Source: Xenophilus sp. E41
Lineage (GTDB): Bacteria; Pseudomonadota; Gammaproteobacteria; Burkholderiales; Burkholderiaceae_C
Direction: 5' to 3'
NCBI RefSeq assembly: GCF_003671765.1
Contig: NZ_QPIB01000007.1
Coordinates: forward strand, 441,536 to 505,535
Length of the DNA: 64,000 bases
Shown: positions 1-64,000 of the stretch, piece by piece
Layout: each line of letters opens with the position of its first letter
Position numbering within the stretch: the first letter of the stretch is position 1
Made by a program: the position numbers and the translations under genes
Notes under the pieces: generated by a model
Seen by the model: the letters and a program-made list of their open reading frames with translations, nothing else
Told to the model about the DNA's origin: nothing
Database searches by the model: none

Positions 1-67
1 GATCGAAATACGCGGAAACCGGGAGTTGGCTCGAGGCCTGCTGCAGTTGAAGACTTAAATCAGACAT
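1..67 (-). CDS. N-terminal fragment of a leftward gene, possibly an aromatic-ring hydroxylase alpha subunit
   Basis: The complement carries an ATG at 67-65 followed by 22 open codons (starting MSDLSLQLQQ) that run off the left edge. The short amphipathic N-terminus, ending SAYFD at the border, resembles the start of Rieske-type ring-hydroxylating dioxygenase alpha subunits that I recall next to xseB in Comamonadaceae. That is recollection, not a database match. The gene is divergent from xseB and would share the 234-bp intergenic region holding the palindrome at 237-254. Only the start is visible, so function is tentative. Confidence 0.45.
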   Translation of the reverse strand, partial: MSDLSLQLQQASSQLPVSAYFD

Positions 68-236
68 GGGTGACCTGACCAAGCCCCCCCACAGGGAGGG
101 AAAAACCAAAATGCCCCGCCTCACTCCTGCGACTGAGCCGGCATCGAAACGGGTGTTCGGGCCGGCATCTCCGCGGAAAAAGTTGCGCCGGCCCACAGGA
201 AAGCAGGCCGGCGCGGGGATGAGAGGGGATTGTACC

Positions 237-254
237 CCGGACATATCTGTCCGG
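237..254. promoter_or_regulatory. Inverted repeat, candidate operator upstream of xseB
   Basis: CCGGACA (237-243) and TGTCCGG (248-254) form a perfect 7-bp inverted repeat with a 4-nt spacer. It lies in the intergenic region between the leftward partial gene and xseB, 48 bp before the xseB start and just upstream of a -10-like TAGAAT (270-275). The size and symmetry suit a dimeric repressor or activator. No matching regulator is encoded in the window. Confidence 0.35.
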
Positions 255-301
255 CCCGGCCCGCCCTTCTAGAATGGCCGGTTTTCACCCACGGTCTTTG
301 C

Positions 302-553
302 ATGCCCAAGGCGCCTTCCTCGTCCCCCGCTTCCGATGCCGCGGCACTGCCCGCCAGCTACGAGGCGGGCCTGCAGGAACTCGAACAGCTCGTCGCCGCG
401 CTGGAGTCCGGCCAGCTGCCGCTGGACCAGCTGCTGGTGAGCTACCAGCGCGGCGCGGCGCTGCTCGCCTTCTGCCGCGACAAGCTCCAGGCCGTGGAAG
501 ACCAGATCAAGGTGCTGGACGCCGGCAGCCTCAAGACATGGTCGGCGCAGTGA
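302..553 (+). CDS. xseB: Exodeoxyribonuclease VII small subunit
   Basis: 83 aa. XseB is the small subunit of exonuclease VII, which degrades single-stranded DNA in both directions together with XseA; it is cytoplasmic. The core [24 protein letters not shown] and the following helix with a conserved YQRG match the family, whose members are usually about 75-85 residues. The start at MPKAPSSS gives family length; an upstream in-frame ATG at 230 would add an unlikely low-complexity extension. It is the first gene of xseB-ispA-dxs, and its stop overlaps the ispA start, so translation is probably coupled. xseA is not nearby, as is common. Confidence 0.95.
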
Positions 554-1485
554 GCGGCGTGTCGCAGCGCTGGAGCGAGCACCAGCTGGCCGACTGGGCC
601 GAGCCGCAGCTCGCGCGCGTCGAGGCGGCGCTGTCGCGCTGGGTGGGCATCGATGCCCCGGTGCTGCTCGGCGAGGCCATGCGTTATGCGGTGCTCGATG
701 GCGGCAAGCGCCTTCGACCGCTGCTGGTGCTGGCCGCGAGCGAAGCGGTGGCGCCGCTCGCCCCGGCGGGCACCGCCATCGGCGAGGCGGCGCTGCGCGC
801 GGCCTGTGCGGTCGAACTGATCCATGCCTATTCGCTCGTGCACGACGACCTGCCCTGCATGGACAACGACGTGTTGCGCCGTGGCAAGCCCACCGTGCAC
901 GTGAAGTTCGGCGAGGCCGATGCGCTGCTGGCCGGCGACGCGCTGCAGGCGCTGGCCTTCGAACTGCTGGTGCCCGACGAGGCGGACATTCCCGCCACCG
1001 TGCAGGCGCGGCTGGTGCGCCTGCTGACGCGGGCGGCCGGCAGCCAGGGCATGGCCGGCGGCCAGGCCATCGACCTGGCCAGCGTCGGCCGCCGCCTGAG
1101 CGAAGCCGAACTGCGCGAGATGCATCGCCTCAAGACCGGCGCGCTGCTGCAAGGCAGCGTCGAGATGGGCGCGGCCTGCGCGGGCGATCTGCCCGAGCTC
1201 GCGCTGGCCGGCCTGCGCGAGTACGGCGCGGCCATCGGGCTCGCGTTCCAGGTGGTGGACGACATCCTCGACGTCGTCGCCGATTCCCAGACGCTGGGCA
1301 AGACCGCCGGCAAGGACGCCGCGGCCGACAAGCCCACTTATGTGTCGCTGCTCGGCCTCGAAGGTGCACGCGCCAGTGCGCAGCAGCTGCTGGCGCAGGC
1401 GTTGGCCGCACTCGACCGCTCGGCGCTGTCAGACACGGCCGCATTGCGCGCACTCGCCCACATGGTCGTCGACCGCGACCGATAA
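538..1485 (+). CDS. ispA: Farnesyl diphosphate synthase (short-chain polyprenyl synthase)
   Basis: 315 aa. IspA condenses dimethylallyl diphosphate with isopentenyl diphosphate to make geranyl and then farnesyl diphosphate for quinone and undecaprenyl synthesis. The first aspartate-rich motif is at D103-D104-LPCM-D108 and the second, DDILD, at about 241-245; GGKRLRP near the N-terminus is the usual substrate-binding stretch. Length is close to the ~300 aa norm. The ATG at 538 overlaps xseB by 16 bp; an in-frame GTG at 550 that overlaps the xseB stop codon is an equally credible start. It lies between xseB and dxs, the usual proteobacterial arrangement. Confidence 0.96.
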
Positions 1486-1495
1486 AAATACCCCG

Positions 1496-3352
1496 ATGGC
1501 CCCACTGCTTCCCGAGATCAACGACCCCGCGGACCTGCGCCAGCTCGATCGCGAACAACTCAAGCAGGTGGCCGACGAGGTCCGCGCCTGCGTGCTCGAC
1601 AACGTCTCGCGCACCGGCGGCCACCTGAGCTCCAACCTGGGCACTGTGGAACTCACGGTGGCGCTGCACTACGTCTTCAACACGCCGGAAGACCGCATCG
1701 TGTGGGACGTGGGCCACCAGACCTACCCGCACAAGATCCTCACCGGCCGGCGCGAGCGCATGCCCACGCTGCGCCAGCTCGGCGGCATCTCGGGCTTTCC
1801 GCAGCGGGCCGAGAGCGTCTACGACACCTTCGGCACCGCGCATTCGTCGACCAGCATCTCGGCGGCGCTGGGCATGGCCATGGCCGCGCACCAGAAGGGC
1901 GAGGACCGCCACGCCATCGCCGTGATCGGCGACGGCGCGATGACCGCCGGCATGGCCTTCGAGGCGATGAACAACGCGGGCGTGAGCGACGACTGCAAGC
2001 TGCTGGTGATCCTCAACGACAACGACATGTCGATCAGCCCGCCGGTGGGCGCGCTCAACCGCTACCTGGCGCAGCTCATGAGCGGCCAGTTCTACGCCGC
2101 TGCCAAGAACGTGGGCAAGAGCGTGCTCAAGGCCGCGCCGCCGCTGTTCGAGCTGGCCAAGCGCTTCGAGCAGCAGGCCAAGGGCATGGTGGTGCCGGCC
2201 ACGCTGTTCGAGAAGTTCGGCTTCAACTACATCGGTCCGATCGACGGCCACGACCTCGATTCGCTCATCCCCACGCTGGAAAACATCAAGCAGCTCAAGG
2301 GCCCGCAGTTCCTGCACGTGGTGACCAAGAAGGGCCAGGGCTACAAGCTGGCCGAGGCCGACCCGGTGGCCTACCACGGCCCGGGCAAGTTCGATCCCTC
2401 GGTGGGCCTGGTCAAGCCGACCACCGCGCCCAAGCAGACCTTCACGCAGGTCTTCGGCCAGTGGCTGTGCGACATGGCGGCGCAGGACGGGCGGCTCGTC
2501 GGCATCACGCCGGCGATGCGCGAGGGCTCGGGCATGGTGGAGTTCCAGCAGCGCTTTCCCGACCGCTACTACGACGTCGGCATTGCCGAGCAGCACGCCG
2601 TCACCTTCGCCGCTGGCTTGGCCTGCGAGGGCCTGAAGCCGGTGGTGGCGATCTACTCCACCTTCCTGCAGCGCGCCTACGACCAGCTGATCCACGACGT
2701 GGCGATCCAGAACCTGCCGGTGGTCTTCGCGCTCGACCGCGCGGGCCTGGTGGGCGCCGACGGCGCGACCCATGCGGGCGCCTACGACATCGCCTTCCTG
2801 CGCTGCATCCCGAACATGAGCCTCGCCTGCCCGGCCGACGAGGCCGAGTGCCGGCAGCTGCTGTCCAGCGCCTATGCGCAGAGCCATCCGGTGGCCGTGC
2901 GCTACCCGCGTGGCGCGGGGGCCGGCGTGACGCCGCCGCTCACGCTCGATGCCCTGCCTTTCGGCAAGGGCGAAGTGCGCCGGCAGGGCCAGCGCATCGC
3001 CATCCTCGCCTTCGGCACGCTCCTGTATCCGGCCCTCGAAGCCGGCGAGGCGCTCGGCGCCACGGTCGCCAACATGCGCTGGGTCAAGCCGCTGGACACG
3101 GAACTGCTGCGCGAGATCGCGAGCACGCACGAGGCGCTGGTCACGGTGGAAGAGGGCGCCGTCATGGGTGGCGCGGGCAGTGCCGTGGCCGAGGCACTGC
3201 AGCAGATGGGCATCGTCAAGCCGCTGCTGCAGCTGGGCCTGCCCGATCGCTTCATCGAGCATGGCGATCCGGCCAAGCTGCTCGCGGCCGCGGGCCTCGA
3301 CGCGGCCGGCATCCGCGCGGCCATCGAAACGCGCTTCGGCACGCCGCCCTGA
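1496..3352 (+). CDS. dxs: 1-deoxy-D-xylulose-5-phosphate synthase
   Basis: 618 aa, against about 620 in E. coli. Dxs condenses pyruvate and glyceraldehyde 3-phosphate, using thiamine diphosphate and Mg2+, in the first step of the MEP isoprenoid pathway; it also feeds thiamine and pyridoxal synthesis. The thiamine-diphosphate motif begins GDGAMTAG at about residue 145 and continues to the NN pair. The catalytic Glu lies in AEQHAVTF at about residue 365. The transketolase-like N-terminal, pyrimidine-binding and C-terminal domains are all present. The start lies 10 bp after the ispA stop, consistent with co-transcription of two consecutive isoprenoid steps. Confidence 0.98.
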
Positions 3353-3364
3353 GCCGCGCCGCGG

Positions 3365-3610
3365 CTACTGCTTGCGCTGCACGAAGAGGTTGCGCTTCGC
3401 GTCCTCGGGGTAGGCGAAGGTCACGCTGCCGTTGCGCACCGTGCCCATCACCAGCATGTTCTGCGTCAGCGCGTCGTGGTCGGCGCTGCTGAAGGGGCGC
3501 TCGTAGCTGGTCACCACGCCGTAGTGCGTGCGCTTCGGGTTCTCCAGCGAAGCGTTGATCGCCGGCCCGTCGCAGAAAAGCGCCACCAGGGCACGGGTGC
3601 GCAAGCGCAT
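3365..3610 (-). CDS. Small conserved-looking hypothetical protein
   Basis: 81 aa with no function that I recognise. The sequence contains NPKRTHYGVVTSYERPF and ends in a basic NLFVQRKQ; there is no signal peptide or membrane segment. Codon use is typical of the window, and a plausible AG-rich ribosome site (AGGGGGAC) precedes the ATG at 3610. It converges on dxs and diverges from the TRAP genes, so it is a single-gene unit. It could be a small regulatory or stress protein, but nothing in the sequence proves that. Moderate confidence that it is real. Confidence 0.55.
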   Translation of the reverse strand: MRLRTRALVALFCDGPAINASLENPKRTHYGVVTSYERPFSSADHDALTQNMLVMGTVRNGSVTFAYPEDAKRNLFVQRKQ

Positions 3611-3676
3611 GAAAGTCCCCCTGAAGATGCCCGAAACAAATCGTCAGCGTAGGGCGTTTGCGCGGGCGGACGGGGC

Positions 3677-3698
3677 GGGTTTTCCGCAGGGAAAACCC
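3677..3698. promoter_or_regulatory. Perfect 9-bp inverted repeat in a divergent intergenic region
   Basis: GGGTTTTCC (3677-3685) and GGAAAACCC (3690-3698) are separated by 4 nt. It lies between the small hypothetical gene and the TRAP binding-protein gene, just upstream of the -10-like TACAAT at 3725-3730. No long T-run follows, so an operator is more likely than a terminator. Confidence 0.35.
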
Positions 3699-3748
3699 GA
3701 AACGGAGGCCAGAAAACGCCTTCTTACAATCGCGCGGCTTTCGTCGAC

Positions 3749-3778
3749 AACGCGGCCACGAGCCGCGTTCGTTTTTTT
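3749..3778 (+). terminator. Terminator-like hairpin in the leader of the TRAP gene (possible attenuator)
   Basis: An 8-bp stem AACGCGGC/GCCGCGTT with loop CACGA is followed by CG and seven T residues. It lies between the -10-like TACAAT (3725-3730) and the ATG at 3800, so transcription from that promoter would cross it before reaching the gene. It may terminate readthrough or act as an attenuator. Confidence 0.5.
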
Positions 3779-3799
3779 CATCTGCTCTCGGAGTTCTCA

Positions 3800-4889
3800 A
3801 TGGATCGTCGTTCCCTCATCAAGAATGCCGGCATGGCCGGTGTGCTGGCTGCCGGCATAGCACCCGCCGTGCATGCGCAGGCCGCCGTACGCTGGCGCCT
3901 GGCGCCTGGCGTCCAGCTTCCCGCGTTCGCTGGACACGATCTTCGGCAGTGCCGAGATGCTGTCGAAGACCGTCAAGGCCCTGTCCGGCGGCAAGTTCGA
4001 GATCACGGTGCACCCCGCCGGCGAACTGATGCCGGCGTTCGGCGTGGTCGACGCACTGCAGGGCGACAACATCGAGATGGCCCAATCGGCCGCGTACTAC
4101 TTCACCGGCAAGGACCCGATCTTCGCCTTCAGCTGCGCCGTGCCCTTCGGCCTGACCGCGCGCCAGAACACCGCGTGGAAGGACTACGGCAACGGCCGCA
4201 AGCTGCTCGACGCCTTCTTTGCGAAGTACAACTTCCGCACCGCCAGCGCCGGCAACACCGGCACGCAGATGGGCGGCTGGTATCGCAAGGAAATCAAGAC
4301 CGTGGCCGACCTCAAGGGCCTGAAGATGCGCATGGGCGGCGGCGTGTTCGGCGAAGGCATGGCCAAGCTGGGCGTGGTGTCGCAGAACATGCCCGCCGGT
4401 GACGTGTACCAGGCGCTCGAAAAGGGCACGCTGGATGCGGCCGAGTTCGTCGGCCCCTACGACGATGCCAAGCTGGGCTTCAACAAGGTCGCGCCTTACT
4501 ACTACTACCCCGGCTGGTGGGAAGGTTGCGCCGACCTCGAGTTCTTCATCAACCTGAAGAAGTTCAACGCACTGTCGGACGAGAACAAGGCCATCCTGAA
4601 CGCCGCGATGGCCGTGGCCGCCACCGACATGACCGCCAAGTACGACGCCTACAACCCCATCGCGCTGAAGAAGCTGGTGGCCGAAGGCACGAAGCTGGTG
4701 GCCTTCCCCAAGGCCGTGATCGACGCCGGCTTCAAGTCCTGCATGGAAGTGTTCGCCGAGCACGAGGCCAAGTCGCCCGAGTTCAAGAAGATCCACCAGG
4801 ACATGCGCGCCTTCCAGCGCGACCAGATCCTTTGGAACCGCTTCTCCGAATTCCCGTTCAACCAGTACATGAACGGCGTGAAGATCTGA
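3800..4889 (+). pseudogene. TRAP transporter periplasmic binding protein, TakP-like, frameshifted by a 7-bp tandem duplication
   Basis: TRAP binding proteins capture carboxylates in the periplasm for a DctQ/DctM permease. The ATG at 3800 (ribosome site CGGAG) opens a 27-residue signal peptide MDRRSLIKNA...VHAQ followed by AAVRWRLA, after which the frame is lost. The rest of the protein (SSFPRSLDTIFGSAEMLSK to NQYMNGVKI) is in the +1 frame up to 4889. The cause is visible: TGGCGCC at 3893-3899 is repeated at 3900-3906 and followed by TGGCG. Removing 7 bp restores a 360-residue protein of family length. The RWRLASSFP...LDTIFG start resembles TakP-type keto-acid binders. An internal ATG at 3873 could express it without a signal peptide. 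Mutation, phase variation or a sequence error are all possible. Confidence 0.85.
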
Positions 4890-4910
4890 TCTTCGAGCGC
4901 AATTAAAAAA

Positions 4911-4940
4911 GCCCCGCGGCCTGTGCCGCGGGGCTTTTTT
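4911..4940. terminator. Strong bidirectional intrinsic terminator
   Basis: The 10-bp perfect stem GCCCCGCGGC/GCCGCGGGGC with loop CTGT is followed by TTTTTT on the plus strand and preceded by AAAAAA, which gives a T-run on the minus strand. It lies between the convergent TRAP binding-protein and dctM genes and should serve both. Confidence 0.93.
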
Positions 4941-4953
4941 CATTGGTGGGCGC

Positions 4954-6786
4954 TCAAGGCTTCTTCTGCTTGAGCGCGTCCTGCATCGCCTTCATGGGGT
5001 CGTCGTCCGCCGCGGCAGGCGCCTCGGGCGCAGGTGCCGTCTCGGCGGGGGAGGACGGGGCGCCGTTGCCAGGCTCGGCAGGTTTCTCGTCGGCGCCGTA
5101 GCCACCATCGGAGCCGTAGCCTTCGCTGCTGCTTTCGGGCTGCAGGCCCTCGCGCATCTGCTCGCCCACGGCCTTGAGGTCATAGGCCTGCGCCTTGTCC
5201 AGGCTGCCCGTCACGAGGTTGGGGAAGGCGATCATGACGCCGACCATGAACAGCTGGATCAACAGGAACGGGATGGCGCCCTTGTAGATTTGCATGGTGG
5301 TGACCGGGTCCATCACCTTGTTGGTCACGCGGTCCACATAGGGCTTGTTGGGCGCCACCGAGCGCAGGAAGAACAGCGCGAAGCCGAAGGGCGGATGCAT
5401 GAACGAGGTCTGCATGTTCATGGCCAGCAGCACGCCGAACCAGATCAGGTCGATGCCCAGCTTGTGGGCCACCGGCGCGAGCAGCGGCACGACGATGAAC
5501 GACAGTTCGAAGTAGTCCAGGAAGAACGCCAGCACGAACACCAGCAGGTTCACGAAGATCAGGAACCCGACCTGTCCGCCGGGCAGGCTCGACAGCAGGT
5601 GCTCCACCCAGATCGGGCCGTCCGCGGCCTGGAACACCAGGCCGAAGACGGTGGCGCCGATCAGGATGAACATCACGAAGCTGCCCAGCTTGGTCGTCGT
5701 CGCCAACGCCTGCTTGAGCAGCGCCATGTTCAGACGTCCGCGGGCAAAGGCCATGATGAGTGCGCCGATGGCGCCCATGGCCCCGCCTTCCGTCGGCGTG
5801 GCCACGCCCAGGAAGATGGTGCCCAGCACCAGGAAGATCAGCAGCAGCGGAGGAATCAGCACGAAGGTCACGCGCTCGGCCAGCCGCGACAGCAGGCCCA
5901 GCCCGGTGAACTTGTTGACCAGCGCGATCAGCAGGGCGACGGTCGCGCCGCCGCACATCGCGACCACGATCTTCTCGTCGGTGGCGACGCTGGTGACTTG
6001 CTCGCCCAGCCACCAGGTGTGCACCTCGGCCATGTGCCGCGCGAGGAAGGCCGACACCAGGAAGGAGATCACCGTCAGCGCCAGCAGCGAGGGATAGCCG
6101 CCGCTGCCGTTGGGTTCGCGGTAGATGCGTGCTTCCGGCGGCAGGGCCGGCACGCTCTTGGGCTTGAAGATCGCCAGGACGGCGATGTAGGCCACGTAGC
6201 AGCCGACCAGCATGAAGGCCGGCACGAAGGCGCCCTTGTACATGTCGCCGACGCTGCGGCCGAGCTGGTCGGCCATGATGATCAGCACCAGCGAGGGCGG
6301 AATGATCTGCGCCAGCGTGCCGGAGGCCGCGATCACGCCGCTGGTGAACTTCCGGTCGTAGCCGTAGCGCAGCATGATCGGCAGCGAGATCAGGCCCATG
6401 GAGATCACGGACGCCGCCACCACGCCGGTGGTGGCCGCCAGCAGCGCGCCCACGAACACCACGGCCAGCGCCAGGCCGCCGCGCATCGGGCCGAACACCT
6501 GGCCGACCGTGTCGAGCAGGTCCTCGGCCATGCCGCTGCGTTCGAGGATCAGGCCCATCAGGGTGAAGAAGGGCACGGCCAGCAGCGTGTCGTTGGCCAT
6601 GATGCCGATCAGCCGCTGCGGCAGCCAGGCCAGCACCGACGAGGGGAACACGCCGAGCTCGATGCCGATGATGCCGAAGGTCAGGCCGCAGGCGCCCAGG
6701 CTGAAGGCCACCGGAAAGCCCAGCAGCAGAAAACAGATCAGCCCCGCGAACATGATCGGGGCGAAGTTGGCGGTGATGAATTCCAT
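4954..6786 (-). CDS. TRAP transporter large permease, DctM family
   Basis: 610 aa inner-membrane protein that forms the main transport channel of a TRAP system, driven by a sodium or proton gradient. It begins with a typical MEFITANFAPIMFAGLICFLLLGFPVAFSLG helix and has more than ten hydrophobic segments. It is longer than the ~430 aa norm because of a central insertion (about residues 225-300) and an acidic, Pro/Ala/Gly-rich cytoplasmic tail (about residues 540-610). Large DctM proteins of this kind accompany TakP-type binding proteins. It lies downstream of dctQ with an 18-bp gap and converges on the frameshifted binding-protein gene, its likely partner. Substrate is inferred, not shown. 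Confidence 0.93.
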   Translation of the reverse strand: MEFITANFAPIMFAGLICFLLLGFPVAFSLGACGLTFGIIGIELGVFPSSVLAWLPQRLIGIMANDTLLAVPFFTLMGLILERSGMAEDLLDTVGQVFGPMRGGLALAVVFVGALLAATTGVVAASVISMGLISLPIMLRYGYDRKFTSGVIAASGTLAQIIPPSLVLIIMADQLGRSVGDMYKGAFVPAFMLVGCYVAYIAVLAIFKPKSVPALPPEARIYREPNGSGGYPSLLALTVISFLVSAFLARHMAEVHTWWLGEQVTSVATDEKIVVAMCGGATVALLIALVNKFTGLGLLSRLAERVTFVLIPPLLLIFLVLGTIFLGVATPTEGGAMGAIGALIMAFARGRLNMALLKQALATTTKLGSFVMFILIGATVFGLVFQAADGPIWVEHLLSSLPGGQVGFLIFVNLLVFVLAFFLDYFELSFIVVPLLAPVAHKLGIDLIWFGVLLAMNMQTSFMHPPFGFALFFLRSVAPNKPYVDRVTNKVMDPVTTMQIYKGAIPFLLIQLFMVGVMIAFPNLVTGSLDKAQAYDLKAVGEQMREGLQPESSSEGYGSDGGYGADEKPAEPGNGAPSSPAETAPAPEAPAAADDDPMKAMQDALKQKKP

Positions 6787-6804
6787 CGAACGGTGCTCCG
6801 GCGG

Positions 6805-7416
6805 TCAGGGGGCAGGGACGGCGCCGGCGGCCTTGGCGGCCTCGCGTTCGCGCAGGATCTCGGCCAGCTCTTCCTCTGCGCTCTTCTCGCCCACCTTGAG
6901 GTTCGGATCGGGCCCGTCGCCGGTCAGGAAGGCGATGCGCTTGATCAGTTCCGACCAGCCCTGGATCATGAGCAGCGTGAAACCCACCGGCAGTGCCAGC
7001 CACACCGGCCAGCGGATCAGCCCGCCCGGGTTGCCCGACATCTCGCCCGTGGCGTACATCTGCCGGGTCATGGGGACGGTGTAGTACAGCACCAGCAGGC
7101 ACAGCGGCGTGAGGAACAGCGCGAAGCCGACGATGTCGATCCAGATCTGCGCCTTCTTGGGCAGCCTACTGTTCAGCACGTCGATGCGCACATGCTCGCG
7201 GTTGAGCAGCGTGAAGCCCGCGGCCACCAGGAAAGACCAGGCGAAGAGGTACCACTGGACTTCGAGGTAGGCGTTGGAACTGGTGTTGAACACCTTGCGG
7301 ACCACGGCGTTGATCGCGCTGATGGCGGTGGACGCCAGGATCAGCCAGATCACCCACTTGCCCACCTGGGCGTTGAGCCAGTCGATGGCCCGCGAAAGCT
7401 TGAGCAAGCCTTGCAT
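6805..7416 (-). CDS. TRAP transporter small permease, DctQ family
   Basis: 203 aa with four predicted membrane helices (WVIWLILASTAISAIN; the YLFAWSFLVAAGFTL region with the REHVRID motif; IVGFALFLTPLCLLVLYY; WLALPVGFTLLMIQG). The REHVRID stretch is typical of DctQ. The charged C-terminal extension of about 45 residues is longer than usual. The start at MQGLLK is preceded by GGAGAAG at good spacing; a further upstream ATG would lack this. It is the first gene of a dctQ-dctM operon, with the binding protein encoded convergently. Confidence 0.92.
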   Translation of the reverse strand: MQGLLKLSRAIDWLNAQVGKWVIWLILASTAISAINAVVRKVFNTSSNAYLEVQWYLFAWSFLVAAGFTLLNREHVRIDVLNSRLPKKAQIWIDIVGFALFLTPLCLLVLYYTVPMTRQMYATGEMSGNPGGLIRWPVWLALPVGFTLLMIQGWSELIKRIAFLTGDGPDPNLKVGEKSAEEELAEILREREAAKAAGAVPAP

Positions 7417-7598
7417 GTCTTCTCCATTTTTGAATTGGGCCTCCGGATACGAACACACCCGACATGCCGGCGTTGTGCGCCAACGGGTCGGGTGCGTGAG
7501 GCGCCGCGGATTTTACGGGCGCCGGCCTGTGCTCCCGACGGGGTGTACCCGGAGCCATCGGGGGCCCTGCGGGCGGGGCGCGCCGCCATAATCGATCG

Positions 7599-8879
7599 AT
7601 GGCCGAGACCCCCGGCACACCGCTGCCCACCGCCTCACGCCTGCCGGCGTCGATCGATTCGCCCGACATGCGCCGCGCCGGCCGCGAGCTGCTGTCGCTC
7701 GCGCTGATCGACGCGCGCAACCACACACTGCACCTGCTGTCGTTGTACGAGGCCGCGCTCGCGTCGCCCGAGCTCGAGCTGCCGTCGCCGCCGCCGGCCG
7801 ACGTGGTGCCACCGCGCTGGCTGGCGGGCCACATCGGCTGGTTCGCCGAGTACTGGATCGCACGCAACACGCAGCGCGCGCTGGGCGTGGACTGCCCCGC
7901 GCGGCCCACGCGCCTGGCGGCCATCGATCCAGGCGCCGATGCGGCCTGGGAGCGTCCGCCCGCCCACGAGGTGCGAGCCTTGCCCGGCATGGCCGACACG
8001 CGCGCCTACCTGCTCGAGACGCTGGAGAGCACGCTCGAACTGCTCGAGCACGCCGCCGAGACCGATGCGGGGCTGTACTTCTATCGCCTCGCGCTGCTCC
8101 ACGAAGACCTGCGCGGCGAGCAGCTGATCGTGATGGCGCAGAGCCTGGGCCTGGCCATCGGTGCCGAGCTGCCGCCGCCGGGCACCACGCGGGCGCCGCT
8201 GGTCGTGCCCGGCACGCGCTGGACGCTCGGCGCGGCCGATGCGCCGGGCCTGCACCTGGCGCAGGAAACGGGCGCGCAGCCGATGGAGGTGCCCGAGTTC
8301 GAGATCGACGCCCAGCCCGTCACCTGGCAGCAGTTCTGCGAGTTCGTCGACGACGGCGGCTACGACCGCGAGGAACTCTGGGCGCCCGCCGGCTGGGCAT
8401 GGACCCAGGCCGAAGGCCGCCGGGCGCCGCGGCATGTCGAACAGATCGGCCTGGGCCACGGCGGTGGCGGCGGGTCGGTGCTGCAGCAGCGCTTCGGCGC
8501 CACCGTGCGCGCCGCGGGGCAGCAGAGCGCGATGCATGTGAGCTGGTGGGAGGCGGACGCATGGGCGCGCTGGGCCGGCCGACGCCTGGCCACCGAAGTG
8601 GAGTGGGAGATCGCCGCCCACAGCGCGGCACGGCGAGGCTTTCGCTGGGGCGAAGTGCAGGAATGGACCGCCGGCACCCTGCGCCCCTGGTCCGGTCAGC
8701 GCCCCGACCCATGGAGCGCCGGCACCGACTTCGACCCGGGCCCCGCCTGGGGCCAGTCGCGCGTGCTGCGCGGCGCCTCCTTCGCGACGCGTGCGCGCAT
8801 GCGCGCCCTGCGCTGGCGCGGCTTCGCGATGCCCGGTCGCGACGACGGCTTCTTCGGCTTCCGCACCTGCGCCCTGTGA
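7599..8879 (+). CDS. EgtB/SenA-like nonheme-iron sulfoxide (selenoxide) synthase family protein with an altered metal site
   Basis: 426 aa. A DinB_2-type helical domain (about 25-185) is followed by an FGE-sulfatase domain (about 195-426, ending FFGFRTCAL). This is the architecture of EgtB (ergothioneine) and SenA (selenoneine) enzymes, which join a sulfur or selenium donor to trimethylhistidine with O2. H78 in GHIGWFAEYW fits the first iron ligand. The canonical HX3HXE motif reads H168-EDL-R172-G-E174, so the third His ligand is Arg (codon CGC at 8112-8114, one base from CAC). No egtD, senB or senC neighbour is present in the window. No Shine-Dalgarno precedes the ATG, and a CATAAT lies 7 nt upstream, so the mRNA may be leaderless. 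It could have lost or changed activity. Confidence 0.85.
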   Translation: MAETPGTPLPTASRLPASIDSPDMRRAGRELLSLALIDARNHTLHLLSLYEAALASPELELPSPPPADVVPPRWLAGHIGWFAEYWIARNTQRALGVDCPARPTRLAAIDPGADAAWERPPAHEVRALPGMADTRAYLLETLESTLELLEHAAETDAGLYFYRLALLHEDLRGEQLIVMAQSLGLAIGAELPPPGTTRAPLVVPGTRWTLGAADAPGLHLAQETGAQPMEVPEFEIDAQPVTWQQFCEFVDDGGYDREELWAPAGWAWTQAEGRRAPRHVEQIGLGHGGGGGSVLQQRFGATVRAAGQQSAMHVSWWEADAWARWAGRRLATEVEWEIAAHSAARRGFRWGEVQEWTAGTLRPWSGQRPDPWSAGTDFDPGPAWGQSRVLRGASFATRARMRALRWRGFAMPGRDDGFFGFRTCAL

Positions 8880-8886
8880 CCGAGGT

Positions 8887-8949
8887 GCTATCGAATCGAT
8901 AGCTTGCAGCCAAAGCAGGACGGGCGCTGCAGCCCGATCTCTTCAAAAT
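8887..8949 (+). repeat. Dispersed Comamonadaceae-type repeat, copy 1
   Basis: The perfect palindrome GCTATCGAATCGATAGC (8887-8903) is followed 14 nt later by GGACGGGCGCTGCAGCC and a T/A-rich end. It begins 8 bp after the EgtB/SenA-like stop codon and could act as its 3' hairpin. It shares this layout with seven other copies in the window. Confidence 0.8.
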
Positions 8950-8973
8950 TGCGCTGCGGTGCCCGTGTGCGGC

Positions 8974-11418
8974 TCAGGGCTCGATCCCGCGCATCAGCGC
9001 GCGGATGCGGTGCGCCAGCTGGTCGACCGCGAAGGGCTTGCCGATCATGTGCATGCCGGGCGCAAGGAACTCGGCGCGGTTGGTCGCGTACTCCGCGTAG
9101 CCGGTCATGAACAGCACCGGCAATCCGTCGCGGTACTGGCGCGCGATCTCGGCCACCTGGCGGCCGTTGAGCCCCGGCAGCCCGACGTCGCTCACCAGCA
9201 GGTCGATGCGTGCCTGCGACTGAAGGATCGGCAGCGCCGCCTGCCCGTCGGCCGCCTCCAGCGCCTGGTAGCCCAGTTCCGAGAGCACCTCGCGCACCAG
9301 CAGGCGCACGCCCGGGTCGTCCTCCACCACCAGCACCACCTCGCCGTCGCCCTGCGGCAGCGCGGCCACCTCGCGTGCCGCCGCCGGCGCAGCGGCCTGC
9401 GGCGCATGGGGCAGGCACAGGGTCACGGTGGTGCCCTGGCCCGGCGTGCTGTCGATCTGCACCAGCCCGCGCGACTGGCGCGCGAAGCCGTAGACCATCG
9501 ACAGGCCCAGTCCCGTGCCCTGGCCGATCGGCTTGGTGGTGAAGAAGGGATCGAAGGCGCGCGCCAGCACATCGGCCGACATGCCGGTGCCGCTGTCGGC
9601 CACCGCGATGGCGAGGTAGTCGCCCGGCGGCACGCCCTCCAAGGCGCGCACTTCGGCATCGCCCAGTTGCACGTTGGCGGTGGAGATGCGCAGTTCGCCG
9701 CCGCCCGGCATGGCATCGCGCGCGTTGATGGCGAGGTTGAGGATGGCGCTCTCGAGCTGGCTCTCGTCGCCCAGCGCGTGGCGCGCATCGGGCGCCAGCT
9801 GCACCGCCAGGCGCACCTGCTCGCCGAGCGAGCGGTGCATGAGCTCTTCCATGGAGCCGATGAGCGCATTCACGTCCACCGGCTTCAGGTCCAGCGACTG
9901 GCGGCGCGAAAAGGCCAGCAGCCGCTGCACCAGTGACGCCGCGCGTTGTGCCGACTGGCTGGCGCTGTCCATGAAGCGCTCCAGGTCCGTGGTGCGTCCG
10001 GCCGCCACGCGCCGGCGCATCACCTCGATGGCGCCGGTGATGCCCTGGAGCATGTTGTTGAAGTCGTGCGCGATGCCGCCGGTGAGCTGGCCGATGGCCT
10101 CCATCTTCTGGCTGTGGCGAAGGCGCTGCTCCGATTCGCGCAGGGCGGTGACGTCGCGGCCCACCGCGTGGATCTGGCCCGAGGTGTCGGGCACGGCGGT
10201 CCAGGAGAAGCTGCGGTAGCTGCCGTCCTGGTGCCGGAAGCGGTTCTCGTAGCGCAGCAGGCGCTGGCCCTGCGCCAGCTGGCCCAGGGCATGGCGCGAG
10301 GGCTCCACGTCCTCGGGGTGCAGCAGGGCGAGCACGTCGGTGCCCACCAGGGCATCGTCGGGCCAGCCGAGCACCTGCGTCCACGCCGGGTTGACCGACA
10401 CGATCCGGCCATCCAGGCGCACCGAGATCATCAGGTCGGCCGACAGCGACCAGATGCGGTTGAGCTCGCGCGTGCGCTCCTGCACGCGCTGCTCCAGCGA
10501 GGCATTGAGCTGGGCCAGCGCCAGGCGGGCCTCGTGGCGCTCGGTCACGTCCTGCACCACGCCGCGCATCAGCAGGGGCTGGCCGTGGGCGCCGCGCACG
10601 ATCTCGGCGCGACGCCAGATCCAGCGCAACGCACCGTCGTCGGCGCGGCGGATCGGGTATTCGACGTCCAGCGGCGCCGTGCCGCGCATGCGCGATTCGC
10701 GCGTGGACACCGGGTCGCCGTCGGCGCTGTCGGTGCGCAGGCGCTGCACGTCGGCGGGCGCGTGCATCTCCTGCTCGGGCAGGCCGAACACGCGGCAGAA
10801 GCCCGGCGACGCGGTGAGCGTGTCGCGCTGGATGTCGAGCACGAACACGCCGACGCCGCCGGCCGCCTGGGCCAGTCGCCACTGCTCGTGGAGCTCGCGC
10901 AGGTGTTCCTCGCTGGCCGCCAACTGGCGCGTGGCCTTCACGCGCGAGGTGGTCTCGCTCACGATGCACAGCACGCCGCCCACGCTGCCGTCGGGCTCGC
11001 GCACGGGCGAGTAGGAGATGTCGAAGAACACCTCCTCCATGTGGCCGTGGCGATTGATCTGGAAGGGGCGGTCCTTGGCCGAGACGGTCTCGCCCAGCGT
11101 GAGCACGCGCTCGAGCAGCGGGTGCAGGTCGTCCCAGAGTTCCGTCCAGTGTTCCTGCGCCGGCCGCCCCATCGCCCCCGGGTGCTTGACGCCGATCGTC
11201 GGCGCGTAGGTGTCGTTGTAGAAGGCGACGAACTGCGGGCCCCAGAACAGCACGATCTCGGCCTGCGAGGGCAGCATCAGGTCGATGGTGGTGCGCAGCG
11301 CCGCCGACCATTGCGAGGGCGGGCCCAGCGGGGTTTCGGTATCGGACAGCGCCCGGATGCAGGCGGCCGCCTCCCCCGGCGCGTAGGGCCAGCGGTCGGG
11401 GGCGGAGGCGGCGGACAT
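8974..11418 (-). CDS. Hybrid sensor histidine kinase with PAS repeats and C-terminal receiver
   Basis: 814 aa soluble kinase with no clear membrane segment. An N-terminal PAS/GAF-like region (about 1-160) precedes two PAS/PAC segments (about 180-310 and 330-430) separated by a coiled coil near 300-320. The dimerisation/phosphoacceptor motif IAHDFNNML has its His at residue 451. The ATPase domain shows NLAINARDAMP and the glycine boxes DSGTGMS and GTGLGLSMVYG. The C-terminal receiver carries the phospho-acceptor Asp at about residue 744 in VSDVGLPG, with Lys in GKPF. No response regulator or output gene is adjacent, so the partner and signal are unknown. It faces the NTF2-like gene divergently. 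Confidence 0.93.
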   Translation of the reverse strand: MSAASAPDRWPYAPGEAAACIRALSDTETPLGPPSQWSAALRTTIDLMLPSQAEIVLFWGPQFVAFYNDTYAPTIGVKHPGAMGRPAQEHWTELWDDLHPLLERVLTLGETVSAKDRPFQINRHGHMEEVFFDISYSPVREPDGSVGGVLCIVSETTSRVKATRQLAASEEHLRELHEQWRLAQAAGGVGVFVLDIQRDTLTASPGFCRVFGLPEQEMHAPADVQRLRTDSADGDPVSTRESRMRGTAPLDVEYPIRRADDGALRWIWRRAEIVRGAHGQPLLMRGVVQDVTERHEARLALAQLNASLEQRVQERTRELNRIWSLSADLMISVRLDGRIVSVNPAWTQVLGWPDDALVGTDVLALLHPEDVEPSRHALGQLAQGQRLLRYENRFRHQDGSYRSFSWTAVPDTSGQIHAVGRDVTALRESEQRLRHSQKMEAIGQLTGGIAHDFNNMLQGITGAIEVMRRRVAAGRTTDLERFMDSASQSAQRAASLVQRLLAFSRRQSLDLKPVDVNALIGSMEELMHRSLGEQVRLAVQLAPDARHALGDESQLESAILNLAINARDAMPGGGELRISTANVQLGDAEVRALEGVPPGDYLAIAVADSGTGMSADVLARAFDPFFTTKPIGQGTGLGLSMVYGFARQSRGLVQIDSTPGQGTTVTLCLPHAPQAAAPAAAREVAALPQGDGEVVLVVEDDPGVRLLVREVLSELGYQALEAADGQAALPILQSQARIDLLVSDVGLPGLNGRQVAEIARQYRDGLPVLFMTGYAEYATNRAEFLAPGMHMIGKPFAVDQLAHRIRALMRGIEP

Positions 11419-11532
11419 GGCAGGTGGGGAAGTGCAGGCTGGGGGTGCGTTGCGCGGAGGTCGCGGCGGATTATGGGCAGCGGGCCCGCGGCCCGCGTGT
11501 CAGCGGAGCCCGCAATCGCACGGCTCGTGGTT

Positions 11533-11594
11533 GCTATCGAAACGATAGCGGTGCACGCGCCTTGGACGGGCGCTGCGGCCACTTTTTCTTTGAG
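11533..11594 (+). repeat. Dispersed repeat, copy 2
   Basis: GCTATCGAAACGATAGC (11533-11549) is followed 14 nt later by GGACGGGCGCTGCGGCC and ACTTTTTCTTT. It is intergenic, between the divergent hybrid kinase and NTF2-like genes. Confidence 0.8.
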
Positions 11595-11610
11595 GGGTGG
11601 ATGGGCCGGC

Positions 11611-11629
11611 GATGACCTGCCAGGTCATC
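11611..11629. promoter_or_regulatory. Perfect 19-bp palindrome, candidate operator
   Basis: GATGACCTG, a central C, and CAGGTCATC form an uninterrupted palindrome about 75 bp before the NTF2-like start. It lies just after repeat copy 2 in the divergent region. No T-run follows, so a protein-binding site is more likely than a terminator. Confidence 0.45.
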
Positions 11630-11703
11630 GACCGGCGGCGCCGGTGCGGCGAGCATTCCTTCACCCCGCCGCGAGCGGCCCACCCCTTCTTCAGGAGATC
11701 GCC

Positions 11704-12081
11704 ATGAACACCGCCCCCATCGCTGCCGAATCCGTCGCCCGCGACTACATCGCGCTGTGGAACGAGACCGACGCCCAGCGCCGCGCCGAACTGCTGCGTG
11801 CAGGATGGCGCGACGACGCGCATTACATCGACCCGCTCATGCAGGGCCGCGGCCACGGCCCGATCAGCGAATTGGTCGGCGCCGTGCACCAGCGCTATCC
11901 GGGCTTTCGCTTCGCGCTGCTGGGCCGCCCCGATGCGCACGGCGAACACCTGCGCTTCTCGTGGACGCTCGGGCCGGCGGGCGCCGAGGACCTGATCCAG
12001 GGCACCGACTTCGTCGAGCTCGCGGACGGCAAGCTGGCCCGCGTCACGGGCTTTCTCGACAAGGTGCCGGTCGGGGCCTGA
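11704..12081 (+). CDS. NTF2-like/SnoaL-like small protein
   Basis: 125 aa with the cone-shaped alpha/beta pattern of the NTF2 superfamily: an N-terminal helix with RDYIALWNETDAQRRAELL, the DPLMQGRGHGPISELV turn, and C-terminal strands with GTDFVELADGKLARVTGF. Members include isomerases, polyketide cyclases and many proteins of unknown function, so no reaction is assigned. The ribosome site AGGAGATCGCC precedes the ATG. It is probably a single-gene unit converging on modC. Confidence 0.85.
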   Translation: MNTAPIAAESVARDYIALWNETDAQRRAELLRAGWRDDAHYIDPLMQGRGHGPISELVGAVHQRYPGFRFALLGRPDAHGEHLRFSWTLGPAGAEDLIQGTDFVELADGKLARVTGFLDKVPVGA

Positions 12082-12087
12082 CCGCCT

Positions 12088-12750
12088 TCAGATGGTCACG
12101 ACACGGCCGGCATCGAGCCGCACGACCGACTGGGCGAGCGCCTTGACGTCCTCGGGGTCGTGCGTGACCAGCAGGGTCGGCACCTGCACGCGTTCCAGCA
12201 TCTGCGCCAGTTCGGCGCGCAGGCGGATGCGCAGCTCGGTGTCCAGCGCCGACAGGGGCTCGTCGAGCAGCAGCAGGCGCGGCGCGGTCGCCAGCGCGCG
12301 CGCCAGGGCCACGCGCTGGCGCTGGCCGCCCGACAGGTGCCGCGGGTAGGCGCGGCGCAGCGCCTGGATGTCGAACTGCGCCATGAGCGCCTCGACGCGC
12401 TCCATCGCCTCGGGCGCGGGCGAGTGCCCCAGACGCCGCACGCCGAAGCACAGGTTCTGGTGCACCGTGAGGTGCGGGAACAGCGCATAGTCCTGGAACA
12501 CGAAGCCCACGCCGCGCTCGCGGGCCGGCCGGTCGATGCCCTGCGCGCTGTCGAGCAGTGTCTGCCCATCGACGCGCACATGGCCCTGCACGCCCGGCAG
12601 CAGGCCGGCGATGGCCTGCAGCACGGTCGACTTGCCCGAGCCCGAGGCGCCCAGCAGCGCCGTGCGACGCGCGGCAGAGCGAAAGGCCGCGTCGACCGCG
12701 AAGCTGCGCTCGGGCGACTGCAAGGTGAGGCGGATGTGGACGTCGAGCAT
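12088..12750 (-). CDS. modC: Molybdate ABC transporter ATP-binding protein, short form
   Basis: 220 aa ATPase that energises molybdate uptake through ModB. The Walker A motif GASGSGKST is at 34-42, the signature LSGGQ at 139-143, Walker B LLLLDEP at 159-165, and the switch His in VTHDPEDV follows. It is about 130 residues shorter than E. coli ModC (352 aa) because the C-terminal molybdate-binding Mop domain is absent. In this cluster, Mop-type sensing is instead provided by the C-terminal half of ModE. It is the last gene of the leftward modABC unit, 6 bp after modB, and converges on the NTF2-like gene. Confidence 0.93.
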   Translation of the reverse strand: MLDVHIRLTLQSPERSFAVDAAFRSAARRTALLGASGSGKSTVLQAIAGLLPGVQGHVRVDGQTLLDSAQGIDRPARERGVGFVFQDYALFPHLTVHQNLCFGVRRLGHSPAPEAMERVEALMAQFDIQALRRAYPRHLSGGQRQRVALARALATAPRLLLLDEPLSALDTELRIRLRAELAQMLERVQVPTLLVTHDPEDVKALAQSVVRLDAGRVVTI

Positions 12751-12756
12751 GCTCGA

Positions 12757-13410
12757 TCAATGCCTCGCCTGCAGCAGCCGGTTGGCCAGCACCAGCAGCA
12801 CGATGCACACGGCCGAGATCACGAGCGTGAGCGTCAGCGCCAGCCGGTCGTCGCCCGCCTGCACGGCCGCGTAGACCGCGACCGACAGCGTCTGCGTGCG
12901 GCCGGGCAGGTTGCCCGCGATCATCAGCGTGGCGCCGAACTCGCCCATGGCCCGCGCGAAGCTCAGCGCCAGCCCGGCACCGATGCCGCGCAGCGCCAGC
13001 GGCAGCGAGATGCGCCAGAACACCTCCCACTCGCCCGCGCCGAGCGTGCGCGCGGCCTGCGCGAAGCGGCCGTCGGTCTCCTCGAACGCGGCGCGCGCGG
13101 CCTTGTAGATCAGCGGCAGCGACACCACCGCGGCCGCCAGCACCGCACCCTGCCAGGTGAAGAGCAGGGTGACGCCGAAGCACCGGTCCAGCCATTGGCC
13201 GATGACGCCGTTGCGGCCAACCAGCACGATGAGGTAGTAGCCCAGCACCGTGGGCGGCAGCACCATGGGCAGCACCAGCGCGGCGTCGACCCACGCATGC
13301 CCCGGAAAGCGCCGGCGCGCCAGACACCAGCCCAGCGCGATGCCCGCGGCACCGGCAAAGAGCGTGGCGAGGAAGGCGACCTTCAGGGTCAGCCAGAGGG
13401 GGGTGAGCAC
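12757..13410 (-). CDS. modB: Molybdate ABC transporter permease
   Basis: 217 aa inner-membrane subunit with five to six hydrophobic helices. The EAA loop, which contacts the ATPase, is visible as the RTLGAGEWEVFWRISLPLALRGI region, followed by FARAMGEFGATLMIAGN, which is characteristic of ModB/CysT-type permeases. Length is close to the ~225 aa norm. It lies between modA and modC with short gaps. Confidence 0.95.
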   Translation of the reverse strand: MLTPLWLTLKVAFLATLFAGAAGIALGWCLARRRFPGHAWVDAALVLPMVLPPTVLGYYLIVLVGRNGVIGQWLDRCFGVTLLFTWQGAVLAAAVVSLPLIYKAARAAFEETDGRFAQAARTLGAGEWEVFWRISLPLALRGIGAGLALSFARAMGEFGATLMIAGNLPGRTQTLSVAVYAAVQAGDDRLALTLTLVISAVCIVLLVLANRLLQARH

Positions 13411-13438
13411 GGGCGGCAGGCGTGGTGGTGCGCTGGCG

Positions 13439-14200
13439 TCAGAGCCTGGAGAAACCGAAGCTGCCCAGGATCTGCTGGCCCTGCGGCCCCTTCACGAACG
13501 CGATGAAGGACTGCGCAGCGGCCGGCTGCTTGCTGGCAGCCAGCTGGGCGATGGGATAGGTCACGGGCGAGGCCGTCGGCACGACCAGCGCCACGCGCGT
13601 CTCATCCTTCTTCAACAGGGCGTCGGTGCGGTAGACGAAGCCGGCGTCGACCTCGCCGCGGGCCACGTAGTCGAGCACCTGGCGCACGCTCTCGCCGTAG
13701 ATCCATTTGGGCTGCAGCGGCGTCGCGAGCCCGGCCTGCTCGACCACGTTCATGGTGTAGCGGCCCACGGGCACCGAAGCCGGCGTGCCGGCGGCAATGC
13801 GCCTGTAGTCGGGGGCGCTCAGGTCGCCCAGCGCCTTCGGCGCGAGCGCCGATTTCGCCGGGACGACGAGAACCAGCTCGTTCTTCACGAAGTCCGCGCG
13901 CGAGCCGGGCACGATGAGTTGGGCGGCCACCGCCTTGTCCATCGTGGGCTGGTCGGCCGATGCGAAGACGTCGACCGGTGCGCCCTGCTGCATCTGCGCC
14001 AGCAGCGCGCCCGATGCGGCGAAGTTGAGGGTGGCCTTGTGCCCGGGGTGGGCCTTCTCCCAGGCCTGGCCGATGGCCTGGAACGCGTTCGTGAGGCTGG
14101 CCGCGGCCGACACGACGATCTCCTGCGCCCACAGGGCGGGGCTGGCAGCGGCCAGGGCCAGCACCAGCGCACCTATGCGCAACCTACGGCATGTCGGCAT
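13439..14200 (-). CDS. modA: Molybdate-binding periplasmic protein
   Basis: 253 aa with a signal peptide MPTCRRLRIGALVLALAAAS...WAQ (about 24 residues). The mature N-terminus VSAAASLTNAFQAIG is the typical ModA oxyanion-binding loop, and ASGALLAQMQQGAPVDVFASAD follows the family pattern. It captures molybdate or tungstate for ModBC. I chose the ATG at 14200 because GAGAGG lies 6 nt upstream; the ATG at 14206 has no spacing. It leads the leftward modABC unit, whose promoter region carries a ModE-box-like palindrome, so repression by molybdate-loaded ModE is likely. Confidence 0.95.
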   Translation of the reverse strand: MPTCRRLRIGALVLALAAASPALWAQEIVVSAAASLTNAFQAIGQAWEKAHPGHKATLNFAASGALLAQMQQGAPVDVFASADQPTMDKAVAAQLIVPGSRADFVKNELVLVVPAKSALAPKALGDLSAPDYRRIAAGTPASVPVGRYTMNVVEQAGLATPLQPKWIYGESVRQVLDYVARGEVDAGFVYRTDALLKKDETRVALVVPTASPVTYPIAQLAASKQPAAAQSFIAFVKGPQGQQILGSFGFSRL

Positions 14201-14210
14201 GTCCATCCTC

Positions 14211-14235
14211 TCGCTATTCAAAAGTGGAATAGCGA
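14211..14235. promoter_or_regulatory. ModE-box-like inverted repeat between modA and modE
   Basis: TCGCTATTC (14211-14219) and GAATAGCGA (14227-14235) form a perfect 9-bp inverted repeat with a 7-nt spacer. It lies 11 bp before the modA start on the opposite strand. The CGCTAT...ATAGCG core resembles the ModE operators of proteobacteria. It also shares features with the dispersed repeat of this genome, including a GGACGGGCGC decamer 12 nt downstream, so the two explanations compete. Confidence 0.6.
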
Positions 14236-14327
14236 TCATAGCGACGGACGGGCGCATGGCCGCCGCATCCGGTCAGCGCGATTCGAGAATGGAACAGCGC
14301 GGTCGCCCACCGTCGCACAATGCCGCC

Positions 14328-15095
14328 ATGACCGAACCCGCATCCCGCCGCAGGCCACCGCCGGGCTTCATGGACGCGCTGGGCCACAAGGCGGCCGACA
14401 AGCGCATCGACATCCTGCGTGCGATCGGCCGCAGCGGCAGCATCTCGCAGGCCGCGCGCGACGCCGGCGTGAGCTACAAGGCCGCCTGGCAGGCTGTGGC
14501 GACGCTCACCAACCTCGCGGGCGTGCCGCTTGTGGACAAGGCCGTGGGCGGTGCCGGCGGCGGCGGCGCGGTGCTGACGGCCGAGGGCCTGCGCCTGCTG
14601 ACCATGGCCGACGAACTGCTCGCGGCGCGCAGCACGCTGTGGCCCGCGCCGGGCGCGGGGGCGGCGGTGGCGGGGCTGGCGATCCGCACCAGCATGCGCA
14701 ACCAGTGGCCGGTGCGCATCGAGGCGCTGGAAGGCAGCGGGCCGACCTTGCATGTCGCGCTGGCGCTGGGCGAATCGGCGCAGCAGCTGAAGGCGCGCAT
14801 CACGCGCGAGAGTGCGGAGCTGCTCGGCCTGGCAGCGGGCATGCAGGCACTGGCGCTGTGCAAGGCGACGGCGGTGCGTGTCGAGGCCCCGGGGCGTGCG
14901 CGTGCGACCAATCAACTCCAGGGCGTCGTCTCGGAGGTCGTTCGCAGCCCTGAAGGCGACGAGGTGGCGCTGCAGCTGGAGGGCGCTGCGATGGAGGTGG
15001 TGGGCTTTGCGCCAGCCGGCAGCGGGTTGCGGCGCCGGCAGCGCGTGGCGGCCCGGGTCGATCCCGTGGCGCTGGTGCTGGCGCTGCCCGCTTGA
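14328..15095 (+). CDS. modE: Molybdate-responsive transcriptional regulator ModE
   Basis: 255 aa. The N-terminal winged helix (about 20-90) contains SISQAARDAGVSYKAAWQAV, the LysR/ModE-type recognition motif, and LVDKAVGGAGGGGAVLTAEG, the glycine-rich wing typical of ModE. The C-terminal half (about 115-255) looks like two Mop-type beta domains that bind molybdate. Molybdate-bound ModE represses modABC and can activate molybdenum-enzyme genes. It is divergent from modA, with the candidate operator between. A CACAAT lies 6 nt before the ATG without a Shine-Dalgarno, so it may be translated from a leaderless mRNA. Confidence 0.94.
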   Translation: MTEPASRRRPPPGFMDALGHKAADKRIDILRAIGRSGSISQAARDAGVSYKAAWQAVATLTNLAGVPLVDKAVGGAGGGGAVLTAEGLRLLTMADELLAARSTLWPAPGAGAAVAGLAIRTSMRNQWPVRIEALEGSGPTLHVALALGESAQQLKARITRESAELLGLAAGMQALALCKATAVRVEAPGRARATNQLQGVVSEVVRSPEGDEVALQLEGAAMEVVGFAPAGSGLRRRQRVAARVDPVALVLALPA

Positions 15096-15114
15096 GCAAA
15101 GCCGCTGGCCTGCT

Positions 15115-15435
15115 TCAGCCCAGTCGGGCCATCGCCTCGCGCACGGCACCGGCGTTGGCGGGCCGCACGACGCGGGCGACCTCCAGCCCGTCGCGCAGGA
15201 ACACCAGCGTGGGCCAGAGCTTGACGCCGAAGCTGCGGCCAAGCGGGCGGCCGCTGCCGTCCTCGACCTTCAGGTGCTTCAGGCCGGCGGGGGCATCGGC
15301 CAGCGCCTCGGCGATGGCGGGCTGCGCGCCCTTGCAGATGCCGCACCAGTTGGTGCCGAATTCGATCAAGGCGAGGCCGCGCTGGGCGTCGACCTCGGCG
15401 CGTGTGGTCTGTTCGGGTTCGTAGGGCTGGGTCAT
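15115..15435 (-). CDS. Thioredoxin-family protein with a WCGIC active site
   Basis: 106 aa cytoplasmic thioredoxin-like fold. The active-site Cys pair is C31-G-I-C34 in TNWCGICKGAQPAI; canonical thioredoxin has CGPC, so Ile replaces Pro. FGVKLWPTLVFLRDG supplies the usual cis-Pro loop. The change should alter redox potential or partner choice but keeps both cysteines. It lies between modE (convergent) and the GAF/Fis regulator, 41 bp downstream of the latter on the same strand, and may be co-transcribed with it. The role is undefined. Confidence 0.88.
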   Translation of the reverse strand: MTQPYEPEQTTRAEVDAQRGLALIEFGTNWCGICKGAQPAIAEALADAPAGLKHLKVEDGSGRPLGRSFGVKLWPTLVFLRDGLEVARVVRPANAGAVREAMARLG

Positions 15436-15476
15436 CGAGCCATTGTGGTGCGCCGCCGGTGCGGCCGCAGGGGCGC

Positions 15477-16619
15477 TCAGCGCTTGCCCGTGCCGGCCGA
15501 GAGCTTTCTGTAGACGGTGGCACGGCTGACACCCAGCGCCCGCGCCGCCTCGGCCACGTTGCCGCGCGCCTCGCGCACCGCCTGCTCGATGAGCGAGGCC
15601 TGCACGTCCCGCAGGCGCGCGGCCGGCGCCGTGCCGGCGGTGGCGCGGCCGTCGCGCCGCAGGGCCCGCACATGCAGCCGCAGGCCCGACCACAGCGGCA
15701 CCTCGGCCGGAGTGGGGTGGCGTGCGGCCGCGTCGAAGAGCAGCGAAGTCGGCACCGCGAACAGGTCGGTTGCCGACCCGCGCCCCTGTGACGGCAGCGG
15801 CAGCAGTTGCCGGGCGACGGTGTTGGCACCGAGCACCAGCCCGTCGGCATCGAGGCACAGCAGGCCATCGCCATCGACGCCCGCCTCCAGCGCCGCCAGG
15901 CTGCCGGGCCAGTTGAACTGCAGCAGCAGTGCGCACGGCAGGCTGCGCAGCCACGCGTTCTGGATCGCGCGCGCCGAATGTTCAGCCAGGTGCTGGAGCT
16001 CGGGGCGCTCGACCACGTTCACCCCGGTGAGGTCGAGCATGCCGGCGCAACGGCCCTCGGGGTCGAAGAGCGGCGCACCGGCGCAGGTGTAGACGCTGGT
16101 GTCGTCGAAGAAGTGCTCGCCGCGGTGCAGCCACACGGCGCTCTGCTCGGCCAGCGCGGCGCCGATGGCAGTGGTGCCCACGGCGCGTTCCGACAGGTCG
16201 ACGCCCACCCGCGCGATGCTGCGCGTGGCGGGGTCGTCGTGGCCCGACAGCGGCCCGACCTCGATCACGGTGCCCTGCGCATCGGTCAGCATCGCGAAAT
16301 AGCGCGTCCCGGCGATGGCGCGCGACAGGCGTTCGAGCACCGGCCGCGCCGCACCCAGCAGCGGCCCGTGGCGCTCCTTCGCCTGCCGCTGCGCCGAGGG
16401 CGCGACGGCGTCGAACACCACGCGCTGATCGGGCGTGCGGCCGGCCGCCAGGCAGCGCTGCCAGGAGCGCGCGATCCACGGTGCGAGCGGCGCGGGGCCG
16501 GCCGACGCGCCGCCGTGCAGCCAGGCGTGGCGCGCCTGCGCGATCAGTGCGCCGCGGTCGGGCAGCGCGAGCGTGCGTGCGGGGAAGGTCATCGTGGGGA
16601 GGCGGGGAAGCTGCTCCAT
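15477..16619 (-). CDS. GAF-Fis transcriptional regulator, AcoR-like but without the AAA+ domain
   Basis: 380 aa. The N-terminal part (about 20-230) matches the sensory half of AcoR-type sigma-54 activators: [13 protein letters not shown], then a GAF-like domain with [44 protein letters not shown] Fis-type helix-turn-helix ends the protein ([17 protein letters not shown]). The AAA+ segment with GESGTGKE and GAFTGA that normally lies between is missing. The protein therefore probably acts on sigma-70 promoters or as a repressor. It is divergent from the cox cluster and is its likely regulator. The start at 16619 is uncertain; an in-frame ATG at 16592 is the alternative. Confidence 0.85.
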
Positions 16620-16649
16620 TTTGAGAATTTCGCGCGGGCCGCGCAACCG

Positions 16650-16668
16650 CCTAGGGTTTTGCCTAGGG
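16650..16668. promoter_or_regulatory. Paired CCTAGGG repeats between the regulator and the cox cluster
   Basis: CCTAGGG occurs at 16650-16656 and again at 16662-16668, 12 bp apart, about one helical turn. Each contains the palindrome CCTAGG. Position between divergent regulator and target genes makes this a good candidate operator. Confidence 0.4.
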
Positions 16669-16752
16669 AGTGGGGCAGGCACGGCGAACAAGATCGCACG
16701 GTCGCGCCTTCGCCGGCGTCGGCCCAGCCATCACCACCACGGAGACAGCCAC

Positions 16753-17244
<492 letters not shown>

Positions 17245-17256
17245 ACGGAGGCTGAC

Positions 17257-19701
<2,445 letters not shown>

Positions 19702-19712
19702 GGAGACCCACC

Positions 19713-20504
19713 ATGTACGCATTCACCTTCGAACGTCCCGACACCCTGGACAACGCCCTGAAGCTCGTGGCCGGCGGCGCCAAGCCCCTGGCCGGCGGAC
19801 AGACCCTGCTGGCCTCGATGAAGCTGCGGCTGTCGGCGCCCGAGCAGCTCGCCGACCTCGGCGCCTGCAAGGACCTGACCGGCATCCGCAAGGAGGGCGA
19901 CGCGCTGGTCATCGGCGCCATGTCGCGCCACCTCGAGGTTGCCAACAGCCCCGAGGTCAAGTCGGCCTACCCGGCGCTGGCCGACCTGGCCTCGCGCATC
20001 GGCGACCGGCAGGTGCGGGCCATGGGCACGATGGGCGGCTCGGTCGCCAACAACGACCCGGCCGCCTGCTACCCCAGTGCGGTGCTGGCCTCTGGCGCCA
20101 CGGTGATCACCACGAAGCGCGAGATCGCGGCGGACGACTTCTTCCAGGGCCTGTTCACCACGGCACTCGAAGACGGCGAGCTGATCAAGGCGATCCGCTT
20201 CCCGCTGCCGAAGAGGGCGGCCTACGAGAAGCTGCGCCAGAAGGCCTCGCATTTCCCGCTGGTCGGCGTCTTCGTGGCGCAGTTCGAGAGCGGCGTGCGC
20301 GTGGCCGTCACGGGCGCGGGCAATGGCGTCTTTCGCCATGCGGGGCTCGAGGCGGCGCTGTCGAAGAGCTTCACGCCGGAGTCGGCCGCCGGCGTCGCCA
20401 TCGACGACAGCGAACTCAACAGCGACCTGCACGCCACCGCGGCCTACCGGGCCAACCTGATCTCGGTACTCGCACAGCGCGCGGTGGCAAAGGCCCTGGG
20501 CTAA
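19713..20504 (+). CDS. coxM: Molybdenum hydroxylase medium FAD subunit
   Basis: 263 aa. The FAD-binding fold shows AGGQTLL (27-33) and TMGGSVANNDPAA (about 106-118), the two conserved FAD motifs of CoxM/XdhB proteins. It accepts electrons from CoxS and passes them to the respiratory chain. Length is a little below the ~285 aa norm. An AGGAG site precedes the ATG, and coxL ends 11 bp upstream. The MoxR ATPase starts 9 bp after its stop. Confidence 0.95.
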   Translation: MYAFTFERPDTLDNALKLVAGGAKPLAGGQTLLASMKLRLSAPEQLADLGACKDLTGIRKEGDALVIGAMSRHLEVANSPEVKSAYPALADLASRIGDRQVRAMGTMGGSVANNDPAACYPSAVLASGATVITTKREIAADDFFQGLFTTALEDGELIKAIRFPLPKRAAYEKLRQKASHFPLVGVFVAQFESGVRVAVTGAGNGVFRHAGLEAALSKSFTPESAAGVAIDDSELNSDLHATAAYRANLISVLAQRAVAKALG

Positions 20505-20513
20505 GCTGAGCCG

Positions 20514-21440
20514 ATGACCGCACCCGCCGCCACGCCCGATCCCGCCGCACCCTTCGCCTCGATCGACGCCGTGGTGCAGGGGCTGGCGGCGGTCGGCTAC
20601 CTGGCCGACCGGCGGCTGGCGACGGCGGTGTTCCTGGCCCTGAAGCTGCAGCGCCCGCTGTTGCTGGAGGGCGAGCCGGGTGTCGGCAAGACCGAACTCG
20701 CCAAGGCCCTGTCGGCCGCCTTGCAGCGCGAGCTCTTGCGTCTGCAGTGCTACGACGGCCTGGAGCAGCGCGAGGCCCTCTACGAGTGGAACTACGCGGC
20801 GCAACTGCTGCACATGCGCGCGGCCGAAGCCAAGGGCAGCGCCGACGACGTCGAGGCCGAGGTCTACCAGCCCCACTACCTCATCCGCCGCCCCCTGCTG
20901 CAGGCCCTGCAGGCGCCGCCGCCCGGCGCGGTGCTGCTGATCGACGAGGTCGACCGGGCCGACGAGCCCTTCGAGGCCTTCCTGCTCGAATACCTGGGCG
21001 AGTACCAGGTCAGCATTCCCGAGCTCGGCACCGTGAGGGCCGTGGTGCCGCCGGTCACGCTGCTCACCAGCAACCGCACGCGCGAGCTCAACGACGCCGT
21101 GAAGCGGCGTTGCCTCTACCACTGGCTCGACTACCCGGAGCGCGAACGCGAGCTGGCCATCGTGCGCGCGCAGGTGCCCGGGGCCGGCGAGCGTCTGTCC
21201 ACGCAGGTGGCCGATTTCGTGCAGCGCCTGCGCAGCCAGCCCTTCGCCGATGCCTTCCAGCGCGCACCCGGCATTGCCGAGAGCGTGGAGTGGGCGCGCG
21301 CGCTGGTCGCGATGGACACCGTGGAGCTCGACCCCGAGGTGGTGGTCGACACCGCCGGCATCCTCTTCAAGCAGCGCGACGACGTGGCGGCGCTGAACCA
21401 CCAGCTCGCGACCGAGCTGCTGGCGCCGGCCGACGCCTGA
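20514..21440 (+). CDS. MoxR-family AAA+ ATPase, CoxD-like
   Basis: 308 aa. Walker A GEPGVGKT (53-60) and Walker B VLLIDEVDRAD (about 140-150) are intact, with sensor 1 in LLTSNRTREL and an arginine finger region in VKRRCLYHWLDYP. MoxR ATPases work with VWA-domain partners to insert or remodel cofactors; in CO dehydrogenase clusters CoxD helps build the active site. Here the VWA partner follows immediately. It sits in the same operon as coxSLM, which supports a maturation role for this molybdenum enzyme. Confidence 0.94.
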   Translation: MTAPAATPDPAAPFASIDAVVQGLAAVGYLADRRLATAVFLALKLQRPLLLEGEPGVGKTELAKALSAALQRELLRLQCYDGLEQREALYEWNYAAQLLHMRAAEAKGSADDVEAEVYQPHYLIRRPLLQALQAPPPGAVLLIDEVDRADEPFEAFLLEYLGEYQVSIPELGTVRAVVPPVTLLTSNRTRELNDAVKRRCLYHWLDYPERERELAIVRAQVPGAGERLSTQVADFVQRLRSQPFADAFQRAPGIAESVEWARALVAMDTVELDPEVVVDTAGILFKQRDDVAALNHQLATELLAPADA

Positions 21441-21463
21441 GCTTCTCTTTTTTTCTTGCGACC

Positions 21464-22675
21464 ATGGAGCGCGTGCAGCAACTCGGCGACGCCCGGCGCG
21501 GCAAGCTGGCGGGCAACCTCGTCGGCTTTGGCCGCGCCCTGCGGCGCGCGGGCGTGCGGCTCGACGCCTCGCGCATCGCGCTCGCGGCCGAGGCGGCGCA
21601 GCTGGTGGGCGTGGGCAGCCGGCACGACCTGGCCGCGGCCATGGAATCGGTGATGGTCAGCCGCGAGCAGGACCGTGCCGTGTTCCGCGAGCTGTTCGAC
21701 GCGTGGTTCCGTGATCCCGAGCTCGCCAACAAGATGCTCGCGCAGATGCTCCCCACCGCCGAGGGCCGAGCCGAGCCGGTCAAGCGCCGCCCGCGGGTGC
21801 GCGAGGCCCTGGCTGCGCCGCGCCCGCCGCAGGCCGCGCCGCAGAACGAGCGCGAGGTCGACTTCGACGCCGCCATGACGGCCGGCGACCGGCGGCAGCT
21901 GCAGCATGCCGACTTCAACGCCCTCGGCGCGGCCGAGTACCGCCTCGTCGAACGCCTGGCGCGCGACATTCCCTTGCCGCTGCCCCGTGTGCCCAGCCGC
22001 CGCCTGCGCGTGGCGGGCCATGGCGGCGCGCAGGCCCGCATGCACTGGCCGGGCGTGTGGCACGAAGCGGCGCGCACCGGCGGCGAGATGCTGCGCCTGC
22101 CGCGGCTCGTGCGGCGCGAGCAGCCCTTGCCGCTGCTGGTGCTGGTCGACGTGTCGGGCTCGATGGAGCGTTATGCGCGCCTGCTGCTGGCCTTCCTGCA
22201 TGCGGCAACGCGCACGCTGGCCAGCCAGGGCGGGCGGCGCGACGTGTTCGCCTTCGGCACGGGCCTGACCGACCTCACGCCGGCCTTCCGTATTGCCGAC
22301 ACCGACGCGATGCTCGCGCAGGCCGGCCAGGCCATCGACGACTTCGCTGGCGGCACGCGGCTGGGCGAGTCGCTGGCCCAGCTGCGGCGCGCCCATGCGC
22401 GGCGCCTCATCGGCCGGCGCACGCTGGTGCTGCTGGTCAGCGATGGCCTGGACACCGGCGAGCCCGACGTACTGCGTGCCGAGCTGCAGTGGCTGCGCCG
22501 GCACAGCCGCTGCCTGCTGTGGCTCAACCCGCTGCTGCGCTTCTCCGGTTATGCGCCGCTGGCGCGCGGCGCGAACGAGCTGCACCGCGCGGCCGACGCG
22601 ATGCTGGCCGTGCACAACCTGCAGGCCCTGGAAGACCTGGCGCGCAGCATCGCCGCGCTGCTGCGCAACCGATAA
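21464..22675 (+). CDS. VWA-domain protein, CoxE-like
   Basis: 403 aa. The C-terminal von Willebrand A domain has the metal-binding MIDAS motif D229-V-S-G-S in LVLVDVSGSMERYARLL and later GTRLGESLAQL and VLLVSDGLDTGE. An N-terminal helical region (about 1-130) is followed by a basic, Pro-rich linker. CoxE-type proteins partner MoxR ATPases in Mo-enzyme maturation. It lies 23 bp after the MoxR gene and 26 bp before coxG. No signal peptide, so it is cytoplasmic. Confidence 0.92.
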   Translation: MERVQQLGDARRGKLAGNLVGFGRALRRAGVRLDASRIALAAEAAQLVGVGSRHDLAAAMESVMVSREQDRAVFRELFDAWFRDPELANKMLAQMLPTAEGRAEPVKRRPRVREALAAPRPPQAAPQNEREVDFDAAMTAGDRRQLQHADFNALGAAEYRLVERLARDIPLPLPRVPSRRLRVAGHGGAQARMHWPGVWHEAARTGGEMLRLPRLVRREQPLPLLVLVDVSGSMERYARLLLAFLHAATRTLASQGGRRDVFAFGTGLTDLTPAFRIADTDAMLAQAGQAIDDFAGGTRLGESLAQLRRAHARRLIGRRTLVLLVSDGLDTGEPDVLRAELQWLRRHSRCLLWLNPLLRFSGYAPLARGANELHRAADAMLAVHNLQALEDLARSIAALLRNR

Positions 22676-22701
22676 CGACACACTCCACGAAGGAACACCC
22701 C

Positions 22702-23283
22702 ATGGACATGCAAGGCACCCGCCAGCTCGGCGTCACCCAGGAACAGGCCTGGGAAGCCCTCAACGACCCGGAGACGCTCAAGGGCTGCCTGCCGGGCTGC
22801 GACAAGTTCGAGTCGACCGGCGACAACCAGTACGCCGTGACGATGGCCGTGAAGGTCGGCCCGGTGTCGGCCAAGTTCAACGGCAAGGTGACGCTCAGCG
22901 ACATCCAGCCGCCGGCGAGCTACAAGCTGGCCTTCGAGGGGCAGGGCGGCGTGGCCGGCTTCGGCAAGGGCGCGTCGGCGGTCTCGCTCACGCCCAACGA
23001 CGCGGGCTGCGAGCTGGCCTACACGGTGCAGGCGCAGGTGGGCGGCAAGATCGCGCAACTGGGCCAGCGCCTGATCGACGGCGCGGCCAAGTCGATGGCC
23101 GACGATTTCTTCAAGCGCTTCGACGCCGAGATGCAGCGCCGCCATGGCCCACCGCCGGCCGAGGCCGCTGCTATCGAAACGGGAGCGCCTGCCGCAGAGA
23201 AGACGGGCGCCGTGGCCGGATTCATGCAGAAACTCGGCTTCGGCAAGAAGGACAGGCCCGAGGGCGCGCAGGACGAGGGCTGA
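22702..23283 (+). CDS. coxG: CoxG-family (SRPBCC) protein
   Basis: 193 aa. Residues about 1-145 form a START/SRPBCC fold with the family features WEALNDPETLKGCLPGCDKFE and GKVTLSDIQPPASYKLAFEGQGG. CoxG proteins bind quinone or help attach the Mo enzyme to the membrane; this role is proposed, not settled. The C-terminal tail (about 150-193) is Ala-rich then basic with no membrane helix, unlike longer CoxG proteins. Residues about 157-173 of this tail are encoded by dispersed repeat copy 3. It is followed 5 bp later by xdhC. Confidence 0.92.
   Translation: MDMQGTRQLGVTQEQAWEALNDPETLKGCLPGCDKFESTGDNQYAVTMAVKVGPVSAKFNGKVTLSDIQPPASYKLAFEGQGGVAGFGKGASAVSLTPNDAGCELAYTVQAQVGGKIAQLGQRLIDGAAKSMADDFFKRFDAEMQRRHGPPPAEAAAIETGAPAAEKTGAVAGFMQKLGFGKKDRPEGAQDEG
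23170..23223 (+). repeat. Dispersed repeat, copy 3, inside coxG
   Basis: GCTATCGAAACGGGAGC is followed by GACGGGCGCCGTGGCC and GGATTCATG, matching the other copies in order and spacing, with the second palindrome arm degraded. It is read in frame as AAIETGAPAAEKTGAVAGFM in the CoxG tail. Confidence 0.6.
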
Positions 23284-23288
23284 GCGCC

Positions 23289-24302
23289 ATGGAGAACCTC
23301 GACGTCATGGTGCTGCGCCAGTTGCGCGACTGGCGCCAGGCAGGGCGCCGTGCGCTGCTGGCCACCGTGGTGCGCACCTGGGGCTCGTCGCCGCGGCCGA
23401 TCGGTTCGATCCTCGCGCTGGCCGAAGACGGCACCGTGGTCGGTTCGGTTTCGGGTGGGTGCATCGAGGACGACCTGATCGCGCGCCACAGCCGCGTCGG
23501 CGCCTCGCAGATGCCGACCGGCGCGCCGGCCCAGGTCAAGTACGGCATCACTGCCGACGAGGCGCACCGCTTCGGGCTGCCTTGTGGCGGCACGCTGGAA
23601 CTGCTGCTGGAATTCGACCCCGACGCCGCCTCGCTCGCCGAACTGGTTGAGCGCCTGGAGGCGGGCCAGCTCATGCAGCGCACCGTCGCCCTGGTCGACG
23701 GTGCGGTCACGCTGGCGCCCGCGCACGCGCCGGCGGAGCTGGCGATCGACGAGCAGCACCTGGTCAACACCTTCGGCCCCGAATACCGCATGCTGCTGAT
23801 CGGTGCCGGCCAGCTCGCCGAATACCTGGCAACCATGGCCAGCTTCAGCGGCTTTGCCGTCACGCTGTGCGACCCGCGCGCGGAGTACCGCGGCAGCTGG
23901 CAGGTGCCGGGCGTGGCGATCAGCACCGAGATGCCCGACGACGCCGTGGTCGCCTTCAGGCCCGACAGCCGCAGCTGCGTGGTGGCGCTCACGCACGACC
24001 CCAAGCTGGACGACCTGGCCTTGCTGGAGGCCTTGCAGACGCCGGCCTTCTACGTCGGCGCCATCGGCTCGCGGCGCAACGCGCAGGCGCGGCGCGAACG
24101 GATGATCGAGCACTTCGACCAGACCGAGGCCTCGCTGGCGCGGCTGCGCGGCCCGATCGGCATCTACATCGGCAGCAAGACGCCGCCCGAGATCGCGGTG
24201 AGCGTCATGGCCGAGATCCTGGCCGTGAAGAACGCGGTGCGCCTGCCGCGCGAGATGGAAGTCGCGGCGGCCAAGGACAGGCAGCTACAGACGGCCGAGT
24301 GA
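23289..24302 (+). CDS. xdhC: XdhC/CoxI-family molybdenum-cofactor maturation protein
   Basis: 337 aa. XdhC proteins bind the molybdenum cofactor, promote its sulfuration and insert it into xanthine-dehydrogenase-family enzymes. The N-terminal domain shows VVRTWGSSPRPIGSILAL, GSVSGGCIEDDL and the GLPCGGTLELLLE stretch. The C-terminal Rossmann-like domain has LIGAGQLAEYLA, ALTHDPKLDD and AFYVGAIGSRRNAQARRERM. It is the last gene of the cox cluster, and its position agrees with maturation of the CoxL active site. Confidence 0.94.
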   Translation: MENLDVMVLRQLRDWRQAGRRALLATVVRTWGSSPRPIGSILALAEDGTVVGSVSGGCIEDDLIARHSRVGASQMPTGAPAQVKYGITADEAHRFGLPCGGTLELLLEFDPDAASLAELVERLEAGQLMQRTVALVDGAVTLAPAHAPAELAIDEQHLVNTFGPEYRMLLIGAGQLAEYLATMASFSGFAVTLCDPRAEYRGSWQVPGVAISTEMPDDAVVAFRPDSRSCVVALTHDPKLDDLALLEALQTPAFYVGAIGSRRNAQARRERMIEHFDQTEASLARLRGPIGIYIGSKTPPEIAVSVMAEILAVKNAVRLPREMEVAAAKDRQLQTAE

Positions 24303-24337
24303 GCGCCCGCGGCGTGGGCGTCGCCGTCCGCGGGCTC

Positions 24338-24499
24338 AGAAGCTGTGAATGAATCGGCCGCGTTCGAGCGGCGCGCCAGGGCGGCGCCCATCGAGGCGCA
24401 AAGCGCAGCCATAGCTCGGACTATGGCGAGCATTTGCAACGACGAGGGACGTCGTTAGGGCGCGTCGAGCGGACGTGGCCGGTTCGTTCACGGCTTCTC
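24338..24499. repeat. Large imperfect inverted repeat between convergent genes
   Basis: The arms 24338-24376 and 24461-24499 match at 31 of 39 positions. Six of the eight differences are transitions that keep G-U pairs in RNA, so the stem would pair almost fully. An inner perfect hairpin GCCATAG/CTATGGC with a 6-nt loop lies at 24408-24427. The right arm reaches the stop codon of the leftward Bug-type gene. It may be a palindromic repeat element, a bidirectional terminator, or a structured RNA. Confidence 0.7.
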
Positions 24500-25514
24500 A
24501 GGCCGCCTCCTTGATCCCCCGCATCAGGATCACGCCACCCAGCGTGGTGGTGTCGCTGCGCATGCGCTTGGCCAGCGCCGCGGCCGAGCCGGCGCGCGCC
24601 TGCCAGCCGGCCTTGAGCAGGGCCTGGCTCACGTCGGGGGCGCGCAGCACCTGGTCCAGGGCCGCGTTGAGCTTGTCCACCGCGGCATCGGGCATCGTCG
24701 AGGGGGCCGCCAGCGCGGTCCAGATCTCCAGGTCGGCGCCGCGCACGTCGGCCTCGCGCAGCGTGGGCAGCTCGTTCACCAGCGGGCTGCGGTCGGGCGA
24801 GGTGACGCCGATCGCCTTGAGCTTGCCGGCCTTGACCTGTGCCATCGCCAGCGCCGGCGGCAGCAGCGCGATCTGCACCTCGTTCTTCAGCATCGCGGCG
24901 ATCACCTGCGGGTTGCCGTTGAAGGGCACGTGCGTGGCGCGGATGCTGGTGCGCATCTTCAGCAGCTCCATGCCCAGGTGGCCGACGGTGCCGTTGCCGG
25001 GCGTGCCGTACTTTGCCTCGGTGCCGAGGTTGCGGGCCCACAGCAGCAGCTGGGCGGGCGTGCTGCCCACCGCCTTGTCCGACACGGTGAGCACCAGCGG
25101 CGCGGTGCCGATCAGGCCCACGGGCGCGAAGTCCTTCTCGGGGTCGAAGGGCGTGCTGCTGTTGAGCAGCCTCGCGATGGTGAGGTTGCCGTTGATCAGC
25201 GCGCCGATGGTGTGGTCGTCGCGGGACTTGGCCACCAGGTCGGCGGCGGTGTTGCCGCTGGCGCCGGGCTTGTTCTCGACCACCACCGGATGGCCCAGCA
25301 GCTTGGACAGCGGCTCGGCGATCGCACGGGCCGCCAGGTCGGGCGACGAGCCGGTGGGAAAGCCCACCAGGATGCGCAGCGGCTTGTTCGGCCAGGCGCT
25401 GCTGCCCGCGGCTGCGCGAGGGGTGGCACGGGCCGTGTCCTGCGCCCAGGCGGGCAGGCACAGAGCGGCCGTGGCGGCAGCGGCGGATTGAAGCAGGCGG
25501 CGTTTGTCGATCAT
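24498..25514 (-). CDS. Bug-family tripartite tricarboxylate transporter binding protein
   Basis: 338 aa with a signal peptide of about 24 residues ending LPAWAQ. The mature protein has the Bug (TctC-like) pattern: WPNKPLRILVGFPTGSSPDLAARAIAEPLSKLLGHPVVVENKPGASGN, then YGTPGNGTVGHLGMELLK and VPFNGNPQVIAAML. These periplasmic receptors bind small organic acids or amides, and in Burkholderiales they are very numerous and often lack permease genes nearby. None are seen here, so the substrate is unknown. It is transcribed alone, convergent with xdhC. Confidence 0.93.
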   Translation of the reverse strand: MIDKRRLLQSAAAATAALCLPAWAQDTARATPRAAAGSSAWPNKPLRILVGFPTGSSPDLAARAIAEPLSKLLGHPVVVENKPGASGNTAADLVAKSRDDHTIGALINGNLTIARLLNSSTPFDPEKDFAPVGLIGTAPLVLTVSDKAVGSTPAQLLLWARNLGTEAKYGTPGNGTVGHLGMELLKMRTSIRATHVPFNGNPQVIAAMLKNEVQIALLPPALAMAQVKAGKLKAIGVTSPDRSPLVNELPTLREADVRGADLEIWTALAAPSTMPDAAVDKLNAALDQVLRAPDVSQALLKAGWQARAGSAAALAKRMRSDTTTLGGVILMRGIKEAA

Positions 25515-25644
25515 GGCAGAGTCAGGCGTAGAAGTTACAAGACGTTAACGAACTACGCGCTGCACTGCAACATAAGGCAAAGGTACCTACCGCCGGGTAG
25601 GAGCCGCCGAGGCGCGGCTGCGAGCCACGCGCCTCGGCTAGACG

Positions 25645-25708
25645 AATTCGAAGCAAAAGTGCCAGAAATGCCCGCTACGCGGGCGCCGTCAGCTATCGAT
25701 TCGATAGC
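25645..25708 (-). repeat. Dispersed repeat, copy 4, supplying the mnhG stop codon
   Basis: In the leftward direction it reads GCTATCGAATCGATAGC, then GACGGCGCCCGCG...GGGCATTTCTGGCACTTTTGCTTCG, like the other copies. The palindrome encodes the last residues LSNR of MnhG and provides the TAG stop, so the repeat has defined the end of this protein. Confidence 0.75.
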
Positions 25709-26091
25709 GCTTCGGGTTCCTCGCTCGCCGCCTGGGGTGGGCGTTGCGGGCCGTGGGCGGGCGGCGGCACGTCGCCTCCCTTCTGTCGCTCGCGGAACAG
25801 GGCCGCGCGCATCAGGAAGATGGTGGTGACCGGCGCCGTGAGCGCGACGAAGAAGGCGATCAGCACCGCATGCAGGAAGAGCTGGAAGCCCTGGACCGAG
25901 AAGTACACGATCGTCGCCAGCGAGATCGCCCACACGCCCAGCGTCGCCCCCAGCGTGGGGGCGTGGATGCGGCTGAAGAAGGTCGGCAGGCGCACCAGGC
26001 CGAAGGAGCCGATCGCCGCGAAGGCGGCACCCACCAGCACCAGCAGGGCCGTGAGCCACTCGGCCCACCAGGGCATCGACCCGCCGCTCAC
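25693..26091 (-). CDS. mnhG: Mrp Na+/H+ antiporter subunit G
   Basis: 132 aa with three membrane helices (WLTALLVLVGAAFAAIGSFGL; TLGVWAISLATIVYF; FLHAVLIAFFVALTAPVT). The conserved VRLPTFFSRIHAPTLGATLG is characteristic of MnhG/PhaG/MrpG. The polar tail of about 30 residues is longer than in many homologs, and its last codons and stop come from dispersed repeat copy 4. It is the last gene of a six-gene operon. The subunit is needed for assembly of the heteromeric Mrp antiporter. Confidence 0.93.
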   Translation of the reverse strand: MSGGSMPWWAEWLTALLVLVGAAFAAIGSFGLVRLPTFFSRIHAPTLGATLGVWAISLATIVYFSVQGFQLFLHAVLIAFFVALTAPVTTIFLMRAALFRERQKGGDVPPPAHGPQRPPQAASEEPEALSNR

Positions 26092-26113
26092 AGGCGAACT
26101 CCGGTGCGCGCCG

Positions 26114-26392
26114 TCATTCGATCACCTCGCCGCGCAACAGGAACTTGGCCAGCGCCGAGGTGCCGACGAAGCCGAACAGCGCGATCAGCATCGCGGGCTC
26201 GAAATACACGCTGCTGGCGTACACGATGCCCAGCACCAGCACCATGAGCATGCCGTTGATGTAGAGGCAGTCCAGCGCCATCACGCGGTCCTGCGCCGAG
26301 GGGCCGAGCAGCAGGCGCGCGAGTGCGCACAGCATGGCGACGGCCAGGAGGAACAGGGCGCCCTTGAGGGCCCAGAAAAGCACGGGCGTCAT
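26114..26392 (-). CDS. mnhF: Mrp Na+/H+ antiporter subunit F
   Basis: 92 aa with three hydrophobic helices and the conserved LLGPSAQDRVMALDCLYINGMLMVL, typical of MnhF/PhaF. Its ATG overlaps the mnhE stop as ATGA, showing translational coupling. It precedes mnhG by 22 bp. It forms part of the membrane domain of the Mrp complex. Confidence 0.94.
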   Translation of the reverse strand: MTPVLFWALKGALFLLAVAMLCALARLLLGPSAQDRVMALDCLYINGMLMVLVLGIVYASSVYFEPAMLIALFGFVGTSALAKFLLRGEVIE

Positions 26393-26886
26393 GATGATTC
26401 GAAGATCTCCATCAGGGGCTTTTCGTAGCGCTGCTGCACCATGGCGATGAAGGCCGCCTCGTCGGCCAGGTCGAACACGTGGACCAGCAGCACGGAGCCG
26501 TCGAGCGCGAGTTCGCCCCAGGCCGTGCCGGGCGCCAAGGTCAGCATCATCGACAGCACGGCCAGCCCGTTGGGATCGCGCATGCGCAGCGGTACCTGGA
26601 CGAAAGCGGGTCGCAGTTCGGCCGTGCGCCGCATCAGCAGCCGGTGGGCGACCGTCAGGGCCGAGGCCACCAGGTCGTGCAGCGCGATGCCCACCAGCCG
26701 CAGGGCGGTGCGCGGATGCCGCATGCGGACCGTGGCCGGGCGCAGCCCCTTGGTGATGAGCGGCACCACGATGGCCAGCAGCGCACCGAACAGCACCGTG
26801 GCCGGATGCACCGACTGGTTCAGCACCAGCCACACGACCAGCAATGCGATCGACAGCGGTGGTGAAGGGATCAGGGCGCGGAACAT
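26389..26886 (-). CDS. mnhE: Mrp Na+/H+ antiporter subunit E
   Basis: 165 aa. Two N-terminal hydrophobic segments (LSIALLVVWLVLNQSV, ATVLFGALLAIVVPLI) are followed by a soluble domain with ALHDLVASALTVAHRLL and APGTAWGELALDGSVLLVHVFDL, the conserved region of MnhE/PhaE. Length is normal. It starts 1 bp after the mnhD stop and overlaps mnhF by 4 bp. Confidence 0.94.
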   Translation of the reverse strand: MFRALIPSPPLSIALLVVWLVLNQSVHPATVLFGALLAIVVPLITKGLRPATVRMRHPRTALRLVGIALHDLVASALTVAHRLLMRRTAELRPAFVQVPLRMRDPNGLAVLSMMLTLAPGTAWGELALDGSVLLVHVFDLADEAAFIAMVQQRYEKPLMEIFESS

Positions 26887-26887
26887 G

Positions 26888-28585
26888 TCACTCGCCTCCG
26901 ATCTTCTGCGTGGGGCCCGGGCGCTGGCGTGCCGCCATCACGGCCGTGCGGTAGTCGGCGGGATGCGCGAGGCCCTCGGCCGTGGCCTGGGCATGCATCA
27001 TCACCGGCCCGGCGCCGACGGTGAGCGCCACGCAGGCCGCCAGCAGCACCGCCACCGGCAGCACCTCCAGCGCGCGCAGGGCCGGCACGCTGGCCTGCGT
27101 CTGCGTCCAGAAGTGGCGGATGCCGCTGCGGCTGAGCGCCACCAGGGTGAGGAAGCCCGAAGCGAGCAGCAGGCCCAGGAACAGCCAGCCGCTGGACGTC
27201 GGCCGGTGCTCGAGCAGCCCCGACAGCATCGCGAACTTGCCGACGAAGCCCGACAGCGGCGGCAGCCCCGCCATGAGCAGCGTGCAGCCCACGAAGCTCA
27301 GGCCCAGGAAGGCGACGCCGGCCGGGATGGCGCGCCCGTACAGCGCCTGCGCCTCGTCGTCGAGGTTGACGTCGTCGAAGGACTGCAGGTCCTCGGACAG
27401 AAAGGGCGCGTTGCCGGCGGACTCGTGTGGCGCGATGCTCTGCCCGGCGTTGCGCCAGCGCTCGATCATGTCGATGAGCAGGAACAGGGCGCTGGCCGCC
27501 AGCGTGGAGCTCAGCAGGTAGTACAGCGCGCCGGCCCAGACGGCCGATTGCCCCAGGCCCACCGCCGCGATCAGGGTGCCGGCCGACACCAGCACGCAAT
27601 AGCCCGCGAGGTTGGACAGGCGCTGCGTGCCGACGATGCCGATCGCGCCCACCGCCAGCGTGGCCATGCCCAGCCCGAGCAGCGCAACCTGGCCGAACTG
27701 GGCGGAGGCGCCCGCGTCGGCGCCGAAGAACAGCGTCCAGGTGCGCAGCAGCGTGTAGACGCCCAGCTTGGTCAGCAGCGCGAACACCGCGCTCACCGGC
27801 GACACGGCGGCGCTGTAGGCCGGCACCAGCCAGAAGTTCAGCGGCCAGGCGCCGGCCTTGGCGAAGAAGGCGGTGGCGAGGATGGCTGCCGCGGCGTGCA
27901 GCAGGCCGCGGTCGGCCGGCGCGATCTCGGCGATGCGTGCGCCCAGGTCGGCGAAGTTGAGCGTGCCCGTCACGCCGTAGAGCATGGCCGCGCCGATGAG
28001 GAACAGCGACGAGGCGGCGAGGTTGATCGCGATGTAGTGCAGCCCGGCACGCACCCGCAGCTGGCCCGAGCCGTGCAGCAGCAGCCCGTATGAGGCGGCG
28101 AGCATCACCTCGAAGAACACGAAGAGGTTGAACAGGTCGCCGGTGAGGAAGGCGCCGTTCAGGCCCATGAGCTGCAGCTGCAGCAGGGGGTGGAAATGCA
28201 CGCCGGCACGGTCCCAGCGCGAGGTGGAATAGATCGAGGCCGCGAAGGCCACCACGCCGGTGAGCGCGACCATGAGCGTCGACAGCCGGTCGGCCACCAG
28301 CACGATGCCGAAGGGGGCCGGCCAGTTGCCCGGCAGGTAGACGCCGATCGATCCCGGTCCGCCGCCGGTGTCGGGCGCATTGACCCAGCGCAGCAGGGCC
28401 AGCGCCGCCACCAGGCCGACCAGGCCCGACACGACCGACAGGAAGGACTTGGCGCGGCGCCGCTGCTCGCCCATCATCAGCATCAGCGCGGCCGTGAGCA
28501 TGGGCACGAGGATCGGCACCGCGATCAGGTGCGGCATCGTGTGGTCGAGCAGCTGGTCGAGCAGCGAGAACAGTTCGTTCAGCAT
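26888..28585 (-). CDS. mnhD: Mrp Na+/H+ antiporter subunit D
   Basis: 565 aa polytopic protein of the NADH-quinone oxidoreductase ND2/ND4/ND5 family; MnhD is thought to be one of the ion-translocating subunits. The FFAKAGAWPLNFWLVPAYSAAVSPVSAVFALLTKLGVY stretch carries the conserved Lys residues of the channel. It is longer than B. subtilis MrpD (about 490 aa) because of a polar loop at about 385-420. An internal ATG at MPHLIAVPILVPM is an alternative start. A dispersed repeat of the second family separates it from mnhC. Confidence 0.95.
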   Translation of the reverse strand: MLNELFSLLDQLLDHTMPHLIAVPILVPMLTAALMLMMGEQRRRAKSFLSVVSGLVGLVAALALLRWVNAPDTGGGPGSIGVYLPGNWPAPFGIVLVADRLSTLMVALTGVVAFAASIYSTSRWDRAGVHFHPLLQLQLMGLNGAFLTGDLFNLFVFFEVMLAASYGLLLHGSGQLRVRAGLHYIAINLAASSLFLIGAAMLYGVTGTLNFADLGARIAEIAPADRGLLHAAAAILATAFFAKAGAWPLNFWLVPAYSAAVSPVSAVFALLTKLGVYTLLRTWTLFFGADAGASAQFGQVALLGLGMATLAVGAIGIVGTQRLSNLAGYCVLVSAGTLIAAVGLGQSAVWAGALYYLLSSTLAASALFLLIDMIERWRNAGQSIAPHESAGNAPFLSEDLQSFDDVNLDDEAQALYGRAIPAGVAFLGLSFVGCTLLMAGLPPLSGFVGKFAMLSGLLEHRPTSSGWLFLGLLLASGFLTLVALSRSGIRHFWTQTQASVPALRALEVLPVAVLLAACVALTVGAGPVMMHAQATAEGLAHPADYRTAVMAARQRPGPTQKIGGE

Positions 28586-28603
28586 CCAGGCTCCATGCGG
28601 ACG

Positions 28604-28682
28604 CCGCCGGGCCGCCCCAAGGCGGCCGCGCCTCCCCCTCGGGGGGTGGAGTTACACGTGCGCAGCACGTGAAAAGCCGGGG
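28604..28682 (-). repeat. Second dispersed repeat family, copy A, between mnhC and mnhD
   Basis: It shares the blocks CCGCCGGGCCGCCCCAAGGC, CCCCCTCGGGGGG, TACACG, GCG and GGGGG, in the same order and spacing, with 42692-42768. The CCCCCTCGGGGGG block and CACGTGCGCAGCACGTG can form hairpins. It interrupts the otherwise tightly packed Mrp operon. Confidence 0.75.
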
Positions 28683-28685
28683 GGT

Positions 28686-29033
28686 TCATGTTTCTTCGCG
28701 CTCCTCACCATCGACGTGGTCGGTGTCGGAGATGCCGCGCGAGGCCAGCATCACGACGAGGAAGAGCGCGGTCATGGCGAAGCCGATCACGATGGCCGTG
28801 AGCACCAGGGCCTGCGGCATCGGGTCGGCCGTGTTGGCCAGCGTGGCCTTGAAGCCGGGCACCAGCACCGGCTCGCTGTCGACCTTGAGCCGGCCCATGC
28901 TGAAGATGAAGAGATTGACCGCATAGGCGATCAGCGTCAGGCCCATGATGACCTGGAAGGTCCGCGGACGCAGCAGCAGGTACACGCCAGAGCCCGTGAG
29001 CACGCCGATGGCGATGGCCAGCACGATTTCCAT
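28686..29033 (-). CDS. mnhC: Mrp Na+/H+ antiporter subunit C (NuoK-like)
   Basis: 115 aa with three helices (VLAIAIGVLTGSGVYLLL; FQVIMGLTLIAYAVNLFIFSMG; ALVLTAIVIGFAMTALFLVVML), homologous to NuoK of complex I. Its ATG overlaps the mnhA stop as TGATG, which implies coupled translation. A 100-bp gap containing a dispersed repeat separates it from mnhD. Confidence 0.95.
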   Translation of the reverse strand: MEIVLAIAIGVLTGSGVYLLLRPRTFQVIMGLTLIAYAVNLFIFSMGRLKVDSEPVLVPGFKATLANTADPMPQALVLTAIVIGFAMTALFLVVMLASRGISDTDHVDGEEREET

Positions 29034-32002
29034 CAGGCGGTGCCTCCGACGACGGCGCCGCCGCCTTCTTCGGCCGCACGTCGCTCGGCGTCCTTTTGCG
29101 CGGCCTTCTCGGCCTGCTCGTCGGCCCAGCGGTGGCTGCGGATGGACTGGTGGGCCAGCGCGGTGAGGATCAGCATGGTGGCGCCGAGCACCAGCGCGAA
29201 CACGCCGGTGTCGAAGAACAGGGCGCTGGGCACGTGCAGCTCGCCCAGCACCGGCAGCGTGAGGTGGGCGGTGTGCGTGGTCAGGAAGGGGAAGCCCAGG
29301 GCCACGGCGCCGCCGCCGGTGGCCAGCGCCAGCAGCAGACCGATGGCGATCCAGCGGCGCGGGTAGATGCGCAGGTGCTCTTCCGTCCAGGCCGCGCCCG
29401 AGACGATGAACTGCAGCATCAGCGCGACCGACATCACGAGGCCCGCCACGAAGCCGCCGCCGGGCGCGTTGTGGCCGCGCATGAAGAAGTACACCGACAC
29501 CAGCGCCGACAGCGGCAGCAGCAGGCGCACCAGCACCGCCGGAACCATCAGGTAGCCGACCGCGGTGTCCTTGGCCAGGCGCGGGTTGACGAGGTCGCTG
29601 CTGCCGTCGTCGGGCTGCACGCGCTGCTGGGGCGGCAGCGCCATGGCTTCGGGGGCGGGGCGGAAGCGCCGCAGCAGCGCGTAGACGGTCAGGGCCACGA
29701 TGCCCAGCACCGTGATCTCGCCGAAGGTGTCGAAGCCGCGGAAGTCCACCAGCATCACGTTGACGACGTTGGTGCCGCCGCCTTCGGGCAGCGCGCGCTC
29801 GAGGAAGAAAGGCGAGATGCTCAGCGGGTTGGGCCGCGTCATCATGAACCAGGCGAGGGCCGACATGCCGCCGCCGGCCACCGCGGCTACAGCCAGATCG
29901 CGCCCGCGGCGGCCCCAGGGGCGCAGGCGCTCGCGCGGCCGCTGGATTTGCGCCTTGCGCATCGGCAGCCAGCGCAGGCCCAGCAGGATGAGCAGCGTAG
30001 TGACGACCTCGACCACCAGCTGGGTGAGCGCGAGGTCGGGGGCAGAGAACCAGATGTAGGTGATGCAGCTCACCAGGCCCGCGCCCGAGGCCAGCATGAG
30101 CGAGGCCAGGCGATGGAACTTGGCCTGCCACGCCGCCGCGAGTGCGCAGATGCAGCCGATGACCCAGGTCATCGCGAACATGGGCGAGAAGGGCAGCAGC
30201 TCGCGCGTGCCGCGCTCGGCCGGCACGAACCACAGCGAGCTGCCCGCGCCCAGCACGGCCACGAGCACGAGCAGAAAGAGCTGCGGCTGCAGGCGACGCG
30301 TGCCGAGCAGCCTGCGGCTGCGGCGGCCCGCTTCGGACAGGCGGGCCAGGACGTTCTCGAAGATGCGCTGCCCGTCGAAGCGGTGCAGCAGCGGCGTGTG
30401 CTCCAGCCCGCCGGCCTGCCGACGGCGCCGCTGCAGCAGGTAGAGCGCCGCGCCGCCGGCCAGGGCGACGAAGCTCATCACCAGCGGCAGATTGAAGCCG
30501 TGCCACACCGCCAGGCTGTATTCGGGCAGCGTGCCGCCCACTACCGGCGCGGCCGCGGCCGCGAGGAAGGCGCCAACCGACCACGCCGGCACCACGCCGA
30601 CCACCAGGCACACCAGCACCAGGAGTTCCACCGGTACGCGCATCCAGTGGGGCGGCTCATGGGGCGGCTTGGGCACCTCGTTGTTGCAGGGCGGGCCGAA
30701 GAACACGTCGAACACGAAGCGCGCCGAGTACGCGACGCTGAAGGCGCCCGCGAGCGTGGCCAGAACGGGCAGCGTGTACTCGACCCAGGGCGCCGCATCG
30801 AGGAACACCGTCTCGGCGAAGAACATCTCCTTGGACAGGAAGCCGTTGAGCAGCGGCACGCCCGCCATCGACGCGCTGGCGATGATGGCCAGCGTGCCGG
30901 TGATGGGCATGGCGCGCAGCAGGCCGCTCAGCTTGCGGATGTCGCGCGTGCCGGTCTCGTGGTCGATGATGCCCGCCGCCATGAACAGCGAGGCCTTGAA
31001 GGTCGCGTGGTTCATGATGTGGAAGACCGCGGCCACGGCCGCCAGCGGGCTGTTCATGCCGAGCAGCAGCGTGATGAGCCCCAGGTGCGAGATAGTGGAG
31101 TAGGCCAGCAGCGCCTTCAGGTCGCGCTGGAACATCGCCACGTAGCCGCCCAGCAGCAGGGTGAGCGCTCCCGCGCCGCCGACCAGCCAGAACCATTCCT
31201 GCGTGCCCGAGAGCGCCGGCCACAGCCGCGCCATCAGGAACACGCCCAGCTTCACCATCGTGGCCGAATGCAGGTAGGCCGAGACGGGCGTGGGCGCGGC
31301 CATGGCGCGCGGCAGCCAGAAGTGGAAGGGAAACTGCGCGCTCTTGGTGAAGGCGCCCAGAAGGATCAGCACCAGGGCCAGCGGGTACAGCGCATGGGCG
31401 CGGATCCGGTCGCCCGAGGCGAGGACGACGTCGAGGTCGTAGCTGCCCACGATCCGGCCCAGCACCAGCACGCCGGCCAGCAGGCACAGCCCGCCGGCAC
31501 CGGTGACGGTGAGCGCCATGCGCGCACCGCGCCGCGCATCGCGCCGGTGGTGCCAGTAGCCGATCAGCAGGAAGGAGAACAGGCTGGTGAGCTCCCAGAA
31601 CAGCACCATCTGGATCAGGTTGCCCGATAGCACCACGCCGACCATCGAGCCCATGAAGGCCAGGAAGAAGGCGAAGAAGCGCGGCACCGGATCGGACGCC
31701 GACATGTAGTAGCGCGCGTAGAGCACCACCAGCGTGCCGATGCCCAGGACCAGCATGCAGAACAGCCAGGCGAAGCCGTCCATGCGGAAGGACAGGTCGA
31801 GGCCCAGCGAGGGGATCCACTCGTAGGTCTGGCGCAGGACGTTGCCATCGGCCAGGCGCGGGAACATCCACGCCACCTGCACCGCGCCGAACAGCGCCAC
31901 CACGCCGGCCAGCGTCGATTCCCGGTTGCGGGCGTCGGACGGCAGCGACGCCGCCAGCACGCTGGCAATGAAGGGGAGTGCGACGAGAAGGACCAGGGGC
32001 AT
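29033..32002 (-). CDS. mnhA: Mrp Na+/H+ antiporter fused subunit A/B
   Basis: 989 aa. Residues about 1-770 are MnhA, homologous to NuoL, with the conserved LLGAFTKSAQFPFHFWLPRAMAAPTPVSAYLHSATMVKLGVFL and the histidine-bearing HIMNHATFKASLFMAAG. Residues about 820-960 correspond to MnhB (SVYFFMRGHNAPGGGFVAGLVMSVALML is the MnhB signature), so the two subunits are fused, as in PhaAB-type systems. The Mrp complex exchanges Na+ for H+ to control internal pH and sodium. It is first in the leftward operon A/B-C-D-E-F-G. Confidence 0.95.
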   Translation of the reverse strand: MPLVLLVALPFIASVLAASLPSDARNRESTLAGVVALFGAVQVAWMFPRLADGNVLRQTYEWIPSLGLDLSFRMDGFAWLFCMLVLGIGTLVVLYARYYMSASDPVPRFFAFFLAFMGSMVGVVLSGNLIQMVLFWELTSLFSFLLIGYWHHRRDARRGARMALTVTGAGGLCLLAGVLVLGRIVGSYDLDVVLASGDRIRAHALYPLALVLILLGAFTKSAQFPFHFWLPRAMAAPTPVSAYLHSATMVKLGVFLMARLWPALSGTQEWFWLVGGAGALTLLLGGYVAMFQRDLKALLAYSTISHLGLITLLLGMNSPLAAVAAVFHIMNHATFKASLFMAAGIIDHETGTRDIRKLSGLLRAMPITGTLAIIASASMAGVPLLNGFLSKEMFFAETVFLDAAPWVEYTLPVLATLAGAFSVAYSARFVFDVFFGPPCNNEVPKPPHEPPHWMRVPVELLVLVCLVVGVVPAWSVGAFLAAAAAPVVGGTLPEYSLAVWHGFNLPLVMSFVALAGGAALYLLQRRRRQAGGLEHTPLLHRFDGQRIFENVLARLSEAGRRSRRLLGTRRLQPQLFLLVLVAVLGAGSSLWFVPAERGTRELLPFSPMFAMTWVIGCICALAAAWQAKFHRLASLMLASGAGLVSCITYIWFSAPDLALTQLVVEVVTTLLILLGLRWLPMRKAQIQRPRERLRPWGRRGRDLAVAAVAGGGMSALAWFMMTRPNPLSISPFFLERALPEGGGTNVVNVMLVDFRGFDTFGEITVLGIVALTVYALLRRFRPAPEAMALPPQQRVQPDDGSSDLVNPRLAKDTAVGYLMVPAVLVRLLLPLSALVSVYFFMRGHNAPGGGFVAGLVMSVALMLQFIVSGAAWTEEHLRIYPRRWIAIGLLLALATGGGAVALGFPFLTTHTAHLTLPVLGELHVPSALFFDTGVFALVLGATMLILTALAHQSIRSHRWADEQAEKAAQKDAERRAAEEGGGAVVGGTA

Positions 32003-32070
32003 TGCGATCGATTCTATCGACCGACCCTCGTCGGCCCATTGGAAAAAACCGCAGACGGGGCGCTGGTCTT

Positions 32071-32131
32071 TTGAACGAAAAGTGCCCGGAGCGACCGCCA
32101 GCCTTGGGCGGGAAGCTATGAATTCAGTAGC
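32071..32131 (-). repeat. Dispersed repeat, copy 5
   Basis: Leftward it reads GCTACTGAATTCATAGC followed by CGCCCAAGGCTGGCGGTCGCTCCGGGCACTTTTCGTTCAAAA, the order seen in the other copies. It is intergenic, between crcB and the mnhA start. Confidence 0.7.
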
Positions 32132-32149
32132 GCGTTGCCAATGCCTTGA

Positions 32150-32536
32150 TCACGAGGCGACGAACCAATGCACCGTGCGAATCCCGACCCACGTCAGCGC
32201 CAGCGAGCCCGCCAGGTGCAGGCAGCCGGTCAGCAGCGCGAGCCCCAGCCGGCCGTCGAGCAGCATCGCCACCACCTCGGCCGAGAAGCTCGAGAAGGTC
32301 GTGAGGCCGCCGAGGAAGCCGGTGATGAGCAGCAGCCGCCACACCGGGTCGAGCTGCGGCATGGCCTGGAAGGTGCCGACGGCCACGCCGATCAGGTAGC
32401 CGCCGATGAGGTTGGCGGCCAGCGTGCCCCAGGGCAGTAGGCCGCCTTGCGTGTTGAGTGCGAGGCCGAGGCCCCAGCGGGCGAGCGCCCCGAGCGAGGC
32501 GCCGAGCGAGATGGCCAATACGGGCAGCAGGGGCAT
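32150..32536 (-). CDS. crcB: Fluoride channel CrcB/Fluc
   Basis: 128 aa with four helices. GASLGALARWGLG at the N-terminus, GTLAANLIGGYLIGV with the conserved Asn, and GFLGGLTTFSSFSAEVV with the TTFS(S/T)F motif are diagnostic of Fluc channels, which work as antiparallel dimers to expel fluoride. No fluoride riboswitch is recognisable in the 36-bp gap upstream, so any control would come from further up, perhaps the TRAP operon. Confidence 0.95.
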   Translation of the reverse strand: MPLLPVLAISLGASLGALARWGLGLALNTQGGLLPWGTLAANLIGGYLIGVAVGTFQAMPQLDPVWRLLLITGFLGGLTTFSSFSAEVVAMLLDGRLGLALLTGCLHLAGSLALTWVGIRTVHWFVAS

Positions 32537-32572
32537 CCGTCGATTCTCACCGTGCTTGCGGGCCGGCGTGCC

Positions 32573-33868
32573 TCACATCTGCTTCGGCAGCCAGGTCACC
32601 AGCGCCGGGAAGAAGTAGATGATCAGCACGGCGGCGATCATCAGCAGGAACATCGGCACCGTCACCCGCGCGATGTAGAGCAGGTCCTTGCCCGTCATGC
32701 CCTGGAGCACGAAGAGGTTGAAGCCCACGGGCGGCGTGATCTGCGCCATCTCGACCACCAGCACGATGAAGATGCCGAACCAGATGGGGTCGATGCCGGC
32801 GGCCGTGACCGTGGGCATGATGACGCCCATGGTCAGCACGACCATCGAGATGCCGTCGAGGAAGCAGCCCAGCACGATGTAGAACACCGCGAGCATCGCC
32901 ACCAGCTGGAACTTCGACAGGCCCAGCGAGCCGATCCACTCGGCCAGGTGGCGCGGCAGGCCGATGTAGCCCATGGCCAGCGTGAGGAACGCGGCGCCCG
33001 CCAGGATCAGCGCCATCATGCAGTACAGGCGCGTGGCACCCAGCAGCGATTCCTTGAAGGTGTTCCAGTTCAGCGAGCCCTGTGCCGCCGAGATGACCAG
33101 CGCGCCCACCACGCCGACGGCCGCCGCCTCGGTGGCGGTGGCGATGCCGGCGTAGATCGAACCCAGCACCGCCAGGATCAGCAGCGTGACGGGGATCAGG
33201 CTGCGCGAGGCGGCGAGCTTCTGCATGAAGCTCATGCGCGCGTCGGCCGGCGGGATCTTGCCGGGGTTCACCAGCGCCCAGACCGCGATGTAGCCCGAGA
33301 ACAGCACCGCGAGCAGGATGCCGGGGATCACGCCCGCGATGAACAGCCGCGCGATCGAGACGTCGGCCGCGACGCCGTAGACGATCATGATGATCGAAGG
33401 CGGGATCAGCAGGCCCAGCGTGCCGGCGCCGGCCAGGGTGCCGATGACCATGTCCTGCGGGTAGCCGCGCTTGCCCAGTTCGGGCAGCGTCATCTTGCCG
33501 ATGGTGGCGCAGGTGGCGGCACTGGAACCCGACACCGCCGCGAAGATGGCGCAGCCCACCACGTTGGTGTGCAGCAGCCGGCCGGGCAGGCGTTGCATCC
33601 AGGGCGCCAGGCCGCTGAACATGTCCTGCGACAGCCGGGTGCGGAACAGGATCTCGCCCATCCACACGAACAACGGCAGCGCGGTGAGCGTCCAGCCCGA
33701 GGCCGAGCCCCAGATGGTGACGGCCATGGCATCGCCCGCGGGGCGCGAGGAGAACAGCTCCATCGCGATCCAGGCCACGCCCGAGAGGGTGAGCCCGATC
33801 CACACCCCGCTGCCGAGGATGAGGAACAGCGACAGGATGAGCAGGCCGGCAATGGCGATGTCACTCAT
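32573..33868 (-). CDS. TRAP transporter large permease, DctM family (second system)
   Basis: 431 aa, the normal DctM length, with about twelve hydrophobic segments. GSGVWIGLTLSGVAWIA, MQRLPGRLLHTNVVGCAIFAAVSGSSAATCATIGKMTLPEL and AGAGTLGLLIPPSIIMIVYG are characteristic motifs. It overlaps dctQ by 8 bp, so translation is coupled. With the following two genes it forms a complete leftward dctP-dctQ-dctM operon, unlike the frameshifted system near 4 kb. Confidence 0.95.
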   Translation of the reverse strand: MSDIAIAGLLILSLFLILGSGVWIGLTLSGVAWIAMELFSSRPAGDAMAVTIWGSASGWTLTALPLFVWMGEILFRTRLSQDMFSGLAPWMQRLPGRLLHTNVVGCAIFAAVSGSSAATCATIGKMTLPELGKRGYPQDMVIGTLAGAGTLGLLIPPSIIMIVYGVAADVSIARLFIAGVIPGILLAVLFSGYIAVWALVNPGKIPPADARMSFMQKLAASRSLIPVTLLILAVLGSIYAGIATATEAAAVGVVGALVISAAQGSLNWNTFKESLLGATRLYCMMALILAGAAFLTLAMGYIGLPRHLAEWIGSLGLSKFQLVAMLAVFYIVLGCFLDGISMVVLTMGVIMPTVTAAGIDPIWFGIFIVLVVEMAQITPPVGFNLFVLQGMTGKDLLYIARVTVPMFLLMIAAVLIIYFFPALVTWLPKQM

Positions 33869-34367
33869 GGCGCAGCATCTCCCCGTCGGCCACCGGCGCG
33901 CGGCCGTTCCATTCGATGATGAACTCGTCGATGGCCGCGATCGCGAAGACCACGGCGCCCACCGCCATGCTCAGCTGCGGGATCCACAGCGGCGTGGCGT
34001 CGTTGGAAGTGGACATGTCGTTGAACTCGTGCGACTGCAGCACCAGCCGCACCGCGTAGACCGCGAAGAGGATGGCCAGCGCCGCGCCCGCGCCCATGGC
34101 CCAGCGCTCGAGCCAGCGGCGCGGCGTCGCGCCCAGGGCGTTGAGCACCAGCGTCACGCGGATGTGTTCGCCCTTCTTGAGGGTGTGGGCCAGTGCCATG
34201 AAGCCGGCGCCGGCCATCATGTAGCCGGCGTAGGCGTCGATGCCCGGCACGTTGAAGTGCAGCTGCCGCCCGAGGATGGACGTCAGCACCATGGCCAGCA
34301 GGCCGACCATGAAAAGCGCCGCCAGGGCGGCGGCGCTGTCGTAGAGGAAATCGAGGGTTTTGCGCAT
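33861..34367 (-). CDS. TRAP transporter small permease, DctQ family (second system)
   Basis: 168 aa with four membrane helices; the EHIRVTLVLNALG segment is the equivalent of the DctQ REHVRVD motif. It joins the large permease into the transport unit. It begins 46 bp after the dctP stop and overlaps dctM. Confidence 0.93.
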   Translation of the reverse strand: MRKTLDFLYDSAAALAALFMVGLLAMVLTSILGRQLHFNVPGIDAYAGYMMAGAGFMALAHTLKKGEHIRVTLVLNALGATPRRWLERWAMGAGAALAILFAVYAVRLVLQSHEFNDMSTSNDATPLWIPQLSMAVGAVVFAIAAIDEFIIEWNGRAPVADGEMLRHE

Positions 34368-34413
34368 GGGCAGGTCGCGTGGGAAGGGCCCGGGCCACGC
34401 CCGGACCCGGGGC

Positions 34414-35382
34414 TCACATCTTCTTGTACGCGTCCAGCACCGCCTGGCCCTCGGGCCCGGCCTTCTCGGTCCATTCCTTGATCATGGTGTCGCCGACCTT
34501 CTTCATGTCGGCCTTGAGCTGCGCCGACGGCACGTGGATCGTCATGCCGTTCTTCTTGAGCAGTTCGAGGTACTCGAGGTTCTTCTTCTTCGACAGCTCC
34601 CAGCCGCGCTTCTCGGCCTCGTCGCCGGCCTTGAGCAGGGCGTCCTGCGTCGGCTTGTCGAGCGCGTCGAAGGCCTTCTTGTTCACCAGCACGGCGTTCT
34701 TGGGCAGCCAGGCCTGGGTGTCGTAGAAGTTCTTGATGTACTCGTAGGTCTTGGTGTCGTAGCCCGTCGAACCCGAGGACATGTACGACTCGATGACGCC
34801 CGTGGCCATGGCCTGCGAGAGCTCGGCCTGCTGCACGGTGACGGGCTGCGCGCCCACCAGTTCGCCGATGCGGGCGGTGGCCGGGCTGTAGGCGCGCCAC
34901 TTGATGCCCTTGAGGTCGGCGGCCGAGTTGATGGCCTTGTTGACGAAGATGCCCTGCGGCGGCCAGGCCACGGTGTAGAGCAGCATGATGCCCTGCTCGG
35001 CCAGCTTCTTGGACAGCACCGGCTTCTGTGCCTGGTAGAGCTTCCAGGCGGCGTCGTAGCTGTCGGCCAGGAAGGGGATGCCGTCGGTGCCGAAGACCTG
35101 CCATTCGTTCTGGAAGTTCACCAGCAGGATCTCGCCCATCTGCGCCTGGCCGCCCTGCACGGCGCGCTTGATCTCGGGTGCCTTGAACAGCGAGGCGTTG
35201 GAGTGCACCGTGATCTTCAGCTTGCCGGCCGTGGCCTTGTCCACGTCGGACGCGAACTGGCTGATGTTCTCGGTGTGGAAGTTGGTGGGGGGGTAGGCCG
35301 TGGGCAGGTCCCACTTGGTCTGGGCCAGGGCGGTGGCGCCGACCGTGAACGCGGCCAGCGCGAAACCGAACTTGTGGATCAT
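34414..35382 (-). CDS. TRAP transporter substrate-binding protein, DctP family (second system)
   Basis: 322 aa with a signal peptide of about 20 residues (MIHKFGFALAAFTVGATALAQ). The mature protein shows TKWDLPTAYPPTNFHTENISQFASDVDKATAGKLKITVHSNASLFK and the conserved Arg-bearing LKGIKWRAYSPATARIGELVGAQPV, where TRAP receptors bind the carboxylate. AGGAG precedes the ATG. It is first in a three-gene operon. A C4-dicarboxylate or keto/aromatic acid is likely, but the ligand cannot be read from sequence. Confidence 0.94.
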   Translation of the reverse strand: MIHKFGFALAAFTVGATALAQTKWDLPTAYPPTNFHTENISQFASDVDKATAGKLKITVHSNASLFKAPEIKRAVQGGQAQMGEILLVNFQNEWQVFGTDGIPFLADSYDAAWKLYQAQKPVLSKKLAEQGIMLLYTVAWPPQGIFVNKAINSAADLKGIKWRAYSPATARIGELVGAQPVTVQQAELSQAMATGVIESYMSSGSTGYDTKTYEYIKNFYDTQAWLPKNAVLVNKKAFDALDKPTQDALLKAGDEAEKRGWELSKKKNLEYLELLKKNGMTIHVPSAQLKADMKKVGDTMIKEWTEKAGPEGQAVLDAYKKM

Positions 35383-35486
35383 CGACTCTCTCCTGTGCGG
35401 GGAAGTGAAAAGCGTGAGCAGGATACGTGCAAATATCGGGCCACGGCTGGGGCATTTCCCGGACGACCACGCACCGGCGCACAAGC

Positions 35487-35514
35487 AGGAAAGCCGCCCG
35501 GAGGCGGCTTTCCT
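35487..35514 (-). terminator. Intrinsic terminator downstream of the ComEA-like gene
   Basis: The perfect 12-bp stem AGGAAAGCCGCC/GGCGGCTTTCCT has a 4-nt loop and lies 18 bp after the comEA-like stop. The T-run is short (TTTCCT, inside the stem), so efficiency is uncertain. Confidence 0.65.
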
Positions 35515-35531
35515 GGATGGCTGGCGCGGGC

Positions 35532-35858
35532 TCAGTGGGCGGACTTCTTGGCCGCGCCCGGCTTCTTTGCCGCCGACGCGTCGGCCGCTCCGTCGAACGG
35601 CTTCCCATTGACCGTGAGCCCCGCGGCCGAGAGCTTGGCGGCCGACTTCTGCTTGACGCCCTTCACGCGCGCCATGAGGTCGGGCCAGTCCTTGAACTGG
35701 GACTGCTGGCGCGCGTCGACGATGCGCTTGGACAGGGCCGGACCCACGCCCGGCAGCCCGTCGAAATCGGCGACGGAACCCTTGTTGACTTCGACCGCGG
35801 CGGATGCGGCCATCGAGACGGCGGCGAACGCCAGCGAGGCCAGGACTTTCTTGAACAT
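35532..35858 (-). CDS. ComEA-like helix-hairpin-helix exported protein
   Basis: 108 aa with a signal peptide (MFKKVLASLAFAAVSMAASA). The mature part has VNKGSVADFDGLPGVGPALSKRIVDARQQSQFKDWPDLMARVKGVKQKSAAKL, a helix-hairpin-helix DNA-binding unit as in ComEA of natural transformation. A Lys/Ala-rich tail follows. It may bind incoming DNA in the periplasm, though small HhH proteins of this kind are also found in non-competent species. GGGAG precedes the ATG. It stands alone between the TRAP operon and lapB. Confidence 0.88.
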   Translation of the reverse strand: MFKKVLASLAFAAVSMAASAAVEVNKGSVADFDGLPGVGPALSKRIVDARQQSQFKDWPDLMARVKGVKQKSAAKLSAAGLTVNGKPFDGAADASAAKKPGAAKKSAH

Positions 35859-35945
35859 GATGACTCCCTGTGTGTTGGTTGACAATGCGCGTCGATCGCG
35901 CCCGGCCATCATGCAAGGGCCTGATGCGTCAGGCCATCGATCCGG

Positions 35946-37130
35946 TCATAGTTCCTCCACCCGACGGGGTGGGTAGCTGTCCCAGGCCTGGCAACCCGGG
36001 CAGTGCCAGAAGTATTGGTGCGCCTCGAAGCCGCAGGCCGCGCAGCGGTAGCGCATCAGCGGCCGCGCGGCCTGATCGAGCGCGCGCTGCACGGGTGGGT
36101 GGGTCAATGCGTCGTCGGTGAATTGCTCGCCGGCCAGCCAGCGCGAGGCGGCGACCAGCGAGCCCGGTTGCTGCGCGAGGTGCGCCAGGTAGCCGTCGCG
36201 CGGCGTGGTGGTCGTGGCCTCGCGGCCCTCGCCGGCGGGTTGCAGCTGTCCGCCCAGTGCGACGATGGCCTCGACCACGTCGATCGACGGCGCCTGGGCG
36301 TAGCGTCGTTGCAGCAGGGCCAGCGCCTCGCCGCTGCGGTGCGCGGCCACCGCGGTCTGCTGCAGCTGCGCGGCGTAGAGGGGCAGGGCCATCGGTGCCG
36401 TGTCCGCCAACGCCATCAAGGTGTCGAAGGCTTCGGCTGCCTGGCCGCTGCGCAACTGGAGCGCGGCGATGTCGATGGGCGGCCGGGGTGCGTCGGGGGC
36501 CAGTGTCGCGGCCTGGCGCAGCAGGCGCATGGCCTCGTCCAATGCGCCCTTCGAGGCCTGCTCGGACGCCTGTTCGCACAGGTGGTGCGCGCGGCGCGTG
36601 CCGTAGCTGGCCTGTTCCGATGCGTCGAGCTTGCTGGCCACGATCTCCGCCTGCGCCCACTCGCGGGAGCGTTCGTAGATGGCCAGCAGGGCCAGGCGCG
36701 ATTCGTTCTCGTAGCGCGTGCCCTCGAGCTTCTGCAATGCCGTCTCGGCGCGGTCGAGCAGGCCGGCGCTCAGGAAGTCCTGCGCCAGCGCATGCTGCGC
36801 GCGGTCGCGGTCGGCGCGGCTGAGGTCGCCGCGCCCCAGCAGGTGTTCGTGCACGCGCACTGCGCGCTGGTATTCGCCGCGTCGGCGGAACAGGTTGCCC
36901 AGTGCGAAGTGCAGCTCCTGCGTGTCGGGGTCGTTCTGCACCGCCTCGATGAAGGCATCGATGGCCTGGTCCTGCTGTTCGTTGAGCAGGAAGTTGAGGC
37001 CGCGGAAGTAGGCCTTGGGCGCCTGGCGGTTCTCCAGCCGCAGCTGGCGCAGGTCGAGGCGGGAGGCGAGCCAGCCCAGCACGAAGGCGACGGGCAGGCC
37101 CAGCAGGAGCCAACTGAAATCAAAGTCCAT
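35946..37130 (-). CDS. lapB: Lipopolysaccharide assembly protein B, LapB/YciM family
   Basis: 394 aa. An N-terminal membrane anchor (WLLLGLPVAFVLGWLASRL) is followed by tetratricopeptide repeats (about 40-340, starting AYFRGLNFLLNEQQDQAIDAF) and a C-terminal rubredoxin-like metal-binding motif CAAC...CPGC (about 363-383). LapB regulates LpxC turnover and coordinates lipopolysaccharide synthesis and export on the cytoplasmic face of the inner membrane. It overlaps lapA by 11 bp, and the pair lies after rpsA-ihfB as in other betaproteobacteria. Confidence 0.95.
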   Translation of the reverse strand: MDFDFSWLLLGLPVAFVLGWLASRLDLRQLRLENRQAPKAYFRGLNFLLNEQQDQAIDAFIEAVQNDPDTQELHFALGNLFRRRGEYQRAVRVHEHLLGRGDLSRADRDRAQHALAQDFLSAGLLDRAETALQKLEGTRYENESRLALLAIYERSREWAQAEIVASKLDASEQASYGTRRAHHLCEQASEQASKGALDEAMRLLRQAATLAPDAPRPPIDIAALQLRSGQAAEAFDTLMALADTAPMALPLYAAQLQQTAVAAHRSGEALALLQRRYAQAPSIDVVEAIVALGGQLQPAGEGREATTTTPRDGYLAHLAQQPGSLVAASRWLAGEQFTDDALTHPPVQRALDQAARPLMRYRCAACGFEAHQYFWHCPGCQAWDSYPPRRVEEL

Positions 37131-37440
37131 GCTGGCGGGCGATCTGGGGTTCCTGGACGGCGACGGGGCCCGTGCCTTCGGGCGCGGGATTCGTGCCGAC
37201 GGGGGTGGGGATCGCGGGCGCCTGCGTGGCGGCGCGCCGATGCTTCCACCATCCGGGGAGCATGCCCAGCGCGCCGACCACCATGCCGCCGGCGAAGGCC
37301 GCCAGCACCACCAGCACCAGCGGCGCGCGCCAATACGTCCCGAAGAAGAAGTAGACGGTCGCGTCGTGCTGGTTGTTCAGCGCGAAAGCGAACAGGGTAA
37401 AAAAAATGGCTGCCTTGAGCAGCCACAGGAAGTATTTCAT
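37120..37440 (-). CDS. lapA: Lipopolysaccharide assembly protein A, LapA domain (DUF1049)
   Basis: 106 aa with two membrane helices (LLKAAIFFTLFAFALN and LVLVVLAAFAGGMVVGALG) separated by NNQHDATVYFFFGTYWRAP, the LapA pattern. A Pro/Ala-rich cytoplasmic tail follows. It works with LapB in LPS assembly. It lies between ihfB and lapB in one leftward unit. Confidence 0.93.
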   Translation of the reverse strand: MKYFLWLLKAAIFFTLFAFALNNQHDATVYFFFGTYWRAPLVLVVLAAFAGGMVVGALGMLPGWWKHRRAATQAPAIPTPVGTNPAPEGTGPVAVQEPQIARQHGL

Positions 37441-37482
37441 CGGTGTCCCGTGAGCCCGGGACCGATTCTACGGAGCCGGGTG

Positions 37483-37809
37483 TCAGGCCCTCTCGCGCTG
37501 GCGCTGCTGCTCGGCCTCGAGTTCGGCGCTGCGCGCATCCACGGCCTCGCGCAGGGCCTTGCCCGGCTTGAAGTGGGGCACCCGCTTCTCGGGGATCTGG
37601 ACACTCTCGCCCGAGCGCGGGTTGCGTCCGATGCGCGGCGGCCTGCGGCTGACCGAGAAGCTGCCGAAGCCACGGATCTCGATGCGATGGCCGCGCACCA
37701 GCGCGTCGCTCATGGCGTCGAGGATGGTCTTGACGGCGTACTCGGCGTCGCGATGCGTCAATTGCGCGAAGCGGGCGGCGAGTTCTTCAACCAGGTCGGA
37801 GCGTGTCAT
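37483..37809 (-). CDS. ihfB: Integration host factor subunit beta
   Basis: 108 aa HU-family protein. [33 protein letters not shown] is the dimerisation helix pair, [24 protein letters not shown] holds the DNA-binding beta arm with the intercalating Pro. The final Glu/Arg-rich tail extends about 12 residues beyond E. coli IHF-beta. It bends DNA at specific sites. It follows rpsA as in most proteobacteria. The start at MTRSDLV fits the family; a longer upstream ATG does not. Confidence 0.96.
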
Positions 37810-37825
37810 GGGTCGGCAGATGGAA

Positions 37826-37851
37826 ACACGGCGAGGCAAGCCTCGCCGTGT
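37826..37851 (-). terminator. Hairpin terminator between rpsA and ihfB
   Basis: The perfect 12-bp stem ACACGGCGAGGC/GCCTCGCCGTGT has a 2-nt loop, followed leftward by TTTCC. It lies 21 bp after the rpsA stop and may reduce readthrough into ihfB. Confidence 0.75.
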
Positions 37852-37872
37852 CCGGGTACCGCGCTTGGCGGC

Positions 37873-39558
37873 TTACTTGTCGCTGTTGTCCAGCTTGGCG
37901 CGCAGCAGGGCGCCCAGGCTGGTCGTGCCGGCGTTCTCGCGGGCCGACTGCTGGCTCAGGCTGGCCATGGCTTCCTGCTGGTCGACCATGTCCTTCTGCT
38001 TGATCGACAGCTGGATGTTGCGGGTCTTGCGATCCACATTGACCACCACGGCCGTGACTTCGTCGCCTTCCTTGAGCACGTTGCGGGCATCTTCCACGCG
38101 ATCGCGGGAGATTTCCGACGCACGCAGGTAGCCGACCACGTCGTTGCCCAGGTCGATCTCGGCGCCGCGCGGGTCCACGGTCTTGACCTTGCCGGTCACG
38201 ATCTGGCCCTTGTCGTTCACCGTCGTGAAGGTGGTGAACGGGTCGCCGTCGAGCTGCTTGATGCCCAGGCTGATGCGCTCGCGGTCGACGTCGACGGCCA
38301 GCACGATCGCTTCGACTTCCTGTCCCTTCTTGTAGTTGCGAACGGCGGTTTCGCCGGCTTCGTTCCACGAGAGGTCGGACAGGTGCACCAGGCCGTCGAT
38401 GCCGGCAGCCAGGCCCACGAACACGCCGAAGTCGGTGATCGACTTGATCGGGCCCTTGACGCGGTCGCCGCGCTTGGTGTTCTGCGCGAATTCCTGCCAG
38501 GGGTTGGCCTTGCACTGCTTCATGCCCAGGCTGATGCGGCGCTTGTCTTCGTCGATCTCGAGGACCATGACTTCGACTTCGTCACCCAGCGACACGATCT
38601 TGTTCGGCGCGATGTTCTTGTTGGTCCAGTCCATTTCGGAGACGTGGACCAGGCCTTCGATGCCCGGCTCGAGTTCGACGAACGCGCCGTAGTCGGCGAT
38701 GTTCGTGACCTTGCCGAACAGGCGGGTGCCCTGCGGGTAGCGGCGCGAAACGCCCATCCACGGGTCGTCGCCCATCTGCTTGAGACCCAGCGACACGCGG
38801 TTCTTCTCGGTGTCGAACTTGAGGATCTTGGCGGTGATTTCCTGGCCGGCCTGAACGACTTCGCTCGGGTGGCGGACACGACGCCAGGCCATGTCGGTGA
38901 TGTGCAGCAGGCCATCGATGCCGCCGAGGTCGACGAACGCACCGTACTCGGTGATGTTCTTGACCACGCCGCGGACCACGGCGCCTTCCTTCAGCGTTTC
39001 CATCAGCTTGGCGCGTTCTTCGCCCATGCTGGCTTCGACCACGGCACGGCGCGACAGCACGACGTTGTTGCGCTTGCGGTCGAGCTTGATGACCTTGAAT
39101 TCGAGGGTCTTGTTCTCGAAGGGGGTCAGGTCCTTGATCGGACGCGTGTCGATCAGGGAACCCGGCAGGAAGGCGCGGATGCCGTTGACCAGCACCGTGA
39201 GGCCGCCCTTGACCTTGCCGCTGGTGGTGCCGGTGACGAATTCGCCGGATTCCAGGGCCTTCTCGAGCGCCAGCCACGAAGCGAGGCGCTTGGCGGTGTC
39301 ACGCGAGAGGATCGTGTCGCCGTAGCCGTTCTCGACGGAGCCGATGGCCACCGACACGAAATCGCCGGCTTGCACTTCGAGTTCGCCCTTGTCGTTCTTG
39401 AACTCTTCGATCGGCACGTAGGCTTCGGACTTCAGGCCGGCATTGACCACCACGTGGTTGTGCTCGACACGCACCACCTCGGCGGTGATGACTTCGCCTG
39501 CGCGCATTTCGGAACGCTGGAGGGACTCTTCGAAGAGAGCGGCAAAAGATTCAGACAT
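37873..39558 (-). CDS. rpsA: 30S ribosomal protein S1
   Basis: 561 aa, equal to the family norm, with six S1 RNA-binding repeats (for example [28 protein letters not shown] and [28 protein letters not shown]). S1 helps the ribosome bind and unfold mRNA. The start [13 protein letters not shown] has AGGAAACTCA upstream; an in-frame ATG 7 codons earlier is unlikely. It lies between aroA-cmk and ihfB, the conserved cmk-rpsA-ihfB order. S1 is typically autoregulated through its leader, and a hairpin is present at 39644-39663. Confidence 0.98.
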
Positions 39559-39643
39559 TGAGTTTCCTGTTCCGTCCACCCAGGTTTCCAGCCGCCCATG
39601 CAGGATCGCTTGCGGCTGTTTCTATGACTGGAGACGGCGGTTT

Positions 39644-39663
39644 GGGTCACACGGACGTGACCC
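39644..39663 (-). promoter_or_regulatory. Hairpin in the rpsA leader region
   Basis: GGGTCAC (39644-39650) and GTGACCC (39657-39663) form a perfect 7-bp stem with a 6-nt loop in the 219-bp gap between cmk and rpsA, about 85 bp before the rpsA start. It could contribute to S1 leader autoregulation or be part of a promoter region. Confidence 0.35.
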
Positions 39664-39777
39664 CGGGTTGGGGTTGAACAACCAGCAGGCCGGTGCGCTG
39701 ACGCGCGAGGAGGACCTGCTGGACCAAGGACCGCCCGGCAGATGTTGTGCCGGAGGCCCGAGCCTTCAATGCCTGCT

Positions 39778-41799
39778 TCAGCGGGCGTCGAAAGGCTGCA
39801 CCTGCCGCCACCAGGCCAGGACCTGATCCACCGATTGCTCGATGCTCTGGTCGGAGTTGTCCAGGAGGCGGGCGTCTTCGGCGGGCTTGAGCGGCGCGAC
39901 GCTGCGGGACGAATCCCTCGCATCACGCGCCTCCAGGTCGGCGCGAAGACTGTCGAGTGTAACCGAAATTCCCTTTGAAATCAACTGCTTATGCCGGCGC
40001 TCGGCGCGGTGCGCGGCGCTGGCCGTGAGGTAGACCTTCAGGGAGGCGTCGGGGAAGATGACGGTGCCCATGTCACGTCCGTCCGCCACCAGGCCGGGCA
40101 ACTGGCGGAAGGACAGTTGCAGCTCGCGCAGGGCCTCGCGCACGGCCGGAAGCGCCGACACGCGGGACGCGTCCATGCCCGCGGCTTCGGTGCGGATCGC
40201 CTCGGTGATGTCCTCGCCGGCCAGCAGCACTTGGCCGGCGTCGAAGCGCAGGGCCAGGCCGCGGGCGAGTTCGGCGATCCGGGCCTCATGGGCCGCATCG
40301 GCTTCCAAGCCCGCGCGCCGCATGACCAGGCCTGCGACCCGGTACAGGGCGCCCGAGTCGAGGTAGTGGTAGCCGAGCCGACGTGCGATCTCGGCCGCGA
40401 GCGTGCCCTTGCCCGAGGCAGTCGGGCCGTCCACGCAGATGACGGGCACCTCGGCCGGTTGGACCACGGAGAACAGCGCTTCGAAATAGTCCGGGAAGGT
40501 CTTGCCGACGCACTTCGGGTCGAGGATGCGCACCGGCAGCCGGTCCGGATTGAAGGCCGCGAGCGAGAAACACATGGCGACCCGGTGGTCGTCGTAGGTG
40601 TGGATGCTGGCACGCCGCCAGTGGCCGGGCGGCAGCGGGTCGATGCGGATGAAGTCCGGTCCGGCCTCGACCGTGGCGCCGAGCTTGCGCAGTTCGGCCG
40701 CCATGGCGTCGATACGGTCGGTCTCCTTCACGCGCCAGCTGGCGATGTTGCGCAGCGTGCTGGGACCGTCGGCGTACAGCGCCATCACGGCCAGCGTCAT
40801 CGCGGCGTCGGGGATGTGGTTGGCGTCGATGTCGATGGCGCGCAGCGGCCAGGCCCCACGCTCGATCTGCAGCCAGTTGGGACCGCTGCTGACCTGCGCG
40901 CCCATTTGCCGCGCGGCCTCGACGAAGCGGATGTCGCCCTGGATGGAGTCGGCGCCGACGCCTTCGATCTTCAAGCCATCTTGGCCCGCAGCGCCCGCTG
41001 CGATTGCGCCAAGCGCTATGAAATAGCTGGCAGAGGAGGCATCCGCCTCGACATGGATGTCGCCCGGTGACCGGTACTGTGCACCAGCTGGGATGACGAA
41101 GCGCGACCAGCCGTCGCGCTGGACGTCGATGCCGAATCGCGCGAGCAGGTTGAGCGTGATCTCGATGTAGGGCTTGGAGATCAGTTCGCCGATCACGTCG
41201 ATGGTGATGGCGCGCGAAGCCGCCGCCAGGGGAAGAGCGAGCAGCAGCGCCGTGAGGAACTGGCTCGAGACGTCGCCGCGTACGCGGATCGGCGCGTCCA
41301 GCTGCAGCGCCGAAGCGGCGACGGGTCGGATGCGCAGCGGCGGATAGCCGGGGTTGCCGAGGTACTCGACCTGGCAACCCAGTTGCACCAGCGCGTCGAC
41401 CAGATCGCCGATCGGACGCTCGTGCATGCGCGGCACGCCGCGCAGCTCGAAGTCGCCGCCCAGCAGGGCGAGTGCCGCGGTGAGCGGCCGCATGGCCGTG
41501 CCGGCGTTGCCGAGGAAGAGCGACAGGGCGCGCTGGCGGACGTCATCGCCCAGGCGGCCGCCGAGTCCCTGAATACGCAGCACGCCCCCGTCTCGGTGCA
41601 GGCCGCAGCCGAGCGTCGCCAGCGCATCGAGCATCACGCGCGTGTCGTCCGAGTCGAGCAGGTCGTGGACGGTAGTGGTGCCGTGCGCCAGGGCGGCCAG
41701 CAGCAGCACCCGGTTGGAGATGCTCTTGGAACCCGGCAGGCGGACCGTGCCGCCGGCCGCCACCAGCGGCGGGACGTCGAGAAAAGCGGTGGCGTACAT
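39778..41799 (-). CDS. aroA: Fused EPSP synthase/cytidylate kinase (AroA-Cmk)
   Basis: 673 aa bifunctional protein. Residues 1-447 are AroA, which makes 5-enolpyruvylshikimate 3-phosphate; [10 protein letters not shown] (21-30), [10 protein letters not shown] (96-105) and KETDRI (359-364) are the signatures. Residues 451-673 are Cmk, which phosphorylates CMP/dCMP; its P-loop is GPTASGKGT (458-466), with [12 protein letters not shown] following. In E. coli these are separate genes. Residues about 258-276 are encoded by dispersed repeat copy 6 and make this stretch about five residues longer than in E. coli AroA. The start at MYATAFLDV is 3 bp before the tyrA stop region, within one leftward operon. 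Confidence 0.96.
40969..41027 (-). repeat. Dispersed repeat, copy 6, inside aroA
   Basis: Leftward it reads GCTATTTCATAGC, then GCGGGCGCTGCGGGCC and GGCTTGAAG, the same order as the intergenic copies. It is read in frame as [19 protein letters not shown] within the EPSP synthase domain. Confidence 0.65.
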
Positions 41800-41801
41800 C
41801 G

Positions 41802-42686
41802 TCAGTCGTTGGCTGGCGCGTTGGGCGATGCCAGCTGCCATTGGGCACGGGTGCGGCTGGCCGCGGCGATCGCCTGTTCCAGCGAACTGCCGTCGCCGGC
41901 GGCAATGAGCGCTTCCATCTGCAGCAGCGCCTTGCGGAAAGCCTGGGACTGCAGCAGCACCTGTTCGCGGTTGGCCAGCAGCACGTCGCGCCACATGGCA
42001 GGGTCGCTCGCGGCGATGCGCGAGAAGTCGCGAAAGCCGCTGCCGGCCAAGGCCAGGAACTGCGATCCGTCGGGCTGCCCGGCAACGGCGTTGGTGAAGG
42101 CGAAGGCCAGCAGATGGGGCAGGTGGCTCACCGCGGCGAAGGCGGCATCATGGGCTTCGGGTGCCATCTGGATGACCTTGGCGCCGATGTCGGTCCACAC
42201 CTGGGCCGCGCGCTGGACATTGGCGCGCCGGGTGGACTTGACCGGCGTCAGCACCACCTGGCGATTGGCGAACAGGGTGGCCTCGGCGTGTTCGACGCCC
42301 GACAGCTCCTTGCCCGCGATCGGGTGTGCGGGCACGAAATGGGACAGCTGCTGCTGCAGGCCTCGCTCGGCGGCTGCGATCACGTCGCGCTTGGTCGAGC
42401 CCACGTCCATCACGAGGGCGTTGTCCGCGATGCCGTGGCGGATCGCCTTGAAGGTCGATTCAGAGGCCGCGACCGGCACGGCGATGAGCACCAGGTCGGC
42501 GCCTGAAACAGCGAGCAGCGCGGACGGCGCGGCTACGTCAATGACGCCCAACTGGCGGGCGCGCTCGGTGGTCGAGGGCGACTTGCTGTAGCCCACCACG
42601 CGCTTGACAAGGCGCGCCTGCTTGAGCGCCAGTGCGAACGAGCCGCCGATGAGTCCGCAGCCGATCAGGCCGAGTTGATCGAACAT
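41802..42686 (-). CDS. tyrA: Prephenate dehydrogenase
   Basis: 294 aa. The Rossmann NAD-binding motif [16 protein letters not shown] lies at the N-terminus, with [10 protein letters not shown] and the catalytic His region [18 protein letters not shown] in the middle and [25 protein letters not shown] in the helical half. It oxidatively decarboxylates prephenate to 4-hydroxyphenylpyruvate for tyrosine. No chorismate-mutase domain is fused; that is in pheA. It lies between pheA and aroA-cmk; a second-family repeat separates it from pheA. Confidence 0.96.
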
Positions 42687-42691
42687 CAGGC

Positions 42692-42768
42692 CTCCGCCGG
42701 GCCGCCCCAAGGCAGGCCTGCGCCCCCTCGGGGGGCAGCGATACACGAAGTGATGCGCGTGGGGGCGG
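42692..42768 (-). repeat. Second dispersed repeat family, copy B, between pheA and tyrA
   Basis: It shares CCGCCGGGCCGCCCCAAGGC, CCCCCTCGGGGGG, TACACG, GCG and GGGGG blocks with copy A at 28604-28682. It fills almost the whole 87-bp gap between the two genes. Confidence 0.75.
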
Positions 42769-42773
42769 ACATC

Positions 42774-43907
42774 TCAGGCCTTCACCGGGTAGGCGCCGAT
42801 GACCTTGTAGAACGCGCACAGGGCGCGCAGTTCGGCCAGCGCCGCCGCGACGTGGGGCTGGCTGGGGTGCCCGTCCAGGTCGATGTAGAAGTAGTAATCC
42901 CACTGGCCGGTGCGCGCGGGCCGGGATTCGAAGCGCGTCATCGACACGTTGTGCGTCTTCAGCGGCACCAGCAGGTCGTGCACGGCGCCGGGACGGTTCG
43001 GCACCGACACCACGAGGCTCGTGCAGTCGCGGCCCGAGGCCGGCGGCATGGCGAGCGTGGCCGGCAGGGTGATGACGGCGAAGCGCGTGCGGTTGTAGGC
43101 GTCGTCCTGGATCGCGTGCGCCACGATGTGAAGGCCGTACTCCGTGGCCGCACGTTCGCTGGCCAGGCCGGCCCAGGCCGGGTTGGTGGCTGCGAGGCGC
43201 GCGCCTTCGGCGTTGCTCGAGACGGCGCGCCGCTCGGCCTTCGGCAGATGCTTGGCGAGCCAGCCCTGGCACTGCGCCAGGGCCTGCGGATGGGCCAGCA
43301 CGGCCTCGATCCCGTCCAGCGAATTCGTCTGGCGCAGCAGGTTGTGGCGCACCAGCAGGCTCACTTCACCCACGACGTGCGTGGGCGACTGCAGGAACAT
43401 GTCCAGCGAACGGGTGACGACGCCCTCGTTGGAGTTCTCCACGCCGACGACGCCGTATTGCGCGCTGCCGCTGGCCGTGGCGTGGAACACCTCGTCGAAG
43501 CTGGCGCAGTAGACGAGGTCCGCGGCGCCACCGAAGTACTCGATGGCGGCCTGTTCGCAGAAGGTGCCCTCGGGCCCCAGGACCGCCACGCGCTGCGGCG
43601 ACTCGAGCGCCAGGCACGCCGACATGATCTCGCGCCAGATGGCCGCCACGTGCCCGCCCTTGAGCGGCCCCGGGTTGTTGCTGCGCACCTTCTCGATCAC
43701 CTGGGCCACCCGGTCGGGCCGGAAGAAGGGCGTGCCCTCGCGCTTCTTCACCTCGCCGACCCGCTCCGCCACGCGGGCGCGGGCGTTGAGCAGTTGCAGG
43801 AGCTGGTCGTCGAGTGCGTCGATCTGCACACGCAGATCGGCGAGGCTGGCAGAGGAATCGATGGAGGGGGGCGAGGCGGCGGGAGAGGTCATCAGGCGCA
43901 CGTGCAT
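42774..43907 (-). CDS. pheA: Bifunctional chorismate mutase/prephenate dehydratase
   Basis: 377 aa. Residues about 20-105 are an AroQ-type chorismate mutase (LRVQIDALDDQLLQLLNARARVAERVGEVK). Residues about 110-290 are prephenate dehydratase (VAVLGPEGTFCEQAA, GVVGVENSNEGVVTRSLDMF, and NRTRFAVI with the catalytic TRF motif). Residues about 300-377 are the ACT domain that binds phenylalanine (SLVVSVPNRPGAVHDLL, FESRPARTGQWDYYFYIDLDGH), so feedback inhibition is expected. The ATG directly abuts the serC stop (TGAATG); an internal ATG 5 codons later is an alternative start. Confidence 0.97.
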   Translation of the reverse strand: MHVRLMTSPAASPPSIDSSASLADLRVQIDALDDQLLQLLNARARVAERVGEVKKREGTPFFRPDRVAQVIEKVRSNNPGPLKGGHVAAIWREIMSACLALESPQRVAVLGPEGTFCEQAAIEYFGGAADLVYCASFDEVFHATASGSAQYGVVGVENSNEGVVTRSLDMFLQSPTHVVGEVSLLVRHNLLRQTNSLDGIEAVLAHPQALAQCQGWLAKHLPKAERRAVSSNAEGARLAATNPAWAGLASERAATEYGLHIVAHAIQDDAYNRTRFAVITLPATLAMPPASGRDCTSLVVSVPNRPGAVHDLLVPLKTHNVSMTRFESRPARTGQWDYYFYIDLDGHPSQPHVAAALAELRALCAFYKVIGAYPVKA

Positions 43908-45029
43908 TCAGGCATGCAGTCGCTCGAATTCTCTCATGTAGGCAACCAGCGCCTGCACGCCTTCCAGCGGCATTGCGTTGTAGATGCTGGCACGCATGCC
44001 GCCCACCGACTTGTGGCCCTTGAGCTGCAGAAGGCCGGCAGCGCGGGCACCTTCCAGGAAGTCGGCGTTGCGGCCTTCGTCGGCGAGGAAGAAGGGCACG
44101 TTCATGCGCGAACGGCAGCCGGCGTCGACACGGTTGCTGTAGAAGGACGAGCCGTCGATGGTGTCGTAGAGCAGCTTCGCCTTGGCGGCGTTGCGCCGGG
44201 CCATCGCCTCGACACCGGTCAGCTCGCCTTCCTTCTGCGCCAGCAGCCACTGGAAGGTGAGGCCGGCGACATAGATGCCCCAGGTCGGCGGCGTGTTGTA
44301 CATCGACTGGTTGTCGGCGACCGTGCGGTAGTTGAAGGCGCTGGGGCAGATGTCCAGCGCGTGGCCCAGGAGGTCGTCGCGCACCACCACCAGCGTGAGG
44401 CCGGCGGGCCCGAGGTTCTTCTGCGCGCCGCCGAAGGCCAGCCCGACACGCGACCAGTCGACCGGCCGCGAGGCCACGTGCGACGAAAAGTCGATGACCA
44501 GCGGGGCAAAACTGCCCAGGGCCCGCAGGTCCGGAAGCTCCTGGAATTCGATGCCGTTGATCGTTTCGTTGGAGCACAGGTGCACGTACGAGGCGTCGCC
44601 GCTGAGCTTCCAGCCGGCCGGATCGGGCAGGTTAAGGTGGCCGCCTTCGGCATTGCTGGCGGCGATGCGCGCCTCGCAATAGCGCTGGGCTTCCTTGTGG
44701 GACTTGAGGCTCCAACTGCCGGTGACGACGAAGTCGACGGCGCCGCCGCGCGACAGGTTCAGCGGCACGATGGCGTTCTCGCCCAGGCCGCCCCCCTGCA
44801 TGAACAGGATGTGGAACTGCTCGGGCACGTGCAGCAGGCGCCGCAGGTCACCCTCCGCCTGCGCAAGGATCTCGCCGAACTCCTTGCCCCGGTGGCTCAT
44901 CTCCATCACGCCCAGGCCGCTGCCGTGCCAGTCGAGCATCTCGGCGGCGGCCTGCTGCAGCACCGCCTCCGGCATCGTGGCCGGGCCGGCGGAGAAGTTG
45001 TACGGGCGGCGGGGCAAGGGCGTGGTCAC
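43908..45029 (-). CDS. serC: Phosphoserine aminotransferase
   Basis: 373 aa, of family length. SerC converts 3-phosphohydroxypyruvate to phosphoserine and also acts in pyridoxine synthesis. [52 protein letters not shown] and the PLP-lysine region [19 protein letters not shown] are diagnostic. No ATG fits; a GTG at 45029 gives [12 protein letters not shown] and overlaps the upstream DUF2059 stop as GTGA, so translation is coupled. It is followed directly by pheA. Confidence 0.96.
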
Positions 45030-45610
45030 TTCTTGGCGGGCGCCTTGGCGCCACCCGACCTGGGCGCCGCCTGGCCGCCGTCGGTCGGAGCACCGATGGC
45101 CTTGGCCACATCGACGTTGAGCTTCTCGACCTTGGGCTCCAGCGTGCTGCGCAGGTCGCCCACGATCTTCTGGCCCAGGGCCTGTTGCATCTTGCCGCTG
45201 GTTTCGGCGAACTTGCGGCTGACCGGCGAGTTGAGCCAGGCCATCAGCGTCTTCAGCTCGTCTTCGGTGAAGTCCTGCTCGAGGATGGGCGTGACGACGC
45301 CGGGGAAGACCTGGGCCGCCTTGTCGCGCACGATCGGGAAGGTGGCGTCGTAGTACTTGCGGAACTCTTCGTCGGCGGCCTTGGCGGCAGCATCGCGCTT
45401 GTCGGCTGCGACGCGGGTGTTCAGGTACTCGGAGGCGGCAGCTGCCACCGGGTCGGACGTGCTCTGGACGATGCCGCGGGCCATCAGCTCGACGGCAGGC
45501 TTCTGGACGTCGAGGAATTGCTTGACCAGCGTCGCCTTGTCCTGGGCCCAGCCAGCGGTGGCGGCGGACGCGAGGGCGGTGGCGAGCAGGATGCGTTTGA
45601 GTTGTTTCAT
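45026..45610 (-). CDS. Exported DUF2059-like protein
   Basis: 194 aa with a signal peptide [23 protein letters not shown]. The mature protein is helical, with [57 protein letters not shown], the DUF2059 pattern, and an Ala/Lys-rich tail. Function is unknown in the family. It overlaps the gyrA stop by 4 bp and serC by 4 bp, so it is embedded in the gyrA-serC operon, a common betaproteobacterial arrangement. Confidence 0.88.
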
Positions 45611-48246
45611 TGAGTGTTCTCCGTTGATGGATTGGAAGAGTCGTCGCCGTCCGTGGTGCCGTTGGCGTCGTTCTCCACGATGCGCTGCAGACCGCTGAGC
45701 TTGGCGCCTTCATCGAGGCCGATGAGCGTGACGCCCTGCGTGGCCCGCCCGAGTTCCCGGATCTCGGCCACACGTGTGCGCACCAGCACGCCCTTGTCGG
45801 TGATGAGCATGATCTCGTCGTCCGCATGGACCAGCGTGGCGGCAACGACCTTGCCGTTGCGCTCGCTCTGTTGGATCGCGATCATGCCTTTGGTTCCCCG
45901 GCCGTGGCGCGTGTATTCGACGATGCTCGTGCGCTTGCCGTAGCCGTTCTCGGTCGCCGTGAGCACGCTCTGCTGCTCGTCTTCGGCGACCAGCATGGCG
46001 ATCACGCCCTGGCCTTCCTCGAGCATCATGCCGCGCACGCCGCGGGCGTTGCGGCCCATGGGGCGCACGTCGTTCTCGTCGAAGCGCACGGCCTTGCCGC
46101 CGTCCGAGAACAGCATCACGTCGTGCTGGCCGTCGGTGAGCGCCGCGCCCACGAGGTAGTCGCCGGCATCGAGGTCGACGGCGATGATGCCGGCCTTGCG
46201 GGGGTTGCTGAATTCGTCGAGCGCTGTCTTCTTCACGGTCCCCATCGAGGTGGCCATGAAGATGTACCGGTCGGCCGGGAAGTTGCGCGTCTCGCCCGTG
46301 AGCGGCAGCACGACGTTGATCTTCTCGCCTTCGGCCAGCGGGAACATGTTGACGATGGGGCGCCCGCGCGAGTTGCGCGAACCCGCCGGCACTTCCCACA
46401 CCTTCAGCCAGTACAGGCGGCCGCGGTTCGAGAAGCACAGGATGTAGTCGTGCGTGTTGGCGATGAAGAGCTGGTCGATCCAGTCGTCTTCCTTGGTCGC
46501 CGTCGCCTGCTTGCCCCGGCCGCCGCGCTTCTGGGCGCGGTACTCGCTCAGCGGCTGGCTCTTGATATAGCCGCTGTGCGAAAGCGTCACGACCATGTCG
46601 GTCGGCGTGATGAGGTCTTCGGTCGACAGGTCGTAGGCGCTGTGTTCCACCTGGCTGCGGCGCGCACCCAGCTTGGTCTGGCCGAACTCCTGCTTGAGAC
46701 TCGTGAGCTCGTCGCCGATGATGGTGGACACGCGTTCGGGGCGGGCGAGGATGTCGAGCAGGTCGTCGATCTCCGACATCACCTCCTTGTACTCGGCCAC
46801 GATCTTGTCCTGCTCCAGGCCGGTCAGGCGCTGCAGGCGCATCTGCAGGATTTCCTGGGCCTGGGTCTCGGACAGGCGGTACAGGCCGTCGCTGTGCAGG
46901 CCGTACTCGCGCTCGAGTCCTTCGGGCCGGTAGTCGTCGGCATTCACCGTGCCGCCATCGGCACGCGAACGGGTCAGCATCTCGCGCACCAGCTTGCTGT
47001 CCCACGAGCGCGCCATCAGCTCGGCCTTGGCCACCGGCGGGGTGGGGGCGTTGCGGATGATGGCAATGAAGTCGTCGATGTTGGCCAGCGCCACCGCCAG
47101 GCCTTCCAGGACGTGGCCGCGGTCCCGCGCCTTGCGCAGGTTGAAGACCGTGCGGCGGGTGACCACTTCGCGCCGATGCTGCAGGAAGACCTGGATCAGG
47201 TCCTTGAGGTTGCACAGCTTCGGCTGGCCGTCGACCAGCGCCACCATGTTGATGCCGAAGGTGTCCTGCAGCTGCGTCTGCTTGTACAGGTTGTTGAGCA
47301 CCACCTCGGGCACTTCGCCACGCTTGAGCTCGATCACCAGCCGCATGCCCGACTTGTCGGACTCGTCCTGGATGTGGCTGATGCCCTCGAGCTTCTTCTC
47401 GTGCACCAGTTCGGCCATGCGCTCCTGCAGCGTCTTCTTGTTGACCTGGTAGGGCAGCTCATCGACGATGATGGCCTGCCGCTGGCCGCGGTCGATGTCC
47501 TCGAAGTGGCACTTGGCGCGCATCACTACCTTGCCGCGGCCGGTGCGGTAGCCGTCCTTGACGCCATTGATGCCGTAGATGATCCCGGCGGTGGGGAAGT
47601 CCGGGGCCGGGATGATCTCCATCAGCTCGTCGATCGTGGCTTCGGGCTGGCGCAGCAGGTGCAGGCAGGCATCCACCACCTCGTTGAGGTTGTGCGGCGG
47701 AATATTGGTCGCCATGCCCACGGCAATACCGCCGGAACCATTCACCAGCAAATTGGGCAATTTGCTCGGCAAAACGATCGGCTCTTTTTCGCTGCCGTCG
47801 TAATTCGGACCGAAATCGACCGTTTCCTTGTCGATATCCGCCAGCATTTCATGCGCAATTTTCGCCAGGCGAATTTCGGTGTACCGCATGGCCGCAGCGT
47901 TGTCGCCGTCCACGGAGCCGAAATTTCCCTGGCCGTCGACCAGCATGTGGCGCATGGAGAAATCCTGCGCGAGCCGCACGATCGTGTCGTAGACCGACTG
48001 GTCGCCGTGCGGGTGGTACTTGCCGATCACGTCGCCCACGATACGGGCCGACTTCTTGTAGGGGCGGTTCCAGTCGTTGTTGAGCTCGTGCATGGCGTAG
48101 AGCACGCGCCGATGCACCGGCTTCAAGCCATCCCGGGCGTCCGGAAGCGCCCGGCCCACGATCACGCTCATGGCGTAATCGAGGTAGCTGCGCCGCATTT
48201 CCTCTTCGAGACTGATGGGCAGGGTTTCTTTGGCGAACGAGGTCAT
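45607..48246 (-). CDS. gyrA: DNA gyrase subunit A
   Basis: 879 aa, close to the 875 of E. coli. The catalytic Tyr is Y122 in AAAMRYTE; the C-terminal domain has repeated beta-pinwheel blades and the GyrA-box region [10 protein letters not shown]. The quinolone-resistance region reads [17 protein letters not shown], so residue 83 is Gln (Ser in E. coli), residue 84 Ser and residue 87 Asp. It introduces negative supercoils with GyrB. It is divergent from ompA and first of the long leftward unit with DUF2059, serC and pheA. Confidence 0.98.
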
Positions 48247-48433
48247 GCAGGAGCGGTCGGGCGACGGGAACCCAAGATTTTACGTCCTGCGCCCTGTCGT
48301 AACGCCGCAACACAACGCCCGGATTCCGCCCCAGTCCTACGCTTTGGCACCCCGGCACGGCCGGTTTGGGAAAGACCCTATGGCACAATCATCTGAACGT
48401 TTTGGGTGGTGGTCACTTGAGACGTCCTTGTTT

Positions 48434-48455
48434 CGCAGCGCGGCTGCGGCTTTTT
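48434..48455 (+). terminator. Terminator-like hairpin in the ompA leader (possible attenuator)
   Basis: CGCAGC (48434-48439) and GCTGCG (48443-48448) with a GCG loop form a 6-bp stem followed by GCTTTTT. The structure lies just upstream of the ribosome site AAGAGGAG and 18 bp before the ompA ATG, so it is inside the leader rather than at a gene end. Confidence 0.5.
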
Positions 48456-48472
48456 CCCCCAAGAGGAGAACC

Positions 48473-49123
48473 ATGAAGAAACTGAATAAAGTGGCGATGA
48501 TGTTTGCAGTCGCTGCGCTCGCCACGGCCGCAGGCGCGCAGACCCGTGTCACCGCCGCAAACGGTGGTCCCGTGATCGACAACTGGCAGAACGGCACCGG
48601 CGAACTGGTCTGGAAGAACGGCACCAACGAACTGTGCTGGCGCGATGCCAACTGGACCCCGGCAACGGCCGCCGTCGGCTGCGACGGCGCCCTGGTGCCT
48701 GCCGCTCCCGCCGCAACGCCTGCCGCCCCGGCTGCTCCGGCCGCTCCGGCTGCTCCCCCGGTCGCCGCCTCGAAGGTCACCTTCGCTGCCGACGCCTTCT
48801 TCGACTTCGACAAGTCGGTGCTCAAGCCCGAAGGTCGCGCGAAGCTGGACGATCTGGTCTCGAAGATCCGCGGCATCAACCTCGAAGTCATCATCGCCGT
48901 CGGCCACACCGACTCGATCGGTAGCGTCGCCTACAACCAGCGTCTGTCGGTGCGTCGTGCCGAAGCCGTCAAGGCCTACCTGGTCAGCAAGGGCATCGAG
49001 CGCAACCGCGTGTACACCGAAGGCAAGGGCAAGAGCCAGCCGGTCGCGGACAACCGCACCAAGGAAGGCCGCGCCAAGAACCGCCGCGTGGAAATCGAAG
49101 TGGTCGGCACCCGCCCCAACTGA
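48473..49123 (+). CDS. OmpA-family outer-membrane/peptidoglycan-associated protein
   Basis: 216 aa with a signal peptide (about 22 residues, ending AAGAQ). The short N-terminal domain contains GELVWKNGTNELCWRDANWTPATAAVGCDGAL with two cysteines that could form a disulfide. A Pro/Ala linker (about 77-100) leads to a C-terminal OmpA/MotB domain with FFDFDKSVLKPEGRAKLDDL, AVGHTDSIGSVAYNQRLSVRRAEAV and RTKEGRAKNRRVEIEV, which binds peptidoglycan. There is no eight-stranded barrel, so it is a betaproteobacterial short OmpA. AGAGGAG precedes the ATG. It is divergent from gyrA. Confidence 0.94.
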   Translation: MKKLNKVAMMFAVAALATAAGAQTRVTAANGGPVIDNWQNGTGELVWKNGTNELCWRDANWTPATAAVGCDGALVPAAPAATPAAPAAPAAPAAPPVAASKVTFAADAFFDFDKSVLKPEGRAKLDDLVSKIRGINLEVIIAVGHTDSIGSVAYNQRLSVRRAEAVKAYLVSKGIERNRVYTEGKGKSQPVADNRTKEGRAKNRRVEIEVVGTRPN

Positions 49124-49146
49124 TTCCGCAAGCTTCGGCTTTGAAG

Positions 49147-49172
49147 AACCCCGCTTTGGCGGGGTTTTTTTA
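49147..49172 (+). terminator. Intrinsic terminator after the OmpA-like gene
   Basis: AACCCCGC/GCGGGGTT stem with a 4-nt loop, followed by seven T residues, about 25 bp after the stop codon. The complement also has an A-to-T-rich side, but no leftward gene ends here. Confidence 0.9.
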
Positions 49173-49246
49173 TTTCTACGCCACAACGCAGCGGACCGAC
49201 TTGGCGCGCGTTCGCGTCCGCGCGCGCAACTTGATAATCTGCCGAC

Positions 49247-49966
49247 ATGACCGACAACCTCAATGCCGACCCTGCGGAGTTGGCGAAATTTTCCGAACTC
49301 GCACACCGATGGTGGGATCTCGACAGCGAATTCCGGCCCCTGCATGAAATCAATCCGCTGAGGCTCGAGTGGATCGAATCGCAAGCGCCCCTGGCGGGGC
49401 GTCGCGTGCTGGACGTGGGCTGTGGCGGCGGCATCTTGGCCGACGCGATGGCGCGTCGCGGTGCGGACGTGCTGGGCATCGATCTCGCCTCCAAGGCCTT
49501 GAAGGTCGCCCAACTGCATGCGCTCGAGGCGGGGACTCGCGGCGTCAAATACCGCGAGGTCAGCGCCGAGGCCCTGGCGGCCGAAGCGCCTGCCAGCTTC
49601 GATGTGGTGACCTGCATGGAGATGCTGGAACACGTGCCCGATCCCGCCTCCGTGGTGCAGGCCTGCGCCGACCTGGCCAAGCCCGGCGGCTGGGTGTTCT
49701 TCTCTACCATCAATCGCAACGCCAAAGCCTTTCTCCTCGCCATCGTCGGTGCCGAGTACGTGCTCGGCATGCTGCCTCGCGGCACGCACGAGTACCGCAA
49801 GCTGATCCGGCCCAGCGAACTGGCGGCGCATTGCCGCGCGGCGCGGCTGGACGTCGGTCCGATGCGGGGCATGGCTTACAACCCGATCACGCGACGCTAC
49901 TGGCTGAACGCCGATACCGGCGTGAACTATCTGGTGGCGACGCGCAAGCCGCCGGTGGCTGCATGA
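49247..49966 (+). CDS. ubiG: Ubiquinone biosynthesis O-methyltransferase UbiG
   Basis: 239 aa. UbiG makes both O-methyl groups of ubiquinone using S-adenosylmethionine. The family pattern [38 protein letters not shown] opens the protein; the SAM motif I is [17 protein letters not shown], then [16 protein letters not shown] and [15 protein letters not shown] lies 8 nt before the ATG with no Shine-Dalgarno, so the mRNA may be leaderless. gph follows after 31 bp, as in many Burkholderiales. Confidence 0.97.
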
Positions 49967-49997
49967 GTCCCCGCCCGACCGTCCCGAAGGTGCCCCG

Positions 49998-50666
49998 ATG
50001 AGCACATGGCGTCCACGTGCGGTGCTGTTCGATCTCGACGGCACCCTGATCGACAGCGCCCCCGACCTCGGCGCGGCAGCCGACAAGATGCGCACAGAGC
50101 GCGGCCTGGCGTCGCTGCCCCTGGACGACTACCGGCCGATGGCCGGGGCCGGCGCCCGCGGCATGCTGGGCGTGGCCTTCGGCATCACCCCCGAGGCGCC
50201 GGAGTTCGCCGCCTTGCGCGAGGAGTTCTTCCAGAACTACGAAGCTCGCATGCTGGACAACACCTTCATCTTCGACGGGGTGGCCGAGCTGATCGCGGAA
50301 CTGCGCAGCGCCGGGCTCGCGTGGGGCGTGGTCACCAACAAGTCCAGGCGCTTCACCGAACCGCTCACCGCGTCACTGGCGCTGTTCGGCAGTGCGGGTG
50401 CCATCGTGAGCGGCGACAGCACCCCGTACGCCAAGCCGCATCCGGAGCCGCTGTTCGAAGCGGCGCGCCGGCTGGGCCTGCCGGCGGCAGATTGCATCTA
50501 TGTGGGCGACGACGAGCGCGACATGGTGGCCGGCCGCGCCGCGGGCATGCGCACCGTCGCGGCGACCTATGGTTACCTCGGCGCCGATGCCGACACCACC
50601 CTCTGGAAGGCCGATGCCGCGATCGCCGAGCCGCTCGAGCTCTTGAAATGGCTGCATACGGACTAA
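49998..50666 (+). CDS. gph: Phosphoglycolate phosphatase, HAD superfamily
   Basis: 222 aa. The HAD motif FDLDGTLIDSAPDL gives nucleophile D12 and acid D14; VVTNKSRR is motif II, SGDSTPYAKPHPEPL motif III with its Lys, and YVGDDERDMVAGRAAGM motif IV. It hydrolyses 2-phosphoglycolate from repair of 3'-phosphoglycolate ends or photorespiration-like oxygenation; related HAD phosphatases such as pyrophosphatase or N-acetylmuramate-6-phosphate phosphatase cannot be wholly excluded. It follows ubiG. The ssrA promoter probably lies in its last codons. Confidence 0.92.
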   Translation: MSTWRPRAVLFDLDGTLIDSAPDLGAAADKMRTERGLASLPLDDYRPMAGAGARGMLGVAFGITPEAPEFAALREEFFQNYEARMLDNTFIFDGVAELIAELRSAGLAWGVVTNKSRRFTEPLTASLALFGSAGAIVSGDSTPYAKPHPEPLFEAARRLGLPAADCIYVGDDERDMVAGRAAGMRTVAATYGYLGADADTTLWKADAAIAEPLELLKWLHTD

Positions 50667-50669
50667 AAT
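50643..50669 (+). promoter_or_regulatory. Probable ssrA promoter inside the end of gph
   Basis: TTGAAA (50643-50648) and TAAAAT (50664-50669), 15 bp apart, lie at the end of gph, and the -10 contains its TAA stop. The tmRNA 5' end at 50680 is 11 bp downstream. The spacing is shorter than the usual 17 bp; TCTTGA with 17 bp spacing is an alternative -35. Confidence 0.5.
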
Positions 50670-50679
50670 AACGAGTCCA

Positions 50680-51065
50680 GGGGCTGCACTGGTTTCGACG
50701 TGGGTTCGGGATCGCAGCGGGGCATGTCGAGCTGAATGCGCTCGTTAAACAGATTCAAACAAACTAACTGCAAACGACGAACGTTTCGCACTCGCCGCTT
50801 AAACCCGGTGAGCCTTGCAACAGTTGGCCGATGGGCTGGGCAAGGGGGCGTTAGAGCAATCTGACGCCTCCCGGCTGCAAGGTTAATTACATTGGCTGGC
50901 CGCCGTCCGGGCACCTTGGGCGGCGGCGAGATTCAAGGGTGCTGGCGGCCGGTGTAGCGTGCGACTGCGCGACGCCGGTGGCGAGATCCAAATCAGATCG
51001 CTAAACATGTAGAACTGCGCGACGATGGCTTGCGGACGGGGGTTCAAATCCCCCCAGCTCCACCA
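50680..51065 (+). ncRNA. ssrA: Transfer-messenger RNA (tmRNA)
   Basis: tmRNA rescues stalled ribosomes by tagging the nascent peptide. The 5' end GGGGCTGCACTGGTTTCGAC pairs with the 3' end CAGCTCC and ends in ACCA, as in alanine-accepting tRNA-like domains, with a GGTTCAAATCC T-loop. The tag reading frame at 50770-50802 encodes ANDERFALAA followed by TAA, the usual betaproteobacterial tag. It lies between gph and a methyltransferase gene. Confidence 0.98.
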
Positions 51066-51074
51066 CACGACAAG

Positions 51075-51106
51075 GGCCGGATTCTCACGAATCCGGCCTT
51101 TTTTTT
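51075..51106 (+). terminator. Intrinsic terminator of ssrA
   Basis: A perfect 10-bp stem GGCCGGATTC/GAATCCGGCC with loop TCAC is followed by eight T residues, 9 bp after the mature tmRNA 3' end. Confidence 0.95.
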
Positions 51107-51232
51107 GTTGCGTGGCCATCGATGGGCGGGCTTATAGTCGGCGCTCTTCGCCCTGCCGGACGCGCTCCCGGCCTCGTGCGCGAAGCGACAACAAGAACAT
51201 CGCGACCATCATCACGCCGAGGGACCCACCGC

Positions 51233-52828
51233 ATGTCGGATGCACTGACCAGCACGATCACGTCGTACTACGACAGCGTTCCCTACGACTCCCACCCCTT
51301 TCCCCAAAGCTCCATCGAACACCTCGAGGCCCTGGCCTGGCTGTTCGGCCTGGAGGCGCCCGCCCTGGCCCGCGCACGCGTGCTCGAACTGGGCTGTGCC
51401 TCGGGTGGCAACCTGATCCCGATGGGCGCCCGACATCCGCAGGCGAAGCTGCTGGGGGTCGATCTCTCCCCGGTCCAGATCCAACAGGGGCAGCGCATGC
51501 TGGCTCAGACGCGGGTCACGAACGTGGAGCTGCGGACGCTGAGCATCACCGACATCGACGAAAGCCTCGGCGAGTTCGACTACATCATCTGCCATGGCGT
51601 CTACAGCTGGGTGCCCGAAGCCGTCCAGGAAGCCATCCTGCGCGTGTGTTCGCGCCATCTCGCCGCCGGCGGCGTGGCGTACATCAGCTACAACGTCTAT
51701 CCCGGCTGGAAGGCGCGCGAGATCGTCCGCGACGCGATGATCCTGCGTGGCGGGCCGCGTGACGCGCCTGAAGAGAAGCTCTCGTACGCACGCGGCATGC
51801 TCGAGTTCCTCGAGGGGTCCGCGAGGCCCGACAGCGTCCTGAAGAAGACGCTGGAAGAGACCATGCCCATCGTGCGCGGCTCGCACGATTCCTACCTGCT
51901 GCACGAGTTTCTCGAGCCCTGCAACGCACCCTGCTATTTCAAGGAGTTCGTCGGCCGTGCCGACGCCCAGGGCCTGAGCTACCTGTGCGACGCCGAACCC
52001 TCGACCATGTTCGTGCAGAACTATGGCGACAAGGTGCGGGAGCCCCTGCTGCGCGAGTGCGGCGGCAGCCAGATCCTCATGGAGCAATACCTGGACTTCC
52101 TGGTCAACCGCACCTTCCGCCAGACCCTCCTGGTCAAGCAGGCGCGCAATGGCGACATCCGTTATCGCCTCGATCGGGACCGGCTGCGCAAGCTCCACTA
52201 CGCCGGCACCTTCTCGGCCGCCGATGGCTCGCCACTGACCCTCGACGCGCGCGACCAGCCGAGCAACGCCATTCGCAACCTCAAGATCACGTTGCGTCTG
52301 CCGGTCCACAAGGCGGTGGCCCAACTGCTGGACGAACGCTATCCCGCGACGGTGCCTGTCGATGAGCTGGTCGAGGCGGTGTCCGCACGCATCGGCGAGC
52401 CGCATGCGGCAGTGGACGCTGCGGTCGTCGCGATGCTGGAGGAACTCCTGATCCTCGGCGCGGTGCGCATCCGCCGCACGCCGGTCGTCACGGCTGCGGC
52501 CATCGCGGCGACACCGCAGGCGCTGATGTCGGTGCGGCAGTCGCCCGGCCTGCCGCTGGCTGCCGGGCAGAGCGCCAGCGTGTGCAACCAGTGGCACGAG
52601 CCGGTGGGCCTGTCCCTGCTCGAGCGCTGCGTGCTGCCCCTGCTCGACGGAGCGCACAGCCATGAACAACTGGCCGAACATCTCCGGTCCGAAGCGCGGG
52701 CCGACCGCCTGCGTTTCATCAAGGACGAGCGACCGATCACCGACGATGCCGAGCTGCACGAGTTCACGCGGCAGCAGGTCACACTCGTGCTCAAGGATCT
52801 GCGGCGCAAGGCGCTGCTGATCGCCTGA
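51233..52828 (+). CDS. SAM-dependent methyltransferase with C-terminal methyltransferase-regulatory domain
   Basis: 531 aa. The N-terminal class I methyltransferase domain (about 1-190) has SYYDSVPYDSHPFPQSSIEHL, motif I VLELGCASGGNLIPMGARHP and ICHGVYSWVPEAVQEAIL. The middle (about 200-290) fits the methyltransferase regulatory domain, and the C-terminal part is a winged-helix-like region. The substrate is unknown; some relatives act on proteins or small molecules. It is a single gene downstream of ssrA, and its start at MSDALTSTITSYY lacks a strong Shine-Dalgarno. Confidence 0.88.
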   Translation: MSDALTSTITSYYDSVPYDSHPFPQSSIEHLEALAWLFGLEAPALARARVLELGCASGGNLIPMGARHPQAKLLGVDLSPVQIQQGQRMLAQTRVTNVELRTLSITDIDESLGEFDYIICHGVYSWVPEAVQEAILRVCSRHLAAGGVAYISYNVYPGWKAREIVRDAMILRGGPRDAPEEKLSYARGMLEFLEGSARPDSVLKKTLEETMPIVRGSHDSYLLHEFLEPCNAPCYFKEFVGRADAQGLSYLCDAEPSTMFVQNYGDKVREPLLRECGGSQILMEQYLDFLVNRTFRQTLLVKQARNGDIRYRLDRDRLRKLHYAGTFSAADGSPLTLDARDQPSNAIRNLKITLRLPVHKAVAQLLDERYPATVPVDELVEAVSARIGEPHAAVDAAVVAMLEELLILGAVRIRRTPVVTAAAIAATPQALMSVRQSPGLPLAAGQSASVCNQWHEPVGLSLLERCVLPLLDGAHSHEQLAEHLRSEARADRLRFIKDERPITDDAELHEFTRQQVTLVLKDLRRKALLIA

Positions 52829-52938
52829 GCGCGGCATGCCACCGATGCCTTCCGCTTGCATTTTTCATCGCCGGGCCGCCCGGAATGAAAGGCGCCCTCT
52901 GGGGAGCATGGGGACACTTTTTTGAACAGGAGACGACG

Positions 52939-54675
52939 ATGAAGCAGTTTGCATGGACCCACTCGACGCGCGCCGCGCTGGCCGCTGCCCTCGCACTGTG
53001 CGGCGGCGGCCAGGCCATGGCGGCATCGCAGGCGCCGGTCATGGCCGAGAACGGCATGGTCGTCACGGCCCAGCACCTGGCCACGAAGGTGGGCGTCGAC
53101 GTACTCAAGCGCGGCGGCAATGCGGTCGATGCCGCGGTCGCCGTCGGCTACGCGCTGGCCGTGGTCTACCCCGCAGCCGGCAATCTCGGCGGTGGCGGCT
53201 TCATGACCATCCAGCTCGCCGACGGACGCAAGACCTTTCTCGACTTCCGGGAGAAGGCGCCGCTGGCCGCCAAGCCCGACATGTACCTCGACAAGGACGG
53301 CAACGTCGTCAAGGGCCTGTCGACCAAGGGCCACCTGGCCGTGGGCGTGCCGGGCAGCGTCTCGGGCATGGAATACGCACGCGAGAAGTACGGCACGATG
53401 CAGCGCGCCGCATTGCTCAAGCCCTCGATCGACCTGGCCGAGAAGGGCTTCGTGCTCGAGCAGGGCGACATCGACATGTTCAACACCGCCACGGCCGACT
53501 TCAAGGCCGACCCGGCCACGGCGGCGATCTTCCTGAACAAGGGCGAGGCCTTCAAGGTCGGCGAGAAGATCGTGCAGAAGGACCTGGGCAAGACCTTGCG
53601 CGAGGTCAGCACCAAGGGCACCGACGGCTTCTACAAGGGCTGGGTGGCCAAGGCCATCGCAGACTCGAGCGCGGCGGGCAAGGGCATCATCACCACCGAA
53701 GACCTCGCGCAGTACAAGACGCGCGAGATGGCGCCGGTGGAATGCGACTACCGCGGCTACCGCGTCGTGTCGGCGCCGCCGCCGAGCTCGGGCGGCGTGA
53801 TCATCTGCGAGATGCTCAACATCCTCGAGGGTTACCCGCTCAAGGACCTGGGCTGGCGCTCGGCGCAGGCCACGCACTACCAGATCGAGGCCATGCGGCA
53901 CGCCTACGTGGACCGCAACAGCTACCTGGGCGACCCGGACTTCGTGAAGAACCCGCTCGACCGTCTGCTCGACAAGGGCTACGCCGAGAAGATCCGCGCC
54001 GTCATCGACCCGCAGAAGGCCGGCGTGTCCAAGGACATCAAGCCGGGCGTGGCGCCGCACGAAGGCAGCAACACCACGCACTATTCGATCGCCGACAAGT
54101 GGGGCAATGCGGTGTCGGTGACCTACACGCTCAACGACTGGTTCGGCGCCAAGGTCACGGCCGCAAAGACTGGCGTGCTGCTGAACAACGAGATGGACGA
54201 CTTCACCTCGAAGGTCGGCGTGCCCAACCTCTACGGCCTGGTGCAGGGCGAGGCCAACAAGATCGAGCCCGGCAAGCGGCCGCTCTCGTCGATAAGCCCC
54301 ACCATCGTCAGCAAGGACGGCAAGCCCGTCATGGTGGTCGGCACGCCGGGCGGCAGCCGCATCATCACGGCCGTGATGCTGACCATGATCAACGCCATCG
54401 ACTACGGCATGAACGTGCAGGAGGCCGTCGACGCGCCTCGCTTCCACCAGCAGTGGCTGCCCGACGTGACCAACGTCGAGGCCTACGCGCTCAGCCCCGA
54501 CACGCGCAAGATCCTCACCGACATGGGCCACAACCTGGGGGTGCCGCAGCCGGCCAACCACCTGGCGGCCATCATCGTCGGCGCGCCCTCGCTGGGCGGC
54601 AAGCCGGTGGGCAACAACCGCTTCTACGGCGCCAACGATCCGCGCCGCAACACGGGGTTGGCGCTGGGTTATTGA
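52939..54675 (+). CDS. ggt: Gamma-glutamyltransferase
   Basis: 578 aa periplasmic N-terminal-nucleophile hydrolase that splits gamma-glutamyl bonds such as in glutathione. A signal peptide of about 27 residues ends GQAMA. The precursor cleaves itself before the catalytic Thr at about residue 379 in EGSNTTHYSIADKWGNAVSVTYTLN. AVAVGYALAVVYPAAGNLGGGGFMT and GGTPGGSRI-like VVGTPGGSRIITAVML are other signatures. GGAGACG precedes the chosen ATG; an in-frame ATG 18 codons upstream would break the signal peptide. Single gene. Confidence 0.96.
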   Translation: MKQFAWTHSTRAALAAALALCGGGQAMAASQAPVMAENGMVVTAQHLATKVGVDVLKRGGNAVDAAVAVGYALAVVYPAAGNLGGGGFMTIQLADGRKTFLDFREKAPLAAKPDMYLDKDGNVVKGLSTKGHLAVGVPGSVSGMEYAREKYGTMQRAALLKPSIDLAEKGFVLEQGDIDMFNTATADFKADPATAAIFLNKGEAFKVGEKIVQKDLGKTLREVSTKGTDGFYKGWVAKAIADSSAAGKGIITTEDLAQYKTREMAPVECDYRGYRVVSAPPPSSGGVIICEMLNILEGYPLKDLGWRSAQATHYQIEAMRHAYVDRNSYLGDPDFVKNPLDRLLDKGYAEKIRAVIDPQKAGVSKDIKPGVAPHEGSNTTHYSIADKWGNAVSVTYTLNDWFGAKVTAAKTGVLLNNEMDDFTSKVGVPNLYGLVQGEANKIEPGKRPLSSISPTIVSKDGKPVMVVGTPGGSRIITAVMLTMINAIDYGMNVQEAVDAPRFHQQWLPDVTNVEAYALSPDTRKILTDMGHNLGVPQPANHLAAIIVGAPSLGGKPVGNNRFYGANDPRRNTGLALGY

Positions 54676-54743
54676 GCCGCGTTCTCCCCAGCGGCCGTGC
54701 CCTGGTGGCACGGCCGCTTTTTCTTCCAGCCATCGGCGAGGCC

Positions 54744-55481
54744 ATGCAACTCCAGGATCTTCTCTACAGCCAGGGCTTCGGCACGCGCCGCGTCTGCGCG
54801 GGCCTCGTTCAACAGGGCTTCGTGGCCGTGGACGCCGTGGATGCGCCGGAGCCAGCGACGGAACTGATGGCAGCCGACGGCCTGCGCTTCACCGTGCAGG
54901 GCACGCCGTGGGAATACCACGCCAAGGCCTACCTGATGCTGCACAAGCCGGCCGGCACCGAGTGTTCGCAGAAGCCTTCGGCCTGGCCCAGCATCTACAC
55001 CCTGCTGCCTGCGCCGCTGCGCCAGCGGCCGGTCAAGGGCGGCCAGCCGGGCGTACAGGCCATCGGCCGGCTGGACCAGGACACGACCGGCCTGCTGCTG
55101 CTCAGCGACGACGGCCAGTTCATCCACCGCATGGCGTCGCCCAAGCACCATGTGCCCAAGGTCTACGAGGCGACGACCGCCGACGCCCTGACCGACGCGC
55201 AGATCCAGCGCCTGCTGGCCGGCGTGGTGCTCGACGACGATCCGAAGCCCGTGCGTGCGGCCGCGGCCGAGGCGGTGGCCACCCACCACCTGCGACTCAC
55301 GCTCACCGAGGGCAAATACCACCAGGTCAAGCGCATGGTCGCCGCCGTGGGCAACCGGGTGACGGCGCTGCACCGCAGTGCCATCGGCGGCCTGGTGCTG
55401 CCGGCCGACCTGGCGCCGGGCCAGTGGCGCTGGCTTCGACCCGACGAGCTTCAGGCGGTGCGGCAGTCGGGGTCCGCCTGA
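54744..55481 (+). CDS. rsuA: 16S rRNA pseudouridine synthase, RsuA family
   Basis: 245 aa. The N-terminal S4-like RNA-binding segment (about 1-55) is followed by the synthase domain with the catalytic Asp D111 in AIGRLDQDTTGLLLLSDDG, and KVYEAT, GKYHQVKRMVAAVGNRVTALHR, which are RsuA/RluB/E/F-family motifs. RsuA modifies U516 of 16S rRNA; a RluE-type 23S activity is an alternative because the subfamilies differ subtly. It is 68 bp after ggt. Confidence 0.9.
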   Translation: MQLQDLLYSQGFGTRRVCAGLVQQGFVAVDAVDAPEPATELMAADGLRFTVQGTPWEYHAKAYLMLHKPAGTECSQKPSAWPSIYTLLPAPLRQRPVKGGQPGVQAIGRLDQDTTGLLLLSDDGQFIHRMASPKHHVPKVYEATTADALTDAQIQRLLAGVVLDDDPKPVRAAAAEAVATHHLRLTLTEGKYHQVKRMVAAVGNRVTALHRSAIGGLVLPADLAPGQWRWLRPDELQAVRQSGSA

Positions 55482-55584
55482 CGCGCGGTTCGCGCCTGCC
55501 GGCCCGTCGTCGCGGCGGTCTTTCCTGTCGGCCGCGCGGCAGCCTCGCTCGTTAAACTTTCCAGTCCCTTTCCGGAGCCGTGTC

Positions 55585-56598
55585 TTGCGCCTGTCCGTTC
55601 GCTCCCTGAGCCGCCTTGCGGCTCTTTTCGTTTGTCTGCTGGCCTGCGCGGCCGCACCGGCCCAACCGGCCGCTCCCGCGACAGCGTCGGCCCCGCCACT
55701 GTTCGTGCTCAATTCGCTCGACGCCTCGGTCAGCCTGATCGATCCCGCCACCTGGACCGAACGCAACCGCGTCGCGGTGGGCAAGGAGCCGCACCACATC
55801 TACATGACGCCGGACCAGAAGTCGGTGATCGTGGCCAACTCGGCCGGCGATTCGCTGACCTTCTTCAACCCGCGCACGGGCGAGGTCCAGCGCACGGTCT
55901 ACGGCATCATCGATCCGTACCAGCTGCAGTTCTCGCCCGACATGAAGTGGTTCATCACGGCCGGCAACCGGCTGAACCACGTCGACGTCTACCGCTGGGA
56001 CGGCAGCAACCTGCAGTTGGCCAAGCGCATCCCGACCGGCAAGACGCCCAGCCACATCTGGATCGACGGCAAGAGCACGGTGGCCTACGTCACGATGCAG
56101 GACAGCGACGAGCTGATCGCCGTCGACCTGGCGACCCAGACCATCCGCTGGCGCACGCCCACCGGGCCGATGCCGGCCGACGTCTTCGGCATCCACGACG
56201 GCAAGACGCTGCTGGTCGGCCTGACCGGCGGCGACGGCGTGCAGGTCTTCGATGTGGCGGGCAAGGAGCCCAAGCTGGTCGGCAAGATCCCGACCGGCAA
56301 GGGCGCGCACGCCTTCCGTTCGGCGGGCGACGGCAAGTCGGTGTTCGTCAGCAACCGCGTCGCCAACTCCATCAGCCGCATCGACATCGCCACGCTCACC
56401 GTGGCTGCCACCTACCCCGTGCCCGGCGGCCCCGACTGCATGGACGTCTCGGCCGACGGCAAGACGCTCTTCGTCACCTCGCGCTGGGCCAAGAAGCTCA
56501 GCGTGGTCGACCTCGCGGCGGGCAAGGTGGTGCGCACCGTGAACGTGGGCCGCTCGCCCCACGGTGTGTGGACGGTCGAACATGCCCGGGTCCGCTGA
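55585..56598 (+). CDS. YncE/YVTN-family beta-propeller exported protein
   Basis: 337 aa with a signal peptide LRLSVRSLSRLAALFVCLLACAAAPAQ. The mature protein has about seven repeats of the YVTN type (for example PHHIYMTPDQKSVIVANSAGDSLTFFNPRTGEVQR and GPDCMDVSADGKTLFVTSRWAKKLSVVDLAAGKVVRTVNVGRSPHGVWT). Such proteins bind DNA, metals or substrates in the periplasm, and the role is uncertain. No ATG is suitable; a TTG at 55585 preceded by CCGGAG gives a full signal peptide. It overlaps the next gene by 17 bp, suggesting coupling. Confidence 0.88.
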   Translation: MRLSVRSLSRLAALFVCLLACAAAPAQPAAPATASAPPLFVLNSLDASVSLIDPATWTERNRVAVGKEPHHIYMTPDQKSVIVANSAGDSLTFFNPRTGEVQRTVYGIIDPYQLQFSPDMKWFITAGNRLNHVDVYRWDGSNLQLAKRIPTGKTPSHIWIDGKSTVAYVTMQDSDELIAVDLATQTIRWRTPTGPMPADVFGIHDGKTLLVGLTGGDGVQVFDVAGKEPKLVGKIPTGKGAHAFRSAGDGKSVFVSNRVANSISRIDIATLTVAATYPVPGGPDCMDVSADGKTLFVTSRWAKKLSVVDLAAGKVVRTVNVGRSPHGVWTVEHARVR

Positions 56599-57412
56599 AT
56601 TCCGGCCCGTCGGCGCGCTGCGCCAGGCCGCCGCGGTTGCTACCTTTTTCATAGCGGCCTGCGCAGCATCGGCGGGCGCTGCAGCCCAGAATGACTGCGA
56701 CAAGCCGGTCTACCTGACCTTCGACACCGGCCACATGGGCATCGCGCCGCTGGTGGCCGAGGTGCTCAGGCGCCAGGACGTGAAGGTCACCTTCTTCGCC
56801 GCCGCCGAGAAGACGCAGGACGGCGGCGACAGCCTCGACAACCGCTGGGCGCCCTGGTGGAAGGCCCGCGCGGCCGAGGGGCACGAGTTCGCTTCGCACA
56901 CCTACGACCATGCGTACTGGCGGGGCGACGTGAAGGGCGTGGAACCGAAATTCCGGATCCAGCCCAGCGCCGGCGCGTATGCGGGACGCACCTTCACCTG
57001 GGACGCGGCGCAGTACTGCCAGGAGATCCAGCGCTCGACCGACCGGCTGGCGCACATCACCGGCAAGAAGCCGCTGCCGCTCTTTCGCGCGCCGGGCGGC
57101 AAGACCTCGCCGCGCCTGCTGGCAGCCGCCAAGAGCTGCGGCTTCGCCCATGTCGGCTGGTCGCCCGCCGGCTTCCTGGGCGACGAGCTGCCGAGCGACA
57201 AGTACCCCAACGACAAGCTGCTGGCGCAGGCGCTGGAGCACATCCGGCCCGGCGACATCCTGCTGGCGCACCTGGGCATCTGGTCGCGCCAGGACCCGTG
57301 GGCGCCGGCCGACCTGGAGCCGCTGATCGTCGGCTTGAAGGCCAAGGGCTTCTGCTTCCGCACGCTGCGCCAGCATCCGGCGTACCGCGAGTGGATTGCC
57401 GCACACCCATGA
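56582..57412 (+). CDS. Exported polysaccharide deacetylase (NodB-like)
   Basis: 276 aa. Family carbohydrate-esterase-4 features are motif 1 VYLTFDTGHMG (46-51, usually TFDDGP), motif 2 EFASHTYDHAYW with the HX3H metal site, and motif 3 FRAPGGKTS. The second motif-1 Asp that normally binds metal is Thr here, so the metal site is altered. The signal peptide core AVATFFIAACAASAGAAAQ (residues 19-36) is encoded by dispersed repeat copy 7. It probably acts on peptidoglycan or another exopolysaccharide, but deacetylase activity is not proven. It overlaps the propeller gene by 17 bp. Confidence 0.88.
   Translation: MPGSAEFRPVGALRQAAAVATFFIAACAASAGAAAQNDCDKPVYLTFDTGHMGIAPLVAEVLRRQDVKVTFFAAAEKTQDGGDSLDNRWAPWWKARAAEGHEFASHTYDHAYWRGDVKGVEPKFRIQPSAGAYAGRTFTWDAAQYCQEIQRSTDRLAHITGKKPLPLFRAPGGKTSPRLLAAAKSCGFAHVGWSPAGFLGDELPSDKYPNDKLLAQALEHIRPGDILLAHLGIWSRQDPWAPADLEPLIVGLKAKGFCFRTLRQHPAYREWIAAHP
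56639..56692 (+). repeat. Dispersed repeat, copy 7, forming the signal peptide of the deacetylase
   Basis: GCTACCTTTTTCATAGC is followed by GGCGGGCGCTGCAGCC, matching the other copies in order and spacing. It encodes residues about 20-37 of the deacetylase, the hydrophobic core and cleavage region of its signal peptide. Confidence 0.65.
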
Positions 57413-57436
57413 AAGCACGCAGTCAGGTCGCCGGGG

Positions 57437-57500
57437 TTACTATGAAATCGATAGCTGCTTGCGCGCGTCCGCCGGACGCTGCAGCCACTTTTGATTCATG
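57437..57500 (+). repeat. Dispersed repeat, copy 8
   Basis: ACTATGAAATCGATAGC is followed by TGCTTGCGCGCG, GGACGCTGCAGCC, ACTTTTGATTCATGAAA, the same layout as the other copies. It lies between the deacetylase and the sterol-desaturase-like gene and supplies the ATG at 57498 of a 22-codon reading frame. Confidence 0.75.
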
Positions 57501-57566
57501 AAATTGCTAAGACGTATCTTGGTGATCGGGCGGCCCGGCCCGGGACGTGGCAGGAGCACGGCGTGA
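57498..57566 (+). CDS. Possible 22-residue leader peptide overlapping the desaturase start
   Basis: An ATG inside repeat copy 8 opens MKLLRRILVIGRPGPGRGRSTA, and its TGA overlaps the GTG start of the next gene (GTGA). The N-terminus is basic and hydrophobic. It lacks a clear ribosome site. It may couple translation, or simply be a chance frame from the repeat. Confidence 0.25.
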   Translation: MKLLRRILVIGRPGPGRGRSTA

Positions 57567-58537
57567 TCGAGTGGTTCACCGACCAATTCGCCGCCGTGCA
57601 GCAGTGGCTGTTCGAAGCGGTGGTGCAGCCGCTGGTCTTCGCCGCCGGCCTGGGCGGCTGGACCGAGGACGCCTTCGACGCCACCGGCTGGCTGCTGGTG
57701 GGCGTGATCCAGATCCTGATCCTGGTGGCCGTCATCGGCCCGCTGCAGCGCTGGCGGCCGGTGGAGCCGGTGCGCGACCGGCAGGCCATCCGCATCGACA
57801 TCCTCTACACCCTGATCCACCGCCTGGGCCTGTTCCGGCTGGCGCTGTTCTTCGCCGTCACGCCGCTGTTCGATGCGCTGCTGGGCGAACTGCGCGGGGC
57901 CGGCTGGGGCACGCTGCACCTCGACGAACTGTGGCCCGGCGTGACGGACATCCCCTGGGTGGCCTTCGCGATCTACCTGGTGGTGCTGGACTTCGTCGAG
58001 TACCTCATCCACCGCGGCCAGCACCACTTCGACTGGTGGTGGAGCCTGCACGCGCTGCACCATTCGCAGCGCCAGATGACCATGTGGAGCGACGACCGCA
58101 ACCACCTGCTCGACGACCTGATCCACGACGCGATCATCGTGCTCGTGGCCCAACTCATCGGCGTGGCACCAGGCCAGTTCATCGCCGTTGTGGCCTTCAT
58201 GCAGCTCAGCCAGAGCCTGCAGCATGCGAACCTGCGGCTTTCCTTCGGCCGCATCGGCGAGCGGCTGTGGATCAGCCCGCGCTTCCATCGCGTGCACCAC
58301 GCGATCGGCATCGGGCACGAGTCGGAGGGCCCGAAGACGCTGGGAGGCCGCAACTTCGGCGTGCTGCTGCCCTGGTGGGACATGCTCTTTCGCTCCGCCA
58401 ACTTTGAAGACCGCTACGACGCCACCGGCATCCGCGATCAGGTCGAGCCCGATGCGAGCGGCCGTGTGCGCGACTACGGCCGCGGGTTCTGGGCCCAGCA
58501 GTGGCTGGGGCTGAGGCGGCTGGTCGGGCGCGGCTGA
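57563..58537 (+). CDS. Fatty acid hydroxylase/sterol desaturase family membrane protein
   Basis: 324 aa. Several hydrophobic segments (for example WLLVGVIQILILVAVIGPLQ and WVAFAIYLVVLDFVEYLIH) surround histidine clusters HRGQHH, HALHHSQ and RFHRVHHA that bind a di-iron centre in this superfamily. Bacterial members hydroxylate or desaturate lipids or carotenoids; the substrate here is unknown. The GTG at 57563 has AGGAG 9 nt upstream, better than any upstream TTG. The next gene is EI24-like. Confidence 0.92.
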   Translation: MIEWFTDQFAAVQQWLFEAVVQPLVFAAGLGGWTEDAFDATGWLLVGVIQILILVAVIGPLQRWRPVEPVRDRQAIRIDILYTLIHRLGLFRLALFFAVTPLFDALLGELRGAGWGTLHLDELWPGVTDIPWVAFAIYLVVLDFVEYLIHRGQHHFDWWWSLHALHHSQRQMTMWSDDRNHLLDDLIHDAIIVLVAQLIGVAPGQFIAVVAFMQLSQSLQHANLRLSFGRIGERLWISPRFHRVHHAIGIGHESEGPKTLGGRNFGVLLPWWDMLFRSANFEDRYDATGIRDQVEPDASGRVRDYGRGFWAQQWLGLRRLVGRG

Positions 58538-58587
58538 GTGCACTCCACGCAGCGGGGCGGCGTTCCCGCCCAGGTATGCTCGCCGCG

Positions 58588-59478
58588 ATGCGTCTCCTGC
58601 TCGATTCCTTCTGGCGCGCCGCGGCCTACTGCCTGCATCCGCGGGTCATCGTCCTGTCGCTGCTGCCCCTGGTGCTGATGGTGCTGCTGGCGCTGGGCCT
58701 GGGCTACCTGTACTGGGACGCCGCCGTCGCCTGGACGCGCGAGGCGCTCGATGCCTGGCCGCTCCTGGCCAGCTTCTGGGGCTGGATGTCGGGCTTGTTC
58801 TCCGGCGACGTGAAGACCTTCCTGGCGCCGCTGGTGGTGGTGCTGGCGCTCACGCCGGCCGTGGTGCTGGTGTCGCTGCTGATCGTGGCCGCCTTCATGG
58901 CGCCCGCCCTCACGCGCCTGGTGGCCGACCGGCGCTTTGCGACGCTCGAGAAGAAGAAGGGCGCTTCGCTCATCCTCAGCGTCTTCCGGTCGCTCGGGCT
59001 CACCGTGCTCGCCGTCGTGGCGCTGGTGGTGTCGATGCCGCTGTGGCTCATCCCGCCGCTGGTGCTGGTGCTGCCGCCGCTCATCTGGGGCTGGCTCACG
59101 GCACGGGTGATGGCCTTCGACGCGCTGGCCGACCACGCCAGTGCCGAAGAGCGCACCACGCTGCTGCGCCAGCACCGCTGGCCGTTGCTGGGCATCGGCG
59201 TGCTGTGCGGCTACCTGGGCGCGGCACCGAGCATCGTCTGGGCCTCGGGCCTGCTCTTCGCGGCCGCCTTCTTCGTGCTGGTGCCGATCGCGATCTGGAT
59301 CTACACCGTCGTCTTCGCCTTCTCGGCGCTCTGGTTCGCCCACTACACGCTGGATGCACTGGCGCAGCTGCGTGCGCAGCGCGCCGCCGCCGCGCTGGTG
59401 CCCACGGCCGAAGCGGCGGCGCTGCCCGACGGCTCCGGCGCCGAGCGCGCCGCACTTTCCCAATGGGGTTCGCCATGA
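58588..59478 (+). CDS. EI24/CysZ-family membrane protein
   Basis: 296 aa with about six hydrophobic helices, starting RLLLDSFWRAAAYCLHPRVIVLSLLPLVLMVLLALGLGYLYW. It matches the EI24 domain shared with sulfate permease CysZ. It may move sulfate or another solute across the inner membrane, but no cys genes are nearby. A TATGCT lies 7 nt before the ATG with no Shine-Dalgarno, so it may be leaderless; an upstream ATG at 58576 is the alternative start. Its stop overlaps the next ATG (ATGA). Confidence 0.87.
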   Translation: MRLLLDSFWRAAAYCLHPRVIVLSLLPLVLMVLLALGLGYLYWDAAVAWTREALDAWPLLASFWGWMSGLFSGDVKTFLAPLVVVLALTPAVVLVSLLIVAAFMAPALTRLVADRRFATLEKKKGASLILSVFRSLGLTVLAVVALVVSMPLWLIPPLVLVLPPLIWGWLTARVMAFDALADHASAEERTTLLRQHRWPLLGIGVLCGYLGAAPSIVWASGLLFAAAFFVLVPIAIWIYTVVFAFSALWFAHYTLDALAQLRAQRAAAALVPTAEAAALPDGSGAERAALSQWGSP

Positions 59479-60305
59479 CCAACATCACCGCCAGCTCCGC
59501 TGCCGCACCGCGCGCCTTCGGACTCATCATCGTCGGCGACGAGATCCTCTCCGGCAAGCGCGCCGACAAGCACCTGCCCAAGGTGATCGAACTGCTGGCC
59601 GCCCGCGGCCTGCCGCTGGCCTGGGCCGAGTACGTGGGGGACGACCCGGTGCGCATCACGGCCGCGCTGCGCCGCGCCTTCGCCTCGGGCGACATCGTGT
59701 TCTCCACCGGGGGCATCGGCGCCACGCCCGACGACCACACGCGTCAGTGCGCGGCGGCGGCCCTGGGCGTGCCGCTGGCGCTGCATCCGCAAGCCGAAGC
59801 GCTGATCCGCGAGCGCATGCAGGACACCGCGCGCGAGCAGGGCGTGCCCTACGAACCCGACCGGCCCGACAACGTGCACCGCCTCAACATGGGCGTGTTC
59901 CCGGAGGGGGCGGCCATCATCCCGAATCCCTACAACAAGATTCCGGGCTTCAGCGTTCGTGATGTCCATTTCGTGCCCGGTTTCCCCGTCATGGCGTGGC
60001 CCATGGTGGAGTGGGTGCTCGACACGCTCTACCCCGAACTTGCGCGTCCGCCCGGCGTGAGCGAGCGCTCCGTGATCGTTTTCGGTGCAATGGAAGCCAG
60101 CCTCACGCCGTTGATGCAGGCCGTCGAGGCGGCGCACTCAGGCGTGAAGGTATTCAGCCTGCCGAGCGTGGATCACCCTCAGTACGGCCGTCATATCGAG
60201 CTCGGCGTGAAAGGTGACGCCGCACGGCTCGAAGCCGCCTACGCGCAACTGAAGGCGGGTTTGATCGATTTTGGTGCGTCCATGGGCCCACAGTTGGTGC
60301 GATGA
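59475..60305 (+). CDS. Molybdopterin-binding domain protein (CinA N-terminal/MoaB-like)
   Basis: 276 aa. The N-terminal MoCF-biosynthesis fold shows LIIVGDEILSGKRADKHLPKVIELLAARGLPLAWAEYVGDD, then [21 protein letters not shown], the family signature. The CinA amidohydrolase domain is absent. It may bind molybdopterin or a nucleotide cofactor; related proteins occur singly in many proteobacteria without a proven role. It is coupled to the EI24 gene by a 4-bp overlap and lies 150 bp before glnA. Confidence 0.9.
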   Translation: MTNITASSAAAPRAFGLIIVGDEILSGKRADKHLPKVIELLAARGLPLAWAEYVGDDPVRITAALRRAFASGDIVFSTGGIGATPDDHTRQCAAAALGVPLALHPQAEALIRERMQDTAREQGVPYEPDRPDNVHRLNMGVFPEGAAIIPNPYNKIPGFSVRDVHFVPGFPVMAWPMVEWVLDTLYPELARPPGVSERSVIVFGAMEASLTPLMQAVEAAHSGVKVFSLPSVDHPQYGRHIELGVKGDAARLEAAYAQLKAGLIDFGASMGPQLVR

Positions 60306-60388
60306 TCCTTCGCGCACCATTTCGGGATTATGTGCTTCTGCTGACCGCCAAAAGACGTATCGGGCCCGTGTGCCGCCGCCGGTGAGAA

Positions 60389-60407
60389 TGGGCACAGAAC
60401 CTGCATT
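60389..60407 (+). promoter_or_regulatory. Sigma-54 (-24/-12) promoter of glnA
   Basis: TGGGCACAGAACCTGCATT has GG at 60391-60392 and GC at 60403-60404, exactly 10 bp apart, the required sigma-54 spacing. It is 49 bp before the glnA ATG. NtrC would activate it; glnG is encoded downstream. The upstream GCGCACCA (60312-60319) may be part of an NtrC site but does not form a full consensus. Confidence 0.8.
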
Positions 60408-60455
60408 CCCCGAATCCGTTTTCTCTCAACCAACCATCCAAACCAGGAGAACCTG

Positions 60456-61871
60456 ATGGCCAAGACCGTCGCCGATGTACTGAAGCTCGTCAAGGAAAAC
60501 GAGGTCAAGTTCGTCGACTTCCGATTCACCGACACCCGCGGCAAGGAACAGCACGTCACGGTGCCGATCAGCGCCTTCGACGAAGACAAGTTCAGCTCGG
60601 GCCATGCCTTCGACGGCTCCTCGGTGGCGGGCTGGAAGGGCATCGAGGCTTCGGACATGCAGCTCATGCCCGACCCGAACACGGCCAACATCGACCCCTT
60701 CTACGAAGAGACGACCCTGTTCCTGCAGTGCGACGTGCTGGAACCCGCCGACGGCAAGCCCTATGACCGCGATCCGCGCTCGGTGGCCAAGAAGGCCGAG
60801 GCCTACCTGAAGTCCACCGGCCTGGGCGACACCGCCTACTTCGGTCCCGAACCCGAATTCTTCATCTTCGACGGCGTGCGCTGGAGCAACGAGCCCGGCC
60901 GCGTGTTCAGCGAGATCGAAGAGTACGAAGCCCCCTGGAACAGCGGCACCAAGCTCGAAGGCGGCAACCGCGGCCACCGTCCCACCACCAAGGGCGGCTA
61001 CTTCCCCGTGCCCCCGGTCGACAGCACGCAGGACATGCGCGCCGAGATGGTCCTGGTGCTCGAGTCGCTGGGCATCCCGGTTGAAGTGTTCCACCACGAA
61101 GTGGCGGGCGCCGGCCAGAACGAGATCGGCACCAAGTTCTCGACGCTCGTGCAGCGCGCCGACTGGACGCAGGTCCTGAAGTACGTGGTCTGGAACGTGG
61201 CCAACACCTACGGCAAGACCGCGACCTTCATGCCCAAGCCCTACGCCGGCGACAACGGCTCGGGCATGCACGTGCACCAGTCGATCTGGAAGGACGGCAA
61301 GAACCTGTTCGCCGGCGACGGCTATGCCGGCCTGTCGGACACGGCCCTGTACTACATCGGCGGCATCATCAAGCACGCCCGCGCCCTGAACGCCATCACC
61401 AACCCCGGCACCAACAGCTACAAGCGCCTGGTGCCCGGCTTCGAAGCCCCGGTGAAGCTGGCCTACTCGGCCAAGAACCGCTCGGCATCGATCCGCATCC
61501 CGTTCGTGAGCAACCCCAAGGGCCGCCGCATCGAGGCGCGCTTCCCCGATCCGTCGTCCAACCCCTACCTGTGCTTCTCGGCCCTGCTGATGGCCGGCCT
61601 GGACGGCATCGAGAACAAGATCCACCCGGGCGAAGCCGCGACCAAGGACCTGTACCACCTGCCGCCGGAAGAAGACGCGCTGGTGCCGACCGTGTGCCAC
61701 AGCCTCGACCAGGCGCTGGAATACCTCGACAAGGACCGTGCCTTCCTGACCAAGGGCGGCGTGTTCACCGACTCGATGCTCGATGCCTACATCGACCTCA
61801 AGATGACCGAAGTGACGCGCTTCCGCATGGCGCCGCACCCGGTCGAGTTCGACATGTACTACTCGCTGTAA
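60456..61871 (+). CDS. glnA: Type I glutamine synthetase
   Basis: 471 aa, typical of the dodecameric GSI. It joins ammonia to glutamate with ATP, the central step of nitrogen assimilation. [41 protein letters not shown] and [18 protein letters not shown] are diagnostic. The regulatory Tyr for adenylylation lies in [15 protein letters not shown] precedes the ATG and a sigma-54 promoter lies upstream. An intrinsic terminator follows, before the genes for the NtrB/NtrC pair. Confidence 0.98.
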
Positions 61872-61898
61872 TCGAAGGGTTTCCTTTCGAACGTGGAG

Positions 61899-61923
61899 AA
61901 GGACGGCCTCGGCCGTCCTTTTT
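61899..61923 (+). terminator. Intrinsic terminator of glnA
   Basis: GGACGGCC/GGCCGTCC with a 2-nt loop is followed by TTTTT, 29 bp after the glnA stop. It separates glnA from the downstream exported-protein and glnL genes. Confidence 0.9.
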
Positions 61924-62007
61924 CATTGGCAGGGGAACCGCCGCGAGGGCCCGCCGTCGAATTGCAAGAAAATGCAAGGCTCGACGCCTCCCACCGACCC
62001 GACGACC

Positions 62008-62523
62008 ATGAAGACCTTGACCCTTGCCATCGCGCTGCTCGCATCGCTGGCCGGCCCGAGCGCGCAGGCGCAGGAGCGCGTCTGGCGCTGCGGCAACGAA
62101 TACACGAACAACGCCACCGACGCGCAACGCCGCGGCTGCAAGCTGATGGAAGGCGGCAACATCACGGTGGTCCAGGGCACGCGGCCTTCGGGCGCATCGA
62201 CCGCTTCGTCGGGCAGCACGGCCAGCAGCAGCAGTGCCGCGCGTGCGCCTGCCGGCAGCCCGCGCGTCGAGAGTGCCGACCAGCGTGCACGCGACAGCGA
62301 CGCGCGCGCGGTGCTCGAATCCGAGCTCAAGAAGGCGCAGGCCCGCCAGGCCGAACTGCTCAAGGAATACAACAACGGCGAGCCCGAGAAGCAGGGCAGC
62401 GAGGCGAAGAACTACCAGAAGTACCTGGACCGCGTGGCCGACATGAAGGCCCAGATCGCCCGCAACGAGAGCGACATCGCCGGCCTGCAGCGCGAGATCG
62501 GCCGCCTGCCGGCCAACCGCTGA
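62008..62523 (+). CDS. Exported coiled-coil hypothetical protein
   Basis: 171 aa with a signal peptide of about 21 residues (MKTLTLAIALLASLAGPSAQAQ). The mature N-terminus ERVWRCGNEYTNNATDAQRRGCKLMEGG contains two Cys and resembles DUF4124-type modules. A Ser/Ala linker leads to a predicted coiled coil (about 85-165) that ends REIGRLPANR. Function unknown. Its stop overlaps the glnL ATG as TGATG, so it is translated with the nitrogen kinase, a common arrangement in this group. Confidence 0.8.
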   Translation: MKTLTLAIALLASLAGPSAQAQERVWRCGNEYTNNATDAQRRGCKLMEGGNITVVQGTRPSGASTASSGSTASSSSAARAPAGSPRVESADQRARDSDARAVLESELKKAQARQAELLKEYNNGEPEKQGSEAKNYQKYLDRVADMKAQIARNESDIAGLQREIGRLPANR

Positions 62524-63599
62524 TGGCCTTCGGCAAGCCGGCGCCGGCCAGCAAGCGCTTCCAGGCCTTCGACCTGCTGGCGACGCTGATCGCCGTCATC
62601 CGCGGCGACGGTACGCTGCTGTTCGCCAACTCGGCGCTCGAGGACGCCATGGGCATCTCGCGGCGCACGCTCGAAGGCGCGCCGTTCAGCCAGAGCTTCA
62701 TGGAACCCAATGTGCTGCTCACGGCCATCGACGGCGCCCGCAGCAACGACTTCGCCACCCTGCGCTACGAGGCCTTCCTGCGCCGCGGCACGCAGGAGCC
62801 GCTGCCGGTGCAGGTCACGCTCGCGCAGACCGACCGGGCCGGCGAACTGGTGGTCGAGATGTCGCCGCAGGAGCAGCAGGCGCGGCAGGACCGCGAGGAG
62901 CGCCTGCTGGGCCAGGCCCAGGCCAACAAGGAACTGATCCGCAACCTCGCGCACGAGATCAAGAACCCGCTCGGCGGCATCCGCGGCGCGGCGCAGTTGC
63001 TGCAGATGGAAGTCGACTCGCGCGACCTGGTCGAATACACGCAGGTCATCATCCACGAGGCCGACCGGCTGCAGACGCTGGTCGACCGCCTGCTGGCGCC
63101 GCACCGCCGGCCGCACGTGGTGGGCGACGTCAACGTCCACGAGGTGTGCGAGCGCGTGCGCTCGGTGCTGCTGGCCGAATTTCCCCACGACCTGGAGATC
63201 GAGCGCGATTTCGACCCCTCGATCCCCGAATTCCGCGGCGACCGCGAGCAGCTCATCCAGGCCACGCTCAACATCGCGCACAACGCGGCACAGGCGCTGG
63301 CCGAACGCCGCGCCGCGGGCGACGCGAAGATCACTTTCCGCACGCGCGTCGTGCGTCAGGTCATCCTCAACAAGCAGTGGTACCGACTGGCACTGGAATT
63401 GCATGTCATCGACAACGGACCGGGCGTGCCGGACGGCCTCAAGGACCGCATCTTCTACCCCCTCGTATCGGGGCGTGAAGGCGGAACGGGACTGGGGCTG
63501 ACCCTGGCGCAGACTTTCGTACAACAACACCACGGTGTGATCGAGTGCGACAGCGTCCCGGGCCGAACGGATTTCAAGATCACCATTCCATTGCCATAG
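62523..63599 (+). CDS. glnL: Nitrogen regulation sensor kinase NtrB
   Basis: 358 aa. NtrB phosphorylates NtrC when nitrogen is scarce and, with PII, removes the phosphate when nitrogen is plentiful. The PAS domain (about 15-120) senses PII; the phospho-acceptor is H144 in NLAHEIKNPLGGIRGAAQLL. The ATPase domain shows NIAHNAAQAL, DNGPGVPDGLKDRIFYPLVSGREGGTGLGLTL. It is cytoplasmic. The glnG gene follows 23 bp later. Confidence 0.97.
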   Translation: MAFGKPAPASKRFQAFDLLATLIAVIRGDGTLLFANSALEDAMGISRRTLEGAPFSQSFMEPNVLLTAIDGARSNDFATLRYEAFLRRGTQEPLPVQVTLAQTDRAGELVVEMSPQEQQARQDREERLLGQAQANKELIRNLAHEIKNPLGGIRGAAQLLQMEVDSRDLVEYTQVIIHEADRLQTLVDRLLAPHRRPHVVGDVNVHEVCERVRSVLLAEFPHDLEIERDFDPSIPEFRGDREQLIQATLNIAHNAAQALAERRAAGDAKITFRTRVVRQVILNKQWYRLALELHVIDNGPGVPDGLKDRIFYPLVSGREGGTGLGLTLAQTFVQQHHGVIECDSVPGRTDFKITIPLP

Positions 63600-63622
63600 C
63601 GAGAAGGACCACAAGGAGCTGC

Positions 63623-64000
63623 ATGAAGCCGATCTGGATAGTGGATGACGACCAATCGATACGCTTCGTGCTCGAGAAGGCCCTCCTGCGTGAAGACCTG
63701 CCCACGCGCAGCTTCACCAACACGCGCGAGGTGCTGGCCGCACTCGACGCGGCGAACGACGACGAGATGCAGGGCCCGCAGGTCCTGGTGAGCGACATCC
63801 GCATGCCCGGTGGCTCGGGCCTCGACCTGCTGGACAAGATCAAGGCCAAGCACCCCGGCCTGCCGGTCATCATCATGACCGCCTTCAGCGACCTGGACAG
63901 CGCCGTGTCGGCCTTCCAGGGCGGTGCCTTCGAATACCTGCCCAAGCCCTTCGACTTGCCGCGTGCCGTCGAACTCATCCGCCGCGCCGTCGACGAGAGC
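63623..64000 (+). CDS. glnG: Nitrogen regulation response regulator NtrC (5' part)
   Basis: 126 codons of the receiver domain are present; the gene continues past the window edge. MKPIWIVDDDQSIRFVLEKALL has the acidic pocket, and the phospho-acceptor is about D58 in LVSDIRMPGGSGLDLL, with T in IIIMTAFSDLD and K in LPKPFDLP. The full protein should include an AAA+ sigma-54 activator and Fis-type helix-turn-helix. It would act at the glnA sigma-54 promoter. Confidence 0.97.
   Translation, partial: MKPIWIVDDDQSIRFVLEKALLREDLPTRSFTNTREVLAALDAANDDEMQGPQVLVSDIRMPGGSGLDLLDKIKAKHPGLPVIIMTAFSDLDSAVSAFQGGAFEYLPKPFDLPRAVELIRRAVDES

What the first reader, a model, noticed from the sequence alone, without database searches (positions are those of the whole stretch)
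8887..57500. Short dispersed repeat family used as protein-coding and stop-codon material
Eight copies share the layout GCTAT-N-ATAGC, a 12-15 nt spacer, GGRCGGGCGCTGCNGCC and an ACTTTT...TTCA end: 8887, 11533, 23170, 25645, 32071, 40969, 56639 and 57437. Five are wholly or mainly intergenic, but three lie inside genes (coxG, aroA, the deacetylase) and one ends mnhG. Similar repeats are known in Comamonadaceae in my recollection; their entry into coding sequence is the notable part. It suggests a mobile, non-autonomous element that inserts in frame and is then used by proteins.
Basis: partly seen in the sequence, partly recalled or inferred. Interest (0 to 1): 0.75.

Follow-up and report, generated by a model that had tools for sequence, protein, structure and literature searches.

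The report
Gene-invading palindromic repeat in Comamonadaceae
A short hairpin-forming DNA repeat, present in probably hundreds of copies in this bacterium, mostly sits just after gene ends but in places has become part of proteins, as palindromic elements of Rickettsia are known to do.

Summary
The repeat family is real: its 17-bp core (up to 1 mismatch) hits 70/67 times genome-wide against 0 for the reversed pattern. The three coding ones (deacetylase, aroA, coxG) are weak (29.8, 25.9, 20.4) but above the window's noise (10.7), and none of 400 synonymous recodings of each reaches its score. In 1.07 Mb, 90 copies reach 25 bits: most lie after stop codons, 24 of 90 hold a gene's stop codon, 11 of 90 lie inside genes. 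In gluQ a whole copy is an in-frame insertion of 17-19 residues against six congeners. In aroA, folA and coxG little or no length change is seen, so clean insertion is not shown there. Copies are mostly shared in place by sister species; present mobility is unproven. In relative G008 they erode, also at synonymous sites. Precedents: Rickettsia palindromic elements, and BRE, whose sequence I could not compare. A new variant of a known kind; a 3'-gene-end role is likely but inferred, the means of spread unknown.

The parts
8883..8953 (+). repeat copy between the converging FGE-sulfatase-domain gene (ends 8879) and histidine kinase gene (8974-11418, -)
   Evidence: 61.6 bits; shared by G002, G012, G013, eroded in G008
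11529..11599 (+). repeat copy upstream of the kinase gene, divergent gap
   Evidence: 62.8 bits; shared by G002, G012, G013; about 94 bp absent at this place in G008
25642..25712 (-). repeat copy whose palindrome supplies the TAG stop codon of mnhG
   Evidence: 68.1 bits; codons; shared by G002, G012, G013; G008 keeps CGA TAG in an eroded copy
25693..26076 (-). mnhG, ends inside the copy
   Evidence: PF03334, 72.5 bits
32065..32135 (-). repeat copy between a crcB-like gene (32150-32536, -) and the Mrp antiporter gene (29033-32002, -)
   Evidence: 56.5 bits; shared in place by G002, G012, G013 and, more eroded, G008
57435..57505 (+). repeat copy between the deacetylase gene and the fatty-acid hydroxylase-domain gene
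   Evidence: 62.5 bits; present in L059, L060, L062, eroded in Xenophilus aerolatus L061, not seen in X. azovorans L063 or Variovorax loci L064-L077
56635..56705 (+). weak coding copy over the signal peptide of the deacetylase (ATFFIAACAASAGAAA)
   Evidence: 29.8 bits; 0 of 400 recodings as high
56582..57412 (+). polysaccharide deacetylase gene (start codon read from the sequence by eye)
   Evidence: PF01522 for the ORF 56564-57412
40965..41031 (-). weak coding copy in aroA ([21 protein letters not shown])
   Evidence: 25.9 bits; 0 of 400 recodings as high; orthologs
39778..41799 (-). aroA (EPSP synthase) in one reading frame with cytidylate kinase
   Evidence: PF00275 and PF02224
23166..23236 (+). 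weakest coding copy, C-terminal linker of CoxG; only the palindrome half is element-like, the second half is ancestral
   Evidence: 20.4 bits; 0 of 400 recodings as high; orthologs
22702..23283 (+). coxG
   Evidence: PF06240 for the ORF 22057-23283; start from the script

Best explanation
The copies belong to one old family of short palindromic repeats of the Comamonadaceae: hairpin 1 is a 17-nt palindrome (GCTATCG-N3-CGATAGC here), hairpin 2 a GC-rich stem-loop, then a GGCC-ATTT-GCTT-like tail. Shown: the family, both hairpins (compensatory changes between genera), the clustering just after stop codons, the presence inside genes, one whole-copy in-frame insertion (gluQ). Inferred: it spread in the past by a copy-and-insert process whose enzyme is unknown, and copies survive where they do least harm: after stop codons, between converging genes and, in genes, at loops, termini, linkers and signal peptides. 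It is tolerated in genes because, by reading of the consensus, four of its six frames are open and give Ala/Gly-rich peptides (mostly A-I/M/T-x-x-I/V-A); the third frame in either direction carries TAG and ends the gene. Most likely role of the copies at gene ends: hairpins that protect or delimit transcript ends from either side (inferred, untested). Coding copies are by-products, some later adapted by the protein.
For: Family and hairpins. After stops: of 49 copies in tandem gaps 38 lie nearer the stop, median 16 nt after it against 77 nt before the next start (Wilcoxon 4e-6); 20 of 151 convergent, 49 of 656 tandem, 8 of 150 divergent gaps hold a copy. In genes: nine copies of 28.3-53.7 bits with at least 95% of their length in a gene, against single best values of 10.5-25.2 in eight synonymous recodings. 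Insertion: gluQ. Coding copies also in other genera: dapE of Acidovorax sp. Leaf191, comEC of Comamonas suwonensis, a DNA polymerase III alpha-like gene of G022. Stop codons: 24 of 90 copies; TAG 8 of 24 against 97 of 961 genes.
Against: No mobiliser, no clear target duplication, few empty sites. aroA, folA and coxG show little or no length change, and the one copy-bearing gap comparable with copy-poor G004 is not longer than there. No compensatory changes beyond shuffles within the genus sample. No orientation preference (26 sense, 23 antisense). Placement after stops is also what mere tolerance would give, so the 3'-end role is not demonstrated. Canonical terminators are rarer beside copies (5 of 74 against 40 of 359) but the numbers are small and I did not test them.
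Confidence: 0.55

Rival explanations
1. A functional site made or kept in place: the element is a DNA-binding site or RNA structure selected at gene ends and maintained by selection, not a former mobile element; coding copies are sites selected inside genes.
For: Position shared between sister species, element more conserved than non-coding flank in G013, G002 and G012 (0.826/0.793, 0.776/0.747, 0.806/0.723; 7, 6 and 5 sites); hairpins covary between genera; folA and aroA copies without length change in congeners; fewer synonymous differences in coding copies among carriers (62/510 against 1375/7686, pairs not independent).
Against: gluQ copy is a gain of 17-19 residues; three candidate empty sites; the family is absent or nearly so from close relatives G001 and G004, odd for an essential site; GluQ and the deacetylase show no synonymous deficit among carriers.
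Confidence: 0.2
2. A REP-type element moved by the genome's Y1 tyrosine transposase-like gene (RAYT).
For: One PF01797 gene in G000 with a 25.3-bit copy just downstream, also in G002 at 22.8 bits.
Against: A copy on one side only, none found upstream, none above 6.2 bits at the seven other loci examined; the gene is found in 28 of 31 genomes, including copy-free G001, G014, G018, G020, and not found in Xylophilus ampelinus with 142 copies; no GTAG-type head in the consensus.
Confidence: 0.07
3. Overwriting: element DNA is copied onto partly similar existing sequence (gene conversion or annealing of element-derived single strands), so that coding sequence is rewritten without change of length.
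For: folA copy of 30.7 bits with no length change over the copy in 12 orthologs; MobA-like gene and aroA likewise against G004; aroA copy overlies the conserved ASYF motif.
Against: gluQ and dapE show length gain; old insertion followed by trimming, or ancestral similarity as in coxG, could give the same picture.
Confidence: 0.12
4. Chance matches in GC-rich DNA.
For: coxG is half ancestral; 4 of 15 coding copies did not beat all recodings in the fixed-window test.
Against: Reversed DNA at most 9.0 bits; recoded genes at most 25.2, against nine real coding copies of 28.3-53.7 bits; 0 reversed-pattern hits genome-wide.
Confidence: 0.03

Closest known systems
Rickettsia palindromic elements (RPE)
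   Same: Dispersed palindromic repeats, part of them in frame inside unrelated genes, coding a recurrent peptide (passages in PMC10969869 and PMC3733652; Ogata and colleagues not held)
   Different: About 66-71 bp here against about 150 bp reported; 11 of 90 in genes here against nearly half reported; different bacteria; sequence relation not tested
BRE, Beta-proteobacterial repeat element (Hot et al. 2011, PMC3110155)
   Same: Short repeats, mostly intergenic, reported in several Comamonadaceae, some wholly within coding sequences (section 14 read)
   Different: 75-91 bp, often in tandem, GC above intergenic DNA in Bordetella; here about 66-71 bp, and in C11:1-400000 plus the window no two copies closer than about 0.75 kb; 0 hits in Bordetella trematum, a species not in their table. 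BRE sequences are in a supplement I could not open, so identity is undecided
REP/REPIN with RAYT transposase
   Same: High-copy palindromes near gene ends with compensatory changes
   Different: No GT(A/G)G head, no pair of inverted copies flanking the Y1 transposase-like gene
MITEs
   Same: Short, non-coding, dispersed, sometimes intragenic (PMC10969869 passages)
   Different: No target duplication seen at the empty sites looked at; inverted repeats are internal hairpins

Membership tests
Rickettsia palindromic elements (as a kind) | palindromic repeat inserted in frame in coding genes | tested here: met
   gluQ +17-19 residues; nine strong coding copies; not shown for the window's own coding copies
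Rickettsia palindromic elements (as a kind) | recurrent peptide in a preferred frame | tested here: met
   10 of 14 coding copies in one frame, P = 0.004 against one third
Rickettsia palindromic elements (as a kind) | sequence homology to an RPE family | not tested
   no RPE sequence was fetched
BRE | sequence homology to Bordetella BRE | not testable with these tools
   sequences only in a supplement; no supplement look-ups allowed; main text holds none
BRE | tandem arrays at many loci | tested here: not met
   closest copies about 0.75 kb apart in C11:1-400000 and the window
BRE | presence in Bordetella | tested here: inconclusive
   0 hits in B. trematum only, which their table does not list
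REP with RAYT | transposase gene flanked by two inverted copies | tested here: not met
   one copy, downstream only, in G000 and G002; none at seven other loci
REP with RAYT | GT(A/G)G head before the palindrome | tested here: not met
   consensus before hairpin 1 is NNTT
REP with RAYT | copy number follows presence of the transposase | tested here: not met
   gene in copy-free G001, G014, G018, G020; not found in X. ampelinus with 142 copies (draft genomes)
MITE | target-site duplication | tested here: inconclusive
   three candidate empty sites, none with a clear duplication; a 6-nt overlap at window 11530 is imperfect
Intrinsic terminator | GC-rich stem followed directly by a T-run | tested here: not met
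   in the consensus the T-run begins about ten positions after hairpin 2; terminator scan small and untested: 5 of 74 with a copy, 40 of 359 without

The most novel reading that the evidence does not exclude
Element DNA is actively maintained even inside core genes (ndh, folA, aroA): four sister species keep its rare codons, while a fifth, G008, has lost the maintenance genome-wide and lets copies erode in and out of genes; and in some genes the element was written over existing coding sequence rather than inserted. This implies an unknown trans-acting factor and a copying process that edits coding DNA without changing its length.
Probability: 0.15. Interest if true: 0.85.

Novelty: new variant of a known kind. 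Interest (0 to 1): 0.58.

Why it matters
In the papers I could see, in-frame protein-coding palindromes are chiefly a Rickettsia story. A free-living bacterial family with the same habit, probably hundreds of copies in some genomes and none in close relatives, makes it testable how such repeats spread, why lineages keep or lose them, and how they turn into protein (loops, C-termini, a signal peptide). It also bears on gene start and stop annotation in Comamonadaceae.

Tried and rejected
Third hairpin in the tail: not supported by covariation. Compensatory changes inside the genus sample: none beyond shuffles; they appear between genera. RAYT as mobiliser. Gap lengths as a test of insertion: against G008 the median difference is 0.5 nt for 10 usable gaps with a copy, since G008 holds eroded copies of like length; only one copy-bearing gap was comparable with copy-poor G004, and it is 6 nt shorter in G000, a result against simple insertion there. 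Recoding test: 4 of 15 coding copies (C11:206983, C11:212271, C11:383906, C22:347750) did not exceed all 400 recodings; they are partial or near a gene end and the fixed 57-column window does not fit them. A first scoring of aroA and NDH-2 orthologs used position windows that missed loci on the minus strand; redone. Literature: eight searches brought up only the BRE paper as a possible description; this covers the held library alone. Coordinates printed for C22 and C32b are local: add 100,000 and 60,000.
Full report
WHAT IS THERE. The window lies in a 5.84 Mb genome (G000). For one window gene the closest named loci are 97% identical at protein level (Comamonadaceae bacterium ALPHA2B; isolate A87_bin36_2), then Xenophilus aerolatus 94% (the genome itself may be left out there). 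The palindrome GCTATCGAWWCGATAGC with up to one mismatch hits 70 times forward and 67 times reverse (a perfect palindrome counts on both strands), the pattern read backwards 0 times. From 20 copies I built a 71-position model; it returned 150 genome hits, the number the tool scores, all with E below 5e-8. In 1.07 Mb of the genome 90 copies reach 25 nhmmer bits, about 490 per genome by extrapolation (inference). Reversed DNA gives at most 9.0 bits.

THE EIGHT COPIES. Five are strong; the three coding ones score 29.8 (deacetylase), 25.9 (aroA) and 20.4 (coxG), against 10.7 for the best hit not tied to any of the eight. None of 400 synonymous recodings of each coding stretch reaches its score. 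Rare codons cluster in the copies: ATA is 0.3% of isoleucine codons and occurs in the aroA copy and the deacetylase copy (read).

ANATOMY. Hairpin 1 (7-bp arms), hairpin 2 (7-bp arms, GC-rich here), then a tail. In other genera hairpin 1 reads, for example, GCTATTG...CAATAGC or GCTATTC...GAATAGC. In 43 copies from several genera, aligned by MAFFT without the structure, 51 cells have both sides changed against 17.2 (sd 6.2) in shuffles, 0 of 500 shuffles as high; the covariation score is 0.260 against at most 0.102 for slid pairings. The rows were picked by a model that holds this structure, which leans towards pairing. Within the genus sample there is no such signal.

WHERE IT SITS. Genes were called by a codon-usage script of my own, so the counts depend on it. 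Of 90 copies: 49 in tandem gaps (26 sense, 23 antisense), 20 convergent, 8 divergent, 11 inside genes, 2 partial or at an edge. 20 of 151 convergent, 49 of 656 tandem and 8 of 150 divergent gaps hold a copy (convergent against divergent P = 0.028). In tandem gaps the copy lies a median 16 nt after the stop and 77 nt before the next start; 38 of 49 are nearer the stop (Wilcoxon 4e-6). 24 of 90 copies contain a gene's stop codon; 8 of these 24 are TAG, against 97 of 961 genes (P = 0.0015). 'Stop-codon material' therefore holds in the genome sample.

IN GENES. Nine coding copies score 28.3 to 53.7 bits with at least 95% of their length in a gene; in eight recodings of all genes the single best values were 10.5 to 25.2, some of them at the same protein-coded copies. 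Pfam places coding copies in NDH-2, DHFR, a LytS-type kinase C-terminus, a KDPG-type aldolase C-terminus, a MobA-like transferase, a Glu-Q-tRNA-synthetase-like protein, a methyltransferase N-terminus, an Ada/AlkA protein C-terminus, an oxidoreductase (POR, DUF6537), and in UvrD between the helicase C-terminal and tudor domains. In 10 of 14 copies of at least 18 bits the palindrome reads in one frame (P = 0.004). gluQ: G000, G002, G012, G013 and G008 carry 17-19 residues that G001, G003, G004, G005, G006 and G009 of the genus lack, as do G014 and G030; the extra DNA is a copy: 42.4 bits in G000, 38-43 in G002, G012, G013, 12.3 in G008, at most 1.4 in the eight others. NDH-2: 47.5-49.8 bits in four genomes, 7.0 in G008, at most 1.3 in 15 others; +6 residues against a solved NDH-2, 9mqy. 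A model (mean pLDDT 82) has strands 254-259 and 270-274 with a poorly predicted turn between them, over the copy at 255-276. aroA: 16-24 bits in G000, G002, G012, G013, 20.9 (33.9 with a cross-genus model) in G023, 11.3 in G017, at most 9.5 in 24 others; same length in eight of nine congeners without the codons, +5 residues against 3nvs. folA: no length change over the copy in 12 orthologs; G017 and G023 have two more residues just beyond it. Other genera: dapE of Acidovorax sp. Leaf191 (8 extra residues at the copy against 4o23), comEC of Comamonas suwonensis inside the Competence domain, and a DNA polymerase III alpha-like gene of G022 between PHP and polymerase domains (ten of 50 loci from a long-frame scan were sent, five gave no such support: four no domain, one a domain beside a doubtful frame).

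HISTORY. Model hits (150 candidates scored per genome, so counts are lower bounds): 9 of 22 genomes (9 of 13 of the family, 0 of 9 of other families of the order) and 10 of 13, where three genomes seem to repeat earlier handles. Counts: at least 150 (G002, ALPHA2B), 142 Xylophilus ampelinus, 141 G023, 131 G017, 111 Acidovorax Leaf191, 102 X. aerolatus and G008, 98 G022, 78 G016, 63 G015, 57 Comamonas suwonensis, 10 G019, 7 X. azovorans, 6 Variovorax boronicumulans, 5 Paracidovorax konjaci, 3 and 1 in two Delftia, 2 G004, and 0 in G001, G014, G018, G020, Limnohabitans T6-20, Variovorax J22R187, Bordetella trematum. Of the 64 copies in C11:1-400000 and C32:318001-587000, 34 places are spanned by G008 DNA and 3 are candidate empty sites, without a clear target duplication; loss in G008 is possible. 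At length-preserved non-coding sites, identity of element and flank is 0.826/0.793 (G013, 7 sites), 0.776/0.747 (G002, 6), 0.806/0.723 (G012, 5), but 0.734/0.764 and 0.718/0.781 in G008 (10 and 14). In five genes with coding copies, synonymous differences are 62/510 in the copies against 1375/7686 elsewhere among carriers, and 80/228 against 746/4126 between carriers and G008. Pairs share branches, so the P values printed there overstate the case; NDH-2 carries much of it, GluQ shows no deficit among carriers and the deacetylase the reverse. As G008 shares the gluQ and NDH-2 lengths, I read this as ancestral copies eroding in G008; whether selection or copying maintains them elsewhere is open.

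WHAT IT WORKS LIKE. By habit it is like a Rickettsia palindromic element that also settles at 3' gene ends as REP sequences do. It fails three tests for RAYT-moved REPs. Whether it is BRE cannot be decided here. Papers: PMC3110155, section 14 and passages; PMC3733652, PMC10969869 and PMC2817692, passages only; Ogata and colleagues not held and known through those passages and recall.

Noticed in passing
L027:2514-6915 (G000:C11:162514-166915): Three ABC-transporter genes (solute-binding protein, permease, ATPase) lie between two copies in opposite orientation; the whole stretch is absent at this place in G008, as if an island had entered or left at the copies.
   Followed up: partly
L018 (G000:C32:153635-153961): Y1 transposase-like gene, single match in 28 of 31 genomes searched, with one repeat copy just downstream in G000 and G002.
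   Followed up: partly
L244:1501-1600 and L261:1501-1600: In G017 and G023 (two genera) a copy ends directly before the same gene start (ATGAA-AT-CTCATCCAGAACGGCCGCGTCAT), suggesting a place kept across genera (by eye).
   Followed up: no
window 39778-41799 (-): EPSP synthase and cytidylate kinase are fused in one reading frame; the whole length matches in 24 of 40 relatives' genomes as one stretch from near residue 1 to 660 or beyond, and as two separate stretches in others (counted by eye).
   Followed up: no
L307:1278-2525 (+), Acidovorax sp. Leaf191: dapE carries a copy in the loop just before the FAGHTDVVPTG motif.
   Followed up: partly
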